From contig NZ_KZ454941.1 of NCBI RefSeq assembly GCF_002797375.1, positions 2,155,901 to 2,218,784 on the forward strand: 62,884 bases of DNA, written 5' to 3'. Made by a program: the position numbers and the translations under genes. This document shows, piece by piece, positions 1 through 62,884 of this stretch. How positions within the stretch are numbered: position 1 is the stretch's first letter; each line of letters begins with the position of its first letter. Source of the DNA: Bacillus sp. FJAT-42315 (GTDB lineage: Bacteria > Bacillota > Bacilli > Bacillales > Domibacillaceae). Under the pieces are notes generated by a model. The model did no database searches. It was given only the letters and a program-made list of their open reading frames with translations, and was not told where the DNA came from.

Positions 1-25
1 TCAGCCTTCTATAATAGAAGGCTGA
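1..25 (-). terminator. Hairpin after the permease gene
   Basis: A perfect 11-bp inverted repeat (TCAGCCTTCTA / TAGAAGGCTGA, 3-nt loop) lies 5 bp past the stop of the leftward permease gene. Any U-tract would lie outside the window, so it is called a terminator from position and stem strength. Confidence 0.6.
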
Positions 26-30
26 TACCG

Positions 31-1062
31 TTAAATTTTCCATCTACTTTTTAAAATCCCCGCTTCTCGTAGCGTATCATAAACAATGACGATCGCTGGT
101 CCAACGAAAAAGCCGATAAACCCTAATATTTTAAAGCCGACAAATAAACTAATTAAAGCCGCTAACGGAGAAATCCCCATGTTGGATGAAAAGACTTTCG
201 GTTCTAAAATACGGCGCACAACTGTAATTACAATAAACAAAAGAATGAGCCCAATGCCAAGGAATTGGTTTTCTTGGAAAAAGGAAATCACTGCCCATGG
301 AACAAGTACAGACCCGGTTCCTAAAATCGGTAACACATCGACGAAAACGATTAATATCGAAAGTAACACGGCATACGGTACTTGTAAAATAGATAAACCG
401 ATAAACGCCATTAAAAAAGTGACCGCGCTTAAGAAAATTTGCGCTTTAATAAAGCCAACTCCTGCTTTATTTAATTGACCGGTAATTAAATATAATTTCT
501 CTTTTGTTGAGTCCTTTAAATGCCGGTCCGTTTTTACTTTCAATCGAGAGAGTTCAAGACTGAACAAAAAGACGGCGATTAAATATACTAAAAACTCTAT
601 TAAAAATCCCGGTATAGCGGTTGCTAAGCTAAATAACCATTCAAGTATCGATTGAGCCATTTGAGTCACAGAATCGATTGAGTTTTCAAGTGTTTGTTCA
701 AATGATCGAATCACATCTGGTGGTAACGACTTAAAGTAATGCTGGAACTGATCCACGAACTGAATCAATGATTCCTTATAAAAGTTCGTCACAAATGACG
801 GACCTTTTTGCGCTAACGTCACGATTTGATCAATCACGAGATTGACAACAAACCATACAAATAGAGCAATAAACACTAGATACAAAATAAAAGTCACAAG
901 AACCGCTCGAAATCGTTGCCATCTAAACCGGAGCATAAACCATTTTACAGAGTTCTCTAATAAAATAGCAGTCACTAAGGCAAGTATAAAAGGTAGCGAA
1001 TACGGGAGCAAAAATATAATAATTAGTAAAATCGCTACAGGTAAAATCCATTTCTTTAACAA
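31..1062 (-). CDS. AI-2E family transporter (YtvI-like membrane protein)
   Basis: A polytopic membrane protein of 343 residues with about seven to eight hydrophobic segments: two near the N-terminus (residues 8-30, 54-78), a soluble stretch around 85-140, then a membrane block that includes the family-typical segment FVDVLPILGTGSVLVPWA and the C-terminal FVGPAIVIVYDTLREAG. This matches the AI-2E/PerM family; in Bacillus the closest architecture is the sporulation protein YtvI, but transport substrate is unknown for most members. The start is uncertain: the in-frame start is TTG at 1062, while a better placed ATG with an AAGGG ribosome binding site at 1070 is out of frame across a run of seven T residues. 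The gene stands alone and diverges from the MocR regulator. Confidence 0.85.
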   Translation of the reverse strand: MLKKWILPVAILLIIIFLLPYSLPFILALVTAILLENSVKWFMLRFRWQRFRAVLVTFILYLVFIALFVWFVVNLVIDQIVTLAQKGPSFVTNFYKESLIQFVDQFQHYFKSLPPDVIRSFEQTLENSIDSVTQMAQSILEWLFSLATAIPGFLIEFLVYLIAVFLFSLELSRLKVKTDRHLKDSTKEKLYLITGQLNKAGVGFIKAQIFLSAVTFLMAFIGLSILQVPYAVLLSILIVFVDVLPILGTGSVLVPWAVISFFQENQFLGIGLILLFIVITVVRRILEPKVFSSNMGISPLAALISLFVGFKILGFIGFFVGPAIVIVYDTLREAGILKSRWKI

Positions 1063-1205
1063 AAAAACATCAACTGCCCTTCTTTCATGACTCGAAAATT
1101 CTAACTACTATAATAAACTATTCTCGCCAATAAAGTCACTTTATTTTCGTTAAATTGCGAAATCCCATCACACCTTTTTCTTTTTCACATGAACCGTTGC
1201 TATTT

Positions 1206-1230
1206 ATCGTTTATAATAATAATAAACGAT
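1206..1230 (+). promoter_or_regulatory. Promoter/operator dyad upstream of the MocR gene
   Basis: An 8-bp inverted repeat, ATCGTTTA (1206-1213) and TAAACGAT (1223-1230), overlaps a TATAAT -10 hexamer (1212-1217). It lies about 40 bp before the regulator's start. No good -35 is visible at 17 bp. I infer an operator, possibly for the MocR protein itself or for the divergent permease. Confidence 0.5.
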
Positions 1231-1269
1231 AATAGGCAAAGCATGAATATAGGGAGTAGAAAATAAGCA

Positions 1270-2685
1270 ATGATGCAAAATCAAGCAAAATATGAAAAAG
1301 TAATCCATTATATAAAAGAAAATATTTTCAATGGCGAATGGCCAATTGGCAGCAAAATCCCGAGTCAACGCAAATTAGCTGAACTATTCGGCGTCAACCG
1401 CAGCACAATTGTCACAGCTCTTGAAGAACTAAAAGCAGACGGTTTGCTAGAAGGAGTAATGGGTAAAGGAACGATTGTTGTCAATAACACTTGGACGCTA
1501 CTCGCTACATCTCCCCCTGCTGATTGGAATGAAACCACCGCTTCTAATTGGTTGAAAGCTCACTCATCTTCTAGTGTAGAAGGGGCAAATGAAAACGAAG
1601 ATCATTTTATTCAACTGAGTAAAGGCGAACTTGCACAAGACATCTTCCCTACCGATCATATGCAACAGGTGATGATGCGACTCGCAGATAATTTAGAACC
1701 ATTTGGCTACGAGGAACCGAAAGGATTTTTACCTTTAAGAGAAGCCATTAGTGAATACATGAGTCGACAAGGGACAGAAGTGTCTCCATCCTCTATTTTA
1801 ATTGTATCTGGCGCCTTACAAGGACTGCAATTGATTTCAGCTGGGCTCTTACATAGAGGATCAACTATTTTATTAGAGAAGCCTTCCTATTTGTATTCTC
1901 TACAAGTATTTCAATCAGCTGGAATGAAGCTATGTGGACTGCCGATGGATCAGGAAGGGCTACATGCAGCAGCCATTAAAAAGCATTACGAAAGCGAACG
2001 ATCCATTGTTTACACGATTCCTTGCTTTCACAATCCGACAGGCATCCTAATGACCGAACAACGACGAAAAGAATTACTCGATGTGTGCGAACAATTGCGA
2101 TTACCTGTGATTGAAGATGATATTTATCGAGAGCTTTGGATTGACGGACCCCCACCTTCTTCATTAAAATCATTAGATCCATATGGTCATGTGCTTTATT
2201 TAGGTAGCCTGTCCAAAACATTAAGTCCAGGCCTTCGCATCGGCTGGATTGCAGGGTCAGAACAAGTCATTGATCGATTAGCTGAAATTAAACAACAAAC
2301 CGACTATGGTTCAAGCTCCTTATCTCAAAGAGTAGCAGCGGAATGGATTTCGAGCGGCCTTTACGAAACCCACCTATCTTTCGTACGCGAACAGCTAAAG
2401 GAGCGCCGAGCAACAGCCTTGCATATTCTTGATCAGTATATGTCCGATCTTGCAGAATGGGATGTACCATCAGGCGGCTTCTTAATATGGCTCAAATTAA
2501 AAGTGAAAATCCCATACAAAGAGCTATATACAAAAGCCTACCAACAAGGTATCCTTTTAAATCCTGGCACCATTTATACAGAAGAATCGACTCAGGCTAT
2601 CCGCCTCTCTTACGGCTACGCGTCGATGGAAGATTTTGAAAAAGGGATCAAACAATTACGAGAAATCATGTTAGAAAATAGTTAA
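1270..2685 (+). CDS. MocR-family PLP-dependent transcriptional regulator
   Basis: A 471-residue fusion of a GntR-type winged helix (residues about 5-75; PSQRKLAELFGVNRSTIVTALEELK is the helix-turn-helix region in two parts) with a fold-type I aminotransferase domain. The PLP-binding lysine is K316 in GSLSKTLSPGLRIGW, and the conserved HNPTG and PVIEDDIYREL motifs are present. MocR proteins bind DNA and sense amino-acid or vitamin-B6 related ligands through the aminotransferase-like domain; GabR and PdxR are known examples. There is no neighbouring pdx or gab gene, so the target is unknown. The ATG at 1270 follows GGGAG; an ATG one codon downstream is an alternative. The next gene follows after only 15 bp and is probably co-transcribed. 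Confidence 0.92.
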   Translation: MMQNQAKYEKVIHYIKENIFNGEWPIGSKIPSQRKLAELFGVNRSTIVTALEELKADGLLEGVMGKGTIVVNNTWTLLATSPPADWNETTASNWLKAHSSSSVEGANENEDHFIQLSKGELAQDIFPTDHMQQVMMRLADNLEPFGYEEPKGFLPLREAISEYMSRQGTEVSPSSILIVSGALQGLQLISAGLLHRGSTILLEKPSYLYSLQVFQSAGMKLCGLPMDQEGLHAAAIKKHYESERSIVYTIPCFHNPTGILMTEQRRKELLDVCEQLRLPVIEDDIYRELWIDGPPPSSLKSLDPYGHVLYLGSLSKTLSPGLRIGWIAGSEQVIDRLAEIKQQTDYGSSSLSQRVAAEWISSGLYETHLSFVREQLKERRATALHILDQYMSDLAEWDVPSGGFLIWLKLKVKIPYKELYTKAYQQGILLNPGTIYTEESTQAIRLSYGYASMEDFEKGIKQLREIMLENS

Positions 2686-2700
2686 AAAAGGTGATGTTCA

Positions 2701-3768
2701 TTGGATTTTACAATCAATTATTTATCGTTCTTTGTCGTTCATGTGGACGGCAAAGGTGACGATGCCGTGAAGCGTGCCCAGCATTATCAAACGCTCGGTG
2801 AAGAAGAGTACGAAAACAACCCACTCAAAGACTTCTTAGATGGCGAATTTACCAAGATTGCTAAACGAAAGGCCGACCGGCACCCGAAAGCCGAACAAGT
2901 CCCAACAAAAATCGGTTACTTCACCGCTGAACCCGGACATGATTTAACGTCTAATCCGAACTACAACTTGTTCGCCAAAGCACGTGCTGCCTACTCGGTA
3001 CTCGAATTCCAAGAAGCAAGCGAACAATTCGCTACACTCTATACACAAACAAGCGCAGTTAGAGGCGGTGTCTTCATCGTCGCTAAAGCGCAAATTAAAA
3101 AATACTTCGATGACGCCTTCGTCTTCCTATTAAAATGCGACTTCGAGCCAAAAGTAGCGACCATTACGGACGCTTCTTCGCTCATCCAACATGTCGAACT
3201 AGCGATCACCACGAAAAACATGAAGTCGATCCAATACCCATACATGCCGGAAGAAGGCATGGTCGAAGAAGGCGAACTAAAAATCCATCAAGCCTCCCAC
3301 GCTCGCTATTTTGAGGACTTCTTAAAATACGTCGGCTACGAACAATCAATGCCGGAAATCGTCAAATCACAAGTCATCGATATGGTGCGGGAATACACGA
3401 TCGAAGAACTAGAAGAGGAAAGTCCAGAATTTCAACAGTTTGAAGAAGCAATGGAAGTATGGGCAGACAGTCCGAAGCGAGAACTGCAAGAACGCTTTAC
3501 GACCGATGAAGTCGTCGAAGCCTCCGCTCGCATGGTTGAGCATACGCCTGAGTTGGAGCTGAAGATGAAGCTCGATCACATGGGCGTCAATGCCATGCTT
3601 TCGGACTTTGGCGAATCCGTTCACTTGGCGAAATTAGGTGATCGCTATGTTTTATTAGTGGAAGCGGACTCGGTTGTGTTTGAAAAAGGCTTTTCTCCGA
3701 TTGAATTTCATAAGCCGGATGAGTTGCATGAGGTGATTGAGAAGATTGAGCGGAAGAATGGGAGATAG
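2701..3768 (+). CDS. DUF3900-like protein
   Basis: A 355-residue soluble, acidic protein that I recognise as resembling the DUF3900 family of Bacillaceae, whose function is unknown. It has no signal peptide and no membrane segment. The C-terminal half is rich in Glu/Asp and predicted helical. It starts with TTG at 2701 after an AAGGTGA ribosome binding site. The spacing of 15 bp from the MocR gene suggests a two-gene operon closed by the terminator at 3836-3875. Family assignment is from memory of its sequence style and should be checked by a profile search. Confidence 0.7.
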   Translation: MDFTINYLSFFVVHVDGKGDDAVKRAQHYQTLGEEEYENNPLKDFLDGEFTKIAKRKADRHPKAEQVPTKIGYFTAEPGHDLTSNPNYNLFAKARAAYSVLEFQEASEQFATLYTQTSAVRGGVFIVAKAQIKKYFDDAFVFLLKCDFEPKVATITDASSLIQHVELAITTKNMKSIQYPYMPEEGMVEEGELKIHQASHARYFEDFLKYVGYEQSMPEIVKSQVIDMVREYTIEELEEESPEFQQFEEAMEVWADSPKRELQERFTTDEVVEASARMVEHTPELELKMKLDHMGVNAMLSDFGESVHLAKLGDRYVLLVEADSVVFEKGFSPIEFHKPDELHEVIEKIERKNGR

Positions 3769-3835
3769 TGAGTTCAGTTGTATAATTAGTTTGATTAATG
3801 TGCTATTCCCACTACTTCTAACCATCAATACCAAG

Positions 3836-3875
3836 CAAAAATCCGACATAGGCTACTTGTCCATGTCGGATTTTT
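3836..3875. terminator. Bidirectional terminator
   Basis: AAAAATCCGACAT pairs with ATGTCGGATTTTT across a 13-14 nt loop. A-tract and T-tract flank both sides, so it can end the rightward DUF3900-like gene and the leftward diguanylate cyclase gene. Confidence 0.9.
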
Positions 3876-3919
3876 AATATACTTTAAGATAATAATGAAA
3901 TGGACCGAACTTTTTGTCG

Positions 3920-4888
3920 TCATCTACTCGCTTGCATTAAATATTGGCCCTTCTTCTCTCTTTTATTTTGATACATCTTTTTATCAGCTTCGGCAAATAG
4001 ACTTTCCATTTTTCCTATGGACTGCTTACTAAAAGCATGGCCCATCGACATATTGATCTTTAAGTCTTCACTGCTTCTATTATACTCACTAATTTTTTGA
4101 GAAAGGTTTTCACACAAAGATTCTACATGTGTTTTGTCCGTATTTATGATAATAATAACAAATTCATCTCCACCAATCCTTGAAACAATCGCATTTCCTG
4201 AAAAATATTGATTTAATAGTTTGGCGAATTCTTGAAGTAAAATATCACCTTTTTTATGACCATAATGATCATTCAAATATTTCAAATCGTCCAAGTCGCA
4301 TAAGAGAATACCGACAGATGCATCTATATGCTTGTTATACTTCTCCATACTCTGTTCAAAAAATTCTCGATTATAAATATTGGTCAAAGCATCATGAGTA
4401 ATTCTATATTCCAGACTTTGTTGTAATTTTATTTTGTCATCGATATTCCTCATAATTCCCTGAACCGCTATTAATTCACCATTTTCATAAATAGGGGTCG
4501 TATACTCTTCAAACCATTTATAATTCCCTTGCTTATCTTGAAGTCGCTGAATGATTGGTTTACTGTAATCAATGTTACTGCTTACTTTGTTAAGCATAAT
4601 TTCGTAATCATCTGGATGAATCATTTCAAAGGGGGCTTGTGGGTTATTATCGAGCTCCTCTAGCGTTCCTTCGCCTAAAAAATATTCAACCGAAGGACTT
4701 GTATACCTATGTTTGAACTTTGGCTTTACTTCGTAATAATAAATAACATCCTTTGAATTTTCCACTAATTGAAATATCCGATTTTTATTTTCAAATTTCG
4801 CTTTCCAGCTCTCCATTTTGGATATTAAGTATATTCTAAAAATGACAATACCTAAAACGAAACCTAGTAAAAAGTGAATAAACCCCAT
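3920..4888 (-). CDS. Membrane-anchored PAS-GGDEF diguanylate cyclase
   Basis: The product (323 residues from the preferred start) makes cyclic di-GMP from two GTP. It has one N-terminal membrane helix (residues about 3-24), a PAS/PAC sensor domain (about 36-155; KWFEEYTTPIYENGE is the PAC part) and a GGDEF domain (about 160-320) with an intact active site RIGGDEF at 239-243. The RxxD inhibitory site five residues upstream is absent (SGNA instead), so product inhibition through that site is not expected. I chose ATG at 4888 because AAAAGGGG precedes it by 8 nt; an ATG at 4921 gives 11 more residues but has no well-placed site. Expression is governed by the cyclic-di-GMP riboswitch and terminator upstream (4960-5082), a feedback design. 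Confidence 0.92.
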   Translation of the reverse strand: MGFIHFLLGFVLGIVIFRIYLISKMESWKAKFENKNRIFQLVENSKDVIYYYEVKPKFKHRYTSPSVEYFLGEGTLEELDNNPQAPFEMIHPDDYEIMLNKVSSNIDYSKPIIQRLQDKQGNYKWFEEYTTPIYENGELIAVQGIMRNIDDKIKLQQSLEYRITHDALTNIYNREFFEQSMEKYNKHIDASVGILLCDLDDLKYLNDHYGHKKGDILLQEFAKLLNQYFSGNAIVSRIGGDEFVIIIINTDKTHVESLCENLSQKISEYNRSSEDLKINMSMGHAFSKQSIGKMESLFAEADKKMYQNKREKKGQYLMQASR

Positions 4889-4959
4889 TAACAATGCCCC
4901 TTTTATTATGAGCGACCTCATCTACTTTTATAAAGGCACCCTTTTCACTTTACCTCCAT

Positions 4960-4991
4960 AAAAAATAGGCTATTTCATACCGATTAGCCTA
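4960..4991 (-). terminator. Riboswitch expression-platform terminator
   Basis: TAGGCTA (minus strand, 4991-4985) pairs with TAGCCTA (4972-4966) and runs straight into six U residues. It lies 19 nt after the aptamer and before the cyclase start, which is the expected layout of a transcription-terminating expression platform. Confidence 0.85.
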
Positions 4992-5010
4992 CTGTTTATC
5001 AAGATAAATC

Positions 5011-5082
5011 GGCAACTGGCTGACATGATCTCACGACTTTAGTCCCTATAGTTTTGCGCCTTCACCTTTCGATGAGTTTGCC
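5011..5082 (-). promoter_or_regulatory. Cyclic-di-GMP-I (GEMM-I) riboswitch aptamer
   Basis: On the minus strand the sequence starts GGCAAAC, continues with a GAAA tetraloop stem, the conserved GGCGCAAAAC, then GGGACTAAAG, and closes with CAGCCAGTTGCC. These are the conserved blocks of the GEMM-I class in the right order and spacing. The G that contacts the ligand (G20 in Vc2 numbering, by my alignment) is retained, which favours c-di-GMP over the cGAMP-sensing variant. It sits directly upstream of a diguanylate cyclase and is followed by an intrinsic terminator. Confidence 0.9.
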
Positions 5083-5086
5083 TTTA

Positions 5087-5296
5087 TCATTCAATTTTTT
5101 GAAATATAACAATTTTTTCTATTACACTTAAAATTATATACAACCAACCGACACATGTCAATATACCCATGATTAATAGCACAAAAAATGCACCCCTACG
5201 TATTAAATACATTACCAAAACAAAATGCACTGGCGAGAGAAAGTCAACCTTCTTCACCAGATTCAGCCACGTAAGAGATAAATTCATTATGAGCAA
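5087..5296 (-). CDS. Possible small membrane peptide or gene remnant
   Basis: An open frame of 69 codons overlaps the end of the GNAT fragment in another frame. Its last 45 codons encode two hydrophobic stretches (around VHFVLVMYL and AFFVLLIMGILTCVGWLYIIL). No ribosome binding site supports the first ATG. It may be the debris of a membrane protein gene joined to the broken acetyltransferase. I do not recognise it. Confidence 0.25.
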   Translation of the reverse strand: MLIMNLSLTWLNLVKKVDFLSPVHFVLVMYLIRRGAFFVLLIMGILTCVGWLYIILSVIEKIVIFQKIE

Positions 5297-5456
5297 GTGC
5301 TTTGTCTAAATACTCTCTCGTAGCAGTGACAATCAGATGTTCCTCTTGATCCGATTTGATTTCATCTAATTCTTTTAATAAGGCTAAACGCAAGCTAATG
5401 ACTTGGTCAATATTTTCCAAAGAGACCTTCCTAACTTGATATTCACGATCACTCAT
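5244..5456 (-). pseudogene. Truncated GNAT acetyltransferase (N-terminal part only)
   Basis: About 70 residues resemble the first third of a GNAT-family N-acetyltransferase (MSDREYQVRKVSLENIDQV, then LRLALLKELDEI). The frame stops after AESGEEG, before the acetyl-CoA binding Q/RxxGxG/A motif and the rest of the fold. It starts at ATG 5456 behind GAAGGAAGTG, so it may still be expressed as a short peptide. No C-terminal half is seen in any downstream frame, so this looks like a deletion rather than a simple frameshift. Confidence 0.65.
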
Positions 5457-5530
5457 CAAATGTAAAACACTTCCTTCATTATCGTTGTTGAAAATACTGA
5501 GTTTTATAGGAAATCAATTATATCAAAAAA

Positions 5531-5573
5531 GAAAGAAGCTGCCCCAAAGTTCATCCTTTTTGGACAGCCTCAA
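5531..5573 (-). terminator. Terminator of the leftward membrane protein gene
   Basis: On the minus strand AGGCTGTCC pairs (with one G-U) with GGGCAGCTT and is followed by TTTCTTTTTT. It lies directly after the stop at 5577. Confidence 0.75.
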
Positions 5574-5576
5574 TTC

Positions 5577-6101
5577 TTAATTCATCAGTAACAAATAATA
5601 AAATTTCGCATCTTGAAATGCAACATTTAGATCGATAGAAGTAACGAGCATCATATATAACCCAGCGCCTACGAATATAGCAATAATGGCGCCACCACTT
5701 TTAAGCATTTGTTTGTTCTTCTTGTAAAGAATCAGTATAGTTATAACAACAATCAAAATATATATTATAGAGATGATCATTTTAAATATTTTCATATTGA
5801 TATCATTAACAGCCATTCTGAAATGCTCCAATGTTTCCTCATTATCCTGATTCTCTATAATGGTAGATATTTTTTCTTGATGACCAATTTCCCAAGTGAA
5901 TGTATCCTGTTCTTTTATTACAATATATTTATAACCACCTGCCTTCTCTTCACCTATAACAAATGGTGAAGTGGCAGACACGCTTTGAACTATTGATATG
6001 AAAAAAATGATTGATATGAAAAATATTAACGAGAACTTCTCTTTCAAGTACATCTTCCCTTCATTCTTTAATAACTTCAGAAAAGTCGTAGAAGTAATCA
6101 T
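5577..6101 (-). CDS. Hypothetical exported/membrane protein
   Basis: I do not recognise a family. The protein has a strongly hydrophobic segment near the N-terminus (FSLIFFISIIFFISIVQSV, followed by SATSP, which could be a signal peptide cut at SVSA), an extracytoplasmic stretch of about 60 residues, and two C-terminal membrane helices. The start is ambiguous: ATG at 6101 has only a weak site, while the internal ATG at codon 17 would give a cleaner signal peptide but its GAAGGG is only 3 nt away. It lies 52 bp downstream of the lipoprotein gene on the same strand and may be in one operon with it. Confidence 0.6.
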   Translation of the reverse strand: MITSTTFLKLLKNEGKMYLKEKFSLIFFISIIFFISIVQSVSATSPFVIGEEKAGGYKYIVIKEQDTFTWEIGHQEKISTIIENQDNEETLEHFRMAVNDINMKIFKMIISIIYILIVVITILILYKKNKQMLKSGGAIIAIFVGAGLYMMLVTSIDLNVAFQDAKFYYLLLMN

Positions 6102-6153
6102 TCAATTCTCTTATCTTTTACTAATCTGTCTGAAACGAGCGCTAGGATGAAGG

Positions 6154-6660
6154 TTATTCAATGACAACATGGTCTGACAAGTTTCTATCCGTCAAAAATT
6201 TGTACAACTTTTCTGAATCCGGCTTATTCATCAAAGTGTACCGTGTATTATTATCATCTACCAGTTCAATATTTTTATGCTCCGGATTTGTCCAAAGATA
6301 GTAAACAGTTGTTTTTGGCTTTTCCTTATCTCTCTTATCTACAATTTCGACACGATAATCCGCAGATCGGCTCATACTTACTTCTGCTGTTTCCCAATTG
6401 GCACTGTCAAGAATGCCTTGCACCGCTTCGAAAACATCCGAATCGTTTAGCATTCTGAACGGATCAAAATCATTATCTCCATCGTTAATATCAACAATAA
6501 TGTCTCCAGTTGTCTCAATGACAAGAGGTTCCTCAAACGAATCATCTACTTTACCCGTTCCCGATACACCAACCTCTTTTTGTTGCATATCACCACAACC
6601 TGCCACAAGAAGAAGGGACACTGCCATGCAACCAATACGAGTCTTATACACTCTCATCAT
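6154..6660 (-). CDS. Hypothetical lipoprotein
   Basis: A 168-residue protein with a type II signal peptide: basic n-region, hydrophobic MAVSLLLVAGC and a lipobox LVAGC, so lipidation at that Cys is expected. The mature part is acidic and shows no domain I know. The start is odd: the tandem ATGs at 6660/6657 have no ribosome binding site, and the IS605-type right end stops only a few bases upstream. The insertion has probably removed the native translation signal and promoter, leaving the gene weakly expressed or dependent on read-through. Confidence 0.7.
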   Translation of the reverse strand: MMRVYKTRIGCMAVSLLLVAGCGDMQQKEVGVSGTGKVDDSFEEPLVIETTGDIIVDINDGDNDFDPFRMLNDSDVFEAVQGILDSANWETAEVSMSRSADYRVEIVDKRDKEKPKTTVYYLWTNPEHKNIELVDDNNTRYTLMNKPDSEKLYKFLTDRNLSDHVVIE

Positions 6661-6664
6661 TGCA

Positions 6665-6813
6665 CTGCCACTAAAAACATAGACAAAAGTCTATCCTTAG
6701 AATTTTCCTGCTTCCTCGTACCCCATTTCGCTACACTGCGAGCTACTCTGGTTGATATAGCACTCCACAGGCGTGATTTCGGGGGTAGCCCCACCTATCA
6801 TACACCACACTCT
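6665..6813 (-). ncRNA. Predicted omega RNA (reRNA) scaffold and right end
   Basis: In TnpB elements the 3' end of tnpB and the following sequence encode the guide RNA, with the guide read from flanking DNA past the right end. Here the segment is GC-rich, contains GGGG-CTA-CCCC and ATAGAC-AAAA-GTCTAT hairpins (minus strand), and ends just before the lipoprotein start. If transcribed, its guide would copy the first codons of that lipoprotein gene. This is inferred from family knowledge, not from expression. Confidence 0.5.
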
Positions 6814-7967
6814 TTACGTGAGAATGATGTATTCTTTTGCTTGTAAAAGATTGATAGAAGCATTGAAGTCTCGATCCATCTTGTGGCCGCGCTCGCATGT
6901 GTATACACGATCCGATAGTTTTAAATCCCTCTTTTTTCTCCACAACAAGAGCATAATTTCGAAGATGGATAAAACCGATCCACTTGTCTCAGCTCAATAT
7001 GTAATTCTTTACATTTCGCTGTGAGCCAAGTTTTAAATGTATAAAAACATTGCTGAGCGACCGCTTTCGATAAATGACGATTCTTCATCATCCCTTTTAC
7101 ATTCAAATCCTCTATCGTGATGAAACGTGGCTTGGTTTTCACCACTTGGCTCACGATAGACTTGACATACTCTAAGCGAATATTTGCCAATCGAGTATGA
7201 AGTTTTTGAACTCTAAGAATGTTTTTGTTTATGTTTGCTCTTTTAGCGACAGCTTTTTCACCTCTCTTTTTTAAATGTTGATATTTTCGTGACAAAGAGC
7301 GCTGTTCACGTGTTAATTTCTTTTCTAGCTTTCTTACTCGTATAGAACGGTTGATGTTTTTATATACCGAACCATTGCTACATACAGCGAAAGTACTAAT
7401 TCCTAAATCAATGCCCAATCCTTCATTTTTAACAGCAGGCTGTTTCCCTTGAGAGTCCACTTCACATAAAATCGAAACGTAATATCTTCCTGCTTTCTGT
7501 GAGACGGTTCCGCTTTTTACGATGGCCTCTTCAGGGATGTAGCCAAATTCCTTCAAGTGCATCCAGCCAAGTGTAGGGATCTTCACTCGATGACGTTCCA
7601 CAGTCCAATCCGTTTTATTGTTCTTTGGAAAATAGCATTTCACATCTTGATTCTTTTTCTTTTTAAACCGGGGAAATTTCGCTTTCCCCGCAAAGAAGTT
7701 TCTAAAGGCCTTATCTGCATTCATAATCGATTGTTTAACTGCTTTAGAAGATACCTCTTTAATCCACTGATCTTTTTCGAGCGTATGAACGTTATTCAAC
7801 CACTTAGAGAAGTCATAACCGCTCATAAACGATCCATCTTTTTCATATATTTCTTTGTTCTTTGACAGATAAAAATTGTACACGTATCGGCAAACGCCGA
7901 TCGTTTGGTGTATTTTCGTTTTCTGCTCGGTTGTCGGCTGAATCTCTATCAAATAGGCTTTCTTCAT
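6814..7967 (-). pseudogene. tnpB: TnpB (RNA-guided nuclease), frameshifted
   Basis: Codons 1-348 read as TnpB: N-terminal helical part, RuvC-I aspartate D187 in GIDLGISTFAV, RuvC-II glutamate E286 in ITIEDLNVKGM, and the first zinc-finger half CSCCGEKRG. The frame then stops (TAA at about 6921), but the expected continuation KLSDRVYTCERGHKMDRD, then FNASINLL, reads on in another frame to a stop at 6814-6816. Thus a 2-nt gain (or 1-nt loss) lies near 6920, and one cysteine of the CxxC second half is also missing (CERG rather than CERCG). RuvC-III aspartate is out of frame, so a functional nuclease is unlikely. Start ATG 7967 follows AAGGTGG. Confidence 0.85.
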
Positions 7968-7990
7968 TTACTCACCACCTTGCATTCATT

Positions 7991-8042
7991 ATACTCTATA
8001 ATTGATGTTGTTTGGGATAAATTAACATTAGTTGTAGAGTAT
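7991..8042. repeat. Left-end palindrome of the IS605-type element
   Basis: ATACTCTATAATTGATGTT (7991-8009) and AACATTAGTTGTAGAGTAT (8024-8042) are inverted copies with 16 of 19 matches and a 14-nt loop. IS200/IS605 left ends carry such imperfect palindromes as the TnpA recognition hairpin. It sits just upstream of tnpB. Confidence 0.6.
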
Positions 8043-8190
8043 CTATGATGATGAGAAAACAAGGAGCCTTATCCGTAGTGCCATTGATCATGAATGGCTT
8101 AAGCAATGGAGAGAATGCTGTAAAGAAATGCGAATACCGATTTCGAAATCATTGAATCAGATGATCACGATACGACTAGAACCAATTTAA
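8041..8190 (+). pseudogene. C-terminal gene fragment at the IS left boundary
   Basis: From 8038 an open frame reads to TAA at 8188-8190 and encodes about 49 residues (TRSLIRSAIDHEWLKQW, then CCKEMRIPISKSLN and more). A stop lies just upstream at 8035. There is no in-frame start with a ribosome binding site, and the frame opens exactly at the left palindrome of the element. It therefore looks like the surviving 3' end of a gene cut by the insertion or by deletion. I do not recognise the protein. Confidence 0.35.
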
Positions 8191-8403
8191 GACTAACTGT
8201 TTTTTTAGAGTATTTGTCCATATTTGTACTTGATTATCTATATTTTTAATAACAGTTGATAATTCCTTTAAAGAACAATAAGAATATGCTCATGATTTTT
8301 TAATTCGCATGATGAAGTATTTTTTTATCCATATATTACCATAATAACTCTTGTTACATTAATGCTGTCCTATTGGGCTGCTGACGATGGGCATCATCCA
8401 TCA
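8191..8403. other. AT-rich trailer region distal to the CRISPR array
   Basis: This stretch of 213 bp has no gene. It is AT-rich with several T-runs and lies beyond the oldest repeat of the array. I see no degenerate repeat and no clear terminator hairpin in it. Confidence 0.6.
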
Positions 8404-11400
8404 ATTTCAATCCACGCACTCATGTAGAGTGCGACCAGAAGCGGAAAAAGCATTAAATGCACTAGGTGATTTCAATCCACGCACTCATGTAGAGTGCGAC
8501 AGGGCATGGAGACAGATGTTTTCAAGATCAAGCAATTTCAATCCACGCACTCATGTAGAGTGCGACGTAATAACACAGGTATAAAAACTAATGTATAAGA
8601 TTTCAATCCACGCACTCATGTAGAGTGCGACGATTCCATCGTCATAAAGTATTGAAGTATGATATATTTCAATCCACGCACTCATGTAGAGTGCGACATA
8701 AACAACTCTTCCATCAGCAGATACTATAGCATTTCAATCCACGCACTCATGTAGAGTGCGACTCAACAAAACCTTCCCAGTATGCCTTAAAACTTTATTT
8801 CAATCCACGCACTCATGTAGAGTGCGACAAGGCCTTGGTAAGTATCGAAGATGAAACAGTAAGATTTCAATCCACGCACTCATGTAGAGTGCGACGATAA
8901 AATAAGTAACTATGTCCAAAATAGCTTAATTTCAATCCACGCACTCATGTAGAGTGCGACGTCATCATCTGCTACTGGTAGTGCGATCGTATCATTTCAA
9001 TCCACGCACTCATGTAGAGTGCGACGTAGACGCATATTGCGCATCAAAAATGAATCGGGAGATTTCAATCCACGCACTCATGTAGAGTGCGACAGCTGGC
9101 ATTTCATATTCGTCAACACATTCTTTAATTTCAATCCACGCACTCATGTAGAGTGCGACGCTATGCCTTTTCGTACAATTTCGTCACTGGATTATTTCAA
9201 TCCACGCACTCATGTAGAGTGCGACGAGGGGGCTTCCCAAGATGGAGCGCTTCTTGATAGAATTTCAATCCACGCACTCATGTAGAGTGCGACGTTAAAG
9301 TTTCCATTTGTATTTCTCCCTTCGTTTTTATTTCAATCCACGCACTCATGTAGAGTGCGACAGTTGCACGATGTACTAAAAGACGAAGAAACAGGAATTT
9401 CAATCCACGCACTCATGTAGAGTGCGACCGATGTAAGTATAAACGTCTGGTTCCAGATAGTAATTTCAATCCACGCACTCATGTAGAGTGCGACCGAGAT
9501 CGAGTGCATAATCGTGGATGGAGTTACATTTCAATCCACGCACTCATGTAGAGTGCGACATAAGCTTTCAAATCAATTTTACCATTTTCCCAAATTTCAA
9601 TCCACGCACTCATGTAGAGTGCGACTTTCTTTGTGTTGCCTTATGCGTCCAGTCTTCAACGATTTCAATCCACGCACTCATGTAGAGTGCGACGCATTTC
9701 GGATACGAGCTGTTCAACATAAGAAAAATTTCAATCCACGCACTCATGTAGAGTGCGACCAAAAAGCGATTGAGCTAGATGGTGATGAGTGATATTTCAA
9801 TCCACGCACTCATGTAGAGTGCGACCTGACTTGGCTGAAGCTTTACGTAACTATCTAATCATTTCAATCCACGCACTCATGTAGAGTGCGACATTTAGCA
9901 CAATTTCAGACTTACCAACCTGAGCTATTTCAATCCACGCACTCATGTAGAGTGCGACGTCCTCTGCCCTCTGTACGCTTTAAAATGCGCGTCATTTCAA
10001 TCCACGCACTCATGTAGAGTGCGACAATGCAAACTTTCGCAGATATAACAGCTACGAGATTTCAATCCACGCACTCATGTAGAGTGCGACATTTCGAATT
10101 TGACGGCATCGATGATCTTGAAAATTTCAATCCACGCACTCATGTAGAGTGCGACCTGGCATACGATAGCTTGGCATAGCAAACCAAGGATTTCAATCCA
10201 CGCACTCATGTAGAGTGCGACAATAGTTCCACAAGTTGTTCCGTTTGCGTTTCCGATTTCAATCCACGCACTCATGTAGAGTGCGACGTCTAGTTCAAAG
10301 CTGTCACTTGCGCCACTTTCATTTCAATCCACGCACTCATGTAGAGTGCGACAATATTTGGAAATAATGTTTGACCTGAGAGGAGGTATTTCAATCCACG
10401 CACTCATGTAGAGTGCGACTATTGAGAATACTGAAGCTTTGATTGATCGTTGTATTTCAATCCACGCACTCATGTAGAGTGCGACTCCTTTGCGGCGGGT
10501 GTGTTAGCGCAGGATTATGATTTCAATCCACGCACTCATGTAGAGTGCGACCGAGTAAAGCTAACACGGATGTGCCACAATTAGGTATTTCAATCCACGC
10601 ACTCATGTAGAGTGCGACTGTTACATTCCCGAATGAAATGGTTGAAGCTATAATTTCAATCCACGCACTCATGTAGAGTGCGACATCTACCTTCCCTTGC
10701 TTAATCCATACATATCATATTTCAATCCACGCACTCATGTAGAGTGCGACGAGCAAGGGGCAGTCACCTTGTGGATAAGTGCCGTATTTCAATCCACGCA
10801 CTCATGTAGAGTGCGACTCCTTTTACATCCGTTGCGCTAACTAGCGCATGATTTCAATCCACGCACTCATGTAGAGTGCGACGAGCAAACTTTAACTTCA
10901 AAATATTCTTCTTTGTATTTCAATCCACGCACTCATGTAGAGTGCGACATGACAACAATGTCCGGTGTAATGCCAGACTTTTATTTCAATCCACGCACTC
11001 ATGTAGAGTGCGACAAAATAGAGTTAGGAGAGATAGCCGGATCCAATTATTTCAATCCACGCACTCATGTAGAGTGCGACCGCGGAATGGGCCAAGAAGT
11101 CTGGACTGTTTACAATTTCAATCCACGCACTCATGTAGAGTGCGACATGCAGGAGGAAAAGGGGTTCGTCCTATGGGAAATTTCAATCCACGCACTCATG
11201 TAGAGTGCGACGAATCACTGTGTTCCAGATCGCAATCCTTATGTATTTCAATCCACGCACTCATGTAGAGTGCGACAGTTCTTACCTCCCGACGCAAATA
11301 AATCTTCATGGATTTCAATCCACGCACTCATGTAGAGTGCGACGTTAACGTTTGATGCCCGTGATAAAACGGTAACAGTCATTTCAATCCACGCACTCAT

Positions 11401-13730
11401 GTAGAGTGCGACCGTATTTGTTACTACCTTTTTTAATGATCCAAATATTTCAATCCACGCACTCATGTAGAGTGCGACAAAGATGGTAATGTTATTCCGC
11501 TGGTGCAAAAATAATTTCAATCCACGCACTCATGTAGAGTGCGACAGGGAAGAGCACCGATCGGAGCATTCGTAACAGTTATTTCAATCCACGCACTCAT
11601 GTAGAGTGCGACCAGGTGAATCATCCAGAAACAGAGCATCATTGTATTTCAATCCACGCACTCATGTAGAGTGCGACGCTGCTACGGTTCGACCGCGAGT
11701 CATAATGCTAGAATTTCAATCCACGCACTCATGTAGAGTGCGACTGAAAGATGCAGCAATTAATTTAGAGAGAATGACAATTTCAATCCACGCACTCATG
11801 TAGAGTGCGACGCTCTGTTGCTGTTGCAAACTGTTTAAGACCACCGATTTCAATCCACGCACTCATGTAGAGTGCGACGAAAATAAATCCAGCTTTTAAA
11901 TATTCTTCATCATTTCAATCCACGCACTCATGTAGAGTGCGACTGTGATTGATTTGTCTAAATTCGGTTGGTCAGATATTTCAATCCACGCACTCATGTA
12001 GAGTGCGACTTCAAGCAGATGTGGGATGCAGCAGAAAAAGGCGAATTTCAATCCACGCACTCATGTAGAGTGCGACCGAAGTCGCGTCTCCCTGTTCTTC
12101 CTGAAATTTTGATTTCAATCCACGCACTCATGTAGAGTGCGACCCTTTCTGGCGTATTATTATCGGGATACACACTAATTTCAATCCACGCACTCATGTA
12201 GAGTGCGACGCAGAGTTAGGCGGTTCAGCGGGCGTAGACGCTCATTTCAATCCACGCACTCATGTAGAGTGCGACTCTAAAGGTGAAGTGGATACCACAT
12301 TTGCATCAAATTTCAATCCACGCACTCATGTAGAGTGCGACTAGGCACTTCTGTAATCCGATCGATCTTTCGCTATTTCAATCCACGCACTCATGTAGAG
12401 TGCGACGTTTTATTTCAGAGATTGTTCCCATCAATGTCGAATTTCAATCCACGCACTCATGTAGAGTGCGACGTAAAAAACCTGAAGAGTCTGAAATATA
12501 TTGTGTAATTTCAATCCACGCACTCATGTAGAGTGCGACTGCAACTATTGCTCTAATGGTGGCATGCCAGTAATTTCAATCCACGCACTCATGTAGAGTG
12601 CGACGAAAAGAATCTTATATTCCAACGATCGCTTGGGATTTCAATCCACGCACTCATGTAGAGTGCGACCGATTATGCGGGTCCTCCACTAACTTGCCAT
12701 CCTATTTCAATCCACGCACTCATGTAGAGTGCGACCTATGAGCAAGTCACAAGCGGAAAAAGTGATGTTGATTTCAATCCACGCACTCATGTAGAGTGCG
12801 ACATTGGTGTTATTGAGAGTACGGCAAATGGTATGATTTCAATCCACGCACTCATGTAGAGTGCGACTTCCTGGTACTTTGACGTGCACGACAGACCCAA
12901 GTGATTTCAATCCACGCACTCATGTAGAGTGCGACTACATGTAAATATCCGCTTCTTTATTTGTGGAAATTTCAATCCACGCACTCATGTAGAGTGCGAC
13001 CAGTTCCAACGATCCAGTAAGCAAGGAGGTAAAAAATTTCAATCCACGCACTCATGTAGAGTGCGACCTATGCCTGACGTTTTAAAATTTAGCTTTCTTT
13101 ATTTCAATCCACGCACTCATGTAGAGTGCGACGCACCAATCGGCTGCCAACTCGAACGGCGGTTGTATTTCAATCCACGCACTCATGTAGAGTGCGACAT
13201 TCATTTTGTGAAATTATTTCTCTATTCGTTGTATTTCAATCCACGCACTCATGTAGAGTGCGACAAAAATCGGTGCATTTTATATGGAAATGGGAACTGA
13301 TTTCAATCCACGCACTCATGTAGAGTGCGACCAAGCACCTTTTTCAGTCCAAAGATAAAGAATAATTTCAATCCACGCACTCATGTAGAGTGCGACTCGC
13401 TTGCGGGAGTTTTGTGAGTATCGAGTGATTTTATTTCAATCCACGCACTCATGTAGAGTGCGACACCCACCTTCCTAGCTTCAAAAAACTGTTCTTTTCA
13501 TTTCAATCCACGCACTCATGTAGAGTGCGACGCTGCATCACGACGTCTAACTACTTCATCTACAGCATTTCAATCCACGCACTCATGTAGAGTGCGACGG
13601 GTTCGGATCTGTATTTAAGCTGTCTGGCAACAATTTCAATCCACGCACTCATGTAGAGTGCGACAGTCCGTATCCAGCTGTTTGCTTGTTCGCAACAAAT
13701 TTCAATCCACGCACTCATGTAGAGTGCGAC

Positions 13731-14166
13731 GCCCTGTTCTTGCCACTGGATCAACATATATAAAGATTTCAATCCACGCACTCATGTAGAGTGCGACAAT
13801 GAGGATACTATAGTTATTCATAGTTCAATGGGAATTTCAATCCACGCACTCATGTAGAGTGCGACTTGGTGTGACAGAGAATTGCCGTTTAATGGTGAGA
13901 TTTCAATCCACGCACTCATGTAGAGTGCGACGCCCTGTTCTTGCCACTGGATCAACATATATAAAGATTTCAATCCACGCACTCATGTAGAGTGCGACAA
14001 TGAGGATACTATAGTTATTCATAGTTCAATGGGAATTTCAATCCACGCACTCATGTAGAGTGCGACTTGGTGTGACAGAGAATTGCCGTTTAATGGTGAG
14101 ATTTCAATCCACGCACTCATGTAGAGTGCGACTTGGTGTGACAGAGAATTGCCGTTTAATGGTGAG
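13731..14166 (-). repeat. Duplicated spacer block A-B-C-A-B-C-C
   Basis: Spacers at 13731-13765 (A), 13798-13833 (B) and 13866-13899 (C) recur identically at 13932-13966, 13999-14034 and 14067-14100. C appears a third time at 14133-14166. The pattern fits unequal recombination between repeats. Confidence 0.95.
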
Positions 14167-16989
14167 ATTTCAATCCACGCACTCATGTAGAGTGCGACGT
14201 GACTATAAAATACAGGGGCCAAAACCTAAGTATATTTCAATCCACGCACTCATGTAGAGTGCGACTCAATTCAATTTAAACAAGTCTAAAAAGCTTGAGA
14301 TTTCAATCCACGCACTCATGTAGAGTGCGACGTTGGAAAATGGGAGGGTAAACCGTAGATAAAAATATTTCAATCCACGCACTCATGTAGAGTGCGACGA
14401 TTTATAACGATTCCGCGTCTCCTATAAATGTAGATTTCAATCCACGCACTCATGTAGAGTGCGACCTTCCTTTGGGGCGGGTGTGTTAGCGCAGGATTAC
14501 GATTTCAATCCACGCACTCATGTAGAGTGCGACGAATTCCGAAAATACGTTCAAATGATCAACGGCAAATTTCAATCCACGCACTCATGTAGAGTGCGAC
14601 AGTATATTCGTGTCTGTGCGCGTACCGTTCCAGAGATTTCAATCCACGCACTCATGTAGAGTGCGACGAAACAAATGAGTTACTACAACTATTACGAGGA
14701 ATTTCAATCCACGCACTCATGTAGAGTGCGACGCTGAATATGACTTCGAATATCGCTTCTAACACTGATTTCAATCCACGCACTCATGTAGAGTGCGACT
14801 AGTAGCAGCATACGAAGCGCTACAAATTGATTTATTTCAATCCACGCACTCATGTAGAGTGCGACGCGAAGGGGCAGATTATGAAAGTCTTATGTTTAAT
14901 TTCAATCCACGCACTCATGTAGAGTGCGACCTCAGTTCTCAAAACGTTAATTGCACGGCTTTCCGATTTCAATCCACGCACTCATGTAGAGTGCGACTAA
15001 AATTCCTCCTAATAGTGTTTTGTTTGAATGATTTCAATCCACGCACTCATGTAGAGTGCGACAATTGGCGTGTTAAAAATAAACAAATAGCTAGAGATTT
15101 CAATCCACGCACTCATGTAGAGTGCGACATAAACAGACGACCTTTTTGAGTCCATTTCGTATATTTCAATCCACGCACTCATGTAGAGTGCGACAAGTAG
15201 CAGCGAAAGAATTAAGTACTTTTGAAAGAATTTCAATCCACGCACTCATGTAGAGTGCGACGTCAATCCTAACTGAGTACGTAACTTAGCTCCAATTTCA
15301 ATCCACGCACTCATGTAGAGTGCGACAGAAGATCGTGAAAAAATGGGGAATGGTTATGTAATTTCAATCCACGCACTCATGTAGAGTGCGACGTCACCTT
15401 CTTTCTAGGTAATGTTTCTAACTACCTTATTTCAATCCACGCACTCATGTAGAGTGCGACAGCGAGAGTCAACATATCGGTAAAAATCAATAGAATTTCA
15501 ATCCACGCACTCATGTAGAGTGCGACTTACATGATTAGCGATCAACTCTGCTGTTTTCGAATTTCAATCCACGCACTCATGTAGAGTGCGACTTTTCGTA
15601 TTCAGCGATTAAAGTGCGAATAGCTGATTTCAATCCACGCACTCATGTAGAGTGCGACAAGACCTGCGACGTACGGCGCAAATTCACCGCTTATTTCAAT
15701 CCACGCACTCATGTAGAGTGCGACACATATTCAAATGTCTGCGCCATTTTTAACTGCTTTATTTCAATCCACGCACTCATGTAGAGTGCGACTCTGACGA
15801 ACTAATGAGCGCACTAGTCAACGGGTATATTTCAATCCACGCACTCATGTAGAGTGCGACGCGCCTCAATCCGTAGCGCTTTACGTGTGCGTTGGTATTT
15901 CAATCCACGCACTCATGTAGAGTGCGACCCGAACCCGCCGGCGCCCCTATCCGTTTGCCCTAACATTTCAATCCACGCACTCATGTAGAGTGCGACGACG
16001 ATCAAGCGAGTTTGCGTTCTATGATGGTCATTTCAATCCACGCACTCATGTAGAGTGCGACGCTCCGCATGGAGTCTGAATACCGGCTTGCCTTATTTCA
16101 ATCCACGCACTCATGTAGAGTGCGACCCAAATCCTAACGCCTCCTTTCTTCGTTTATTTTATATTTCAATCCACGCACTCATGTAGAGTGCGACCTTCAC
16201 TTGCGTTTTACGATCCTCGTTAGATTTAATTTCAATCCACGCACTCATGTAGAGTGCGACTTTCTTTTACAGTGTCCCAGTTTTTCCACAGAAATTTCAA
16301 TCCACGCACTCATGTAGAGTGCGACCTGCCCGCGCATTAACAATCGTCAATTGATTATCATTTCAATCCACGCACTCATGTAGAGTGCGACTCAATCACA
16401 ATCGTCATTTTCTCATCGCCTTCGGATTTCAATCCACGCACTCATGTAGAGTGCGACATCTGGCGGAAGATACGGGCGGTGCGATACGAAATATTTCAAT
16501 CCACGCACTCATGTAGAGTGCGACCAAAAACCATCTTCTCATGCGGTACTATAACTAGAATTTCAATCCACGCACTCATGTAGAGTGCGACAAGTAGCGA
16601 CCATCTTCTGATTGCGCGCTAAGTTGTAATTTCAATCCACGCACTCATGTAGAGTGCGACACCTTCCGCCACCTCCGGCTCTCCGTTAAATATTATTTCA
16701 ATCCACGCACTCATGTAGAGTGCGACGAAATCGTAGCAAAGGCGAAGGCTGACATCAGGATTTCAATCCACGCACTCATGTAGAGTGCGACCTAAGCGTC
16801 GTCATTTTGCGGTGAAATTCAAAGTATTTCAATCCACGCACTCATGTAGAGTGCGACCAACGTAAGTATCGGCGCTATCTCGTCTTTCGCGATTTCAATC
16901 CACGCACTCATGTAGAGTGCGACATACGGAAATAGTCCGCGATTACTACGCACGCATATTTCAATCCACGCACTCATGTAGAGTGCGAC

Positions 16990-17418
16990 ATAGATTTTTC
17001 CCCGCTGCGCCAAACGTGCAAAATTTCAATCCACGCACTCATGTAGAGTGCGACATAGATTTTTCCCCGCTGCGCCAAACGTGCAAAATTTCAATCCACG
17101 CACTCATGTAGAGTGCGACAGGAAGTAAAATATATTACGACAATATTACTGGCATTTCAATCCACGCACTCATGTAGAGTGCGACGTTTCTTCAATTCCT
17201 GCGTGACTAATTACCGTTCGATTTCAATCCACGCACTCATGTAGAGTGCGACATAGATTTTTCCCCGCTGCGCCAAACGTGCAAAATTTCAATCCACGCA
17301 CTCATGTAGAGTGCGACAGGAAGTAAAATATATTACGACAATATTACTGGCATTTCAATCCACGCACTCATGTAGAGTGCGACGTTTCTTCAATTCCTGC
17401 GTGACTAATTACCGTTCG
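16990..17418 (-). repeat. Duplicated spacer block D-D-E-F-D-E-F
   Basis: Spacer D is at 16990-17022, 17055-17087 and 17253-17285; E at 17120-17153 and 17318-17351; F at 17186-17220 and 17384-17418. It is an independent second case of a three-spacer block duplication plus a single-spacer duplication. Confidence 0.95.
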
Positions 17419-19242
17419 ATTTCAATCCACGCACTCATGTAGAGTGCGACGATATCCCGCGCGAAGAATATGAGGCGCCGGAAATTTCAATCCACGCACT
17501 CATGTAGAGTGCGACGACGAATGAGCAAAACAAACGCTAAGGATTGGCGATTTCAATCCACGCACTCATGTAGAGTGCGACGTAGTAATAACGCAGACAA
17601 GACGTTACCCGTCGATTTCAATCCACGCACTCATGTAGAGTGCGACAAGAACTAACGGACGCCACGCCTTGGAAAACGCAATTTCAATCCACGCACTCAT
17701 GTAGAGTGCGACGTTTATTTTCGGACAAATACGATCCTCCTTTCGGGATTTCAATCCACGCACTCATGTAGAGTGCGACCGGTGCGCCTCGGATGAAAAA
17801 GTATACAGTAAAATTTCAATCCACGCACTCATGTAGAGTGCGACTGTAGTATCGGAAAACGCCGAAGCGTCAAGCGTTATTTCAATCCACGCACTCATGT
17901 AGAGTGCGACGGGATGTCTTTGACAATTGCCTGTAAACATTCGATACCATTTCAATCCACGCACTCATGTAGAGTGCGACCCAAGTCATTCATTTCGTCG
18001 AGTAGTTCGTCTATTATTTCAATCCACGCACTCATGTAGAGTGCGACTATTAGGGTTATAAAACACCGAAATAGCATAGGTATTTCAATCCACGCACTCA
18101 TGTAGAGTGCGACGATTAAACAATATGCGGCACAAAATTATACTTTAATTTCAATCCACGCACTCATGTAGAGTGCGACATAGTGGTAAAATTAAGTTAT
18201 TAAATCATAGGAGATTTCAATCCACGCACTCATGTAGAGTGCGACCCAAAAACAAGTATTATCTATCCTGCTGCAAGGAATTTCAATCCACGCACTCATG
18301 TAGAGTGCGACTTGGATAATAGGAGGAATAAACATGGATATTAACATTTCAATCCACGCACTCATGTAGAGTGCGACAAATACGTTAGCTTAGATAGAGC
18401 AAACACAAACGGAATTTCAATCCACGCACTCATGTAGAGTGCGACGCATGAAACATTCCCAGTAATTTTAGGAGAGTATATTTCAATCCACGCACTCATG
18501 TAGAGTGCGACTAATACAATTTTACTTATGACAGATACTCTTTGGATTTCAATCCACGCACTCATGTAGAGTGCGACAAAGGGTAGCCGATAAAAAGCCA
18601 CCCAATAATGTATTTCAATCCACGCACTCATGTAGAGTGCGACGTTAATACCTTTTGAAGTATTTCCACGCCATATATTTCAATCCACGCACTCATGTAG
18701 AGTGCGACGCGATGATTTCCTTCAAGTTGAGCGGCACCGTGTCGAATTTCAATCCACGCACTCATGTAGAGTGCGACAACGAGCGGTTAATGTCTTCTAC
18801 CTTTGTAGAACCATTTCAATCCACGCACTCATGTAGAGTGCGACGATAATACAATTTTACTTATGACAGATACTCTTTGGATTTCAATCCACGCACTCAT
18901 GTAGAGTGCGACAATATTTGAGCAGATAGTTCGTCATTCATGATATATTTCAATCCACGCACTCATGTAGAGTGCGACGACTATGGATGGAAAAGAATAT
19001 TTTCCAGCAACAATTTCAATCCACGCACTCATGTAGAGTGCGACCCAGTAATTTTAGGAGAGTATGAAAGGAGATATTATTTCAATCCACGCACTCATGT
19101 AGAGTGCGACGGTATAAGTTAGCCATTATTGGTCACCCCCTAGTATTTCAATCCACGCACTCATGTAGAGTGCGACAAAACTGTCCAATCCCAATGTATT
19201 ACCTACTCAAATTTCAATCCACGCACTCATGTAGAGTGCGAC

Positions 19243-19409
19243 AGCGATTTTTGGGTAAAAAAACTTAAAAAAGTCCTTTTCTATCCAAAAACACGCTATT
19301 TCCTTTATTAAATAAAGAACAATGTAACAAATATTACAAAATCACAAAGAGAATCTAAAAATATCAGGTGCGAATGCACCGGAGAATTCATGTGCACTAT
19401 AGGTTCGCA
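19243..19409 (-). promoter_or_regulatory. CRISPR leader
   Basis: The 167 bp between the cas2 stop and the newest repeat are AT-rich (mostly A/T after the first 50 nt in minus-strand sense). At the cas2 side is an inverted repeat GTGCGAA ... TTCGCAC enclosing GTGCACATG, a form seen in I-C leaders of Bacillaceae to my knowledge. Near the array TTTTTGG and CCAAAAA can pair across about 27 nt. A promoter for the array must lie here, but I cannot name the -35/-10 with confidence. Confidence 0.85.
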
Positions 19410-19709
19410 CTAGAATATTAAAGGTCCTTCTATGTCGATGGATTCTTTTACACCGATGTGTTCTACTTTACTTTTATAGTTATTGCCTAGCTGGTAAAAT
19501 CTAAGGCTGTCTTGGTCTTTGTCGATAATGTTAGTTAATTCAATTTTTAATGCTGCAAATTGGGTAGCATCGACAATACATTCAAATACGGAATTTTGGA
19601 CTCGTTGACCGTAGTTTTGACATGTTTTTGCTACTTTTCGCAACCTCTTTTGCCCAGTATTACTAGTAGTGCTTACATCATAAGTGATTAATACTAACAA
19701 ATGTTTCAC
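19410..19709 (-). CDS. cas2: CRISPR-associated Cas2
   Basis: A 99-residue ferredoxin-like protein with the I-C type start HLLVLITYDVSTTS, in which the aspartate of YDVS is the conserved Cas2 acidic residue. It acts as the structural core of the Cas1-Cas2 integrase that inserts spacers at the leader end. Its ATG directly abuts the cas1 stop, so translation is coupled. It is the last gene before the leader. Confidence 0.97.
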   Translation of the reverse strand: MKHLLVLITYDVSTTSNTGQKRLRKVAKTCQNYGQRVQNSVFECIVDATQFAALKIELTNIIDKDQDSLRFYQLGNNYKSKVEHIGVKESIDIEGPLIF

Positions 19710-20741
19710 CTACTTCCATAAGAACGGAGGATATTCATCTAGATCCGTTCGTAAGTATCGTGCCAGTAATAGGGCTTGAGCATGAGGGACTAATCCCCAA
19801 GAAATTTTCTCTCCTAAGTATGGATGTGTGATTTTATCTTGTTTTTTATTTTGCCAAGCGGCTAGAAACTTCTTTCTTCCTTCTTCTGTCATGATGATGG
19901 CTCCATTTTCTTTTTTGAAGAAGTCATCTTTATTCATCACTTTTTTATTGATTAAAGACAAGACAAATCGATCAGCATACACGCCTCTCAATTCTTCCAT
20001 CACATCTAAAGCTAAAGAAGCTCTTCCTGGTCGATCTCGATGCAGAAAACCTACATAAGCATCTAAACCAACACCTTCTAGTGCTGCTGCCATGTCATTG
20101 GATAATAATGTATAAGCAAAGGATAACATTGCGTTCACATTGTCTAACGGCGGCCTTCTTGAACGCAGGTGAAAATAGAAATCTTCTTTTTGTTGTAAAA
20201 TCATTTGATTAAATATTTTGTTATAACTTACAGCAGCTTGTCCTTCCCATCCGCGTAAGCTTTCCAAATCTTCACATGCTCTTACTTCTAAAATGATGGA
20301 AGAAAGCTGTTTAGACACTTCTTTAAATTGAGGGACATCTACTCGTAATGGATAATCTCTTGTCATTCTTTCAATCATCCATTTTTGATTATATACTTTA
20401 CCAACAATAAAGTTTCTAGCTATTTTTGCCGATGTTGTTTCATCCTCTGATACACGATATTGCTTTTTCCTCAAGATCACATTCCCTCTGCTTTGTCCAA
20501 TGACCCTAGCTAAAAACCTGCCATTTTTCGTTAAAAATATTAAGGAAATATTGCGATCTGCACAGTAGCCCATTAATGCCGGGCTGGCCCCTGTATAACC
20601 GAAAGAAACAACTGATTCCAAGTTATGTAGTGGCAATCTTCCTAGCTTCTCTTGTTCCTTCAGAAGAACGATATTATCTCCGTCTAATGATAAATAAACA
20701 TCTGGTTGAGTGATAAACAACGTATTCAAAAGTTTTTTCAT
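19710..20741 (-). CDS. cas1: CRISPR-associated Cas1 integrase
   Basis: A 343-residue type I-C Cas1. The metal-binding residues appear as E166 (RGWEGQAA), H234 (GFLHRDRPG) and D246 with E249/E250 (SLALDVMEELR). The N-terminal beta-rich part and the C-terminal helical part are full length. Cas1 catalyses the transesterification that joins prespacers to the leader-proximal repeat. Its start overlaps the cas4 stop by 4 bp (ATGA). An intact active site agrees with signs of recent acquisition in the array. Confidence 0.98.
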   Translation of the reverse strand: MKKLLNTLFITQPDVYLSLDGDNIVLLKEQEKLGRLPLHNLESVVSFGYTGASPALMGYCADRNISLIFLTKNGRFLARVIGQSRGNVILRKKQYRVSEDETTSAKIARNFIVGKVYNQKWMIERMTRDYPLRVDVPQFKEVSKQLSSIILEVRACEDLESLRGWEGQAAVSYNKIFNQMILQQKEDFYFHLRSRRPPLDNVNAMLSFAYTLLSNDMAAALEGVGLDAYVGFLHRDRPGRASLALDVMEELRGVYADRFVLSLINKKVMNKDDFFKKENGAIIMTEEGRKKFLAAWQNKKQDKITHPYLGEKISWGLVPHAQALLLARYLRTDLDEYPPFLWK

Positions 20742-21397
20742 TCGTTGATCTTCCCTTCAATATAGCTTTTCACCGATCGTTTATTCATTAACGCTGGTAA
20801 GCAAATGTTTTGAAGGGAGCAGCTGTTGCAGAATGCTCCTGTTTTCACTTTAGGCGTATGCTTACGCTGATAATAATCTTGCATTTCTGCAACAACAGAC
20901 TTCACTTTCTTTTTATGTTCTATTGTAATCGGAACTTCAACGCGGTGTTTAATTTCATGATAATACATGTAACCTATGTTTATTTCACAAAGCAACATTT
21001 CTTCTAAACAGAGCGCTTGGGCCGTTAATTGCAATACATCTGAATCATTCTTTTTCGGTTTTCCTCGTTTATACTCTACTGGATAAGCCGTATATTTGCC
21101 GTCAGCACCATTGATCTCCACCCCGTGCCGATCTTTGATAAACTCGACTACGTCACAAACACCAGTAATTTGAAGTTCATTAGACTTTACAGGCATTCCA
21201 CGTACAATGAGTTTCTCTCCTCTTTTCTCTCTAATAAAAGGGTCATCTGCTTTCGTATGCAGATGTTGTCCTTCAACTGTTCGAACGTTTTCTTCCCATT
21301 GCTGTTCAATGTGAATGAGCGCCCATTGCCGTCGACAAAACTGAAAATGCTGAATGCCAGATAGCATCAAATAGCCGTCTTCTTTATTGTCCATCAA
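20738..21397 (-). CDS. cas4: CRISPR-associated Cas4 exonuclease
   Basis: A 219-residue RecB-like nuclease. The four cysteines of the Fe-S cluster are visible: C21 (FQFCRRQW) and C190, C193, C199 (AFCNSCSLQNICLP). Nuclease motifs include the aspartate of GVCDVVEF, the E-x-K of YPVEYKRGKPK and Q of QLTAQALCLEE. In type I-C, Cas4 joins Cas1-Cas2 and trims prespacers at the PAM end, fixing PAM and orientation. It overlaps cas7 by 14 bp. All key residues are present. Confidence 0.97.
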   Translation of the reverse strand: MMDNKEDGYLMLSGIQHFQFCRRQWALIHIEQQWEENVRTVEGQHLHTKADDPFIREKRGEKLIVRGMPVKSNELQITGVCDVVEFIKDRHGVEINGADGKYTAYPVEYKRGKPKKNDSDVLQLTAQALCLEEMLLCEINIGYMYYHEIKHRVEVPITIEHKKKVKSVVAEMQDYYQRKHTPKVKTGAFCNSCSLQNICLPALMNKRSVKSYIEGKINE

Positions 21398-22253
21398 TTA
21401 CGTCAACTCGCAAGCCTTCTAATTCATTTAAAGTAATCGTGTAATCATCAATTGCTTTAGGCTCGTCCACTTTACTTGTAATGTTCAGTAAACGATGAAC
21501 TTTCGCAGAAGAATACTGACCTAATTTGGAGTTATGCTCCCACCAATATACTTTATTGATTTCCATACTCCCATCAGGTCTTGCGGAAGATGCATCATTT
21601 TCAAATAACGTAACGAGCGCTTGTTTAATTTTTTCCGCATCTTCATTTGTAAAGCCTGTTTTTTCTGCTAATTGGGTATTAATGCTGCCATAAAATACGT
21701 AAACGCCAAAATCGACTCGGTGCTTCATTCCCATAGTATCCGAACCTTTTTCTTTACCAGGCTCAGAATTGACGCTTTTCGTGATTTGCATACTTGTAAT
21801 ATCAATTGGATCTACACTTGTTGCTGTATGAATCGAAACTGGTCCCCTTACACCAACAGAGACCCCTGCCCCTTTACCTGCAGCTTTAAATGCAAACACT
21901 TGTCCAAAACTGCGAACGTCTAGCCATTCATGACAAGCGATCGTTGCAAATGAATCTGCAGAACTATCTTTAGATTTCAAGATTTTTTCTAATTCTGAAT
22001 TAGCTTCTGCACGCTCTCTTAAGCTTTTAAATGAATCTACCTTTCTATCATTTGATTGGACAAAAATAGATTCTCCCATATCTTGCAGACGATTTCTTAT
22101 TTTTCTTTTTAAAGCTACATCAGATATTTCGCCGTGACCGTCATAATTTTGTCGCGGACGATTTCCATTTAACGGATCTCCGTTCGGGTTCGCTTTCGTT
22201 ACAGTTAAAATAACAGCAAAATCGATTTTATGATCTAAAATAGTCATGTTCAT
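21384..22253 (-). CDS. cas7: Cas7 (Csd2-type), Cascade backbone subunit
   Basis: A 289-residue Cas7/Csd2 protein. The N-terminal motif VTKANPNGDPLNGNRPRQ is characteristic of the family and belongs to the RRM-like core. Several copies line the crRNA spacer in the type I-C surveillance complex. It starts 9 bp after the cas8c stop, with AAAAAGGGGCTATGAAC giving a good ribosome binding site. Length is normal. Confidence 0.97.
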   Translation of the reverse strand: MNMTILDHKIDFAVILTVTKANPNGDPLNGNRPRQNYDGHGEISDVALKRKIRNRLQDMGESIFVQSNDRKVDSFKSLRERAEANSELEKILKSKDSSADSFATIACHEWLDVRSFGQVFAFKAAGKGAGVSVGVRGPVSIHTATSVDPIDITSMQITKSVNSEPGKEKGSDTMGMKHRVDFGVYVFYGSINTQLAEKTGFTNEDAEKIKQALVTLFENDASSARPDGSMEINKVYWWEHNSKLGQYSSAKVHRLLNITSKVDEPKAIDDYTITLNELEGLRVDVIDGQ

Positions 22254-22262
22254 AGCCCCTTT

Positions 22263-24152
22263 TTAATTAGTCGTCTGATCTGTTGCTTCATTATTTTCTT
22301 TCTTCTGATATAACTCATGACGTTGGCTGTAAAACCCTAATAAATACTTTCCTGACAACGGCTTATTATTAAAATCCTCATAGTCCATCTTGGAAGCTAT
22401 TTCATCAATTAGCTTTGACAAATCTAATCCTTTTTTCCCTAATCTCGCTTGGTACGGTTGCAAACTATCTTGAATCGTTTTCCACGTTCGTGCCGGATGC
22501 TTAGAGAACGAATTCATGTATCGAATCGCATTACTTGCACGAGTTTCATCTGAACCTAAAGCACGTCTTTCTAATACATCTGCAACGGCTAGTAAACGTC
22601 CGAATAAGTAATCGCGGTCATTCTTTTCTGTATCTAATGCCAAATTGTACTCCTCCTTTTGATTAATTAATGCACAGGTAATGCTTAATGTCTTTTCCCA
22701 TTCCCACTTGTCCATCGATACAGGGTTAGACGCTCGATAAAAAGCACTGTTAAGAATATCTTGTGGTACCTTTCTCTCGTCGATAATGCAAGGTAGCATC
22801 CGCTCCATAAGTCCCTTCACTACTTTTTCATTTGCTCTGGGACCATATGCAGCAAAGGCGATATCTTTTGTCGCCGGAGCACCATAGAATTGAACAAATT
22901 CCCCTTGATCATTTTTGCGATAGCGATGAAGCCACACACAAGTGGAATGCCATTTCACCAATCGATCTAAATAAATCTCTTTTTCCATATTCCGATAATA
23001 TAGTACAGCTAAACGACCCGTAGTAGCAGAATCTAAAATGATAATATTGATGTTTGAACGTTGCTTTAAATCATTTCTGTAACCATCAAGCGCCTTAGCC
23101 ACTTCTCCTGCAAACTCTTGATTAGTAAACGATATCTTCTTGCTTTTCTCTGCAGTAACTGGCACAAGCGAAAAGGTATCTTCGGTTGGATCAGGCGTAT
23201 TTGTGTCATCATTTTCCCATACAAGAAACACTCGCTGGTCAACAATTTTCCCTTGACGATGAATGAGCCATTTTAGGGCATTATGGGCTTTTTGAGACAC
23301 TTCATAACTAATACTGGCTACTTCATGACTTTTATTAAAACGACCTCTAAATGTAAATCCGCTCGTATCATTCGCTGAAATTAACTTTGCCTTATCTGCT
23401 GCATTTCGGATTTTATTTGCATGCCTATCTGTACTTGGTAAGCTTTCTCCTGTTATGTAACAAAGATCTTCATCACTTAACAACTCATTATAATAACAAG
23501 TGAAAGAATCATATACGTCTTTGTCTTTCCAAATTTTCGTTAATATGTCATTAGGTGAATGCACGTTAAAACGGATAAAAGCACTTTCTTGACCGCCGCT
23601 CACTACCGAAAAGATCGCTGGTTTTTCGCTATGTAAGGCTTCGTATGTTTTCTCCCATTTATCAATTAATCGACCATTTGCATCAAGAAATAAAACCTTT
23701 TCATCCACTAGATCGTGAATTAATTGTTTCTTGCTTAAATATTTATAAATGCTTTTTATCTTGTCATGACCATATGAAGAGCTCGCCCATTCTTCTAGTT
23801 GTGCAATATAATATGTAAACGGCTCCTCTTTTTTTATTTTGCCGCCATAAGCAACAAAGTCTCCTGCTACATAACTTAATTTATCATGCAGCGGATACGG
23901 AGCTATTTTTGCCCCTGCTCGACTGGCTGATTCTTCTGTACACGGAATTAACGTACTGGCATCACTTTTATCAATAACGACCGCCGAATGAAACTCTCCA
24001 TCCTCTGTAATATTGACTTCAATATGTGCATTTTGTGTCGTATGTGAAATAGGAAGTAAAGTGAATTCCTTGTCATTGTATTTTTTTTCAATGACACCTA
24101 CGTGATCGAGGTTTGCTTCATACGTTTCATATAAATTCAATAGCCAGCTCAT
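22263..24152 (-). CDS. cas8c: Cas8c (Csd1), large subunit of type I-C Cascade
   Basis: A 629-residue Csd1/Cas8c protein, normal in length. The family motif around CYITGESLPSTDRHANKI and the N-terminal MSWLLNLYETYEANLD are seen. This subunit recognises the PAM and recruits Cas3; in I-C an internal start can also yield the small subunit Cas11c from its 3' end, which is known for other I-C systems but cannot be decided here (codons for Met exist in the last third). It abuts the cas5 stop. Confidence 0.97.
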   Translation of the reverse strand: MSWLLNLYETYEANLDHVGVIEKKYNDKEFTLLPISHTTQNAHIEVNITEDGEFHSAVVIDKSDASTLIPCTEESASRAGAKIAPYPLHDKLSYVAGDFVAYGGKIKKEEPFTYYIAQLEEWASSSYGHDKIKSIYKYLSKKQLIHDLVDEKVLFLDANGRLIDKWEKTYEALHSEKPAIFSVVSGGQESAFIRFNVHSPNDILTKIWKDKDVYDSFTCYYNELLSDEDLCYITGESLPSTDRHANKIRNAADKAKLISANDTSGFTFRGRFNKSHEVASISYEVSQKAHNALKWLIHRQGKIVDQRVFLVWENDDTNTPDPTEDTFSLVPVTAEKSKKISFTNQEFAGEVAKALDGYRNDLKQRSNINIIILDSATTGRLAVLYYRNMEKEIYLDRLVKWHSTCVWLHRYRKNDQGEFVQFYGAPATKDIAFAAYGPRANEKVVKGLMERMLPCIIDERKVPQDILNSAFYRASNPVSMDKWEWEKTLSITCALINQKEEYNLALDTEKNDRDYLFGRLLAVADVLERRALGSDETRASNAIRYMNSFSKHPARTWKTIQDSLQPYQARLGKKGLDLSKLIDEIASKMDYEDFNNKPLSGKYLLGFYSQRHELYQKKENNEATDQTTN

Positions 24153-24872
24153 TTACTCACCTCCTAACTCTAGCTTCACTTCTTCTCCCTCTACAGAATT
24201 CACGTTATTTTGATCAAAGTGCTTCATTTCCATATCTTTGATCTTGCGAATGTGCGTACATTGGTCCGGTCGGATGAATTGAATCACTCCATTTTTCATC
24301 ACTGGCGTCCATAAACGAACTTCCATTTCATTTCGACCCGTTTCATCTGGATAATTAATACCATGCACCATGGGTCCGAGATGAATTTCTCCACCATAAT
24401 TGTCATAGAATCCTTCTCCTTCACCAAATACACACGGCTCTACATAAGCTTGACATTCTCTCGCTCCGAGGAAAATATCTCTGCGGCCCCCAACTTTGAG
24501 TGAACGTTTTAATATGTTATGATGCTTGTTTTCATTACGATCAAAAGCCATATCTGGTCGATGAGGATTAAAAATAAAATGAGCTCGTACTTGGTAGTGT
24601 ACATCCCTTAAATACGTATAATTCGCTAGCGTGTTTCCTCCACCATAATCAATCGGCCGAATTCCTTTAGATTCCATCTTGATCGCATTCATCACTCGCA
24701 CTTCATCCACGATCATTAGTAAAGTAGGCTTCCAATAAATACTTTCAACAATTCCTTTTAACGCTTGATACGTGGGTACTTGGTACGATAACTTCTCTCC
24801 ACCCATTTTCGTTAGTGGATCAGTGAATAACGCATAATCACCGAAAACTTCAAATTCAATTCCGTTTCTCAT
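24153..24872 (-). CDS. cas5: Cas5c, pre-crRNA-processing endonuclease
   Basis: A 239-residue Cas5 of the I-C (Cas5d) type. Type I-C lacks Cas6, and Cas5 cuts the repeat instead. The catalytic triad described for the Bacillus halodurans enzyme, Y46, K116 and H117, is conserved at exactly these positions here (ESIYWKP and NENKHHN). It stays bound to the 5' handle of the crRNA. It starts 12 bp after cas3 ends. Confidence 0.97.
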
Positions 24873-24884
24873 ACACTCACCCCC

Positions 24885-27314
24885 TTAAAATAATGTAAGC
24901 CCAGGCATACTATCATTTTCAAGATTGAGACCATACTTTTCATCATAAGCCCCTTCTTTTAACGCAAATATTTTCCCATCTAAATAACTGACAAGACCTT
25001 CATTATTAGATAATTGGTTCTTTTCATGACTGTATAGACTGATCGTATATTGCTGAGCCTTTTTTAATAACTTAGTAAGCTTTTCAATGGAGCCGTTACT
25101 GTTTAATTCTGCAATCACTTCTTTTCCCTCTCCGTAAGGGACGAGTACGGAGGTCGTTTGATCATCAATGACGCGAAAATGCTCGGCTGCTGTATGATAA
25201 CTATTGATAATAAACAACGGCAAATGCTCTTTTTCTTTACGATAATAAGCTTGAGCATAACTACTGTTTGCTTTAGAAACTGTCAATAATTCGGTCATTT
25301 CCTTTTTCAATGCCGGAATGAAATAATTCAAATCCGATTCAAATTCTGTATAGTATTCTTTAAAGTATCGTTCCATCGCTTGCGTTGATAAAATATGTCC
25401 ACCGTGATTGGTGTCATCGTGCTGAAGATCAATAAGGATTTTTTGTGATACTTGTTTCCCGACCTTGATTTCTTTTAAGCGATCAAGGTTTTCTTCCTCA
25501 TGATCGATCACATACACATTTTGAATAGCTTTTTCCCCATGGCGATTACATCTACCAGCTGCTTGTGCAATCGAATCTAATCCTGCTAAAGAGCGAATGA
25601 CACAATCAAAACTAACATCTACGCCTGCTTCAATTAATTGTGTACTAATACAAATCATTTTATTTCCTTGTTTTAAATGCTCTCTTACTTCATCTAAAAT
25701 CTCATTTCGATGGGCCGCACACATCGATGTACTTAAATGGTAAATAGGAATATCGAGTTCTTGATTGATTAATTGATCATATAAGTTTTTCACAACTGTT
25801 TTCGTATTTAAAATGACTAATACACTTTGAATATCTTCTATTTTTGATTGGATAAAATCAGCAAGCTTAGCATTATTAAAGGTTTCGTTCGTCGCCTTAT
25901 CAATCATTTTTACACGGGTAAACGCCTCGACTACCTCGCCTAAATTTTCAATCATTTCAGCATCTGTATTGATCTCTAACTTATGTTCGACAAAATCTAA
26001 TGCTGGCTGAGTTGCTGTACAAAGAACGACACTCGAATGAGCATAGCTTTTCAGAAAATTTAACGCGTGATTAAACAAGCTGACACAAGAAATCGGTACC
26101 TTTTGGACTTCATCAAAAATAATAATCGACTCACTCAAATTGTGAAGTCGTCGAATATTTCGGCTCCCTTTTGCGTAAAACACATTCAAAAATTGCACCA
26201 TCGTTGTAAAAATGATCGGAGCATCCCAATTATCTTTCGCTAGCTTCAATTTTTGTTGAACATTGATCATGCCATCTTGGTATTCATCATGATCGTCCAC
26301 ATCTTCAATGACATTAGAATGATGCTCTAAAATATTCACTTCATCTTTGAGTATGTTTCGCACTTCTTTAGCGTTCTGTTCAATAATCGTTGTAAATGGA
26401 ACAACATAAATGATTCGCTTTTTGTTATACAACTTGGCATGTTTAAGAGCATATCTTAAACTAGCTAATGTCTTGCCGCCGCCTGTTGGAATTGATAAGG
26501 TATAAATCCCTGATGGGTTTTCAGCAAATGCTTCACATTGATTAGACATCTCTGCTCTTAACAAATTAATGGGCGTATTAGCATTTTCATGTTGTTTAAA
26601 TGAATTGATTTTTTCTAGTAGCCTTTCGTAATAGATATGGAACAATTCATTAGCATCTGTTGTTGGTTCGTTGTTCGAATTCTCCTCAAATAACCTTGTA
26701 TTCGTTCGGTCAGCGTCAATTAATGCACTAAAAATAAACTTCGATAAAAACATGAACTGTTTATCATAATTTTCAGGAGATTCTTTCGCTAAAAAGGCCT
26801 GTAACTCAGCAGTGGCGTTCTCTACATATTCAAGAAATTCTTCTTCACTCATGACATGGTCAAAAAAAGCGCTCTTCGTTAAATGAAACTCCGTTAACTC
26901 TTTATCTCGCACTCTATTTAAATAGTTCGATCCTAACTCAGGATTTAAAAAATCTTGTAAATAAGCATGATGAGAAATAATCGCATTACCAACAATCTCA
27001 GCTAAAATGGCTTTATAAGGATGGATGTTCTTTCCTGTATGAAATAATTCATACAATAACTTTCCGCCAGCAGTAGAATGGTCAACACTACCTCTTTTCG
27101 GGGGAGCATCTGGGTTATTCACTGCTTCTATTATGTATTGTTTAAACTCTTGAGTATATTTTCCTAAATCATGAAGCACTCCAGCCAGTCCTGCAATATG
27201 TTGAATCCCAAGCTTTTCTCCGTAGGATTCTGCTAGTTGTTTCACTTCTAATAAATGATCCTCAACAGACTGAATTTCGTGATCACTTTCCCGAATATGA
27301 GCAATATATCCCAT
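24885..27314 (-). CDS. cas3: Cas3 helicase-nuclease
   Basis: First gene of the operon; a single polypeptide with HD nuclease (N-terminal) and SF2 helicase. With residue numbers counted from the upstream ATG at 27350: HD motif H60-D61 in VLHDLGKYTQEF, further histidines at 91 and 127-128, Walker A TGGGKT at 289-294, Walker B-type DEVQ at 413-416 and motif VI QAAGRCNRHG. Cas3 degrades DNA opened by Cascade. I chose ATG 27314 (809 residues) because AAAGGG lies 8 nt before it, whereas ATG 27350 has no such site. The upstream AT-rich 90 bp must carry the operon promoter; a TATGAT lies at about 27353-27358. Confidence 0.97.
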   Translation of the reverse strand: MGYIAHIRESDHEIQSVEDHLLEVKQLAESYGEKLGIQHIAGLAGVLHDLGKYTQEFKQYIIEAVNNPDAPPKRGSVDHSTAGGKLLYELFHTGKNIHPYKAILAEIVGNAIISHHAYLQDFLNPELGSNYLNRVRDKELTEFHLTKSAFFDHVMSEEEFLEYVENATAELQAFLAKESPENYDKQFMFLSKFIFSALIDADRTNTRLFEENSNNEPTTDANELFHIYYERLLEKINSFKQHENANTPINLLRAEMSNQCEAFAENPSGIYTLSIPTGGGKTLASLRYALKHAKLYNKKRIIYVVPFTTIIEQNAKEVRNILKDEVNILEHHSNVIEDVDDHDEYQDGMINVQQKLKLAKDNWDAPIIFTTMVQFLNVFYAKGSRNIRRLHNLSESIIIFDEVQKVPISCVSLFNHALNFLKSYAHSSVVLCTATQPALDFVEHKLEINTDAEMIENLGEVVEAFTRVKMIDKATNETFNNAKLADFIQSKIEDIQSVLVILNTKTVVKNLYDQLINQELDIPIYHLSTSMCAAHRNEILDEVREHLKQGNKMICISTQLIEAGVDVSFDCVIRSLAGLDSIAQAAGRCNRHGEKAIQNVYVIDHEEENLDRLKEIKVGKQVSQKILIDLQHDDTNHGGHILSTQAMERYFKEYYTEFESDLNYFIPALKKEMTELLTVSKANSSYAQAYYRKEKEHLPLFIINSYHTAAEHFRVIDDQTTSVLVPYGEGKEVIAELNSNGSIEKLTKLLKKAQQYTISLYSHEKNQLSNNEGLVSYLDGKIFALKEGAYDEKYGLNLENDSMPGLTLF

Positions 27315-27403
27315 CAAACCTACCCTTTCTGGTGATATTTTCATATCCATCTTATCATATTTTTACAAATAACAACCAAATATTCGACAAAATTTACAAT
27401 AAA

Positions 27404-27433
27404 TAAGAGACCAAATATTGATCTGGTCTCTTA
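27404..27433 (-). terminator. Terminator between anti-sigma gene and cas operon
   Basis: TAAGAGACCA and TGGTCTCTTA form a perfect 10-bp stem with a 10-nt loop, 4 bp past the anti-sigma stop. A moderately U-rich tail follows. It should insulate cas3 from the upstream sigma operon. Confidence 0.8.
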
Positions 27434-27437
27434 CTTA

Positions 27438-28349
27438 TTATTTCTCCGGTTTAATATAAGGGACAATTGGTGCAGTAGCTCCTACAGAGGCACCTCGAAT
27501 AAAATCTTGATTTTCTAAGGCTTTGAAATTTTGGGTTTGACCAGTCAGCATGACCCCTAAAATTTTCACTTCATCAAACTGTTTATTTTTATTTAATCTG
27601 AAAAACTCCTGGATGGCTTCATGATTACCATTTGCATCATATTGTTTAAGTGCAGCAATGAAGCTATCGTACGCTTCTTTTGGCGAATCAGATGGATCAA
27701 ATCCATAAATCGGCATGCCAGAAGGTCCCTGACTTTCATCTACAATGGGTGATGCCATATACAACCATACAATGTTCAAATTATCGGGAATTTTCGCTTG
27801 TATTTCTTGTAATGTATAAGGATGATCAAAGGAAATCGCCACTTCCGCAACGTGATTTTCCATTTGTGAAATTTCGCCTAGTTCGTTTTGTACACCATCA
27901 TGGTATTTTTTAATAGATGGATGATAAAATTTTGCGACTTTATTCTTTGTTTGTTTATCATACTCGTAGAAGTCCGTATCAGACCAATAAGACCCCGGTA
28001 TTAACTCGTTATGATCAATATCAACACTAATCCAATTATATGAACTCGTGAGTGTGCCCCATTGCACTACATAGCCATTAATGTTTTTAGAACGATTCGT
28101 CACAATATTGCCACCAAACGTAGAGGGATTACTCGTAACTTGAGAATCGATTTGAATGTTAGGTTCGGCAATCTCGTTATGTAAAAAGAGTTGTTCGTGA
28201 AGCCTTGTAGAACTTTTCCCTGCAAAGTAATTACCAGTTGTATAAAGAATCGGGATTAGTATAAGTACAACGATCGTTGAAATAATAACGATTTTCAGTA
28301 ATTGTTTTCGTTTAGCTTTTTTTAAAGCACCTTTTAACGAAGTATCCAT
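27438..28349 (-). CDS. Anti-sigma factor (membrane, Sigma_reg N/C type)
   Basis: A 303-residue protein with a basic cytoplasmic N-terminus (residues 1-18), one membrane helix (about 19-41, LKIVIISTIVVLILIPIL) and a large outer domain. The architecture and the outer-domain style match anti-sigma factors of the Sigma_reg_N/Sigma_reg_C type paired with ECF sigma factors in Bacillus. It overlaps the sigma gene by 1 bp (TAATG), the usual coupling of such pairs. The inducing signal is unknown. Confidence 0.8.
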   Translation of the reverse strand: MDTSLKGALKKAKRKQLLKIVIISTIVVLILIPILYTTGNYFAGKSSTRLHEQLFLHNEIAEPNIQIDSQVTSNPSTFGGNIVTNRSKNINGYVVQWGTLTSSYNWISVDIDHNELIPGSYWSDTDFYEYDKQTKNKVAKFYHPSIKKYHDGVQNELGEISQMENHVAEVAISFDHPYTLQEIQAKIPDNLNIVWLYMASPIVDESQGPSGMPIYGFDPSDSPKEAYDSFIAALKQYDANGNHEAIQEFFRLNKNKQFDEVKILGVMLTGQTQNFKALENQDFIRGASVGATAPIVPYIKPEK

Positions 28350-28843
28350 TAATATTCTCCTCCTATTTTTGAATGAATAGACGTACGTGCGCGATATAAT
28401 TTTTGCTTGACACTGTTTACTTTAATATCCAAAAGAGACGCAATTTCTTCATATGAAAAATCATAATAATACTTTAAAAAGAAAACTTCTTTGTAGTCCT
28501 TTTTGATGTCTTTTAATAAATAATAAATCTCATCCTTATTTAAAATGATGTCGAATTCGCGGTCTGTATGTTGTAGCTTTGAGTAAATCTCCTCGGTTAA
28601 GTAGATGTTTCGCTGCTCCTTTTTTCTCTTTAAGTCAATGTATTCATTGAGCGCAACTCTAAAAAACCACGGACGTATATTGTTCTCTGTTAGATCATCT
28701 AATAACGTGTACACTTTGTAAAAAGTATTTTGAATGATATCTTCAGCATCTTCTTTTTTGGCTCCTTTCGCTAATAATAGCTTAAACACTTCCTCTCCTA
28801 AATTGATAAGATAGGAGGCCAATATGTTTTCTTTCTTCATCAT
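28349..28843 (-). CDS. ECF RNA polymerase sigma factor
   Basis: A 164-residue sigma-70 of the extracytoplasmic function group: region 2 (about 25-75, AEDIIQNTFYKVY and RPWFFRVALNEYID) and region 4 (about 105-160, YYYDFSYEEIASLLDIKVNSVKQKLYR in two halves, a helix-turn-helix). Region 3 is absent, as expected. GGGAGG precedes tandem ATGs at 28843 and 28840; the second is better spaced. Such sigma factors are normally held by the anti-sigma protein encoded next. Target genes are unknown; the cas operon lies immediately downstream but beyond a terminator. Confidence 0.92.
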   Translation of the reverse strand: MMKKENILASYLINLGEEVFKLLLAKGAKKEDAEDIIQNTFYKVYTLLDDLTENNIRPWFFRVALNEYIDLKRKKEQRNIYLTEEIYSKLQHTDREFDIILNKDEIYYLLKDIKKDYKEVFFLKYYYDFSYEEIASLLDIKVNSVKQKLYRARTSIHSKIGGEY

Positions 28844-28971
28844 TTTTCCTCCCTATACTTATACAACGAATAAGTAACAATAAATGTATACACTTAAATG
28901 AAAAAAATTAACGATTCGCTTCCCGAGGTGAATCACTTTATTATTGCTACAAATAATAAAAAGCACCAACG

Positions 28972-29012
28972 TCAAAACCGCTCTAAAGCTTCTTCACTTT
29001 GAGCGGTTTTGA
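28972..29012 (-). terminator. Terminator after the helicase gene
   Basis: TCAAAACCGCTCTAAAG and CTTTGAGCGGTTTTGA form a long stem with a short loop just past the stop at 29018. The arms supply A and U tracts in both directions. Confidence 0.85.
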
Positions 29013-29017
29013 TTGAT

Positions 29018-31153
29018 CTATTTAACTTTCTCTAATAAGCCCATCTCCAAACAAGTAGTCACAGCCAGCTTTTTAACCCCTTCTTGAAACTGAATTTCAA
29101 TCATCTCTTCAGTAAGTTGAACAATTTCCCCACTTCCAAACACTCGATGCTTCACCAATTTTCCTGTTACCAAGTCACCTCTGCTTCGGATCGCATTGGG
29201 GTTCTGTTCGGGTCCTTCCTCACGAGGCTTTTCCTCTTTCGGACTGATTATTTTTTTAACGTCCGTGACGAAACGGGATTCTGTTGTCCTTTTCCCATCA
29301 CGAACTTTATAATGAATGAGCTCTAAATGTCGTTTTGCTCGTGTCATTCCGACGTAAAACAAGCGAGTGGCCTCTTCCATTTTCTCTTCTGTCCCTTTTT
29401 TATCATCATCAGAAGATGGAATCACGCCTTCCACTAAATCGATCATATACACACGCTCAAATTCTAGCCCTTTCGCACTGTGAAATGTCGAGAAAATGAC
29501 GGCATTTTGCCCTTTTCTTATTTTAGCTGTTTTTAGAACGGATTCTAGATGCTTAAGCCGCCCTGCAAACCCCTCCATCGTTTCTAACGTGTCGGCAATT
29601 TCTTCAAGCGTGTTCAAAATACCAAATAAATATTCCTTGCGAAAGCCCAATTGTTCACATGTCTTTTCTAGTGCTTTCTCATAACCTAGCCGATCTCTAA
29701 TCACACGAATCGCCTGCAACGGTGGCATACCGCTCATTTGCTGGAAAGTTTCTTTACATGCTTTTAATTGTTTCACTTGATAGTCTTTTAGTTGAACATG
29801 ATTCAATAAGTTATCAAAAACCGATTCGTTGTTACGAATTTGCTTCAGTGCGGCCATTTGCTGTTTACTAATATAGCCATTAAACTTCAGATGAATTTTC
29901 TCTAAAATATCCGGGCGTTTATCAGTAAACGTCATGCGCATAAAATTTAAAATATCTTCCACGATCCAGTGCGAGAAAAAGCGATTGTCCGCATCCTTCA
30001 TATAAAAAAGAATGCCAGCACGGTCAAACTCATTCATTAACATAATGGAAGAAGAATGATTGCGATATAAAACGGCCACTTCAGCAAGCTGTTCCGTTTT
30101 CTTCATTTCTTTTACTAAATATTTCGCTTGATACTTGTAATCTGCTAAATCCTTCACTTTAATTGACTCTGCTGAAGGATTATCCGTAAACATATTTTTA
30201 TCATAGCGCTGCTTGTTTCGTTTAATAAATTGATTCGCTGCATCGACGATCTCTTGAGACGAACGATAATTTTGTTCCATAAATAGAACAGTGGCACTTG
30301 GATAGACTTGCTTAAAATTCAACAAATATGACGGCTCTGCTCCTCGCCAGCTATAAATCGCTTGATCATCGTCTGCGACCACACAAAGATTTTTATGTTG
30401 TTGGACGAGTTTTTCAATCATTGCATGTTGCACCATCGACGTGTCTTGACTCTCGTCTGTCAACACATAATCATATCGCCGTTGGTAGCGGCTAAGAAGC
30501 TCGCGATTCTCTTCAAACACTTCATTAGCAATCGTCAGCATATCATCATAATCAAGCAATAATTGATGCGTGCCTGTTTTCTTGTAGGACTCATACTCGC
30601 GAAAAATCCGCTCTGCTTCCGGAACATCTACTTTGATGGTTGACCATTTATCCTCAGTAATCATCTTATTTTTCATAAAACTAATATACGTCGTCAGCTC
30701 GTCCATTTGATCTTCAGTAATATGCTCACCGACAATTGACTTAAATAAATTTCGTAGGATGATTTTTTTATGCAAGGGGCTTTTATCCCCCTCAATCATT
30801 TGATACGGTGTTCTCGTTTCACGAAAATGCTCGCGCACGACTTCAAAGGCCAAACCATGAATTGTAGAAAAATCAACAGCTGGAAGATGAGGAAAGAAAC
30901 GCTCAAAACGCAATTTCATATCATGAGCCGCTGCCCGACTGAACGTAATCGCTTTAATCCGTGATGGAGCTATCCCCTTTTCCTCGATTAAATAACCGAT
31001 CCGCATAATCATCGTCGTTGTCTTTCCCGATCCTGGAGAAGCCAACAGCAATAGCGGTCCTTCTGTTTGAAGCACCGCTTGTCGTTGCATTTGATTTAAA
31101 GAAACACCTAATTCACTTTTCTTGCGAACAAAAAAATCTTCTTTTACCGTCAT
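29018..31153 (-). CDS. UvrD/PcrA-like SF1A DNA helicase (YjcD-like)
   Basis: A 711-residue superfamily 1A helicase. Visible motifs: Q-motif LNQMQRQAVL, Walker A ASPGSGKTTTM, motif II LTDESQDTS (DESQ), motif III DDDQAIYSWRGA, motif IV EQNYRSS, motif V FSTFHSAKGLEF and motif VI GMTRAKRHL. The C-terminal 60 residues form a small barrel-like tail (KHRVFGSGEIVQ) as in PcrA/UvrD. Length and the stand-alone context fit the Bacillus YjcD group rather than PcrA, which is paired with ligA. Role in DNA repair is inferred from the family only. Confidence 0.9.
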   Translation of the reverse strand: MTVKEDFFVRKKSELGVSLNQMQRQAVLQTEGPLLLLASPGSGKTTTMIMRIGYLIEEKGIAPSRIKAITFSRAAAHDMKLRFERFFPHLPAVDFSTIHGLAFEVVREHFRETRTPYQMIEGDKSPLHKKIILRNLFKSIVGEHITEDQMDELTTYISFMKNKMITEDKWSTIKVDVPEAERIFREYESYKKTGTHQLLLDYDDMLTIANEVFEENRELLSRYQRRYDYVLTDESQDTSMVQHAMIEKLVQQHKNLCVVADDDQAIYSWRGAEPSYLLNFKQVYPSATVLFMEQNYRSSQEIVDAANQFIKRNKQRYDKNMFTDNPSAESIKVKDLADYKYQAKYLVKEMKKTEQLAEVAVLYRNHSSSIMLMNEFDRAGILFYMKDADNRFFSHWIVEDILNFMRMTFTDKRPDILEKIHLKFNGYISKQQMAALKQIRNNESVFDNLLNHVQLKDYQVKQLKACKETFQQMSGMPPLQAIRVIRDRLGYEKALEKTCEQLGFRKEYLFGILNTLEEIADTLETMEGFAGRLKHLESVLKTAKIRKGQNAVIFSTFHSAKGLEFERVYMIDLVEGVIPSSDDDKKGTEEKMEEATRLFYVGMTRAKRHLELIHYKVRDGKRTTESRFVTDVKKIISPKEEKPREEGPEQNPNAIRSRGDLVTGKLVKHRVFGSGEIVQLTEEMIEIQFQEGVKKLAVTTCLEMGLLEKVK

Positions 31154-31264
31154 TTCAAATTACCCTTTCAACCGTTCGAATATTTCTTTCAGTATAACAT
31201 CAAACGGAGACTCATTCACTCGGACTCTTCCAAATCTCGTTTCATAATTCGAAAATGGTGTGCT

Positions 31265-31642
31265 TCATCTAAATTCTACCCACTCTAAAAACTCCAAGCG
31301 GTTTCCAAATGGATCAGATGTGTAAAATCGTTTTGCTCCGGGCAACTTATCGTCTTCAGTAATAACGACCTGGCATGAAACTAAGTGTTCCATTAACTCG
31401 GTAATATTTTTTACTTCGAACGCAGGATGTGCTTTTTTCGCTGGTGAAAAAGGTTCCTCAATGCCAATATGTAGTTGGATTTTTCCACATTCAAACCAGA
31501 CCCCGCCTCGTTTTCGCAACTCAGCCGGCTTTTCGATTTCTTTAAATTGTAAAATATCTTTAAAAAACTTTCTTGCTTCTTCCTCGCTCCCCTTAGGTGC
31601 TGTCAGCTGAATATGATCAATTGTTTCAATGTGAAAAGCCAT
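31265..31642 (-). CDS. VOC (glyoxalase/bleomycin-resistance) family protein
   Basis: A 125-residue vicinal-oxygen-chelate protein with two beta-alpha-beta-beta-beta halves. IDHIQLTAPKGSEEEARKF is the first half start and DPFGNRLEFLEW the family-typical end. Potential metal ligands are the first-half His (DHIQL), His in IQLHIG and Glu of LEFLEW. Activity is not predictable; close relatives are annotated as glyoxalases. It starts with ATG after GGGAG and ends 111 bp before the helicase gene. Confidence 0.85.
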   Translation of the reverse strand: MAFHIETIDHIQLTAPKGSEEEARKFFKDILQFKEIEKPAELRKRGGVWFECGKIQLHIGIEEPFSPAKKAHPAFEVKNITELMEHLVSCQVVITEDDKLPGAKRFYTSDPFGNRLEFLEWVEFR

Positions 31643-31716
31643 TCAACCATCTCCCTATTTAATTTGCTTAAAATTTCCTTACATAAAATATGGTAACACA
31701 AAATCGAGAATAAGTT

Positions 31717-32583
31717 CTATGTATGTTTTTTATAGTATGCCGGCTTTAGTTCCGCAATTAAAATAGCGATCATGATTAACATAGCCCCCATAACCATACG
31801 ACCTGTCAGCACTTCATGTAAAAATAAAACCGATAACAACATACCGAAAAATGATTCTGTTGATAGAATAATGGCTGCCTTTGTGGCCGTTGTATATCGA
31901 TGCGCCATATTTTGAAAAAGATAGGCGATCGTTGTTGAAAAAACTGCTAAATACAAAATCGAATATATCGCTTCTTTTTCCATTGTTATCGGTATATCCC
32001 CTTGAATAAATACCGTAACTATACTAATTAAAGCCGCTGTTATGAATTGTACAATTGTTAGTGAAATGGCATCTTCCTTTTGGACAAAAAGATTAGTGTA
32101 AAAAATATCAAAAGCAAAGCCAATTGCACATAAAAGGGACAACACATCTCCTATGTTGATTGTCATAGAACCTTGCAATGATAAAAAGCCAATACCTACA
32201 ATGGCTAGACCTGAGCCGAATAATTCATACCGATCAATTTTGCGTTTGTAAATGAGATAAGCTATGACCGGCACAATCACAACATTGACAGCTGTTAAAA
32301 ATGCATTTTTAGATGGTGTCGTATATTGTAAACCGACCGTTTGTAAAGCAAAGGCGATGTATAAAATGGTTCCTAAGATGGCGCCTTTCCACACGACAGA
32401 TTTCGTAAATTTTTTGAATTTGTATCCAAATAGTATTGTAAGTATAAGCGTAGCTACAACAAACCTTCCTGCCATCACTTCATAAGCGGTTAAATATTCG
32501 AGTGCGATAGCTGTTACAACAAACCCACTCCCCCAAATAATTGCTGTAATGAACAACATACCATCACCAATGTATTGTTTCAT
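31717..32583 (-). CDS. DMT-family transporter (EamA type)
   Basis: A 288-residue protein with ten predicted membrane helices in two EamA repeats (about 5-135 and 145-280), typical length. GGSGFVVTAIALEYLTAYE-like start and the second-repeat segment STTIAYLFQNMAHRYTTATKAA are characteristic. Members export metabolites or amino acids; the substrate here is unknown. A GGAGGAG site precedes the ATG. It lies between the PucR regulator and the VOC gene on the same strand. Confidence 0.88.
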   Translation of the reverse strand: MKQYIGDGMLFITAIIWGSGFVVTAIALEYLTAYEVMAGRFVVATLILTILFGYKFKKFTKSVVWKGAILGTILYIAFALQTVGLQYTTPSKNAFLTAVNVVIVPVIAYLIYKRKIDRYELFGSGLAIVGIGFLSLQGSMTINIGDVLSLLCAIGFAFDIFYTNLFVQKEDAISLTIVQFITAALISIVTVFIQGDIPITMEKEAIYSILYLAVFSTTIAYLFQNMAHRYTTATKAAIILSTESFFGMLLSVLFLHEVLTGRMVMGAMLIMIAILIAELKPAYYKKHT

Positions 32584-32660
32584 TTCTTCTCCTCCTAACT
32601 ACAACAAGGATAGCATGAGAAGAAATACGATAATTTGATTGTCATTCTAAATTTTCAAGC

Positions 32661-33848
32661 TTATTTTTGTACTGATTCCAATCCAACAGTCGCTCCTTCA
32701 ATTGTTATATGCAGTAAATACAATTTAATTGCTGAAGATAAACGCTCATAAAAAACGAGCTCGTTACCAAAAGGTTCTATTAATTGACGTATTTTCGTCA
32801 TACGATAACGAATCGTATTCGGATGACAGTAATGTATGACCGCTACTTCTTTTACATTCCCTTTTGTCAACACAAATGTCACTGCTGTATTCAATAACTC
32901 ACGATCTACTCTTTCTTCTAAAAGCGGACCTAAATACATTTTTATATAATTGTTAGCGAATTGGGCATCCTTTCGATAGAGCTCAATAAGCATTCTTTCG
33001 GATGCAAGTTGTTCATAATGACAAATAGACTGCATTTCTATTTCAGCAATAATTCGTGCATAGTAGGCTTCTCTAACAGCTAGATGAAGTTCTGTATGCG
33101 TTAAGTGAGCTTCGCTATAACCAATTATTAATGTATCTGTTGGAATTGCATAAAACGTCATCCATTCATTTAGCATTTTCTCAAATTGAAGTTGCTGGTA
33201 TTTGTTTGTAAAAAAGATGAGAATACTTTGTTTATAAGTACAAATAATACCAGATGTTAAAAAGGACTCGAATTGGAAAAAATCGTACATCCATTGGGAG
33301 TCCTCGTACTGTTTCATTTTAATATTCGCTGCAAACACATATTTCTCAAACGGTTTATTCATTTGTTGTAAAAAGGATTGCATTTGTTTCTCTGAAATTT
33401 CTTCTTCGATTAGGCACCTCATCATCTTTTCTAAAAAGAGCTTATTGTCCCTTTTTTTAATATCGTTCATTACTTCAAAAATGATATCTTCAAAAAATTC
33501 ATCTCCACCAAAACGTAAAATTGGGAAACCCTGCTCATTTGCAAAATCTAGGACCTCGTTCGGTAAATCCTCAAAAATAACTGGTTTATAGGCTAAGGCA
33601 CTCACCTTTAATTCAATCAGTTTTTTAATTGTGTCGATTAACTGCTCTGGCTTTTCTTTGGCAAATAATAAACTGCTGAGTACAAGGCTATAAGAGCTGA
33701 AAGCAGTTTCTCTCACTTGCTGAATACCTGCCGCGAATTCAAAATCCAAAATTTCAACCGTTTCGATTATATTATTTAATGCATTGCCACCTGCTACAAC
33801 CGAAAAATCTTGTGTAACTGACAGCTGTAATAAATCCTTTACATTCAT
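32661..33848 (-). CDS. PucR-type transcriptional regulator
   Basis: From the preferred ATG 33848 (AAGGA upstream) the 395-residue product begins MNVKDLLQLSVTQDF, the start of a PucR N-terminal ligand domain (about 1-120). A middle GGDEF-like/CdaR region follows, and a C-terminal PucR-type helix-turn-helix ends the protein (KEVAVIHYCHPNTIRYRM). Such regulators control purine, sugar-acid, aromatic or fatty-acid catabolic genes. An upstream in-frame start at 33944 would add 32 residues without a good site. It is near the catabolic cluster but separated from it by a GNAT gene and a terminator, so a link is only possible. Confidence 0.88.
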   Translation of the reverse strand: MNVKDLLQLSVTQDFSVVAGGNALNNIIETVEILDFEFAAGIQQVRETAFSSYSLVLSSLLFAKEKPEQLIDTIKKLIELKVSALAYKPVIFEDLPNEVLDFANEQGFPILRFGGDEFFEDIIFEVMNDIKKRDNKLFLEKMMRCLIEEEISEKQMQSFLQQMNKPFEKYVFAANIKMKQYEDSQWMYDFFQFESFLTSGIICTYKQSILIFFTNKYQQLQFEKMLNEWMTFYAIPTDTLIIGYSEAHLTHTELHLAVREAYYARIIAEIEMQSICHYEQLASERMLIELYRKDAQFANNYIKMYLGPLLEERVDRELLNTAVTFVLTKGNVKEVAVIHYCHPNTIRYRMTKIRQLIEPFGNELVFYERLSSAIKLYLLHITIEGATVGLESVQK

Positions 33849-34078
33849 TATATGTATCATCCTTTTTAATAACGTAGATAACATGATTATAAAGCATCGC
33901 AGCATAATTCGATAAGAAATTCCATTTCCGAGTTCCACTTTCACCTATCGCAGAAAAACTATTTACTCTGACATCTAGCCTTTGTAAAATAGACACATGC
34001 AAACATGAAAGGACTGAACTATGCACAGATGACGATATTTTTAATCCAGTTATCCAAACAATAATGGAGGTAAAAATA

Positions 34079-34609
34079 TTGACTACAGAGCTATACACTA
34101 AAAGATTGCATCTAAGAAAGATGAAAGTATCCGACTCGCCTAGCTTATTTCATATTTGGTCTGACCCTGATGTTACTAAATTTATGAACATTACTAATTT
34201 TACTGATGAAAATCAAGCAAAAGAAATGATCGAGCTTATTGATGAATTGGATCAAGGTAACAAAGCTATTCGTTTCACCATTATTGAATTAGAGTCGCAA
34301 AAGATCATCGGTTCTTGTGGATTTAATTCTCTTGACTTTGAACATGCGAAAGCCGAAATAGGGTATGACTTAGCGAAAGCATTTTGGGGTAAGGGATACG
34401 CTCAAGAAGCCATTCATTCTTTGTTAGATTATGCTTTTAAAACTTTGAGGCTCAATCGAATTGAAGCAAAAGTAGAACCAGAAAACTCGAACTCTATAAG
34501 ACTTTTGGAAAAATTAAACTTCACTTTTGAGGGAACATTAAGACAGTACGAAAAATCAAAAGGAACGTTTAATGACATCAATATGTACTCATTGTTACAA
34601 ACGGATTGA
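34079..34609 (+). CDS. GNAT acetyltransferase, RimJ/RimL-like
   Basis: A 176-residue N-acetyltransferase of the RimJ/RimL branch, which acetylates protein N-termini or small molecules. The acetyl-CoA binding region is AFWGKGYAQEAI (Q/RxxGxG-like), and VEPENSNSIRLLEKLNF is the conserved fourth motif. The true start is TTG at 34079: GGAGG at 34066-34070 is 8 nt before it, while the ATG at 34064 overlaps that site. It is the only rightward gene in this part and is closed by its own terminator. Confidence 0.9.
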   Translation: MTTELYTKRLHLRKMKVSDSPSLFHIWSDPDVTKFMNITNFTDENQAKEMIELIDELDQGNKAIRFTIIELESQKIIGSCGFNSLDFEHAKAEIGYDLAKAFWGKGYAQEAIHSLLDYAFKTLRLNRIEAKVEPENSNSIRLLEKLNFTFEGTLRQYEKSKGTFNDINMYSLLQTD

Positions 34610-34623
34610 TTTAAATCCTTCTC

Positions 34624-34663
34624 GGGGCATCCAAAAGTTGATATTTCGGCTTTTGGATGTCCC
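34624..34663 (+). terminator. Terminator of the GNAT gene
   Basis: GGGCATCCAAAAG pairs with CTTTTGGATGTCCC (one mismatch) across an 11-nt loop, followed by TTTTCTG, 14 bp after the stop. Confidence 0.88.
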
Positions 34664-34775
34664 TTTTCTGTTTCAGAAGGTTTTTTCAAAGATAAACTGT
34701 ATGGAGATTTGACATATAAATCTCACTCAGAAACATTTCTAAAACTTTCGAACAGACATACTAGACTACCGAATT

Positions 34776-36122
34776 TTATTCAACGTATCGTTCATATACA
34801 TTGCCATTGAAGAAATAGTTCTTGTCACTTACTTTCTTATAGAAAGAGTCATACCCTTTGTCCATAAGTTGTTGTGCAATAGGTGGAATAGATTTTCCTT
34901 CTTCCTTCATTTTCACAACCGACTTCGTGACACCAATCGCATCCCAAATTTCAAAGACACCGAGTTCCCAACCGAATCCCCATTTCAATGCATTGTCCAT
35001 TGATACAATATCGTCTGCAATTTCACCGTGTAGATGTCCTGCAAATCGCAAAGTTGTTGATAACATATTCCAAATGAGTTTACCTGCACGATCATCGGAA
35101 TATATTAACATGTTCATTCGCTCGCCAACATCTTCTATTTGCATCGCTTTTTCAACAGAAAGCGCCTTCATTTTTTTAATAGGTTCGTATTCCATTGATT
35201 TAACATTTAACTCTAATATTTCGCCATCTAACTTCTGGTAAAACCCACGACCTTTTTTTACGCCAAGCATTTCATTTTCGATCATTTGATTGATAAATCG
35301 AGGCAATTGATACATTTCTTTTTCAACACCTTTTGCCTGCTCCTGCATATGCTTCGCTACCAACTTCAACGTGTCAATTCCTACTACATCCGCCGTTCGA
35401 AACGTTGCGGAGCTCGGACGACCGATCAATGGTCCCATGACTGAATCTATTTCTCCCACTGAATAGTCCCCTTTTTCAAGTTCACCTAGCGCAATAAACA
35501 TCCCAAAGGTTCCCAACCGATTCGCAATAAAGTTCGGTGTATCTTTTGCGAGGATGACTCCCTTCTGTAAAACTTCCTTACAAAAATATTGCATATAGTT
35601 TAACACTTCAGTAGACGTTTTTTCTCCTGGGATGAGCTCAAGTAGTTTTAACAACTGAGGAGGATTAAAAAAGTGTGTGCCTAAAAAATGCTTTTGAAAC
35701 TCGACTGAGCATTCCTCTATCATTGCTCGAATGCTTAATCCAGAAGTATTAGAACTAACTATTGTTTTTTCTGAACGAACTTGCTCAATTTGTTGAAATA
35801 ACATTTTTTTCACTTGTAAATCTTCTACAACTACTTCAATTATCCAGTCTACATCTTTCAACTTTGCTAAGTCATCCTCAAAATTTCCAGCTACAATAGA
35901 GGATAACTGATCTTTTGTTAGAAGCTGTTGTTGAAGAAGCCTTTTAATTGCATTGTTTGCGAGCCGGTTTTTGACGGATGCATCTTCTGCACTGCATCCT
36001 TTTGTTTCCTCTTTTCTATCGAGTAGTTGAACAGACAATCCTTGATTTACTAGATAAGCTGCAATGCCTGCCCCCATGACACCTGCCCCTAAAACCGCAG
36101 CTTTTTTAATTGCATATCCCAC
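34776..36122 (-). CDS. 3-hydroxyacyl-CoA dehydrogenase (FadN-like, no hydratase domain)
   Basis: The protein oxidises 3-hydroxyacyl-CoA with NAD+. A Rossmann motif GAGVMGAGIAAYL is at the N-terminus, followed by VVSSNTSGLSI and the catalytic histidine region FLGTHFFNPP. Two C-terminal dimerisation parts follow (about 190-300 and 330-450). It resembles the dehydrogenase half of Bacillus FadN, which is near 790 residues and carries an enoyl-CoA hydratase domain; here that domain is missing (449 residues) and no separate crotonase gene is in the cluster. GTG at 36122 is preferred (AAAGGA 10 nt upstream); GTG at 36131 lies too close to that site. It is the last gene of the leftward catabolic series. 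Confidence 0.9.
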   Translation of the reverse strand: MGYAIKKAAVLGAGVMGAGIAAYLVNQGLSVQLLDRKEETKGCSAEDASVKNRLANNAIKRLLQQQLLTKDQLSSIVAGNFEDDLAKLKDVDWIIEVVVEDLQVKKMLFQQIEQVRSEKTIVSSNTSGLSIRAMIEECSVEFQKHFLGTHFFNPPQLLKLLELIPGEKTSTEVLNYMQYFCKEVLQKGVILAKDTPNFIANRLGTFGMFIALGELEKGDYSVGEIDSVMGPLIGRPSSATFRTADVVGIDTLKLVAKHMQEQAKGVEKEMYQLPRFINQMIENEMLGVKKGRGFYQKLDGEILELNVKSMEYEPIKKMKALSVEKAMQIEDVGERMNMLIYSDDRAGKLIWNMLSTTLRFAGHLHGEIADDIVSMDNALKWGFGWELGVFEIWDAIGVTKSVVKMKEEGKSIPPIAQQLMDKGYDSFYKKVSDKNYFFNGNVYERYVE

Positions 36123-36172
36123 CTCAAACACTTCCTTTTTTATGGTTTTTGCCCACCAAGTTGCAGATTCAT

Positions 36173-36210
36173 AAAGGCGACTGCAATCTGATTCAGCTGT
36201 AGTCGCCTTT
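36173..36210. terminator. Hairpin between ligase and dehydrogenase genes
   Basis: AAAGGCGACT (36173-36182) and AGTCGCCTTT (36201-36210) form a perfect 10-bp stem. The following U-tract on the minus strand is weak, so it may attenuate rather than end transcription before the FadN-like gene, or protect the transcript end. Confidence 0.55.
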
Positions 36211-36292
36211 CTTTGTCGTTTGAAACAATGATCTTCATCTATTTATTAATAAATTTGTTGGAGTTATATAGCCAAGATTTAAGTTTTCCTCG

Positions 36293-37849
36293 TTATCTGT
36301 TAGTCACTTCCTTTTGATAAATGTCTACTAGGCCGCGTTTTAATATTTTTCCGACTCCATTACGAGGCAATTGGTTGATAAAAATGACTTCCTGTGGCGT
36401 TTTATATTTCGCTAAATGTTCTTGGCTGAATGCAATGATCTCCTCCGCTGTGATTGAAGCATCTGGTTTTTTAACCACATATGCTACTAAACGCTCTCCC
36501 ATTTGTTCATCAGGCACACCAACCGCCGCAACCTCCAAGACATCCGAATGCGTAACGATCACTTCCTCGATGTCTCGAGGGAAAATATTCAGTCCGCCTC
36601 GAATTACCACATCTTTCTTGCGATCAACGATAAAGATATAGTCGTCCTCATCCATATACGCCATATCACCTGTACGCAACCAGCCGTCGACAATAGTTCT
36701 GGCCGTTTCTTCTTCAAGCCGGTAATAACCAGGTGTTACATTCAATCCTTTGACTGCCAGCTCACCGATCTCACCTGGCGACAATGTATTTCCATCTTCA
36801 TCAATTATTTTTGCCTTGACAATGTCAATAGGTGGTCCTACAGATCCCGGTTTTTGAACCATATCTCTCCACTGAAGAGATACGACAGGCGCTGCTTCAG
36901 ACAAACCGTAGCCCTGCCAAATCGTTGCACCTGTTCTTCTTGTAAACGCTTCCATTAAGGCGGTTGGTAAAGGTGCAGAACTACATAAAATCCCTACTAC
37001 ACTACTAAAGTCATAGTTATCGATGGACGGATGCATAATCATTCCATAGATCATGGCCGGAACCGCTGAAAAAGATTGGATTTTATATTTTTCAACCGCT
37101 TTAAAAATTTCTTCTGCATCAAATCGTTCTAATACAATTACGGTACTTCCAAGATTTAAATACATATTCATTGCTGTAAAACCGAAGCTATGTGCTAAAG
37201 GCAACGCGACTATAGTTGTCTTCCTTAACATCTCAACTTCCATTACATTAGCAGAGGCTTGTGCGCTAATGTAAAGATTGCGATGTGTTAACATGACTCC
37301 TTTCGGTTGGCTAGTCGTGCCTGATGTATAAAGGATGACAGCTAAATCGTCTTCTTTTACATTTCGATTATTTTCAATCAGCTTATCCTCTGAAGAAAGA
37401 TAGATTTGATTTAATTCATGGACCTCCATATTTTTTTCAACATGTCCATTTTCAAACGTATCTGTAACAACCACATGAATCTTCTTATTCATTTTTTGTG
37501 CTACTTTAATAATATTATCGTACAGGCTGCTCGATGTAATGATTGTATCTGCATCAGAATCTTCCATAATATAATGGACTTCGTTTGCATTTAATGCATA
37601 CATAACGGGAACGACAACAGCTCCTGCTTTTAAAATCGCTTGATAGGCGACAAGAACTTCAGGACAATTTTGCAAATAAACAATCACCTTATCACTTTGA
37701 CTCTTCACTTGTGTTTGCAGGTAATTAGCAAGTTTAGTTGATAAATGATCTAGTTCTAGATTCGTATACGTGGAATCGCCAAAGCGAATAAAGTCATGTT
37801 TACCAAATTTCTCTATGTTCTCTTTCAATATAGTAGTAAGTAACATCAT
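36293..37849 (-). CDS. AMP-forming acyl-CoA synthetase
   Basis: A 518-residue ANL-superfamily ligase that activates a carboxylic acid to the acyl-AMP and then the CoA thioester. Visible motifs: P-loop YTSGTTSQPKGVMLTHRN, the A5 region WQGYGLSEAAPVVS, A7 LRTGDMAYMDEDDY, A8 hinge DRKKDVVIRGGLNIFPRDIE and the catalytic lysine in PRNGVGKILKRGL. Length is typical of medium/long-chain ligases. GGGAGG precedes the ATG by 7 nt. It is the second acyl-CoA ligase in the cluster (the other is at 41622-43349), suggesting two acid intermediates. Confidence 0.93.
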   Translation of the reverse strand: MMLLTTILKENIEKFGKHDFIRFGDSTYTNLELDHLSTKLANYLQTQVKSQSDKVIVYLQNCPEVLVAYQAILKAGAVVVPVMYALNANEVHYIMEDSDADTIITSSSLYDNIIKVAQKMNKKIHVVVTDTFENGHVEKNMEVHELNQIYLSSEDKLIENNRNVKEDDLAVILYTSGTTSQPKGVMLTHRNLYISAQASANVMEVEMLRKTTIVALPLAHSFGFTAMNMYLNLGSTVIVLERFDAEEIFKAVEKYKIQSFSAVPAMIYGMIMHPSIDNYDFSSVVGILCSSAPLPTALMEAFTRRTGATIWQGYGLSEAAPVVSLQWRDMVQKPGSVGPPIDIVKAKIIDEDGNTLSPGEIGELAVKGLNVTPGYYRLEEETARTIVDGWLRTGDMAYMDEDDYIFIVDRKKDVVIRGGLNIFPRDIEEVIVTHSDVLEVAAVGVPDEQMGERLVAYVVKKPDASITAEEIIAFSQEHLAKYKTPQEVIFINQLPRNGVGKILKRGLVDIYQKEVTNR

Positions 37850-37938
37850 AGGAATTCCTCCCTTAGTTTTTTAGGAATGCTATTTAGTACTTAACTGATT
37901 TACCCTTCTAACATCAAACGATTTCATACACCTGCTAA

Positions 37939-39129
37939 TTATCCCCGCGGTAATTGCAAAACTCTTTCTGCAATAATATTTTTCTGAACTTGCGTTGTGC
38001 CCGCATAAATCGTTTCTCCTCGAGAGATAAAATCAATTTCATGCAACTTCCCTTTTCCTAAACTATCTTCCCCCCAATACGGAGCCTGCTTACCGAGTAC
38101 TTCCATCGCCAATTCTCCCAATTTCACATGCATAGAACTCCAAAATACCTTTTGCATGGAAGCTTCAGGGCCTAGCCTGTTATGATTCATAAGCTGACTC
38201 ATTGTTTTCAAGCCATGATAACGGAAAATACGGATTTCTGAGTAAATTTCAGCAAGCTTTTGTCTAAAGTAAGTTGTATCCGCAATCCGTGAACCATCTG
38301 CTGTTGTTAACTCTTTACTTAACTTAACAATTTGCTCGAATTCTTTTTGAAATTGCGCTTGTCTTCCAAGTGACATCGTTCCGCGTTCGAAACTTAATGT
38401 TGTCATTGCAATTTGCCATCCATTATTTAGCTCGCCTACAAAATTTTCTTTTGGAATCCGAACATTATCAAAGAACACTTCATTAAACATTGCCTTTTTA
38501 TCCATTTGAACAATCGGCCGAACGGTCACGCCTTTACTGTTCATCGGAACGAGAAAGAATGTTATTCCTTTATGCTTAGGGGCTTCTTTATCTGTTCGCG
38601 CTAAGACAAAACACCAGTCAGCAAATTGCGCTCCGCTTGTCCAAACTTTCTGTCCATTTATAACCCACTCATCCCCATCTAACTCCGCTCTCGTTTGAAG
38701 TGATGCTAAGTCAGATCCAGCATTTGGCTCTGAAAAACCTTGGCACCACATTTCTTCTCCTTTCAATAAAGGCTCTAAATAACGCTTCTTTTGTTCTTCA
38801 GTACCGTAAACTAATAGTGTCGGTCCAAATAGAGATTTTCCTAACGCGTTTACTTCAGGAGGAGCATTTAATTTTCCAGCCTCTTCAAAGAAAATAATTT
38901 CGTGTATCGTTGTTTTTCCTTGACCTCCATACTTTTTTGGCCAAGTGATTCCATTAAATCCTCCTGAATAAAGCGTTTTCTCCCACCCGCGGTAAAAGGC
39001 TGCCTCCTCTTCCTCATTTTGAGGTTTTGTATATAAAGGCGTTCCCCACTTCTCAGGCAAGTTCTCTTGTAACCAATGTCGAACTTCTAAACGATATGCT
39101 TCTAACTCCTTGCTTAATGAAAGATCCAT
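37939..39129 (-). CDS. Acyl-CoA dehydrogenase, subunit A type
   Basis: A 396-residue flavin-dependent dehydrogenase. The central FAD-contact region CQGFSEPNAGSDLASLQT and C-terminal ISRGETIYAGTTQVQKN, then IIAERVLQLPRG, place it in the group whose C-terminal motif is Y-A/G-G-T instead of Y-E-G-T, so the base glutamate of medium-chain enzymes is not at the usual place. Such proteins often pair with a second, shorter dehydrogenase to form alpha2-beta2 enzymes, as in sterol catabolism (FadE28-FadE29 type). The partner candidate is the adjacent gene 39188-40291. Start ATG follows GAGGTGAGGGT. Confidence 0.92.
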   Translation of the reverse strand: MDLSLSKELEAYRLEVRHWLQENLPEKWGTPLYTKPQNEEEEAAFYRGWEKTLYSGGFNGITWPKKYGGQGKTTIHEIIFFEEAGKLNAPPEVNALGKSLFGPTLLVYGTEEQKKRYLEPLLKGEEMWCQGFSEPNAGSDLASLQTRAELDGDEWVINGQKVWTSGAQFADWCFVLARTDKEAPKHKGITFFLVPMNSKGVTVRPIVQMDKKAMFNEVFFDNVRIPKENFVGELNNGWQIAMTTLSFERGTMSLGRQAQFQKEFEQIVKLSKELTTADGSRIADTTYFRQKLAEIYSEIRIFRYHGLKTMSQLMNHNRLGPEASMQKVFWSSMHVKLGELAMEVLGKQAPYWGEDSLGKGKLHEIDFISRGETIYAGTTQVQKNIIAERVLQLPRG

Positions 39130-39187
39130 ACCCTCACCTCATCATTATTTGTTGTTCCAATATTGCTTTCAATAGATTCGAATCGAT

Positions 39188-40291
39188 TTAATCAATGACT
39201 AGCTGTGCTATCGTTTCACGATGATCATAACTATTGCCTAATATCGCAGCAGCACGTCGAATGCGTTTGAAAAATAAATGCATATCATTTTCCCACGTAT
39301 AACCAATTCCTCCATGCATTTGAATGGCATCCCCTGCGATTTTGATTGAATGGGAGGATGCATATGATTTAGCAATTGAAACCGCTTCTGCCGCTTCTTT
39401 ATGATTCACATCCAGCGCCCACGCACTATAATCAATCGCTGCTTTCATACTTTCAATTTGTGTAAACATATCCGCAGCCATATGCTTCAATGCTTGAAAA
39501 GACCCTATTGCCACTCCAAATTGTTTTCGCTCTTTTAAATATTGCACAGTGGAGTGCATCATTCTTTCACTCGCCCCCGTTAATTCTGCAGCAAGCAATA
39601 ACGAAGCTATTCGTTTCAGTTCCTTCATCTTTTGGTTACCGACTCCCATTCCCTCTGCTAATACGATGGAAGATTGATCAAAAGCATAATCATGAAGTGC
39701 TACCTCATATAAAGGATACGTTTCATCTAAAGAATGATTGTTCTTAAAATTCAAACTACTGCTTTTGGCATCAATCAGAACCAATGTCTCTTCTTCTTGA
39801 CTGGAAAAACCACTGCCTAAAATTCGGATTGATGCAAGGATCAAGTCAGCATCTTTGGCAAAAGGGACTTCTTTGAGGATGCCGTTCGCAACATAATGAT
39901 TTTCACCTCTTTTTTCAACTACCGCTTCCGTGCTTGTCCACGCAATCGTAGGAAGTGCCGCCCCTATTTCAATATTTGCAACCGTTTTGGCTTGAATTTC
40001 ACTTGTGGACAATAAAGAATTAACCAAAGTCGCTTCAATATACGGATACGTTAACAATGCTCGTCCAGCTTCTTGTGCAAGAATTACTCCAGGAATCATC
40101 CCTTTATTTTCATCGCTAGCTAGATCGAACATGCTTAATATCCCTTGCTGAGCGATTAGTTTACGCATCTCTTGACTCATTTCACTCTTTTTTATAAAAT
40201 GACGAACCTGTTCAATTGTATTTTTTTCTTTCAGCATGTCCCGTATACTACGTTGCAACATTACTTCTTCATCGTTATAAGAAAAATCCAT
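39188..40291 (-). CDS. Acyl-CoA dehydrogenase, subunit B type
   Basis: A 367-residue acyl-CoA dehydrogenase of the shorter kind, with the C-terminal signature AIQMHGGIGYTWENDMHLFF seen in the beta-type partners of heteromeric dehydrogenases. ATG 40291 is chosen because GAGGTG lies 6 nt before it; GTG at 40300 is inside that site. It lies just upstream of the A-type gene (58 bp gap), which supports a heterotetramer. The substrate would be a CoA ester with an unusual, perhaps cyclic or branched acyl group, by analogy only. Confidence 0.9.
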   Translation of the reverse strand: MDFSYNDEEVMLQRSIRDMLKEKNTIEQVRHFIKKSEMSQEMRKLIAQQGILSMFDLASDENKGMIPGVILAQEAGRALLTYPYIEATLVNSLLSTSEIQAKTVANIEIGAALPTIAWTSTEAVVEKRGENHYVANGILKEVPFAKDADLILASIRILGSGFSSQEEETLVLIDAKSSSLNFKNNHSLDETYPLYEVALHDYAFDQSSIVLAEGMGVGNQKMKELKRIASLLLAAELTGASERMMHSTVQYLKERKQFGVAIGSFQALKHMAADMFTQIESMKAAIDYSAWALDVNHKEAAEAVSIAKSYASSHSIKIAGDAIQMHGGIGYTWENDMHLFFKRIRRAAAILGNSYDHRETIAQLVID

Positions 40292-40388
40292 TTGATTCAC
40301 CTCAACCCAATCATTTTTTTATTAGATGAATCACTCTTCCTTAGCATTCATTTCGCGGAAAAAGTGATCCTCCCCTTAAGAGTCTATC

Positions 40389-41594
40389 TCATGATTCGAT
40401 TCTTTCGATAATAAGGGCGGTTCCGGTCCCTCCCCCACCACTTACGGCAATTAACCCTCGCTTCTTTTCCTGTCTTTCTAGCTCATCAAGCATTGTAGCC
40501 ACGAGCATACCACCTGTAGCCCCTAGTGCATGTCCCATGGATATAGCGCCACCATTGACATTGATTTTTTCTACGTCAATATTCAAGTCACGTATATATT
40601 TCAAAACAGTCGCGGCAAAAGCTTCGTTATATTCAAAAAGGTCAATGTCTTCTACGGAAAGCTTGGTTTTCTCTAATACTTTTTCAGTAGCTGTTTGTCC
40701 ACCTGTCAATAGATATGGACTCGCTGCAGCATTCACCGCTCCGATAATTCTCGCTCTTGGCTTCATCTCTAAAGAATGCGCGGCTTCTTTATTCCCTACA
40801 AGTAGTAAGGAAGCCCCATCGGCTAAAGAGGGTGAGTTCCCTGCATGATGCAAATATTCAATTTTGTTTAATTCCGGGAAAGCTCGATAGATTTTGTCTT
40901 CGGCTTCCCCTACACCAAATTTAATAAAAGAAGGTGTAAGCTTCGATAATGTTTCTGTAGAGCTGTTTTCACGAATTAACTCATCATGATCGAGCAAAAG
41001 ATTTTTTTCATCATCATAAACAGGGACGAGGGAGCGAGAGAAACGATTGTTTCTTCTTGCTGCAGCTGCCCGCTCTTGAGATTGAACAGCATATTCATCT
41101 AGCTGACTTCGAGAAAAACCTTCTAAAGAGGCGATGATGTCAGCCGAAATGCCCATCTGCACAAATCCAGTTTGCACACGCACTTCTTCGTCAACAAACC
41201 AAGCACCCTTATCAGCGAACATAGGGACGCGTGAAACAGATTCGACCCCACCTGCTAACACCACATTTTCCATACGTGAGTGCGTTTTTAGCGCAGCCAT
41301 TCCTACCGCGTCCAAACCTGAAGCACAGAAACGATTGATCGTTACTCCACTTATGGATTCCGGCCATTCAGCATAAAGAGCGGAGATTTTAGCAATATTG
41401 GCTCCCTGATCATTCACTTGCGTCACACAGCCGAGAATAAGATCTTCTACTAGTGCCTTATCAAAAGAATGATGATTCTCCATAGCAGCAAGTAATTGTG
41501 AAACGAGCTTTATCGGTTTAACTGAAGCTAAAGACCCTTCTTTCTTTGCCATCCCCCTCGGTGTGCGAATTGCTTCGTAAATATAAGCATCCAT
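40389..41594 (-). CDS. Thiolase (FadA6-like acetyl-CoA acyltransferase)
   Basis: A 401-residue thiolase. The start IYEAIRTPRGMAKKEGSL resembles actinobacterial FadA6-type enzymes of sterol-ring degradation. The nucleophilic cysteine is present (NRFCASGLDAVG), as are NEAFAA and the histidine of NGGAISMGHALGATGG, though the usual Pro of GHPLG is Ala. The second catalytic cysteine, normally in C-x-GGGxG near the C-terminus, is serine here (AVSGGGGTGTALI; codon AGT). This may alter or reduce activity. It lies between the second ligase and the dehydrogenase pair in the same leftward series. Confidence 0.9.
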   Translation of the reverse strand: MDAYIYEAIRTPRGMAKKEGSLASVKPIKLVSQLLAAMENHHSFDKALVEDLILGCVTQVNDQGANIAKISALYAEWPESISGVTINRFCASGLDAVGMAALKTHSRMENVVLAGGVESVSRVPMFADKGAWFVDEEVRVQTGFVQMGISADIIASLEGFSRSQLDEYAVQSQERAAAARRNNRFSRSLVPVYDDEKNLLLDHDELIRENSSTETLSKLTPSFIKFGVGEAEDKIYRAFPELNKIEYLHHAGNSPSLADGASLLLVGNKEAAHSLEMKPRARIIGAVNAAASPYLLTGGQTATEKVLEKTKLSVEDIDLFEYNEAFAATVLKYIRDLNIDVEKINVNGGAISMGHALGATGGMLVATMLDELERQEKKRGLIAVSGGGGTGTALIIERIES

Positions 41595-41621
41595 TCGATA
41601 ATCACCACTCTCAAAATTTTG

Positions 41622-43349
41622 TTAGCGATACTCGATTTCTTGTTCTTCAAGCACTTGCTCACGCAAACGATGTTTCAATATTTTCCCTACAGGATTACGA
41701 GGAAACTCCTTATAAATTGTGATATATTCTGGAATCTTATAGGTTGCATAACCATTCTCTTTAAAAAATGTGAATATTTCTTCTAATCCAATGGTTTCCT
41801 CAAGGTTTTTCAACACAATACAAGCACAGGCTTTTTCCCCCATTACTTTATCAGGAACGCCGACGACTGAAACTTCTGCAATCTTTGGATGACTTTGCAA
41901 GAAGTATTCAACTTCTTCTGGAGATATATTAACTCCTCCACGAATAATAATATCCTTAGAACGCCCAACGAAACGATAGAACCGTTGAACCCCATCTACT
42001 TCAACAATTTCGAACAGATCTCCGGTACAGAAAAAGCCATCTTTATCGTATACTTTGCAGTTAAGGTCCTCTCTTTTCCAGTAGCCTTGTAGCACACTCG
42101 CGCCTTTAATCCGCATTTCACCCGGCATGCCGCTTTCCGTAATGATTTTTCCTGTCTCTACGTCCACAATTCTACTTTGAAAACGATGCGCGATTCTTGT
42201 GGACCACTCAAATCCTTCTACGCCAAAGCGCGGAAAGAAATTTGCACGCTGCTCAGAATTTGGAATGTCTCTCGGACCACTCATAAACGTTGCTCCTTCA
42301 TTCGAACCGAAATAATTGATAATATCAATGTCGAATTTTTCTTTCCATCCTCTTACCATCCAAGAAGAGAGTGGAGTGGACCCAGAACCAATAGCTCGCA
42401 AAGTTGAAAAATTCGCTTGCTTTAAGATAGCTTCATTATTCAGCATCATATTTAAGAGCGCTGGAGGAGCTAATGTATACGTTGCACGTTCAATTGCCAC
42501 TTGCTGCAAAAATGCCGGTAAGTCAAACGGATGGTGCATCATTAGCTTACTGCCAGCAATTAACCAAGGAACGAACATGCCGCCAATTCCCGCCATATTG
42601 ACCATTGGAAATGTATTGAGTAATATGTCTTCTTCTGTAAATTCCACGACATCAACAGAAGCGTATGCGGAAATCAACCATTCATTATGGCTCCTTGGAA
42701 CTCCTTTCGGTTTTCCTTCTGTACCAGATGTCCAACAAATCGTAAAAATATCATTGGCCGTAGATGGATTCGCAGTTATTTCTTGTTGCAGACATTCGAT
42801 ATCTTCCATTGATAACTCCGCTTGATCGATGGAGAGAACTTCTGTTGGAATAGCTTCGCCCCAAGCAAAAATCGTTTCGATCGTTGGCAATTTCGATCGC
42901 ATCTCTACAAATGTTTGCGCGGCATGGTAATTCAGAATACGTGACATGGTAAGTACAGCCTTTGCTTCAACAAAATTAAGAAGGGTTTCGTATTCGTGCT
43001 CTCGATATTGAACTGGTAATGGCGTTGCAATCGCACCAATTCGTAAAATAGCTAAATAAGAAATAACAATTTCAACTGTATTCGGCAATTGAACGGCAAT
43101 AATATCATCTTTCCGAATGCCATTTTTCATTAAAATAGCCGCTAGCCGATCTGCTTCATCACTGAGTTGTTGGTACGTGAGTCGTTTTGGTGCTTGATGA
43201 CAAATGGTTTCACGATTGAGGGGGTCAATAATGGCCTCAATATGCGGTCGATTATTTACGTGATGACGGAATATATCATAGATGGTCTCTGTTCCCCACC
43301 ATCCCTTTTCTTCATACTCTTTAATGATTTCTTTGCTTGCCAGTATCAT
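41622..43349 (-). CDS. AMP-forming acyl-CoA synthetase (second)
   Basis: An ANL ligase, 575 residues from ATG 43349, which follows GGGGGAG by 8 nt; the longer frame from 43442 lacks such a site. Motifs: ICWTSGTEGKPKGVPRSHNE (P-loop), FGSNEGATFMSG (A5), FCTGDLFEI (A7), VGRSKDIIIRGGVNISPEE (A8) and the catalytic lysine in PRNPVGKILKHRL. It is longer than the first ligase and closer to the 2,3-dihydroxybenzoate/short aromatic or cyclic-acid type only in general form; the substrate is unknown. It follows the carotenoid oxygenase gene after 53 bp. Confidence 0.92.
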   Translation of the reverse strand: MILASKEIIKEYEEKGWWGTETIYDIFRHHVNNRPHIEAIIDPLNRETICHQAPKRLTYQQLSDEADRLAAILMKNGIRKDDIIAVQLPNTVEIVISYLAILRIGAIATPLPVQYREHEYETLLNFVEAKAVLTMSRILNYHAAQTFVEMRSKLPTIETIFAWGEAIPTEVLSIDQAELSMEDIECLQQEITANPSTANDIFTICWTSGTEGKPKGVPRSHNEWLISAYASVDVVEFTEEDILLNTFPMVNMAGIGGMFVPWLIAGSKLMMHHPFDLPAFLQQVAIERATYTLAPPALLNMMLNNEAILKQANFSTLRAIGSGSTPLSSWMVRGWKEKFDIDIINYFGSNEGATFMSGPRDIPNSEQRANFFPRFGVEGFEWSTRIAHRFQSRIVDVETGKIITESGMPGEMRIKGASVLQGYWKREDLNCKVYDKDGFFCTGDLFEIVEVDGVQRFYRFVGRSKDIIIRGGVNISPEEVEYFLQSHPKIAEVSVVGVPDKVMGEKACACIVLKNLEETIGLEEIFTFFKENGYATYKIPEYITIYKEFPRNPVGKILKHRLREQVLEEQEIEYR

Positions 43350-43402
43350 TTCCGTTTCTCCCCCTTTAGCTATGCAAGTTTCTATTAGCCGATCCGTCTG
43401 CT

Positions 43403-44827
43403 TTATGCATCTTCCTTGTAGAAATTCTCCCCAGAAATCCACGTTGCATGGAAGCCCATCGGAACCCGTTGCGGCAGCGCAATTCTAGCAATTGGCTCCA
43501 GTTCGAAATGCTGTGCATCTAAGATGATCAACTCGGATTTATTTTCTTGTTCATTGTAAATATAAGAAAGGATATACCCATCATCTTCTGATTTGGCATT
43601 TTTCTTTGGCGCGAATGCTGCTTCCGTTCCATAGTGCTGAGGGGCGAATAGATGCTTTTTCGAGGCGCCGGTCCATGTGTCATATTTGACTAAACCCGTA
43701 AATTTTAGCGTAACCGCTGAATCAATATAAACATTGTATGAATAGCGCCCTTTTCGTCCCAGGTAATTTAAGTTGGTGACCGGGAACTCTGTATTCATAT
43801 CGCAAAGTTCTCCTTCTTTTACTGCTCCAGTTTTTGTATTTAAACGCCAGTAGTGCAATTGCGCATTCAACTGTAAGAATTGCATCATCCGTTCGATATC
43901 GCTTTCGCCCGCATTCTTTGGCGGCTCTGGCTCTTTTACCCGACAACCGATAAGGACAATTTCATCGCCTTCTTCCCATGCATTGATTGTATGATAGATA
44001 TAGCAAGGATCTGCTTCGTACCAGCGAATATCTTCCGAAGCACCGTATCTTGGAATCACACCAAAACGACTAGGCATATCACGATAGAACTCTACCTTAT
44101 AGCGCCCTTTTTTCAACGCTTCTGGATTATTAAATAATGGCAAATCCATTAAAATTGAATAATTTTCTGTAATCCACATATCATGAGGATTTCGTGGTCC
44201 AGGCAATTCGATCGGCACACTGTGTACATTTTTTCCATCTGCTGAAACAACACCATACATCATATATGGAAATTTTATCCCATAGTCAAAGAAAATAAAT
44301 TCACCCGTATTTTCATCGACTTTTGAATGGGCAGAAACGCTTGATTTTAATTGACCATTAAAATTTTCTACTCCAATCGTTTCCAATGTTTTCGCATCAA
44401 TGCGGTAGGGCTCACCGGAAATGTACCAAAGACTGAGCAGATTATTATTATGATAGACAACATCCGTATTGGAAGTGTTTTTCAACCTTTCAAAACTTGG
44501 ATTTTTTGATATGTCTTCCATTAGCCCAACCCATTCAGATTTCTTCGCTTGATCTTCATGCTGATAACCTTTTGTTTGAACATAACGGTTTCGATAACTC
44601 ACTTTTCCATCTTTAATATAGACAGCATGTAACATCCCATCTCCGTCAAACCAATGATGGCGCCCCATCGGCTCATACTTTGGATTCGGACCATTACGGA
44701 CATACGCACCACTAAAGTCAGTAGGGATTTCGCCTTCAATCACCTGTAGTTCCTCTATGAATAGTTCTTCATCAATCGGTGCATATAATGGGGCTTGTAA
44801 ATAAGGATTTAATTCCACTTTACTCAT
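43403..44827 (-). CDS. Carotenoid cleavage oxygenase family protein
   Basis: A 474-residue member of the RPE65/apocarotenoid/lignostilbene dioxygenase family, which uses Fe(II) and O2 to split a C=C bond into two carbonyls. The N-terminal signature GAYVRNGPNPKYEPMGRHHW and DGDGMLHAVYIKDG is canonical. Four iron-binding histidines are visible: in SVSAHSKVDE, NPHDMWITENY, IYHTINAWEEG and MGFHATWISG. It starts with ATG behind AAAAGGAG and overlaps the upstream flavoprotein stop by 1 bp (TGATG). No carotenoid or retinoid biosynthesis gene is near, so a catabolic role on an apocarotenoid, stilbenoid or similar alkene is inferred. Confidence 0.94.
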   Translation of the reverse strand: MSKVELNPYLQAPLYAPIDEELFIEELQVIEGEIPTDFSGAYVRNGPNPKYEPMGRHHWFDGDGMLHAVYIKDGKVSYRNRYVQTKGYQHEDQAKKSEWVGLMEDISKNPSFERLKNTSNTDVVYHNNNLLSLWYISGEPYRIDAKTLETIGVENFNGQLKSSVSAHSKVDENTGEFIFFDYGIKFPYMMYGVVSADGKNVHSVPIELPGPRNPHDMWITENYSILMDLPLFNNPEALKKGRYKVEFYRDMPSRFGVIPRYGASEDIRWYEADPCYIYHTINAWEEGDEIVLIGCRVKEPEPPKNAGESDIERMMQFLQLNAQLHYWRLNTKTGAVKEGELCDMNTEFPVTNLNYLGRKGRYSYNVYIDSAVTLKFTGLVKYDTWTGASKKHLFAPQHYGTEAAFAPKKNAKSEDDGYILSYIYNEQENKSELIILDAQHFELEPIARIALPQRVPMGFHATWISGENFYKEDA

Positions 44828-45822
44828 CAGATTCGCTCCTTTTCACTGTTTTTCCATTGGTTGTTTGTATTTAATTCCATTTGTGCTTCTTTATATTCTC
44901 GTTGTAAATGTTGAATAATTTCGGCAGCGGGTTGAACGCTTTGAATGACTCCCACCCCATGTCCGGCCGACCAAATATCACGCCAAGCTTTTGTGTCACT
45001 TTGTGGATTACTAAAATCAATCGAATCCTTCGGTGTTAACTCTTCAGGTACCAGACCTGCTTTTACAACACTCGGAATCAGCATGTTCGCATGAACGCCC
45101 GTGAAGGCATTCGTCAATAAAATATCGTCAAACTCCGCCTCTACAACCATCTCTTTATATTCTTGCTGCGCCAGGCTTTCTGCAGCTGGAATAAAAGAAG
45201 TTCCCATGTAAACAAGATCGGCTCCAAGCGCTTGAGCGGCTAAAATACCTTTTCCGCTAGATATGCCTCCTGCAAGGACAATGACCCCATCCCAGAATTG
45301 ACGCACTGCTTCTACAAAAGCAAAGCCTGCCATCGCTCCTGTATGACCGCCGGCTCCAGCGCTGACAAGGATTAAACCATCCACTCCTGCTTGCGCGGCT
45401 TTCTTCGCGAATTTCACAGAGTTCACATCAGCAAATACGTATCCACCATAACTATGGACCACTTCCACCACGCGAGCTGGACTTCCTAATGCCGTTATCA
45501 CAATGGGAGGTTCATAGTGGATTAACAGCTCCAATTCTTGTTGCAAACGATCATATGAACTGTGTGCAATTATATTTACTGCCCACGGAGCAATTTTTTG
45601 GCCATTATTTTTCCTTTCTTCTAATGACCCTTTAATTGTTTTCATCCAATCTTCCAATTGCTCGATTGTTCGGGCATTCGGTGCTGGAAAAGCACTCATT
45701 ACACCACTTTTACAACAAGCCGTCACTAATTCCGTACCTGATACTAGAAACATAGGCGCCGATATAACCGGCAGTACTGTTTGATCCCCGATTCTTTTCA
45801 AAATCAATTCTTTATCCCTCAA
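44827..45822 (-). CDS. Nitronate monooxygenase-like FMN protein
   Basis: A 331-residue TIM-barrel flavoprotein of the nitronate monooxygenase/2-nitropropane dioxygenase family. The FMN and catalytic region SAGAGGHTGAMAGFAFV includes the family histidine, and VLAGGISSGKGILAAQALGA, then VYMGTSF, binds phosphate. Members near acyl-CoA genes often are not nitronate enzymes; IpdC of the actinobacterial sterol pathway is an example of the fold acting as a CoA-ester oxidoreductase. The first gene of the leftward operon; it starts with TTG after GGAGGAG, about 36 nt downstream of the predicted sigma-54 start site. Confidence 0.9.
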   Translation of the reverse strand: MRDKELILKRIGDQTVLPVISAPMFLVSGTELVTACCKSGVMSAFPAPNARTIEQLEDWMKTIKGSLEERKNNGQKIAPWAVNIIAHSSYDRLQQELELLIHYEPPIVITALGSPARVVEVVHSYGGYVFADVNSVKFAKKAAQAGVDGLILVSAGAGGHTGAMAGFAFVEAVRQFWDGVIVLAGGISSGKGILAAQALGADLVYMGTSFIPAAESLAQQEYKEMVVEAEFDDILLTNAFTGVHANMLIPSVVKAGLVPEELTPKDSIDFSNPQSDTKAWRDIWSAGHGVGVIQSVQPAAEIIQHLQREYKEAQMELNTNNQWKNSEKERI

Positions 45823-45868
45823 AAAAATCTCCTCCTATCTGATTCAAGCCCTTTCACAGTGAATAAAT

Positions 45869-45885
45869 TGCAATTACCATGCCAA
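45869..45885 (-). promoter_or_regulatory. Sigma-54 (SigL) promoter, leftward
   Basis: On the minus strand TTGGCAT-GGTAA-TTGCA matches the -24/-12 consensus TTGGCAC-N5-TTGCA at all but one position. The GG (45883-45882) and GC (45871-45870) doublets are separated by exactly 10 nt. It lies 47 bp before the start codon of the flavoprotein gene. Confidence 0.88.
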
Positions 45886-45951
45886 CATCAAAAAACGGCT
45901 ACTATCGCAAAACAACCTTCTTTTTGATTACTTTTATAATCAACTCTTTCT

Positions 45952-45977
45952 ATTCCGATTCGATTTCGAATCAGAAT
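45952..45977. promoter_or_regulatory. Dyad upstream activating sequence between divergent promoters
   Basis: ATTCCGATTCG and CGAATCAGAAT form an inverted repeat with 10 of 11 matches. The core CGATTC-N6-GAATCA (45956-45973) recurs with identical half-sites and spacing at 48017-48034, upstream of the sigma-54 activator gene. It lies about 70 bp from the leftward and 48 bp from the rightward -24 element, right for an enhancer used by both. Confidence 0.75.
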
Positions 45978-46022
45978 ATGACTTTATCTCATTAAAAGAC
46001 GATGTTAACGCGATCTAAAGGC

Positions 46023-46039
46023 TTGGTATACTTTTTGCA
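46023..46039 (+). promoter_or_regulatory. Sigma-54 (SigL) promoter, rightward
   Basis: TTGGTAT-ACTTT-TTGCA has GG (46025-46026) and GC (46037-46038) doublets with the obligatory 10-nt spacing. It is a weaker match than the leftward one in the -24 block. The first rightward gene starts at 46092. Confidence 0.78.
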
Positions 46040-46091
46040 TATTATTACCTAGAAACAAAAATGACTATGGAATAATAAGGGGGACAATGCG

Positions 46092-46400
46092 ATGTTATTT
46101 TTTATCCGTGCATCAGTTCATCAAAAAGAACTATCAAATGAGGAGCTCTGGGCATTATGGGAAAAGGAAATAACTGTTGCTCGAAAAGCAATGGAACACA
46201 AAAAAATAATAAGTGCTTATAAAATTGCTGGACGGAAAGAAGTCATATTAATTTATCGAGCTGATTCACATGATGAATTAGATCGTGTTTTTACTGCACA
46301 ACTGCCATTAGCTAATTATTTAACCATTCAGGAAATGACCCCAATTCGGCCGTACCTTGAGTTTGCAGAAGATGTTATTGACCGATGGAGCAAAAAATAA
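46092..46400 (+). CDS. Muconolactone delta-isomerase-like protein
   Basis: A 102-residue ferredoxin-like protein of the muconolactone isomerase family (start MLFFIRASV, tail IRPYLEFAEDVIDRW). True muconolactone isomerases act in the catechol branch of the beta-ketoadipate pathway, but no other gene of that pathway is present. It may instead shift a double bond in, or open, another lactone or enone of this pathway. GGGGG lies 8 nt before the ATG. It is the first gene of the rightward operon behind the sigma-54 promoter and is 24 bp before the hydrolase gene. Confidence 0.82.
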   Translation: MLFFIRASVHQKELSNEELWALWEKEITVARKAMEHKKIISAYKIAGRKEVILIYRADSHDELDRVFTAQLPLANYLTIQEMTPIRPYLEFAEDVIDRWSKK

Positions 46401-46424
46401 AGCCATTGTTTGAGGAGGAATAGG

Positions 46425-47342
46425 ATGAAAATCGAAAAAATTACGTATATGAGTGATGGGATTGCATGCAGTGGATTGCTTTATATTCCAGCTGGAGAAG
46501 ATACAGCAACGTATCCAGCTGTCGTGATGGCACATGGATTTAGTCTTGTAAAAGAGGCTTACTTACCGAAGTATGCGGAAAAGTTTGCGGAGGCTGGATT
46601 GGTTACACTCATTATCGACTATCGTAACTTTGGAGAAAGTGAAAGGGAAAACCGGCAGCATATGGATCCTCTAGAGCAGATTAAAGATTATCGACATGCG
46701 ATTTCATGGGTTTCATCACATCCAAATGTAAAGGAAGATCAAATTGGGATTTGGGGGACCTCTTATAGTGGGGGACATGTTTTACAAGTAGGTGCACTCG
46801 ATCGTCGTGTTAAAGCAATTGTTTCACAAGTCCCAACCATTCGCGGTTGGATCGGTATGGAGAAAAAAATGGGCAAAGAAAATATGGGTGCCTACATCAA
46901 AAAGCTGATTGCCTACCGTACAGAACGCTATGCCGGCGCTCCAGTTGAACATATTCCTGTTGTCAGCAAAGATCATCAAAACTGTGCACAAACACATCCT
47001 GAAGCATACCCATGGTTTACGAAAATGTCTGAAGAGGTGGCTCCTACTTGGAAAAACTATATTACACTCGAATCTATGGAACATTATTTGGAATACTTTC
47101 CGGCTGCTAATATAGACATCATTTCACCAACGCCACTGATGATGATTGTTGCAACAGAAGATGGGATTACACCGCCCGACGCAGCTATTGAAGTGTTTCA
47201 TTCGAAAGCCAAGGAGCCTAAAAAACTTGTAAAATTACCAAAAGGTCATTTCGATGTTTACAATGGTGAAACATTTGAGGCTGCACAACAAGCTGCTACA
47301 AGCTGGTTCGTAGAGCATTTATGCAAAGGAGTGGGACAATGA
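46425..47342 (+). CDS. Alpha/beta hydrolase (dienelactone-hydrolase/YcjY-like)
   Basis: A 305-residue alpha/beta hydrolase. The early segment YPAVVMAHGFSLVKEAYLPK carries the oxyanion-hole HG, the nucleophile serine is in WGTSYSGGH (GxSxG), and a late ATEDGITPPDAA and PKGHFDVY contain the likely acid and histidine. Such enzymes cleave esters, lactones or C-C bonds of diketones. ATG 46425 follows GAGGAGG by 6 nt; the TTG at 46410 lies upstream of that site. Its stop overlaps the next start (ATGA), so translation is coupled. Confidence 0.9.
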   Translation: MKIEKITYMSDGIACSGLLYIPAGEDTATYPAVVMAHGFSLVKEAYLPKYAEKFAEAGLVTLIIDYRNFGESERENRQHMDPLEQIKDYRHAISWVSSHPNVKEDQIGIWGTSYSGGHVLQVGALDRRVKAIVSQVPTIRGWIGMEKKMGKENMGAYIKKLIAYRTERYAGAPVEHIPVVSKDHQNCAQTHPEAYPWFTKMSEEVAPTWKNYITLESMEHYLEYFPAANIDIISPTPLMMIVATEDGITPPDAAIEVFHSKAKEPKKLVKLPKGHFDVYNGETFEAAQQAATSWFVEHLCKGVGQ

Positions 47343-47797
47343 CTCTTCCAGCATATATCAAACCCACTGTTGAAGACTGGCTTATAAAATTCCATTTTTC
47401 TACCCACACGAAGGTTCGAGTTTGTGAAACAGACTTATTTGGCCATGTAAACAATACAAGTTACAGTCTATACTTTGAACAAGGACGTGCTGATTACCTC
47501 GAGCATTTTGGGTTCTATGATTGCGGACTAATGTTTGTCGTTGGCGATATATATTGCCATTTCCACCGTGAAGCCTATGTGCGTGATGAATTAATCATCA
47601 AAGTAAGAACCTCCAAATTTGGAACAAAGTCTTTCACTTTGGAAAGCGCAATCCTGCGAAAATCAACAGGTGAACTGATTGCATCCAATTGGACAACGCT
47701 TATCTTAATGGATAGTGACACCAAAAAAACCATCGCCCTGTCTGATTTCATTAAAGAATCAATACGAGAATTAGAAAAAGATGAATCTCTAGTTTAA
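47339..47797 (+). CDS. Hotdog-fold acyl-CoA thioesterase (YbgC/4HBT type)
   Basis: A 152-residue thioesterase. RVCETDLFGHVNNTSYSLYF contains the catalytic Asp and the GHVNN signature of 4-hydroxybenzoyl-CoA thioesterase-like enzymes. It hydrolyses acyl-CoA and may release a dead-end product or recycle CoA. ATG 47339 overlaps the hydrolase stop and has AAAGGAG 7 nt before it; the earlier TTG at 47321 is not supported. It is the last gene of the rightward operon, closed by the terminator at 47820-47866. Confidence 0.9.
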   Translation: MTLPAYIKPTVEDWLIKFHFSTHTKVRVCETDLFGHVNNTSYSLYFEQGRADYLEHFGFYDCGLMFVVGDIYCHFHREAYVRDELIIKVRTSKFGTKSFTLESAILRKSTGELIASNWTTLILMDSDTKKTIALSDFIKESIRELEKDESLV

Positions 47798-47819
47798 TAG
47801 CATTCAAAAAAGAATACAT

Positions 47820-47866
47820 AGAAAAAGCGTGATTTGAAAAAAGACTAATCAAAACACGCTTTTTCT
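47820..47866 (+). terminator. Terminator of the rightward catabolic operon
   Basis: AGAAAAAGCGTG pairs perfectly with CACGCTTTTTCT across a 23-nt loop (with extra pairing TTTGA/TCAAA inside). The T-run lies in the descending arm. It separates the operon from the activator gene. Confidence 0.85.
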
Positions 47867-47973
47867 AAATTCAATTGAATCATCCTTTTGTAATGAATCC
47901 AACAGCTATCCAAGATAATAAATCCACTTTTCATCCTTCTTTTTTATTAAATACTTCCACTCCACAAAAAGAA

Positions 47974-48001
47974 TTGAAATTCAGAATATTTAGTATATCA
48001 T
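47974..48001 (+). promoter_or_regulatory. Sigma-A-type promoter of the activator gene
   Basis: TTGAAA (47974-47979), a 16-bp spacer and TATCAT (47996-48001) form a reasonable vegetative promoter 65 bp before the activator ATG. GAATTGAAATTC (47971-47982) is a palindrome over the -35. Confidence 0.55.
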
Positions 48002-48016
48002 TATTCATATAAAGAT

Positions 48017-48034
48017 CGATTCCATAACGAATCA
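48017..48034. promoter_or_regulatory. Second copy of the CGATTC-N6-GAATCA dyad
   Basis: CGATTC (48017-48022), six bases, GAATCA (48029-48034): both half-sites and the spacing equal those of the dyad at 45956-45973. It lies just downstream of the predicted -10 of the activator gene, so binding there would repress or tune the activator's own expression. Confidence 0.7.
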
Positions 48035-48065
48035 TCTAGAACAGATTGAAAAAGAGGTGAACACA

Positions 48066-49421
48066 ATGGAGACTATTTATTCACTTGCTTTTCTTCATAG
48101 CTATGATGGTATTTGTATTTTTGATAAACATGGCTTTGGTCTTGAGATTAATAAAGCGGCCGAACGTATTACAGGTTTTAGTCGTGAAGACTTTATTGGA
48201 GAAAATATTGCATCGGCGATTGAAAAAGGGTATATTTCAAAATCAGTAACGGAGCTGATTTTGAAGAATAAACGTCCGCACACAGAAGTCATCAGCATTC
48301 GCGGAGTTGAAATGTTAGTTACAGGAAACCCTATTTTTGATTCAAAGGGGCAAATAGACTACATTGTTCTCAATGTACGCGATATTTCTGAATTGAAAAA
48401 CGTCAAAATTGATTTGCTTTTATCCATTGCATTAAAGCGAAAAAACAATGCGGACCCCCTTTTCCCTCATCCAGAAACACTTCCTTCCGTACCCATAGCA
48501 GGGAATATAATTGCTTCTAGTCCTAAAACTCAACATATTGTTCACCTAGCTACAAAAGTCGCTAAAGTAGATTCTTCGGTGCTCATTTTAGGAGAATCTG
48601 GCGTCGGTAAAGAAGTTATTGTCAAACTAATCCATCAGCAAAGCCTAAGGGCAGAGTACCCGCTCATCAAAATCAATTGTGCTGCCATTCCTCAGCATTT
48701 ACTCGAATCCGAATTATTTGGCTATGAAAAAGGGGCCTTCACGGGAGCCGACCAAAACGGGAAAACTGGACTTTTTGAGGAAGCAAACGGTGGAACGATC
48801 TTTTTAGATGAGATCGGCGATATGCCAATCGATCTTCAAGTGAAACTATTACGTGTGCTACAAGAATATGAAATTCGAAGAGTTGGTGGCAGAAAAGATA
48901 TCAAGATTAATGTTCGGATTATTTCGGCAACGAATAAAAACTTAGAACAACTAATTAAAAATGGTGAGTTCCGCGAAGACCTTTACTATCGATTGAATAT
49001 AGTTCCCTTAAAAATTCCTCCTTTACGTGAACGTGTAGAAGATATTAAACCACTAGCGCATATGATCTTAAATCAGACAAACCAAAAATATAATTTGCAT
49101 AAGCATTTTCAGCCCGGTGTTATTGAATTGTTTGAAAAACATTCTTGGCCTGGAAATATCCGCGAAATGGAAAATATGATTGAACGGCTGGTTGTCACCT
49201 CCGAACAAGAAGAAATTACTTGGAGCGACCTTCCTTTCATTGCGGAACACCCAAGTCTTTCTGGGAGTTATTCATTGAAACACACACTTGAAGAAGTAGA
49301 GAAGAAAATAATCCTCGAAAAAATGCAAATGTATAAAACAACGCGAAAGGTTGCAAAAGCGCTTGGTATTAGCCAATCCGCAGTCGTAAAAAAACTTCAA
49401 AAATATAAACTGAGTTTTTAG
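48066..49421 (+). CDS. Sigma-54-dependent activator, PAS-AAA+-Fis
   Basis: A 451-residue bacterial enhancer-binding protein. Domains: one PAS sensor (about 1-115), AAA+ (about 145-380) with Walker A GESGVGKE (176-183), the sigma-54 contact loop GAFTGA (223-228) and Walker B GGTIFLDEIGD (242-252), then a Fis-type helix-turn-helix at the end (RKVAKALGISQSAVVKKLQ). It has no phosphoreceiver domain, so a ligand sensed by PAS is likely. ATG 48066 follows AGAGGTG by 6 nt; GTG 48057 overlaps the site. It sits next to the divergent sigma-54 promoters and is the obvious activator of both operons. Confidence 0.95.
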   Translation: METIYSLAFLHSYDGICIFDKHGFGLEINKAAERITGFSREDFIGENIASAIEKGYISKSVTELILKNKRPHTEVISIRGVEMLVTGNPIFDSKGQIDYIVLNVRDISELKNVKIDLLLSIALKRKNNADPLFPHPETLPSVPIAGNIIASSPKTQHIVHLATKVAKVDSSVLILGESGVGKEVIVKLIHQQSLRAEYPLIKINCAAIPQHLLESELFGYEKGAFTGADQNGKTGLFEEANGGTIFLDEIGDMPIDLQVKLLRVLQEYEIRRVGGRKDIKINVRIISATNKNLEQLIKNGEFREDLYYRLNIVPLKIPPLRERVEDIKPLAHMILNQTNQKYNLHKHFQPGVIELFEKHSWPGNIREMENMIERLVVTSEQEEITWSDLPFIAEHPSLSGSYSLKHTLEEVEKKIILEKMQMYKTTRKVAKALGISQSAVVKKLQKYKLSF

Positions 49422-49702
49422 TCGTAAATTCAATAAATTTTTGCCAAAAAAGAAACACCTCAACACAGGAAATGTTGTTTTATGACCAGGCTCTAGAAAT
49501 AGACGGCTGGTATCGAAAAAAAATATAAAAATCTTCTTTCTTCTTGAAAAGACGTTGCTGTTTCTAAAGAAGAGTCCGCTGATCAAGCTGAGTCCCATTC
49601 ACGATTCTCCGAAAATTTCGATGCATAAGATGCAAACGACTGGGGATTATAACACTATAGTGAAGGATTTTAACGATAACATTTATAGAGGGAGCGAGCT
49701 AA

Positions 49703-49975
49703 ATGAAAGTCACATCAAATATCGGAATCATTAACGCGTTAATTCGGATCACGGCCGGTTTTACTATTTTTGCTTGGGGCACTTCAAAGCTCATCAATCA
49801 CCCTTGGAGAAATTCCTATCTAGTCATGGCCATGTTAGGTGGAATGAAAATAGGTGAAGGTATTCTGCGCTTTTGTCCATTAACAGCCTTGTTCAATAAA
49901 AGACAAGAAATGCTCGTTTATAATTTTGATAAAGAAAAGACAACAGAACAAGAAATCCCTTTTCATTATGAATAA
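49703..49975 (+). CDS. DUF2892-type small membrane protein
   Basis: A 90-residue protein with a DUF2892 (YgaP-like inner membrane) core: NIGIINALIRITAGF at the N-terminus, two membrane helices and RFCPLTALFNKR at the end, where the family has a CPLY/CPLT motif. Function unknown; members often accompany rhodanese domains, which is not the case here. GAGGGAG precedes the ATG. The 281 bp before it, after the activator gene, contain no clear gene. Confidence 0.8.
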   Translation: MKVTSNIGIINALIRITAGFTIFAWGTSKLINHPWRNSYLVMAMLGGMKIGEGILRFCPLTALFNKRQEMLVYNFDKEKTTEQEIPFHYE

Positions 49976-49983
49976 AAAATTTA

Positions 49984-50016
49984 CAACCGCTAACTCTTTC
50001 AATGAATTAGCGGTTG
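49984..50016 (-). terminator. Terminator of the Wadjet operon
   Basis: CAACCGCTAA and TTAGCGGTTG form a 10-bp stem. On the minus strand it is followed by TAAATTTTTTATT. It lies 41 bp past the jetC stop and also beyond the convergent DUF2892 gene. Confidence 0.85.
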
Positions 50017-50056
50017 ATGTACTTCATATATGTAACCTATATCCATTCACATTCAT

Positions 50057-53000
50057 TTATTCAAACCACTTCAGTTGCTCTGTCTCACCTAGTCTTTCGA
50101 TCGATTGTGGTTCGTGATCTTGGAAGTAGGCATGGTGAAGTCTTTTTTCCTTTGTCATGACTTTCTGATTAGAATCTACAGCTTCTCTTAAACGACAGCT
50201 ATAGATCACTGGGAAAAAGTCTTGAAGAAACTTCCCTTCTGCATGCGCTGTTAAAGCAATAATTTGAAAACCGAGCTGTTCAGCAATATAGAATACCGGA
50301 GTTAAGACATGATCGCTAGATGCTTTCCCAAATGGATTGTCTAAAATGACCGATCGATGACGTTTCATATTCGATTGAATATGCTGTTTTTTCTCAGCGA
50401 CATAATTTAAAATCCCTAAAAACAAGATCATATTTTTGCTCCATTTTTCTCCACCGGACCAAATGTTACTCTGTTCCCAAGAATAGGAGCGCGTTGTTAC
50501 CTTATTATCATTTGTTACCTTTCGACAATTTACTTTCATGACTTCATTTTTCAAAATCATTTGCACTAGCTGCTTCGACTGTAGCCACATATCCAGTTCT
50601 TTTCGAATTTTTGCATCATCTTGCTGTCCTTGGTCATTAAGGAAGCGATCAGATTCAAGTTGTGTGAGAATCCATTCAATGTAATCACGGATACGGCTTT
50701 TCCCTTCCTCTTCTTCCCAGTCGGGTATGGTGAAGTTAAAAATTTGCTTCCATTGATCTTCCACTTTTATTTTTGTCATTTTTGGGATCTGTTTTAGTTC
50801 TTCTACTAGAGTTTTTAAATGAGCATGAATCTGGTTAATAAACGCTTGTAGCTCTTCATCCTTTGAACGAATGTGCTCATTAGCGTAATTTGTTCCTCTC
50901 TCTATACTTGTTAGCATATTTTTCTTGAAGGTTAACAAATCCGCATACGTTCGTTTATATTCAATGCCCTTTTCCGCCATTTGTTTCAGTTTCACATCAG
51001 TGAGCGTTTGACAAAACCGTCTAAAGGATTGCTTGGCTTTCTCGATTTTCTTGTTCTCAACTTCCACTAACTCATTTGTTGCCTCAAGTTCTTTCACAAT
51101 TGCGTCTACAAATGGTTTACGATTGTATGAGAAATCCAAAACCTCCTCTGAACTTAATGAAATAGCAACAATATCAGGGGCATTGAAATGATGCTTCTCA
51201 ATAAATCTTTCAAGCTGCCGTTCCGCTTTTCCAATAGTAGAAAGATCTTGTTCAATTCGTTTATTCTCTTGTTCTAAAAATGTTTTCGCTTCTGTTAATT
51301 CAATGGCTTCTTGATTTAACTCTTCCTTCACTTCCGTTAATGTTACACTAAACTGTATGATTGTTCCTTGAGGATAGTCTTTTTGAAATTGGTCCATCAA
51401 TGATCCTAATTTTCCTTCTTGCTTTTCCTTTGCAGCAAATTTCTTTTTTACGTTTTCGTCAAGAGCCGCCATTTCTTTTTTCATTTTCTCGATTTTCTGC
51501 CATAAATCATTCAGCAATTCTTCTCCATTACTTGGGAAAAGACGATTTTCATCAAGCGAACAGTGTTGTTTGTGAAGCTGTTCGATGCTCTTTTCGATCC
51601 TCTTAATGTTACTGTTGGCATGTTCCTTTTTAACTTTCCATTCTCCGTAGCTTACATTGATTTTCCGAATTTTATCTTCTAAATTACGAATTTGTTCTTG
51701 AATCGACTTTTTGCTTTCATCGGAATATATAGGTCGTAAAGAGCGAACGCCAAGAAAATCTTCATCGCCTTTACGTATTTTCATTTCGCTTTCTAACGAG
51801 TTTTTTCGCCCTTCTAGCTTTCCTTTTTCATCTGAAAAAGCATCATACTGCAGTTGTACAGTTTTTATTTCTTTTTCTAAGTTATTTAATTGCTCGTTGA
51901 TTCGCTGTTCGTTTTGACGAGCTAGTTCCACTTCGCGATAGTATTGGAGATATTGACTTCCCTTATCTATCTTCCCTTCAAGCCCTTGTTTTTCATCTTG
52001 ATCGTTTTTGGTTGTTGCTTCAATTTTCATAAGAGACATATGTATTTCTTCGATCCGTTTTTCTTTCTTATTCATGCTGAGTGTAAGCTGTTCAAGTTGA
52101 GCCGCTAATGTAGAGCATTTTTCACTTAATCGTTTCTTCTCTTCATAAGGATATTGCTCCAGAAATTGCTGAAAAGCTTGCTGAATGGACTCACAAACTT
52201 TTATTTCTGTTTCTTTCTCTTCTCGTAATTTAGTTGCTTCATTTGCCTTTTGCAAAATTTCAGATTTCCATTCAAGGAATGCGGCTGTATCAGCTCCTTT
52301 CGTCCAGTGCAAAGGCCCAATCCATGCTGCTTCTATTTCTCCTTGATGAATCGTCATCGCTTCTTCCGTCGTAAGCACATGAATTGGAAATTGCAACTTA
52401 TCTTTTACATCGTTTACTTTTTCTTGTAATGCCGATTTTGATTTATTCGTTGTAATAAGTGTTAACGGCCAAAGTGGGTAGTCTTTTCTCTTCTCATACT
52501 CCGCTACTTCTAGCGAAAGCAAGTATTCAATGCCTGTCGTCAAATAATCGAATTGATTTTTCCATACTTTCAATTGAGATTCAATAAATGCATCTCCAAA
52601 AAAAATGTCCTGTTGTTGATAATCATCTACAAAACGACGGGCAACCCTCTCTTGATAAAATAATTGCTGACGCTCTCGTTCAAGCTTATCTTTCATCGAT
52701 TCTAATCGTGAAGAAATGGAACTTTCATTATCATACACATTGTCTAGTACTGCCCATTGCGGGCGAAGAGAGGCAAGTGTATGAATCAATGTTTTCTGAG
52801 CTTCCTCCAATCGTCTAAGATCATAGCGCGACATTTTCAACTCTTGATCTACATTATTTTTCTCTTTAACAAGTTCTTCTTTTGTCTCTTCGGCATCTCT
52901 TAGTTCCGGTTGAAATTGTTTTTTCTCTTGCTGCAATCGAATCATTTCTTCATCTAAAAATTGATAGCGCTCCTGCCAATGAATGATTTCTTCTTGCACT

Positions 53001-54469
53001 TTTTCTTGTTTCGGATTGGCTAATAGTTGTTGCTCTAGCTTTTCCATATCCTTCTTTCGTGTTTCGAGTTGGCCTTGAATGCTTGCGAAATTTTGTTGCT
53101 TATCCGTTTCTTCTGCGTGAAGTTTAGTCAAACGATCTTTCATTTGTTGTAGTTGCTCAGTAATTGGATTAAGCTCATAAGATACGCCTTGAATCTCTTT
53201 TTCAAGCTGATCCATTTCCGTAAGAAAGAAGCCTAATAGCTTCCGTTGAGCTTCTTCTAATTGATTTTCGATCTCATCCAATTCTTCCGTTTCATGTAGT
53301 TTTTCCATCTCCACCTCAATCACTTTGAGTTGATCTTGGAAATCTTTTTGTTCTTTTTTAAGTTGAGCGAGTTGCAGGGAATAATAATCTATTTGCGTTT
53401 CTTCAAGCTCCTCTTGACGTTTAGAATATTGAGCTAAAGCATTGTCGTAATCCCTTGTTCGAGTGCGAAAAATCGATTCTTCAACAGTGATGTGATACGA
53501 AGAAGTTTTTAAGCTATATTGATGACTTCGTTCCTTCCAGCTCGTGAGCTTTGCGCCAATAGCCGCTTGCTCCTTCATTGCTTGATGCTGTTGTAGCTGG
53601 ATTTCTTCCCATGTTCCTTTAGCACGCTGCTTCTCTTTCTCATACGAAAGCTTACTTTGATGATAAGCTTCGAATATTTGCACATACGTTTCTAATTCCG
53701 CTTGAATTCGTTTATTTTCTTCAATCGTTGCTTTGAATTTTTTATACTGCTTAAAGTTGACATACTGCTTTTCAAACATGTCAGCAAACATCGTTTCTTC
53801 GTGACCAGCAATAGAATTTTCTACAGTAGGAATTAATAGCCGATCAAACAATTGGGTTGTACTTTTACAATCATCAAAAAACGCTTCCACTCCACCTTCA
53901 GAGCTATTGATTTTCACAATACTATCCCATTCATCAGCAATAATATGATACTGCTCTTCAAGAAAAGAGCGGTAATCCTTAATTGTCTGGAAGCCACGGG
54001 CTTGGAAAGAACTTTCGCGCATTTGACTATAGTAATCTTGCATTTCTCCTCGTTCAGCTGGCCTTTTCCCTGCTTGGCTATCTCGAACAAACGGAAGTCC
54101 TTCAATTCCGTTCGGATCATTCACTTCGTATTCATACACATATCGTAGTGAATCAAGTCCGTTTTTCGTGATAAACAATGTAACCGCCGTAACAACATAT
54201 CGTTTCGGTGCATCATTGATCATCCACTCAATCGCAATATGGGCAGGAGCATTTTCAAGCTGAAGCGTGCTTTTAATTTTTCGTTCCGCTAAGTTCGTAT
54301 GTGGAATAATTGCCTGTAAAGCCGTTTGGATGAGAACCGTTTTTCCGCCCCCATTTTCTAATAAAATGGCTCCATTATGTCCATCAAATAAAAATAACTC
54401 ATCATTATAACGTTTGTTACCTTCTTCATAAACGACATTTGTTAAACGAATTTTGCTAATCGATGGCAT
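50057..54469 (-). CDS. jetC: Wadjet JetC, SMC/MukB-like ATPase
   Basis: A 1470-residue SMC-type ATPase. The N-terminal head has Walker A NGGGKT at 39-44, followed by very long coiled coil (roughly 250-1250 with a central hinge-like part). The C-terminal head has the ABC signature WSGGEKWS and Walker B RSVILDNPFGKAS. In Wadjet, JetABC forms a loop-extruding motor that detects small circular DNA. The residue after the Walker B aspartate is Asn, not the usual Glu. ATG 54469 follows GAGGG by 8 nt and overlaps jetB by 14 bp; the frame from 54526 has no better site. Confidence 0.9.
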   Translation of the reverse strand: MPSISKIRLTNVVYEEGNKRYNDELFLFDGHNGAILLENGGGKTVLIQTALQAIIPHTNLAERKIKSTLQLENAPAHIAIEWMINDAPKRYVVTAVTLFITKNGLDSLRYVYEYEVNDPNGIEGLPFVRDSQAGKRPAERGEMQDYYSQMRESSFQARGFQTIKDYRSFLEEQYHIIADEWDSIVKINSSEGGVEAFFDDCKSTTQLFDRLLIPTVENSIAGHEETMFADMFEKQYVNFKQYKKFKATIEENKRIQAELETYVQIFEAYHQSKLSYEKEKQRAKGTWEEIQLQQHQAMKEQAAIGAKLTSWKERSHQYSLKTSSYHITVEESIFRTRTRDYDNALAQYSKRQEELEETQIDYYSLQLAQLKKEQKDFQDQLKVIEVEMEKLHETEELDEIENQLEEAQRKLLGFFLTEMDQLEKEIQGVSYELNPITEQLQQMKDRLTKLHAEETDKQQNFASIQGQLETRKKDMEKLEQQLLANPKQEKVQEEIIHWQERYQFLDEEMIRLQQEKKQFQPELRDAEETKEELVKEKNNVDQELKMSRYDLRRLEEAQKTLIHTLASLRPQWAVLDNVYDNESSISSRLESMKDKLERERQQLFYQERVARRFVDDYQQQDIFFGDAFIESQLKVWKNQFDYLTTGIEYLLSLEVAEYEKRKDYPLWPLTLITTNKSKSALQEKVNDVKDKLQFPIHVLTTEEAMTIHQGEIEAAWIGPLHWTKGADTAAFLEWKSEILQKANEATKLREEKETEIKVCESIQQAFQQFLEQYPYEEKKRLSEKCSTLAAQLEQLTLSMNKKEKRIEEIHMSLMKIEATTKNDQDEKQGLEGKIDKGSQYLQYYREVELARQNEQRINEQLNNLEKEIKTVQLQYDAFSDEKGKLEGRKNSLESEMKIRKGDEDFLGVRSLRPIYSDESKKSIQEQIRNLEDKIRKINVSYGEWKVKKEHANSNIKRIEKSIEQLHKQHCSLDENRLFPSNGEELLNDLWQKIEKMKKEMAALDENVKKKFAAKEKQEGKLGSLMDQFQKDYPQGTIIQFSVTLTEVKEELNQEAIELTEAKTFLEQENKRIEQDLSTIGKAERQLERFIEKHHFNAPDIVAISLSSEEVLDFSYNRKPFVDAIVKELEATNELVEVENKKIEKAKQSFRRFCQTLTDVKLKQMAEKGIEYKRTYADLLTFKKNMLTSIERGTNYANEHIRSKDEELQAFINQIHAHLKTLVEELKQIPKMTKIKVEDQWKQIFNFTIPDWEEEEGKSRIRDYIEWILTQLESDRFLNDQGQQDDAKIRKELDMWLQSKQLVQMILKNEVMKVNCRKVTNDNKVTTRSYSWEQSNIWSGGEKWSKNMILFLGILNYVAEKKQHIQSNMKRHRSVILDNPFGKASSDHVLTPVFYIAEQLGFQIIALTAHAEGKFLQDFFPVIYSCRLREAVDSNQKVMTKEKRLHHAYFQDHEPQSIERLGETEQLKWFE

Positions 54470-55196
54470 GTTCTTCCCTCTTTTCAAATCCGTAAATAAA
54501 TTCAAAAATTCCTTTGTTATATTCAACTTCCATAAAGAAGCGCTGCACGATTGTTTTTGCTTTTTCCGTTAATGTGATTTCATCATTACCGATCTCTTGA
54601 ATCAACTCTTGGTCGATCAAAAATCGTTTTACCGTATCGATAAAACTAAAGCGACTAATCGTATTTCCGCTTTGCTTCTTCGCCGTTTCCTTTATATCAT
54701 TCATATCTTCCCATTTCTCGATGATTAACGACCAATTATAGGAAAATTCCTTTTCAAATTCTTTGAGCGCCTCCTGTTCATGAGACTTTAACTGATCGAT
54801 TCTTTCTTGAATAAACTGAATCCATTCTTCTAATCGAATAAACTGGCGAGTAGGTTCTTGACTTTGGTATGTATCATAAAAGCTACCGAAAAGAATGAGA
54901 GTAGCAAAATATAATAAATAGAGATCACCATTTGTTGCACCTGAACGCAAATAATTACGTTTAATCCATTCATTACTTACATGAAATGGAGATAGCTTTG
55001 TTTTCGGGACTAAAAATAGTTGTTCACTCGTTCGAATAATCACACAATCAACTTCATTACTATATGCATCTAATAATGAACGAATTTCATCATCAGCTTT
55101 ATATGTTTGAACCGCTTCAGCATCTGCCACTCCGTCTCGTGCTAGTTTCATATATATTTGAAATGCTTGAATAACTTTGTTCTCAGGATAGAGCAT
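54456..55196 (-). CDS. jetB: Wadjet JetB (MukE/kite-like subunit)
   Basis: A 246-residue protein whose position between JetA and JetC, length and helical content fit the DUF6063-type JetB of Wadjet type III; this subunit is analogous to MukE. The sequence FSFIDTVKRFLIDQELIQ and the following EITLTEKAKTIVQRF look like winged-helix parts. ATG 55196 has GGGAGGGGG 6 nt before it, while TTG 55202 directly abuts that site. It overlaps jetA by 14 bp and jetC by 14 bp, so the four proteins are translationally coupled. Confidence 0.8.
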   Translation of the reverse strand: MLYPENKVIQAFQIYMKLARDGVADAEAVQTYKADDEIRSLLDAYSNEVDCVIIRTSEQLFLVPKTKLSPFHVSNEWIKRNYLRSGATNGDLYLLYFATLILFGSFYDTYQSQEPTRQFIRLEEWIQFIQERIDQLKSHEQEALKEFEKEFSYNWSLIIEKWEDMNDIKETAKKQSGNTISRFSFIDTVKRFLIDQELIQEIGNDEITLTEKAKTIVQRFFMEVEYNKGIFEFIYGFEKREEHAID

Positions 55197-56697
55197 CTTC
55201 AACCCCCTCCCATTCTATCGTCATTTCTTGCATTGAATACCTTTCCATTTTTCGGATCACTCCTTTACCTTCTTTAACCTTAAGTGTTCGATTGCCGATC
55301 AATGCCAGTGCGTCACTAAGAAGCATTTTCCCTTCCTGTTCATCGACATTTCCTTGATTGATAGGTGAACGTTGATGAAGAATCAGCCAAAAATCATAGA
55401 AATAACGTTGTTCATAAATAAATGATTGACTGTTTCTATCTAAATAATCAATAAAAGCTGAAAGTGTACGAACTTGCTCTTCTTCATAAGCTAGTAAAAA
55501 AAGTGACATTAGTTCTTTATACTTTATTATCAACTCTCGACGATACCCATCCTTCTCCTCGTTTTTATCAACTTCAGCAAACGTACGTTCCAACTTTTCC
55601 TTACGTTCTTCCGTTATATTTTGTTCGGCTAATATCGTTAACGGTGACCACTGTTCGTTTTCTTCTACTTTTAAAAAAGGATGAAGCACTCCTTTCATCG
55701 CTTCTAACGGAAAAGCGTCAGATACAATTCGAGAAACTAAATCTTGATCAAAGTTAAATGCTTGAATACCTGTATAATACAACGACTCTTGTGCTGTGAT
55801 GAGCGTTGTGTTTTTTAAAGTGAGCGTTTGCTTTAATAAATGCGAATGATCATAATGAACCGCTTCAAGCTCGTGATTTATTTTCAAAATATAGCCGTAT
55901 GTTTTCTTTTCCTTCTGATGTACATTTTGCGCATAGAGACGTTCTCTCGTTTCTCGAACAAATTGACGCAACTCTTTAAACTCTTCATCTTCCCTCGCGA
56001 GCCGCCTGTATATATCTTCAAGAAGCTGCTTATACCGTTCAAATGTTTCTTCAGAGACAATGCTGCGCTGGATATCATGCTTCATCTTTACCATTCGTTC
56101 TTGCAACGTCTCCACATCTATTCGCATTTCATTAATTTGCCTTAATGCTCCTTTAAATTCCCCTTTATCAAGCTGCTTTCGAAGGATTAACTGATTAATC
56201 GAAAGCTGGAACTCATTATAAAACTCCTTTGTCGCAAACAACAACTCTAAGCCGTCTTCATCTAGTGCATAGTATTGCGTATTCGTTTTCACATCAAAAC
56301 TGTTCGCTTTTAAGATCGAGTATTCAATCCGTTGCTCTTCTTGATGCTCCCAATCAAAATATGAATAACTGCGTTTTTTTCCATGCGTCGGACGGAACGT
56401 TTCAAGAATCGTTCTTGCAACTTCTATATATTTTTCTTCTGGAACAAGATACGTTTTAGCGGTGGTTTTTTGCAAAAAGATAGCAAGCTGCTTTACACCT
56501 GTTTTAGATTGCCTCATAATCATATTTTCAAAGAAAAAAAGAAGGGAAAGAAGTCCAAGCCCCTTCATATCAATATTTGTACCTTCTAAATCTTGCACAC
56601 GCTTCCGGTCCAAATCATATAACGGATCGAAAAGAGCAAGCCTTCTCATCCGCTCTCGAAATCCTCTCGTTAACTCATTTAATTCTAGGTTCTCCAA
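55183..56697 (-). CDS. jetA: Wadjet JetA (MukF/kleisin-like subunit)
   Basis: A 504-residue protein that I assign to the JetA family with DUF5716-like sequence, the kleisin subunit analogous to MukF. N-terminal RERMRRLALFDPLYDLDRKR, a helical middle (about 165-260) and a C-terminal winged-helix-like part fit. The true start is probably TTG 56697, with GGAGG 8 nt before it; the TTG at 56712 overlaps that site. It overlaps jetD by 13 bp. Family call rests on operon context plus general resemblance. Confidence 0.8.
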   Translation of the reverse strand: MENLELNELTRGFRERMRRLALFDPLYDLDRKRVQDLEGTNIDMKGLGLLSLLFFFENMIMRQSKTGVKQLAIFLQKTTAKTYLVPEEKYIEVARTILETFRPTHGKKRSYSYFDWEHQEEQRIEYSILKANSFDVKTNTQYYALDEDGLELLFATKEFYNEFQLSINQLILRKQLDKGEFKGALRQINEMRIDVETLQERMVKMKHDIQRSIVSEETFERYKQLLEDIYRRLAREDEEFKELRQFVRETRERLYAQNVHQKEKKTYGYILKINHELEAVHYDHSHLLKQTLTLKNTTLITAQESLYYTGIQAFNFDQDLVSRIVSDAFPLEAMKGVLHPFLKVEENEQWSPLTILAEQNITEERKEKLERTFAEVDKNEEKDGYRRELIIKYKELMSLFLLAYEEEQVRTLSAFIDYLDRNSQSFIYEQRYFYDFWLILHQRSPINQGNVDEQEGKMLLSDALALIGNRTLKVKEGKGVIRKMERYSMQEMTIEWEGVEDALS

Positions 56698-57701
56698 TCG
56701 GACTCCCTCCAAATCTTCTGTAACTCTTTTGTCTTTAACGTTTCCTGAGGGTAGTACTCTCCTTTAGCTAATAAAGTACGGACCCTCTCTTGCTCTTGTC
56801 GGGAAAAGAAACCCAAAAAGGCTTCTTGTGCTTGTATATTTTCACTCTGATAACCTTTTCCTTTGACGGATACTTTCTCTAAACAGGCACGATAAAAAGG
56901 GAGAGCGGGAATAGCTGTTTGTTTTTTCGATAAAGAATGCCATATTTTTAATCCTTCGCGATCAATATCTCCGAAGTAAAAAAAATGATGATCTGCGTTG
57001 ACTGGATATTGAATTGAAAATTGTTCGATGCTTTTAATTACGGTCTTTCCACTTCCATATATAAGCGTCGAAAATTCCGTTTCTGTTAGAGCGGGAAGTA
57101 GCCCTTGATAAGTGGTCTTGTTTTCAACGATCAAATGTAATTGTCGGTTACTTTGTATGTTGGTTGGATTAATCGCGAACATAAGAGGTTCAGAAACAGG
57201 GATAATATGTAATCGTTCAAAGACACCGATTCGCTCCAACAACTCCTTCCCACCTTTTTCAACTATCCACTTCTCATCCCCAACTACTTCAAAGCTACGC
57301 TCAGGGGCTGGAACTGGTTCAGTCGGAAAAGAGTATTGCTTAATATATGTATCTACTTTCTGAATATAAGCTAGATCCTGTGCCCAAATAGAGGAATCTT
57401 TACGATAATACTCATCAAGGTTAATAGCTGGGTGCAAAATGTAACGATAACGTTGTAATTCCTTATGGTAATCTGCCACGAGTAAACTCTTATTGATTCG
57501 ATACTGTAAAGCAAGCGAGGGCACTCTTCCTGTACGCCCTTTAGACTTTACCATCTCTAACACACCTTCAGATTCCAATTTCAATATCGTATCCGAAAAT
57601 GCTTCGTATGTATCGAAATAATCGTTCAATAACTGTTCAAGTTCATTTAAAGAAACAGTTCTTTTAGAATAAGTAGATAACTGCTTATAAATCTTTTCCA
57701 T
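56685..57701 (-). CDS. jetD: Wadjet JetD nuclease (Toprim, DUF2220-like)
   Basis: A 338-residue protein and first gene of the operon. The C-terminal half is a topoisomerase VI A-like Toprim domain: E194 in LIVENKTTY and the DxD pair D246/D248 in FYFGDIDREGL (numbered from the TTG at 57704). JetD is the endonuclease that cuts circular DNA halted by JetABC. The N-terminal part has a winged-helix look (about 15-75). AGGAG precedes both TTG 57704 and ATG 57701; either could be used. Active-site residues are intact. Confidence 0.88.
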   Translation of the reverse strand: MEKIYKQLSTYSKRTVSLNELEQLLNDYFDTYEAFSDTILKLESEGVLEMVKSKGRTGRVPSLALQYRINKSLLVADYHKELQRYRYILHPAINLDEYYRKDSSIWAQDLAYIQKVDTYIKQYSFPTEPVPAPERSFEVVGDEKWIVEKGGKELLERIGVFERLHIIPVSEPLMFAINPTNIQSNRQLHLIVENKTTYQGLLPALTETEFSTLIYGSGKTVIKSIEQFSIQYPVNADHHFFYFGDIDREGLKIWHSLSKKQTAIPALPFYRACLEKVSVKGKGYQSENIQAQEAFLGFFSRQEQERVRTLLAKGEYYPQETLKTKELQKIWRESDWRT

Positions 57702-57742
57702 CAAAACTATGCTCCTATTTTTTTATGGTTATTACTATCCAT

Positions 57743-57772
57743 ATTATAGTCCATGAAAACTAGCAGGGTCTA
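57743..57772 (-). promoter_or_regulatory. Promoter of the Wadjet operon
   Basis: On the minus strand a perfect TATAAT (57748-57743) lies about 40 nt before the jetD start. TAGACC (57772-57767) is a weak -35 at 18-bp spacing. Confidence 0.55.
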
Positions 57773-58033
57773 TGTACAAATACCATCAGTTTTCCTAATT
57801 ACCAGTTTTTCAAAAAGCACCTCCCGCTGAAATTTCAAATGTTGCTTGTGTAAAAACTTTCATTTAAAGGTAAAAGAAAAAAGGTGTCAAAAAAATATCC
57901 AGAAGATCAGTAGAAACTGACTCTCTGGACAACTCGAGTTTGATTGATCATTATTCATGTTTCTAGTGAAACGTATTACCTGCACCTATATAGAGTGCGA
58001 TGGGTTTGCCCTATCACGGTCCGATTGCAACAT
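57773..58033. other. Non-coding stretch with one CRISPR-repeat-like sequence
   Basis: No gene is supported between the Wadjet promoter and the next terminator. An imperfect hairpin (TCCAGA ... TCTGGA, about 57899-57930) is seen. At 57982-58001 a 20-nt sequence, GCACCTATATAGAGTGCGAT, matches the inner part of the I-C repeat at 16 of 20 positions, including TAGAGTGCGA. Confidence 0.5.
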
Positions 58034-58060
58034 AAAAAAGCCAACAAAATAATGTTGACT
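58034..58060 (-). terminator. Terminator of the broken GNAT gene
   Basis: On the minus strand AGTCAACAT ... GTTGGCT forms a short stem (one G-U) followed by TTTTTT, 38 bp past the GNAT stop. Confidence 0.7.
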
Positions 58061-58097
58061 TCATTACCTCTTCTTCAATTAAAGAACCAGTTCGATT

Positions 58098-58343
58098 TCA
58101 TACATACTTCTCCATTCGAATATCTGTCCACATTTCACCTTGCCAATATGTAAAATTTTCAATACGACCGATTTCCTTGTAGCCCAGCTTCTGATAGAGC
58201 TTCTGAGCTTGTTTATTAAATTCAAATACACCTAATTCAATACGTTTAATCCCCTGTTTCTTAACCGGGTCATTTTCCCATTTATTAAACACATCTACAA
58301 ATTTTGAGGTAGATTCAGTTAATTTTATAAAATGAGTAGTCAT
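58098..58343 (-). pseudogene. GNAT acetyltransferase with internal deletion
   Basis: From ATG 58343 (GAGGAGA 5 nt upstream) 81 residues are encoded. The first 27 (MTTHFIKLTESTSKFVDVF, then NKWENDPV) look like the start of a GNAT protein, and the last 52 (GIKRIELGVFEFNKQAQKLY, then GYKEIGRIENFTYW) like its C-terminal third. The middle, with the acetyl-CoA binding A motif, is missing although the frame stays open. An in-frame deletion of some 70-80 codons is the simplest reading. It is unlikely to be active. Confidence 0.65.
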
Positions 58344-58413
58344 TGTGCTCTCCTCTACAATATATTTCACATTATTTCCTTATTACACTAGAAATATTTT
58401 TACTCCTCTACCC

Positions 58414-58698
58414 TTATAATCTACTTTTAATAATCTCCACGTATCCACTCAAAGTAAAATAATGGTGAATGAAAGCTTCGTAATCAAACTGAAGCTGATT
58501 ATTTTTCTTAGCCATTTCATCAATCATGTTGTGTAACGTTTGTTCCGCCAGCTGCAATCCTAGTTCTTGACAGGAGCTTGCTAGGCTTTTCATATCACCC
58601 ACACGGTAGGAAGGCATTGAATGGCAGCCGCTTAAGCAAACGTCATCGAGAAATTCTTCTAGTTCCATCACTACGGACTCAATCGTTATTTGACTCAT
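58414..58698 (-). CDS. Small hypothetical protein in the SWIM/VWA operon
   Basis: A 94-residue acidic, helical protein without a recognised domain. Two cysteines (DDVCLSGCHSM) and another (SSCQELG) could bind metal. It starts with ATG after GGAGGGG, only 12 bp behind the SWIM gene, so it is the last gene of that operon. It could be a partner of the SWIM/VWA proteins, by position only. Confidence 0.65.
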   Translation of the reverse strand: MSQITIESVVMELEEFLDDVCLSGCHSMPSYRVGDMKSLASSCQELGLQLAEQTLHNMIDEMAKKNNQLQFDYEAFIHHYFTLSGYVEIIKSRL

Positions 58699-58710
58699 TC
58701 ATTTCCCCTC

Positions 58711-60396
58711 CTAGTCTAATGTGATATTCGTTATTTCGCCATCGGGACTATATAGTGTGATTGGTTCTACTCGATACTCTCCATCTACTTTATACAATTT
58801 ACCTAATAAAGCATGGTGTAAACGATTTTTTCTCGTTAACCGCTCAAATACTTTAATGAGATACTTTGTTTCTTGATTGTAGGCAATCGAAACGATCAGC
58901 CTCTCTTCATTTTTATCGTAAATCGGAATACGTAATGTTTGGGTAACGTCATTAAACTCACTGTCTCCCCATGCATGAACGTCAAAAAAGAACAGGCTCC
59001 CTTCTTGATTGTCTTCTACTAATTGGTATGAATGCTGAGCTTCATAGAAGTTTCGTAATGCCTCCCAATTGTCAAAGGAATAGCTACCAAAACGAACAGC
59101 GCTCACATTCGTACGGGCATCTATTGCCCCCATCGTTTGTTCAGAAGAGGAAAGACGATATTGCTCATTGATTTTACATCGTTGCAACGTAAACGTATGC
59201 CTTGAAAGATCTTCTAAAGAGGCATTCATATCCCAATTGACTTTTTTCTTATAAAATGACTGAACGCTTTTGAGCGAAGCTTCACCACTATAATATGTAG
59301 GCTGCATCGCTGAATACGTGAACCAGCATTGCTTCAGCTCATTGAAAAAATAAGCCGTAACCCCTTCATAGCCAGAACTTGTTTGCCAGCGTTTTGCTCC
59401 GATACCGATTAAATGTAGATTTTGGATATCTGTATAAGTTGTTTGATGTTCACCGATCAACTTTTCTTTTAACGATTGTGATTCAGAATGCTGCAGTGCC
59501 TGCGTCATTAAATAGATTTTCGTCATCGATTGACGAATCGCTTGTTGGGAGACCGATGCATTTTTTAATAAATATTTCGATAAAAGGGTACTTAAACTTC
59601 GCAATTGTTTTTCCAATCTAGGCATTTGCTCGCTATGGCAAAAGACGGCTAAGCGCTCGATACGATCACTGATTGTAAATGGAAGCTTCGTCAGACCAGT
59701 CACAGAGATTTCTTGCAATAAGTTTTGTACCTCTCGTATCGCATCATTAGAAATCTTTCTAGTTCGAGACTGTTCTAACTGTTGAACGTTCAACACATCT
59801 TTAAATAATTGATAATGAATGACCGCCTCAGCACGGTGTATACAAAACTCTTGTTCTTTGCAGCTGCACACCGTCCAGCTCCATGACGGGTTAGACGAAA
59901 AGCGAACTTTTTCGTTCATCTCGCCAAAATCGATCGTCAAGCTTTCTTGTTCTTCTATCTTTGCTTGAATGCCAAATTTCGCTCGAAACACAATGTCATG
60001 GAATTGTTTGTCCGTCAGCTTTTTTCGAATTTCCTCCAGGTCATATTCCAATACCCAAGTGAAATCACCTGTTTCCTCGTCAGCTTTTTCAGCATCTTCA
60101 CCTGATCGTTCTTGCTGCAAACTAATAATCGCTATCAACACATGTTTACATATTTTCTTCGAAGGACAGCTGCATGTGAAATCGGTTAACCCTAACGTAA
60201 AGGAACAAACGGTTTCATCTGAAAGGTAGCAAACAAGTGATTCCTCTTTCTGTTCAGCTACGACAGTGATTCCGGTATCAATATCTTTTAACGCTCTTTT
60301 ATACAACCCTTTATTAGCTTTATTAGTTAGAAAGATTTCATCACATGATTGAATGAATTCTTTCCATTCATTTACGATATGACCGTTGCTATCCAT
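58711..60396 (-). CDS. SWIM zinc-finger protein
   Basis: A 561-residue protein with a SWIM finger (CxCx5CxH): C75, C77, C83, H85 in FTCSCPSKKICKHVLIAI. A second, similar C-x-C-x5-C-x-H cluster occurs near residue 185-195 (WTVCSCKEQEFCIHRAEAV). The remainder is alpha/beta and unassigned. SWIM domains bind DNA or proteins. In many bacteria this protein is encoded with MoxR-type AAA+ ATPase, DUF5682 and VWA proteins. ATG 60396 follows GGAGGG; the gene overlaps the VWA gene by 25 bp. Confidence 0.9.
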   Translation of the reverse strand: MDSNGHIVNEWKEFIQSCDEIFLTNKANKGLYKRALKDIDTGITVVAEQKEESLVCYLSDETVCSFTLGLTDFTCSCPSKKICKHVLIAIISLQQERSGEDAEKADEETGDFTWVLEYDLEEIRKKLTDKQFHDIVFRAKFGIQAKIEEQESLTIDFGEMNEKVRFSSNPSWSWTVCSCKEQEFCIHRAEAVIHYQLFKDVLNVQQLEQSRTRKISNDAIREVQNLLQEISVTGLTKLPFTISDRIERLAVFCHSEQMPRLEKQLRSLSTLLSKYLLKNASVSQQAIRQSMTKIYLMTQALQHSESQSLKEKLIGEHQTTYTDIQNLHLIGIGAKRWQTSSGYEGVTAYFFNELKQCWFTYSAMQPTYYSGEASLKSVQSFYKKKVNWDMNASLEDLSRHTFTLQRCKINEQYRLSSSEQTMGAIDARTNVSAVRFGSYSFDNWEALRNFYEAQHSYQLVEDNQEGSLFFFDVHAWGDSEFNDVTQTLRIPIYDKNEERLIVSIAYNQETKYLIKVFERLTRKNRLHHALLGKLYKVDGEYRVEPITLYSPDGEITNITLD

Positions 60397-61496
60397 TTAG
60401 ACAATCCCTCCGGTGTAAGTAAAGCGACATTTGCTCCCATATTTTTCAACTGTTGAGCCGCTTCTTTATCGTAAACAGGTACCGCTTGATAATCTAAAGC
60501 AGGCAATACAATTAGTTTCGCACCCGTATCGAGAATTTCTTTCGCTTCAGCATACATCGAATGTTTCCCGTATCCTTCCATGAGATCTGTGACACAAACG
60601 ACGATCGTCCGGTAAGGTTCTTCTATTAAACCGCGACAATAACGAAGCGCTTTTGCAATATGAGTCCCACCGCCAAGTTGGATGCTCATTAACGTTTGCA
60701 CAGGGTCGTCCAAATCATGAGATAAATCAACCACTTCTGTATCAAAAATGATCAAGTTCGTTTTTAACATCGGTAGCTTCGCAAAAATCCCTGCCATAAT
60801 CGCACTATGAATGACCGAATCTAGCATACTTCCACTTTCATCTACAGCAATAATGACGCGCCATTTATTAAACGTCGTCACTCTTGAGTTAAAATATAGT
60901 TGATCGATCACCAATCGTTTATGTTCTTGATCATAATTTTTTAAGTTTAGTTGAATCGTTCGTTTAACGTCTAAATTGCGAATCGACTTCACATAGCCAC
61001 GCCGATGACGATTTAATTTACCGACGAGACTTGCTTTCACGTCTGATTCAAGCTTTTTTTGAATCTCTTCAGCCACTTGCTTGACAATTTGTTTCGCTGT
61101 TTCTAATGCTTCTCCTTTTAATAAATGCTTACATTGAAGAACACTTTTTAGCAATTGCATATTAGGCTCAAGCTTTTCTAACGTTTCCTTATCGGTTAGT
61201 AATTCCACTAAACCGTATTCATCTAACGCCTGCTTTTCTAAAATTTCCACTGTCTCTTTCGGAAACAGCTCGCGTATTTTGGTAATCCATGCCGGCACCG
61301 TTAAAACGGACGAACCTTGACCAGCTTGTCTTTGCCGAACTTCACCGTCTTCACCATACTCACGGTGATATAAAAAGTCGAGTACATCATCTACTTCTTT
61401 GAATTCAGCCTGGTTATCTTCAAGTGGCAGTTGTTCCTCGGCAAATTTCCCTAGTACAAGACGCCAACGATTCAACGTTTCTCTATTTGTAGTCAT
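60372..61496 (-). CDS. VWA (CoxE-like) domain protein
   Basis: A 374-residue protein whose C-terminal half is a von Willebrand A domain with the MIDAS motif DESGS in IIAVDESGSMLDSVIH, a later threonine in GGGTHIAKALRY and the aspartate of VVCVTDLMEGY. VWA proteins of this kind act as adaptors of MoxR-type ATPases, binding a target through the metal. The N-terminal half is helical. ATG 61496 (GAGGA 11 nt upstream) is preferred over TTG 61529. It lies 14 bp after the DUF5682-like gene. Confidence 0.9.
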   Translation of the reverse strand: MTTNRETLNRWRLVLGKFAEEQLPLEDNQAEFKEVDDVLDFLYHREYGEDGEVRQRQAGQGSSVLTVPAWITKIRELFPKETVEILEKQALDEYGLVELLTDKETLEKLEPNMQLLKSVLQCKHLLKGEALETAKQIVKQVAEEIQKKLESDVKASLVGKLNRHRRGYVKSIRNLDVKRTIQLNLKNYDQEHKRLVIDQLYFNSRVTTFNKWRVIIAVDESGSMLDSVIHSAIMAGIFAKLPMLKTNLIIFDTEVVDLSHDLDDPVQTLMSIQLGGGTHIAKALRYCRGLIEEPYRTIVVCVTDLMEGYGKHSMYAEAKEILDTGAKLIVLPALDYQAVPVYDKEAAQQLKNMGANVALLTPEGLSKWIATVIS

Positions 61497-61510
61497 AATG
61501 TCATCATTCC

Positions 61511-62884
61511 TCACTTCAATATCGCCCAATCAAGCAATTGTCGTCTAGCTTCCTCATCCAAATTTTTAGCCTGACGAATGACCGCTTCATCAATGACAGG
61601 CGACTCCAATACGGAATCAACTTTTATTTCGTGCCAATGAGCCACCCGTTTCGCAATCATGTTAATTTCTAATGGAGTGAATGAGCTAACAGCATATCGA
61701 AGCTCAGGTAATACTTGCAAAAACGTCTCATAGCTAATGTCATTAAGCATTTGTTGAATGCCATCTAATAACGTTTGATTAGACAGCATCATCTCTCTCG
61801 AAACCGACAGCAATCCTTTTAAAAAGGCGGCCGCTTCCGTCACAGCCTCTCCCGTCGCAAATAAATACGACATCGCTTTTTCTACACCTTGTTCTTCCGT
61901 CCATTCTTCTAACCCAATAAGCATGCTAACCACCGCACCGGCTATGGCTGGGTTTTGTTCCTTTGTAGCTAAGATTTCCTTCAACTGCACAACAAATAAC
62001 TCTGTGTGAACTGATAACTCACGATCAATGATTAGCGTATAAAACTGCTTCATTGCTTCTACCGCACGATTTTCATCGTCTTTAGGTACGTTAGCTACGG
62101 CGGTCATTAAAGATACAGCCTTTTGAAATGCTTGAATCAGCAACGATTTGATATATGGACTTTGTTCGATATGAAATAAATACGGTTCTTTCACGAGAAA
62201 ATGAAGGTGATGACAAGCGTCTACGAGAGAGTAGAAGTCTCCATCTTGTTGAATAATTTGTTCAACTGTTGGTAAAACCTGTTGCATTAACGACTCAAGC
62301 CCGATTAATGCGGCATACACAAGCTGTTCACATGCCACATGGCTTTCACTTGAACTTTTTTTTATTTTTTCCATAATCATTTCAGATACTGCTTCGCTAA
62401 TCGTTCCACCATAGACAGAATGCTGAATTAACTCTGTTTCCACATTCGGATTCCAGCGATATTCCCACGTTTCCCTCACTAAATTTGTATCGATACGTTT
62501 CACATAATTCGGACCCTTTTTCTTGATGCAGAAATCCGTATTTAAATAATCCATAGCGTGAAAGAAGCGACTAATTTCACGATGAGATTTTGTTTTTAGC
62601 AGATCTAACACTTTCTCTTGCTTTTGCACCGTTTGAATAGGCAGCTTATATTTTTTACATATCGAGTGAAAATCATTAACAATCGGAGGCATATGAAGCG
62701 TTTTTTTAACGAGCCCTACTTGATCGCCTACTAGTAGCTGATCTAACGTTTGTAACAAGCGGGAATGCTCATTTTTCGTAAAAGCACTTTTCACCCCGTC
62801 TACTAGCTCATAAAGGCTACATTCTATCTTGTCTCGTAATCCAGCTAAACCAATCGCCATGCGCATCGCTTCGATGGAATCGGC
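61511..62884 (-). CDS. DUF5682-like protein, C-terminal part (runs off the window)
   Basis: The frame stays open to the window edge, so the listed Met at 62866 is probably internal. The visible 457 codons are helical and rich in Leu/Glu, with segments EYRWNPNVETELIQHSVYGG and LTPLEINMIAKRVAHWHE-like repeats. I place it with DUF5682 proteins mainly from its position next to SWIM and VWA genes; an AAA+ MoxR gene would be expected further upstream, outside the window. Function unknown. Confidence 0.65.
   Translation of the reverse strand, partial: ADSIEAMRMAIGLAGLRDKIECSLYELVDGVKSAFTKNEHSRLLQTLDQLLVGDQVGLVKKTLHMPPIVNDFHSICKKYKLPIQTVQKQEKVLDLLKTKSHREISRFFHAMDYLNTDFCIKKKGPNYVKRIDTNLVRETWEYRWNPNVETELIQHSVYGGTISEAVSEMIMEKIKKSSSESHVACEQLVYAALIGLESLMQQVLPTVEQIIQQDGDFYSLVDACHHLHFLVKEPYLFHIEQSPYIKSLLIQAFQKAVSLMTAVANVPKDDENRAVEAMKQFYTLIIDRELSVHTELFVVQLKEILATKEQNPAIAGAVVSMLIGLEEWTEEQGVEKAMSYLFATGEAVTEAAAFLKGLLSVSREMMLSNQTLLDGIQQMLNDISYETFLQVLPELRYAVSSFTPLEINMIAKRVAHWHEIKVDSVLESPVIDEAVIRQAKNLDEEARRQLLDWAILK

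Follow-up and report, generated by a model that had tools for sequence, protein, structure and literature searches.

A 15-kb block of genes in Bacillus sp. FJAT-42315 is, on balance, best read as a horizontally mobile, inducible catabolic islet that works as proposed below. Its four-enzyme heart comprises a nitronate monooxygenase/FabK-family protein (NMO), a carotenoid cleavage oxygenase family enzyme (CCO), an acid-CoA ligase (ACS2) and a thiolase-fold enzyme (THL).

A block that seems to move as a unit

The window analyzed here is the whole 62,884-nucleotide stretch of DNA in which the block lies. The twelve-gene block (34776-49421) consists of 11 enzyme ORFs and a sigma-54 activator, all intact and arranged in two divergent series. 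Pfam backs each family (3HCDH, AMP-binding twice, acyl-CoA dehydrogenase twice, thiolase, RPE65, NMO, MIase, alpha/beta hydrolase, 4HBT, and sigma-54 activator), in agreement with the original prediction of eleven enzyme genes in two divergent series. The reported absence of an enoyl-CoA hydratase and an aldehyde dehydrogenase was likewise borne out, with no match to either family inside the window; both families have several matches elsewhere in the same genome. An Rfam scan of 32000-50100 gave no match.

An empty site is present in a close relative from another species of the genus (G003), where the insertion flanks are joined: window positions 33001-34667 align with positions 3481-5148, and 49621-50033 align with 5150-5549. 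Bacillus sp. REN10 carries the window segment 34762-49472 at a different site. The joined flanks and the shared segment place the whole insertion at 34668-49620 (no strand assigned). Judging by these alignments, the block seems to travel from one bacterial chromosome to another in one piece. Distant bacteria have its core in common.

A conserved four-gene core

The locus census covered 89 CCO loci, 88 of them distinct (contig L025 duplicates L011), with genes called by a GC3-based ORF caller that missed some genes. Over the 88 distinct loci, CCO was accompanied by ACS2 in 49, an SCP2-type thiolase in 51, THL in 44, and NMO in 21, and at least one thiolase was present in 65. None of these four partners was found in the clusters of 19 loci, several of which are on short contigs. 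The order NMO-CCO-ACS2-THL was kept in 12 of the 14 other Bacillota loci, and CCO with ACS2 or a thiolase also occurs in Chloroflexota, Actinomycetota, Bacteroidota, and Pseudomonadota; the gene order is common to two phyla and the same genes to more. Three annotated plasmids, from Sphingopyxis granuli, Cupriavidus basilensis, and C. necator NH9, carry NMO, CCO, a ligase, a thiolase, and a hydrolase and add an SDR, an aldehyde dehydrogenase, and an MFS protein. The full core was missing from two of the five CCO plasmids examined (C. necator C39 lacks NMO, and Polaromonas P1-6 lacks an annotated ligase or thiolase). Hydratase-like ORFs, so named by reading, lie no more than 10 kb from CCO in three Neobacillus loci (L027-L029).

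The partners also co-occur at the level of whole genomes. In a set of 397 genomes from the order, CCO was found in 7 and the muconolactone-isomerase-family protein (MI) in 5. The same five MI genomes gave the top five matches to ACS2 (66-100% identity; next, 42%) and to NMO (72-100% identity; next, 62%), and all 10 MI loci in the 88-locus census also hold NMO, ACS2, and THL. CCO and ACS2 identities correlate over 50 loci (r = 0.975; common descent and one duplicate contig push this value up). By gene content, then, the conserved core is NMO, CCO, ACS2, and THL, joined in Bacillota by MI, an alpha/beta hydrolase (ABH), a thioesterase-like protein (TE), and the activator (S54). Since these last four were seen in Bacillota only, the lactone logic described below is not universal. 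The claim of one catabolic, CoA-based system with a carotenoid-type alkene-cleaving oxygenase is supported, but in place of the single eleven-enzyme pathway first envisaged we find a conserved core with an attached genus-specific set. No paper on this gene set was among those that the literature searches listed.

CCO lacks the phenol-binding lysine

CCO (43406-44827, minus strand) matches Pfam RPE65 with 470.5 bits over residues 15-465. His residues 167, 215, 279, and 460, which we take to be the iron ligands, are kept in 89 of 89 relatives. The structure model (pLDDT, 84.6) has plant CCD1, the carotenoid 9,10-dioxygenase of Osmanthus fragrans, as its best PDB match by both sequence (306 bits) and fold; identity is about 34%, and unlike the plant enzyme, CCO sits in a bacterial operon with CoA enzymes. 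Among the PDB fold matches listed, the best 50 are family members (TMq, 0.82 to 0.88). CCO is a member of this family, with predicted C=C-cleaving activity.

The fold is also common to the lignostilbene/resveratrol dioxygenases (LsdA, NOV1, 5v2d). Lignostilbene dioxygenases match the model well, and 5v2d ranks second, but its Lys aligns (193 bits) with Trp134 of CCO, in a column that holds W in 82, F in 5, and M in 2 of the 89 relatives. We presume this column to be that of the phenol-binding Lys of lignostilbene and stilbene oxygenases (LsdA Lys134). The NCBIfam model LigStilDioxAlpha scores 256, below its cutoff of 800. A stilbenoid, one of the substrates first suggested, is judged unlikely with W, F, or M in that column throughout, and we dropped this reading.

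THL lacks the acid/base cysteine

THL (40389-41594, minus strand) has the nucleophile C90 and H355, with Ser385 replacing the acid/base Cys. The roles of the thiolase catalytic residues are described in PMC3406046, according to which the acid/base Cys acts on the acetyl-CoA carbon. In 43 THL relatives (43 of the 45 in the cluster; L016 and L088 were dropped by length), C90 and H355 never vary; the acid/base column holds S in 24, P in 16, H in 3, and Cys in none. In a wider recount by tblastn over the 89 loci, which found THL at 37% identity or more in 54 (one a duplicate), the nucleophilic Cys (CxS) is present in 54 of 54 relatives as well as in the window THL, and the acid/base Cys in 2 of the 51 with a readable column. 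Those two (L082 and L092) are CCO linked, at 42 to 43% identity, and the Cys is missing from the window THL and the Bacillota rows read. Across these alignments, loss of the acid/base Cys in CCO-linked THL is nearly constant but not universal. The NEAF Asn and catalytic His are both retained in the window THL (relatives: His, 43/43; Asn, 29/43).

The acid/base Cys is present in 3svk, Rv0859, and 3goa and is kept by three other thiolases of the same genome. The SCP2-type thiolase found beside CCO in other lineages, of which the window's genome has no close copy, keeps the usual motifs in 51 of 52 cases, and ordinary thiolysis may operate at those loci. By NCBIfam, THL is assigned to PRK08242 (516.5; cutoff, 514); in the PDB, 3svk and Rv0859 FadA are the sequences closest to it. 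With the actinobacterial FadA type it shares a length of about 400 amino acids, the CxS nucleophile, and the NEAF motif, but CxG has become S-G-G and GHP has become GHA. Its earlier labeling as FadA6-like found no support: no FadA6-named curated model was among the best 25 of 37 NCBIfam matches. THL is probably not an ordinary beta-ketothiolase, and because it lacks the acid/base Cys, its leaving group would probably be a stabilized carbanion (an enol, a cyclic dione, or another vinylogous acid) rather than acetyl-CoA.

NMO and ACS2

NMO (44827-45822, minus strand) is an FMN-type enzyme by Pfam (NMO) and NCBIfam, and its His160 is found in 22 of 22 sequences. Its highest-scoring NCBIfam model, FabK, stays below the cutoff (110 bits against 453). 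No IpdC-named curated model is among all 7 NCBIfam matches, which lend the label IpdC-like no support. Relatives of NMO often occur without CCO (104 of 397 genomes at 1e-60); relatives at 48 to 50% identity adjoin hca/LigAB-like aromatic genes or CoA-transferase and hydratase genes.

ACS2 (41622-43349, minus strand, start corrected) is an adenylate-forming acid-CoA ligase of the aryl/alicyclic acid type (Pfam AMP-binding; NCBIfam). The start is probably at 43349, downstream of a good ribosome-binding site, and not at 43442, so that no overlap with CCO is required. Two haloarchaeal relatives of ACS2 have no CCO annotated beside them.

The divergent arm and its regulation

The opposite series encodes MI (46092-46400, plus strand), ABH (46410-47342, plus), and TE (47321-47797, plus). 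MI matches Pfam MIase with 41.7 bits but reaches only 23.5 bits against NCBIfam muco_delta (cutoff, 130.6), and its low-confidence model (pLDDT, 69) best matches the chloromuconolactone dehalogenase ClcF (TMq, 0.69). For ABH, the nearest curated model is the UilS lactonase, below its cutoff. TE is a hot-dog acyl-CoA thioesterase-like protein by Pfam 4HBT.

S54 (48057-49421, plus) has the PAS-AAA-HTH architecture of a sigma-54-dependent activator by Pfam. A -24/-12 promoter-like site conserved in relatives, TGGCATGGTAATTGCA (45869-45884, minus), faces NMO-CCO-ACS2-THL, and a weaker one, TGGTATACTTTTTGCA (46024-46039, plus), faces MI-ABH-TE; the two divergent sites are conserved. RpoN is encoded elsewhere in the genome. 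With site, activator, and RpoN all present, this is a predicted sigma-54-dependent operon. In the three Neobacillus loci, the sigma-54 site is present and S54 is not in the stretch examined.

An attached genus-specific set

The remaining four genes, all on the minus strand, encode HAD (34776-36131), a 3-hydroxyacyl-CoA dehydrogenase without a crotonase domain (Pfam, NCBIfam) that resembles the first half of Staphylococcus FadB; ACS1 (36293-37849), a long-chain-type acyl-CoA ligase (Pfam, NCBIfam); ACDL (37939-39129), a PimC-large-like acyl-CoA dehydrogenase (TIGR03204, 278 bits; cutoff, 624); and ACDS (39188-40300), a partner acyl-CoA dehydrogenase of which Pfam recognizes the C-terminal domain only. 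In all 5 other loci retrieved, the two genes of a large/small pair of the ACDL/ACDS type are neighbors, which makes the proposed heteromeric dehydrogenase plausible. Close copies of all four genes lie beside CCO in one of the 88 loci (REN10), in this genus only; distant relatives (22 to 36% identity) occur near CCO in some other loci. The suggested likeness to sterol-ring genes rested on the IpdC and FadA6 labels, which have no backing in the curated-model matches listed; a resemblance to IpdE2 (133 bits versus 450) is confined to the C-terminal part of ACDS, and the sterol-ring reading was dropped.

Proposed working of the module

The substrates, step order, and intermediates that we infer are as follows. 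The PAS-domain activator would turn on the module via the two divergent sigma-54 promoters. The starting compound would be an unsaturated carboxylic acid or a lactone, in which MI would shift a double bond before ABH opens the ring. ACS2 would convert the unsaturated acid into its CoA ester; CCO would use O2 to cleave a conjugated C=C into two carbonyl fragments; NMO would carry out a flavin redox reaction, acting on an enone or on a nitronate-like carbanion; and Cys90 of THL would accept the acyl group and pass it to CoA. In this genus, ACS1, ACDL-ACDS, and HAD would finish a saturated acid fragment, drawing on the hydratase and aldehyde dehydrogenase of housekeeping metabolism. Our leading candidate for the substrate class, held with little confidence, is an acid or lactone of the apocarotenoid or another cyclic terpenoid type, not a phenolic stilbene. 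Tentatively, we suggest a new module type that crosses phyla. Its Fe(II) carotenoid-type oxygenase would open the substrate, and its thiolase, having given up the Claisen acid/base Cys, would catalyze a non-Claisen reaction, either C-C cleavage or acyl transfer; unsaturated natural products would in this way reach central metabolism with neither hydratase nor dehydrogenase steps. A cross-phylum, CCO-centered module with no description in the searched literature would open a new route for natural alkenes into bacterial metabolism, and THL, singled out by its sequence, should differ in chemistry from classical thiolases. Should the substrate prove to be an apocarotenoid or an apocarotenoid-type hormone, the module would provide enzymes for degradations known from their products alone.

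An ordinary beta-oxidation side pathway would account for THL as a thiolase with Ser or Pro standing in for Cys, a branched or cyclic acid being degraded and its C=C cut by CCO. THL does pass the PRK08242 cutoff with nucleophile and His intact, two deeper relatives still have the acid/base Cys, and ACDL/ACDS, HAD, and ACS1 provide beta-oxidation in this genus. We nevertheless regard this as unlikely, given that the Cys is missing in 49 of 51 readable relatives yet present in the same genome's other thiolases and that the enzymes for making a 3-ketoacyl-CoA, an enoyl-CoA hydratase and a hydroxyacyl-CoA dehydrogenase, are not part of the conserved core. Hardly credible is the absence of any pathway, in which case chance or a growing fatty-acid operon would have collected unrelated lipid genes. 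Taken singly, relatives of NMO and acyl-CoA ligases are common, but the order is kept in two phyla and the genes in more, co-occurrence is five for five, promoter-like sites are shared, and transfer is joint. The search of other genomes for the gene set and its order found the core recurring across phyla, and a chance grouping is contradicted because the set is conserved.

Two readings concern the substrate. Abscisic acid, a C15 apocarotenoid acid, would be cleaved by the CCD1-like CCO in its side chain, at C2=C3, giving dehydrovomifoliol and glyoxylate, a later acid being handled by ACS2 and THL. The available text of PMC9599779, on Rhodococcus sp. P1Y, gives the bacterial products dehydrovomifoliol and rhodococcal acid but no enzyme names; nor does that text, or PMC12509608, offer genes to compare with the module. 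The points of likeness are the candidate class of substrate and a side chain taken off in steps. The authors of PMC9599779, in the same text, prefer removal of a C2 unit, by analogy with beta-methylcinnamic acid, along with a Baeyer-Villiger step, and NMO-CCO-ACS2 also occurs in Marinicauda pacifica, marine by name, making abscisic acid an improbable substrate. Catabolism of aromatic alkenes of the lignostilbene, resveratrol, or isoeugenol type is very improbable. The fit of lignostilbene dioxygenases to the CCO model, the aryl-acid ligases that are the nearest PDB sequences to ACS2, and a VanA-like Rieske gene within the Sphingopyxis cluster are consistent with it; against it stand the presumed lysine column, the score far below the lignostilbene cutoff, and twelve genes without any ring-cleavage family.

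Comparison with the beta-ketoadipate pathway

The lower beta-ketoadipate pathway consists of muconolactone isomerase, enol-lactone hydrolase, CoA activation, and the thiolase PcaF. The block similarly groups MI, of the MIase family, with the alpha/beta hydrolase ABH, the CoA-activating ACS2, and the thiolase-fold THL, but it has a CoA ligase in place of a transferase, its thiolase lacks the acid/base Cys, and MI is far under the muconolactone model cutoff. Whereas the beta-ketoadipate route uses a ring-cleaving dioxygenase, the block would be fed by the carotenoid-type oxygenase CCO.

Gene content of the islet

The islet at 34776 to 49421 consists of twelve intact genes in two divergent series, and Pfam assigned a family to all twelve, showing that the gene set of the original prediction is real. 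From the middle, the leftward series runs NMO (nitronate monooxygenase/FabK family), CCO (carotenoid cleavage oxygenase), ACS2 (acyl/acid-CoA ligase), THL (thiolase fold), ACDS and ACDL (acyl-CoA dehydrogenases), ACS1 (also an acyl/acid-CoA ligase), and HAD (hydroxyacyl-CoA dehydrogenase). The rightward series runs MI (muconolactone-isomerase family), ABH (alpha/beta hydrolase), TE (thioesterase-like), and S54, a sigma-54 activator with PAS, AAA, and HTH domains. The overlap between ACS2 and CCO is probably an artefact of the start call, since a putative ACS2 start at 43349 is preceded by a ribosome-binding site, AAAGGGGGAG. As predicted, no enoyl-CoA hydratase-type or aldehyde dehydrogenase gene was found within the window; both types are present at other sites in the genome. 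Among the articles listed by full-text searches of a PubMed Central library, we found none describing the gene set; one article there speaks of the mechanisms and enzymes of abscisic acid degradation as yet to be worked out (PMC9599779). Conservation, mobility, and promoter-like sites make the case for the finding stronger than the sequence alone had made it.

A core gene order is conserved across phyla

From a scan of GTDB contigs we used the best 80 of 539 CCO loci, which by record title belong to Bacillota, Chloroflexota, Actinomycetota, Bacteroidota, Pseudomonadota, and others. The order NMO-CCO-ACS2-THL is conserved in 12 of 14 other distinct Bacillota loci (the exceptions are in genomes G047 and G090), and this order, together with the recurrence across phyla, contradicts the possibility that the set is a chance grouping. 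The same order occurs in one Chloroflexota locus (L033), with an SCP2-type thiolase gene and a small ORF inserted between ACS2 and THL, and its first three genes were seen in another (L032); Nocardia loci read CCO, THL, ACS2, SCP2-type thiolase.

We then counted families by ORF clustering in 88 distinct CCO loci, comprising those of the GTDB scan and those from genomes and plasmids, with L025 dropped as a duplicate. The counts are lower bounds because the ORF caller overlooked some genes (L034, L044, and L092 have THL by tblastn). ACS2 was present in at least 49 loci, the SCP2-type thiolase in at least 51, THL in at least 44, and NMO in at least 21; 30 loci had both thiolases and 23 had neither. 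MI (at least 10), TE (at least 9), ABH, and S54 (at least 7 each) were less frequent, and in 19 of the 88 loci ACS2, THL, the SCP2-type thiolase, and NMO were all absent from the clusters. Close copies of ACDL, ACDS, ACS1, and HAD each occurred in a single locus, that of Bacillus sp. REN10, and some further loci have distant relatives (22 to 36% identity) in the vicinity of CCO (for ACDL, examples are L014, L015, L027, L076, L077, L089, and L091). ACDL and ACDS are adjacent in all five loci taken from other genomes, and no CCO was found in those five stretches. This pairing without CCO supports a composite origin of the islet and also the predicted heteromeric acyl-CoA dehydrogenase.

Five CCO plasmids were examined. 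In three of them (from Sphingopyxis granuli RW412, Cupriavidus basilensis DSM 11853, and C. necator NH9), the core is accompanied by genes for an alpha/beta hydrolase, an SDR, an aldehyde dehydrogenase, and an MFS transporter. The C. necator C39 plasmid has CCO and ACS2 without NMO, and the annotation of the Polaromonas P1-6 plasmid contains neither ligase nor thiolase.

Among 397 genomes of the order, CCO was found in seven and MI in five. These five hold the five best matches to ACS2 (66 to 100% identity; the next, at 42% and 41%, are both in genomes without CCO) and to NMO (72 to 100%; next, 62%), relatives passing 1e-60 being present in 26 and 104 genomes, respectively. The remaining two CCO genomes, G047 and G090, have CCO, THL, and the SCP2-type thiolase without MI or ACS2.

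Two further associations were observed. In 15 of 88 loci, among them L060, other Nocardia, and Amycolatopsis, an F420-type luciferase-like oxidoreductase is encoded close to CCO and possibly stands in for NMO; the L060 protein, the sole one scanned, is TIGR03841. Upstream of NMO-CCO in two Neobacillus loci (L027 and L028) are ORFs that by reading resemble enoyl-CoA hydratases, an M20 amidohydrolase, and a peptide-type ABC transporter, a hint of possible amide-conjugate uptake in these bacteria.

The islet is present or absent as one block

Positions 34762 to 49472 align to REN10, a member of the same genus, in two long pieces (93.2% and 94.1%) and one 79-base piece (87%), and the REN10 sequence compared outside this segment (about 1.6 and 3.1 kb) has no match to the window flanks. 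In the close relative G003, whose proteins from the neighboring genes are 93 to 99.7% identical to those of the window, an acetyltransferase gene directly adjoins a YgaP-like gene and the islet is missing between them. The G003 alignments stop at window position 34667 and restart at 49621, with a gap of one base in G003; a block of about 14.95 kb is therefore either wholly there or wholly missing. The G+C content is 39.6% inside the block versus 38.7% for the window outside it, and no integrase was found among the twelve islet genes.

The insertion site is adjoined by a Wadjet type III defense locus (JetC-JetB-JetA-JetD, 50057 to 57704, PADLOC). The window also contains a CRISPR array (8404 to 19242) with 164 identical copies of the 32-base repeat ATTTCAATCCACGCACTCATGTAGAGTGCGAC, the first at 8404 and the last at 19211; flanking genes at 19710 to 27350 may be cas genes.

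Promoter-like sites face both gene series

Using a scan weighted by the -24/-12 consensus, we detected a sigma-54 promoter-like site facing NMO (45884 to 45869, TGGCATGGTAATTGCA) and a weaker, tentative one facing MI (46024, TGGTATACTTTTTGCA, score 0.79). The two strands of the whole window together have 4 sites at the stricter score of 0.85; the MI-facing site passes a weaker threshold. Both sites are present in all seven divergent NMO/MI regions scanned (the window, L010, L011, L012, L023, L024, and L026) and in L013, at a contig edge. In L027 to L030, where THL is followed by MI on the same strand, the NMO-facing site alone is strong (4/4). No such sites turned up in nine further intergenic regions, of which seven are from the window and two from L010. 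RpoN is encoded in the genome; S54 was not found in L027 to L029 within the locus stretch examined. In 34 of 88 loci (L018, L020, and L040-L101), from Actinomycetota, Cupriavidus, and Maricaulales, CCO has a double-HxlR regulator nearby; one module thus has different regulators in different phyla.

The thiolase-like protein has an altered active site

In one account of thiolases, the covalent intermediate is formed by a nucleophilic Cys, the enolate sits in an oxyanion hole made up of Asn316 and His348, and Cys378 acts as the base (PMC3406046); another names Cys88, His348, and Cys378 as the catalytic residues (PMC4595758). We aligned 43 of 45 clustered CCO-linked THL homologues, chosen by length and including one duplicate contig, to anchors with Cys at the acid/base column (3svk, Rv0859, and 3goa). 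The nucleophilic Cys and catalytic His were invariant, while the acid/base column held Ser (24), Pro (16), or His (3), with Ser385 in the window THL. The oxyanion-hole Asn is present in the window THL and 29 of the 43 homologues. Extending the count by tblastn to all 89 loci brought the relatives to 54, with the nucleophilic Cys in 54 and the catalytic His in 52 (2 gaps); their acid/base column held Ser (27), Pro (18), His (3), Cys (2), or Ala (1), with 3 gaps. The two Cys-bearing relatives come from delta-proteobacterial and myxobacterial MAGs (L082 and L092) and share 42 to 43% identity with THL; three other thiolases, two of this genome and one of G030, also have the Cys and further anchor the alignment. 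Since the acid/base Cys is nearly always replaced and the nucleophilic Cys and catalytic His are kept, the part of the site predicted to handle the acetyl-CoA enolate is changed and the acyl-enzyme part is retained. We infer that the leaving group would need no protonation by the acid/base Cys, as with an enol or vinylogous acid.

The SCP2-type thiolases beside CCO in other lineages carry the usual motifs of their own type in 51 of 52 cases; this genome has no close copy.

Clues to the substrate

Plant CCD1 is the closest match to CCO both by sequence and by fold (model pLDDT 84.6), with the lignostilbene dioxygenase 5v2d second by fold. At the column of the 5v2d Lys, the counterpart of the phenol-binding Lys of LsdA, the window CCO has Trp, and 89 relatives have W (82), F (5), or M (2), which argues against phenolic stilbenes within the stilbenoid class originally suggested. 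The reasoning from likeness to actinobacterial sterol-ring genes was not supported. The nearest PDB sequences to ACS2 are salicylate and dihydroxybenzoate ligases; a ring-borne acid is only hinted at, because ACS2 scores higher against models for general fatty-acid ligases (320 bits, cut-off 476) than against the cyclohexanecarboxylate-CoA ligase model (247 bits, cut-off 792).

MI resembles the muconolactone isomerase fold through a low-confidence model only, and the nearest curated model to ABH, below cut-off, is a lactonase. On these likenesses we propose, by analogy with the beta-ketoadipate pathway, that an isomerase (MI), a lactone hydrolase (ABH), a ligase (ACS2), and the thiolase-like THL would act in that order on hypothetical intermediates.
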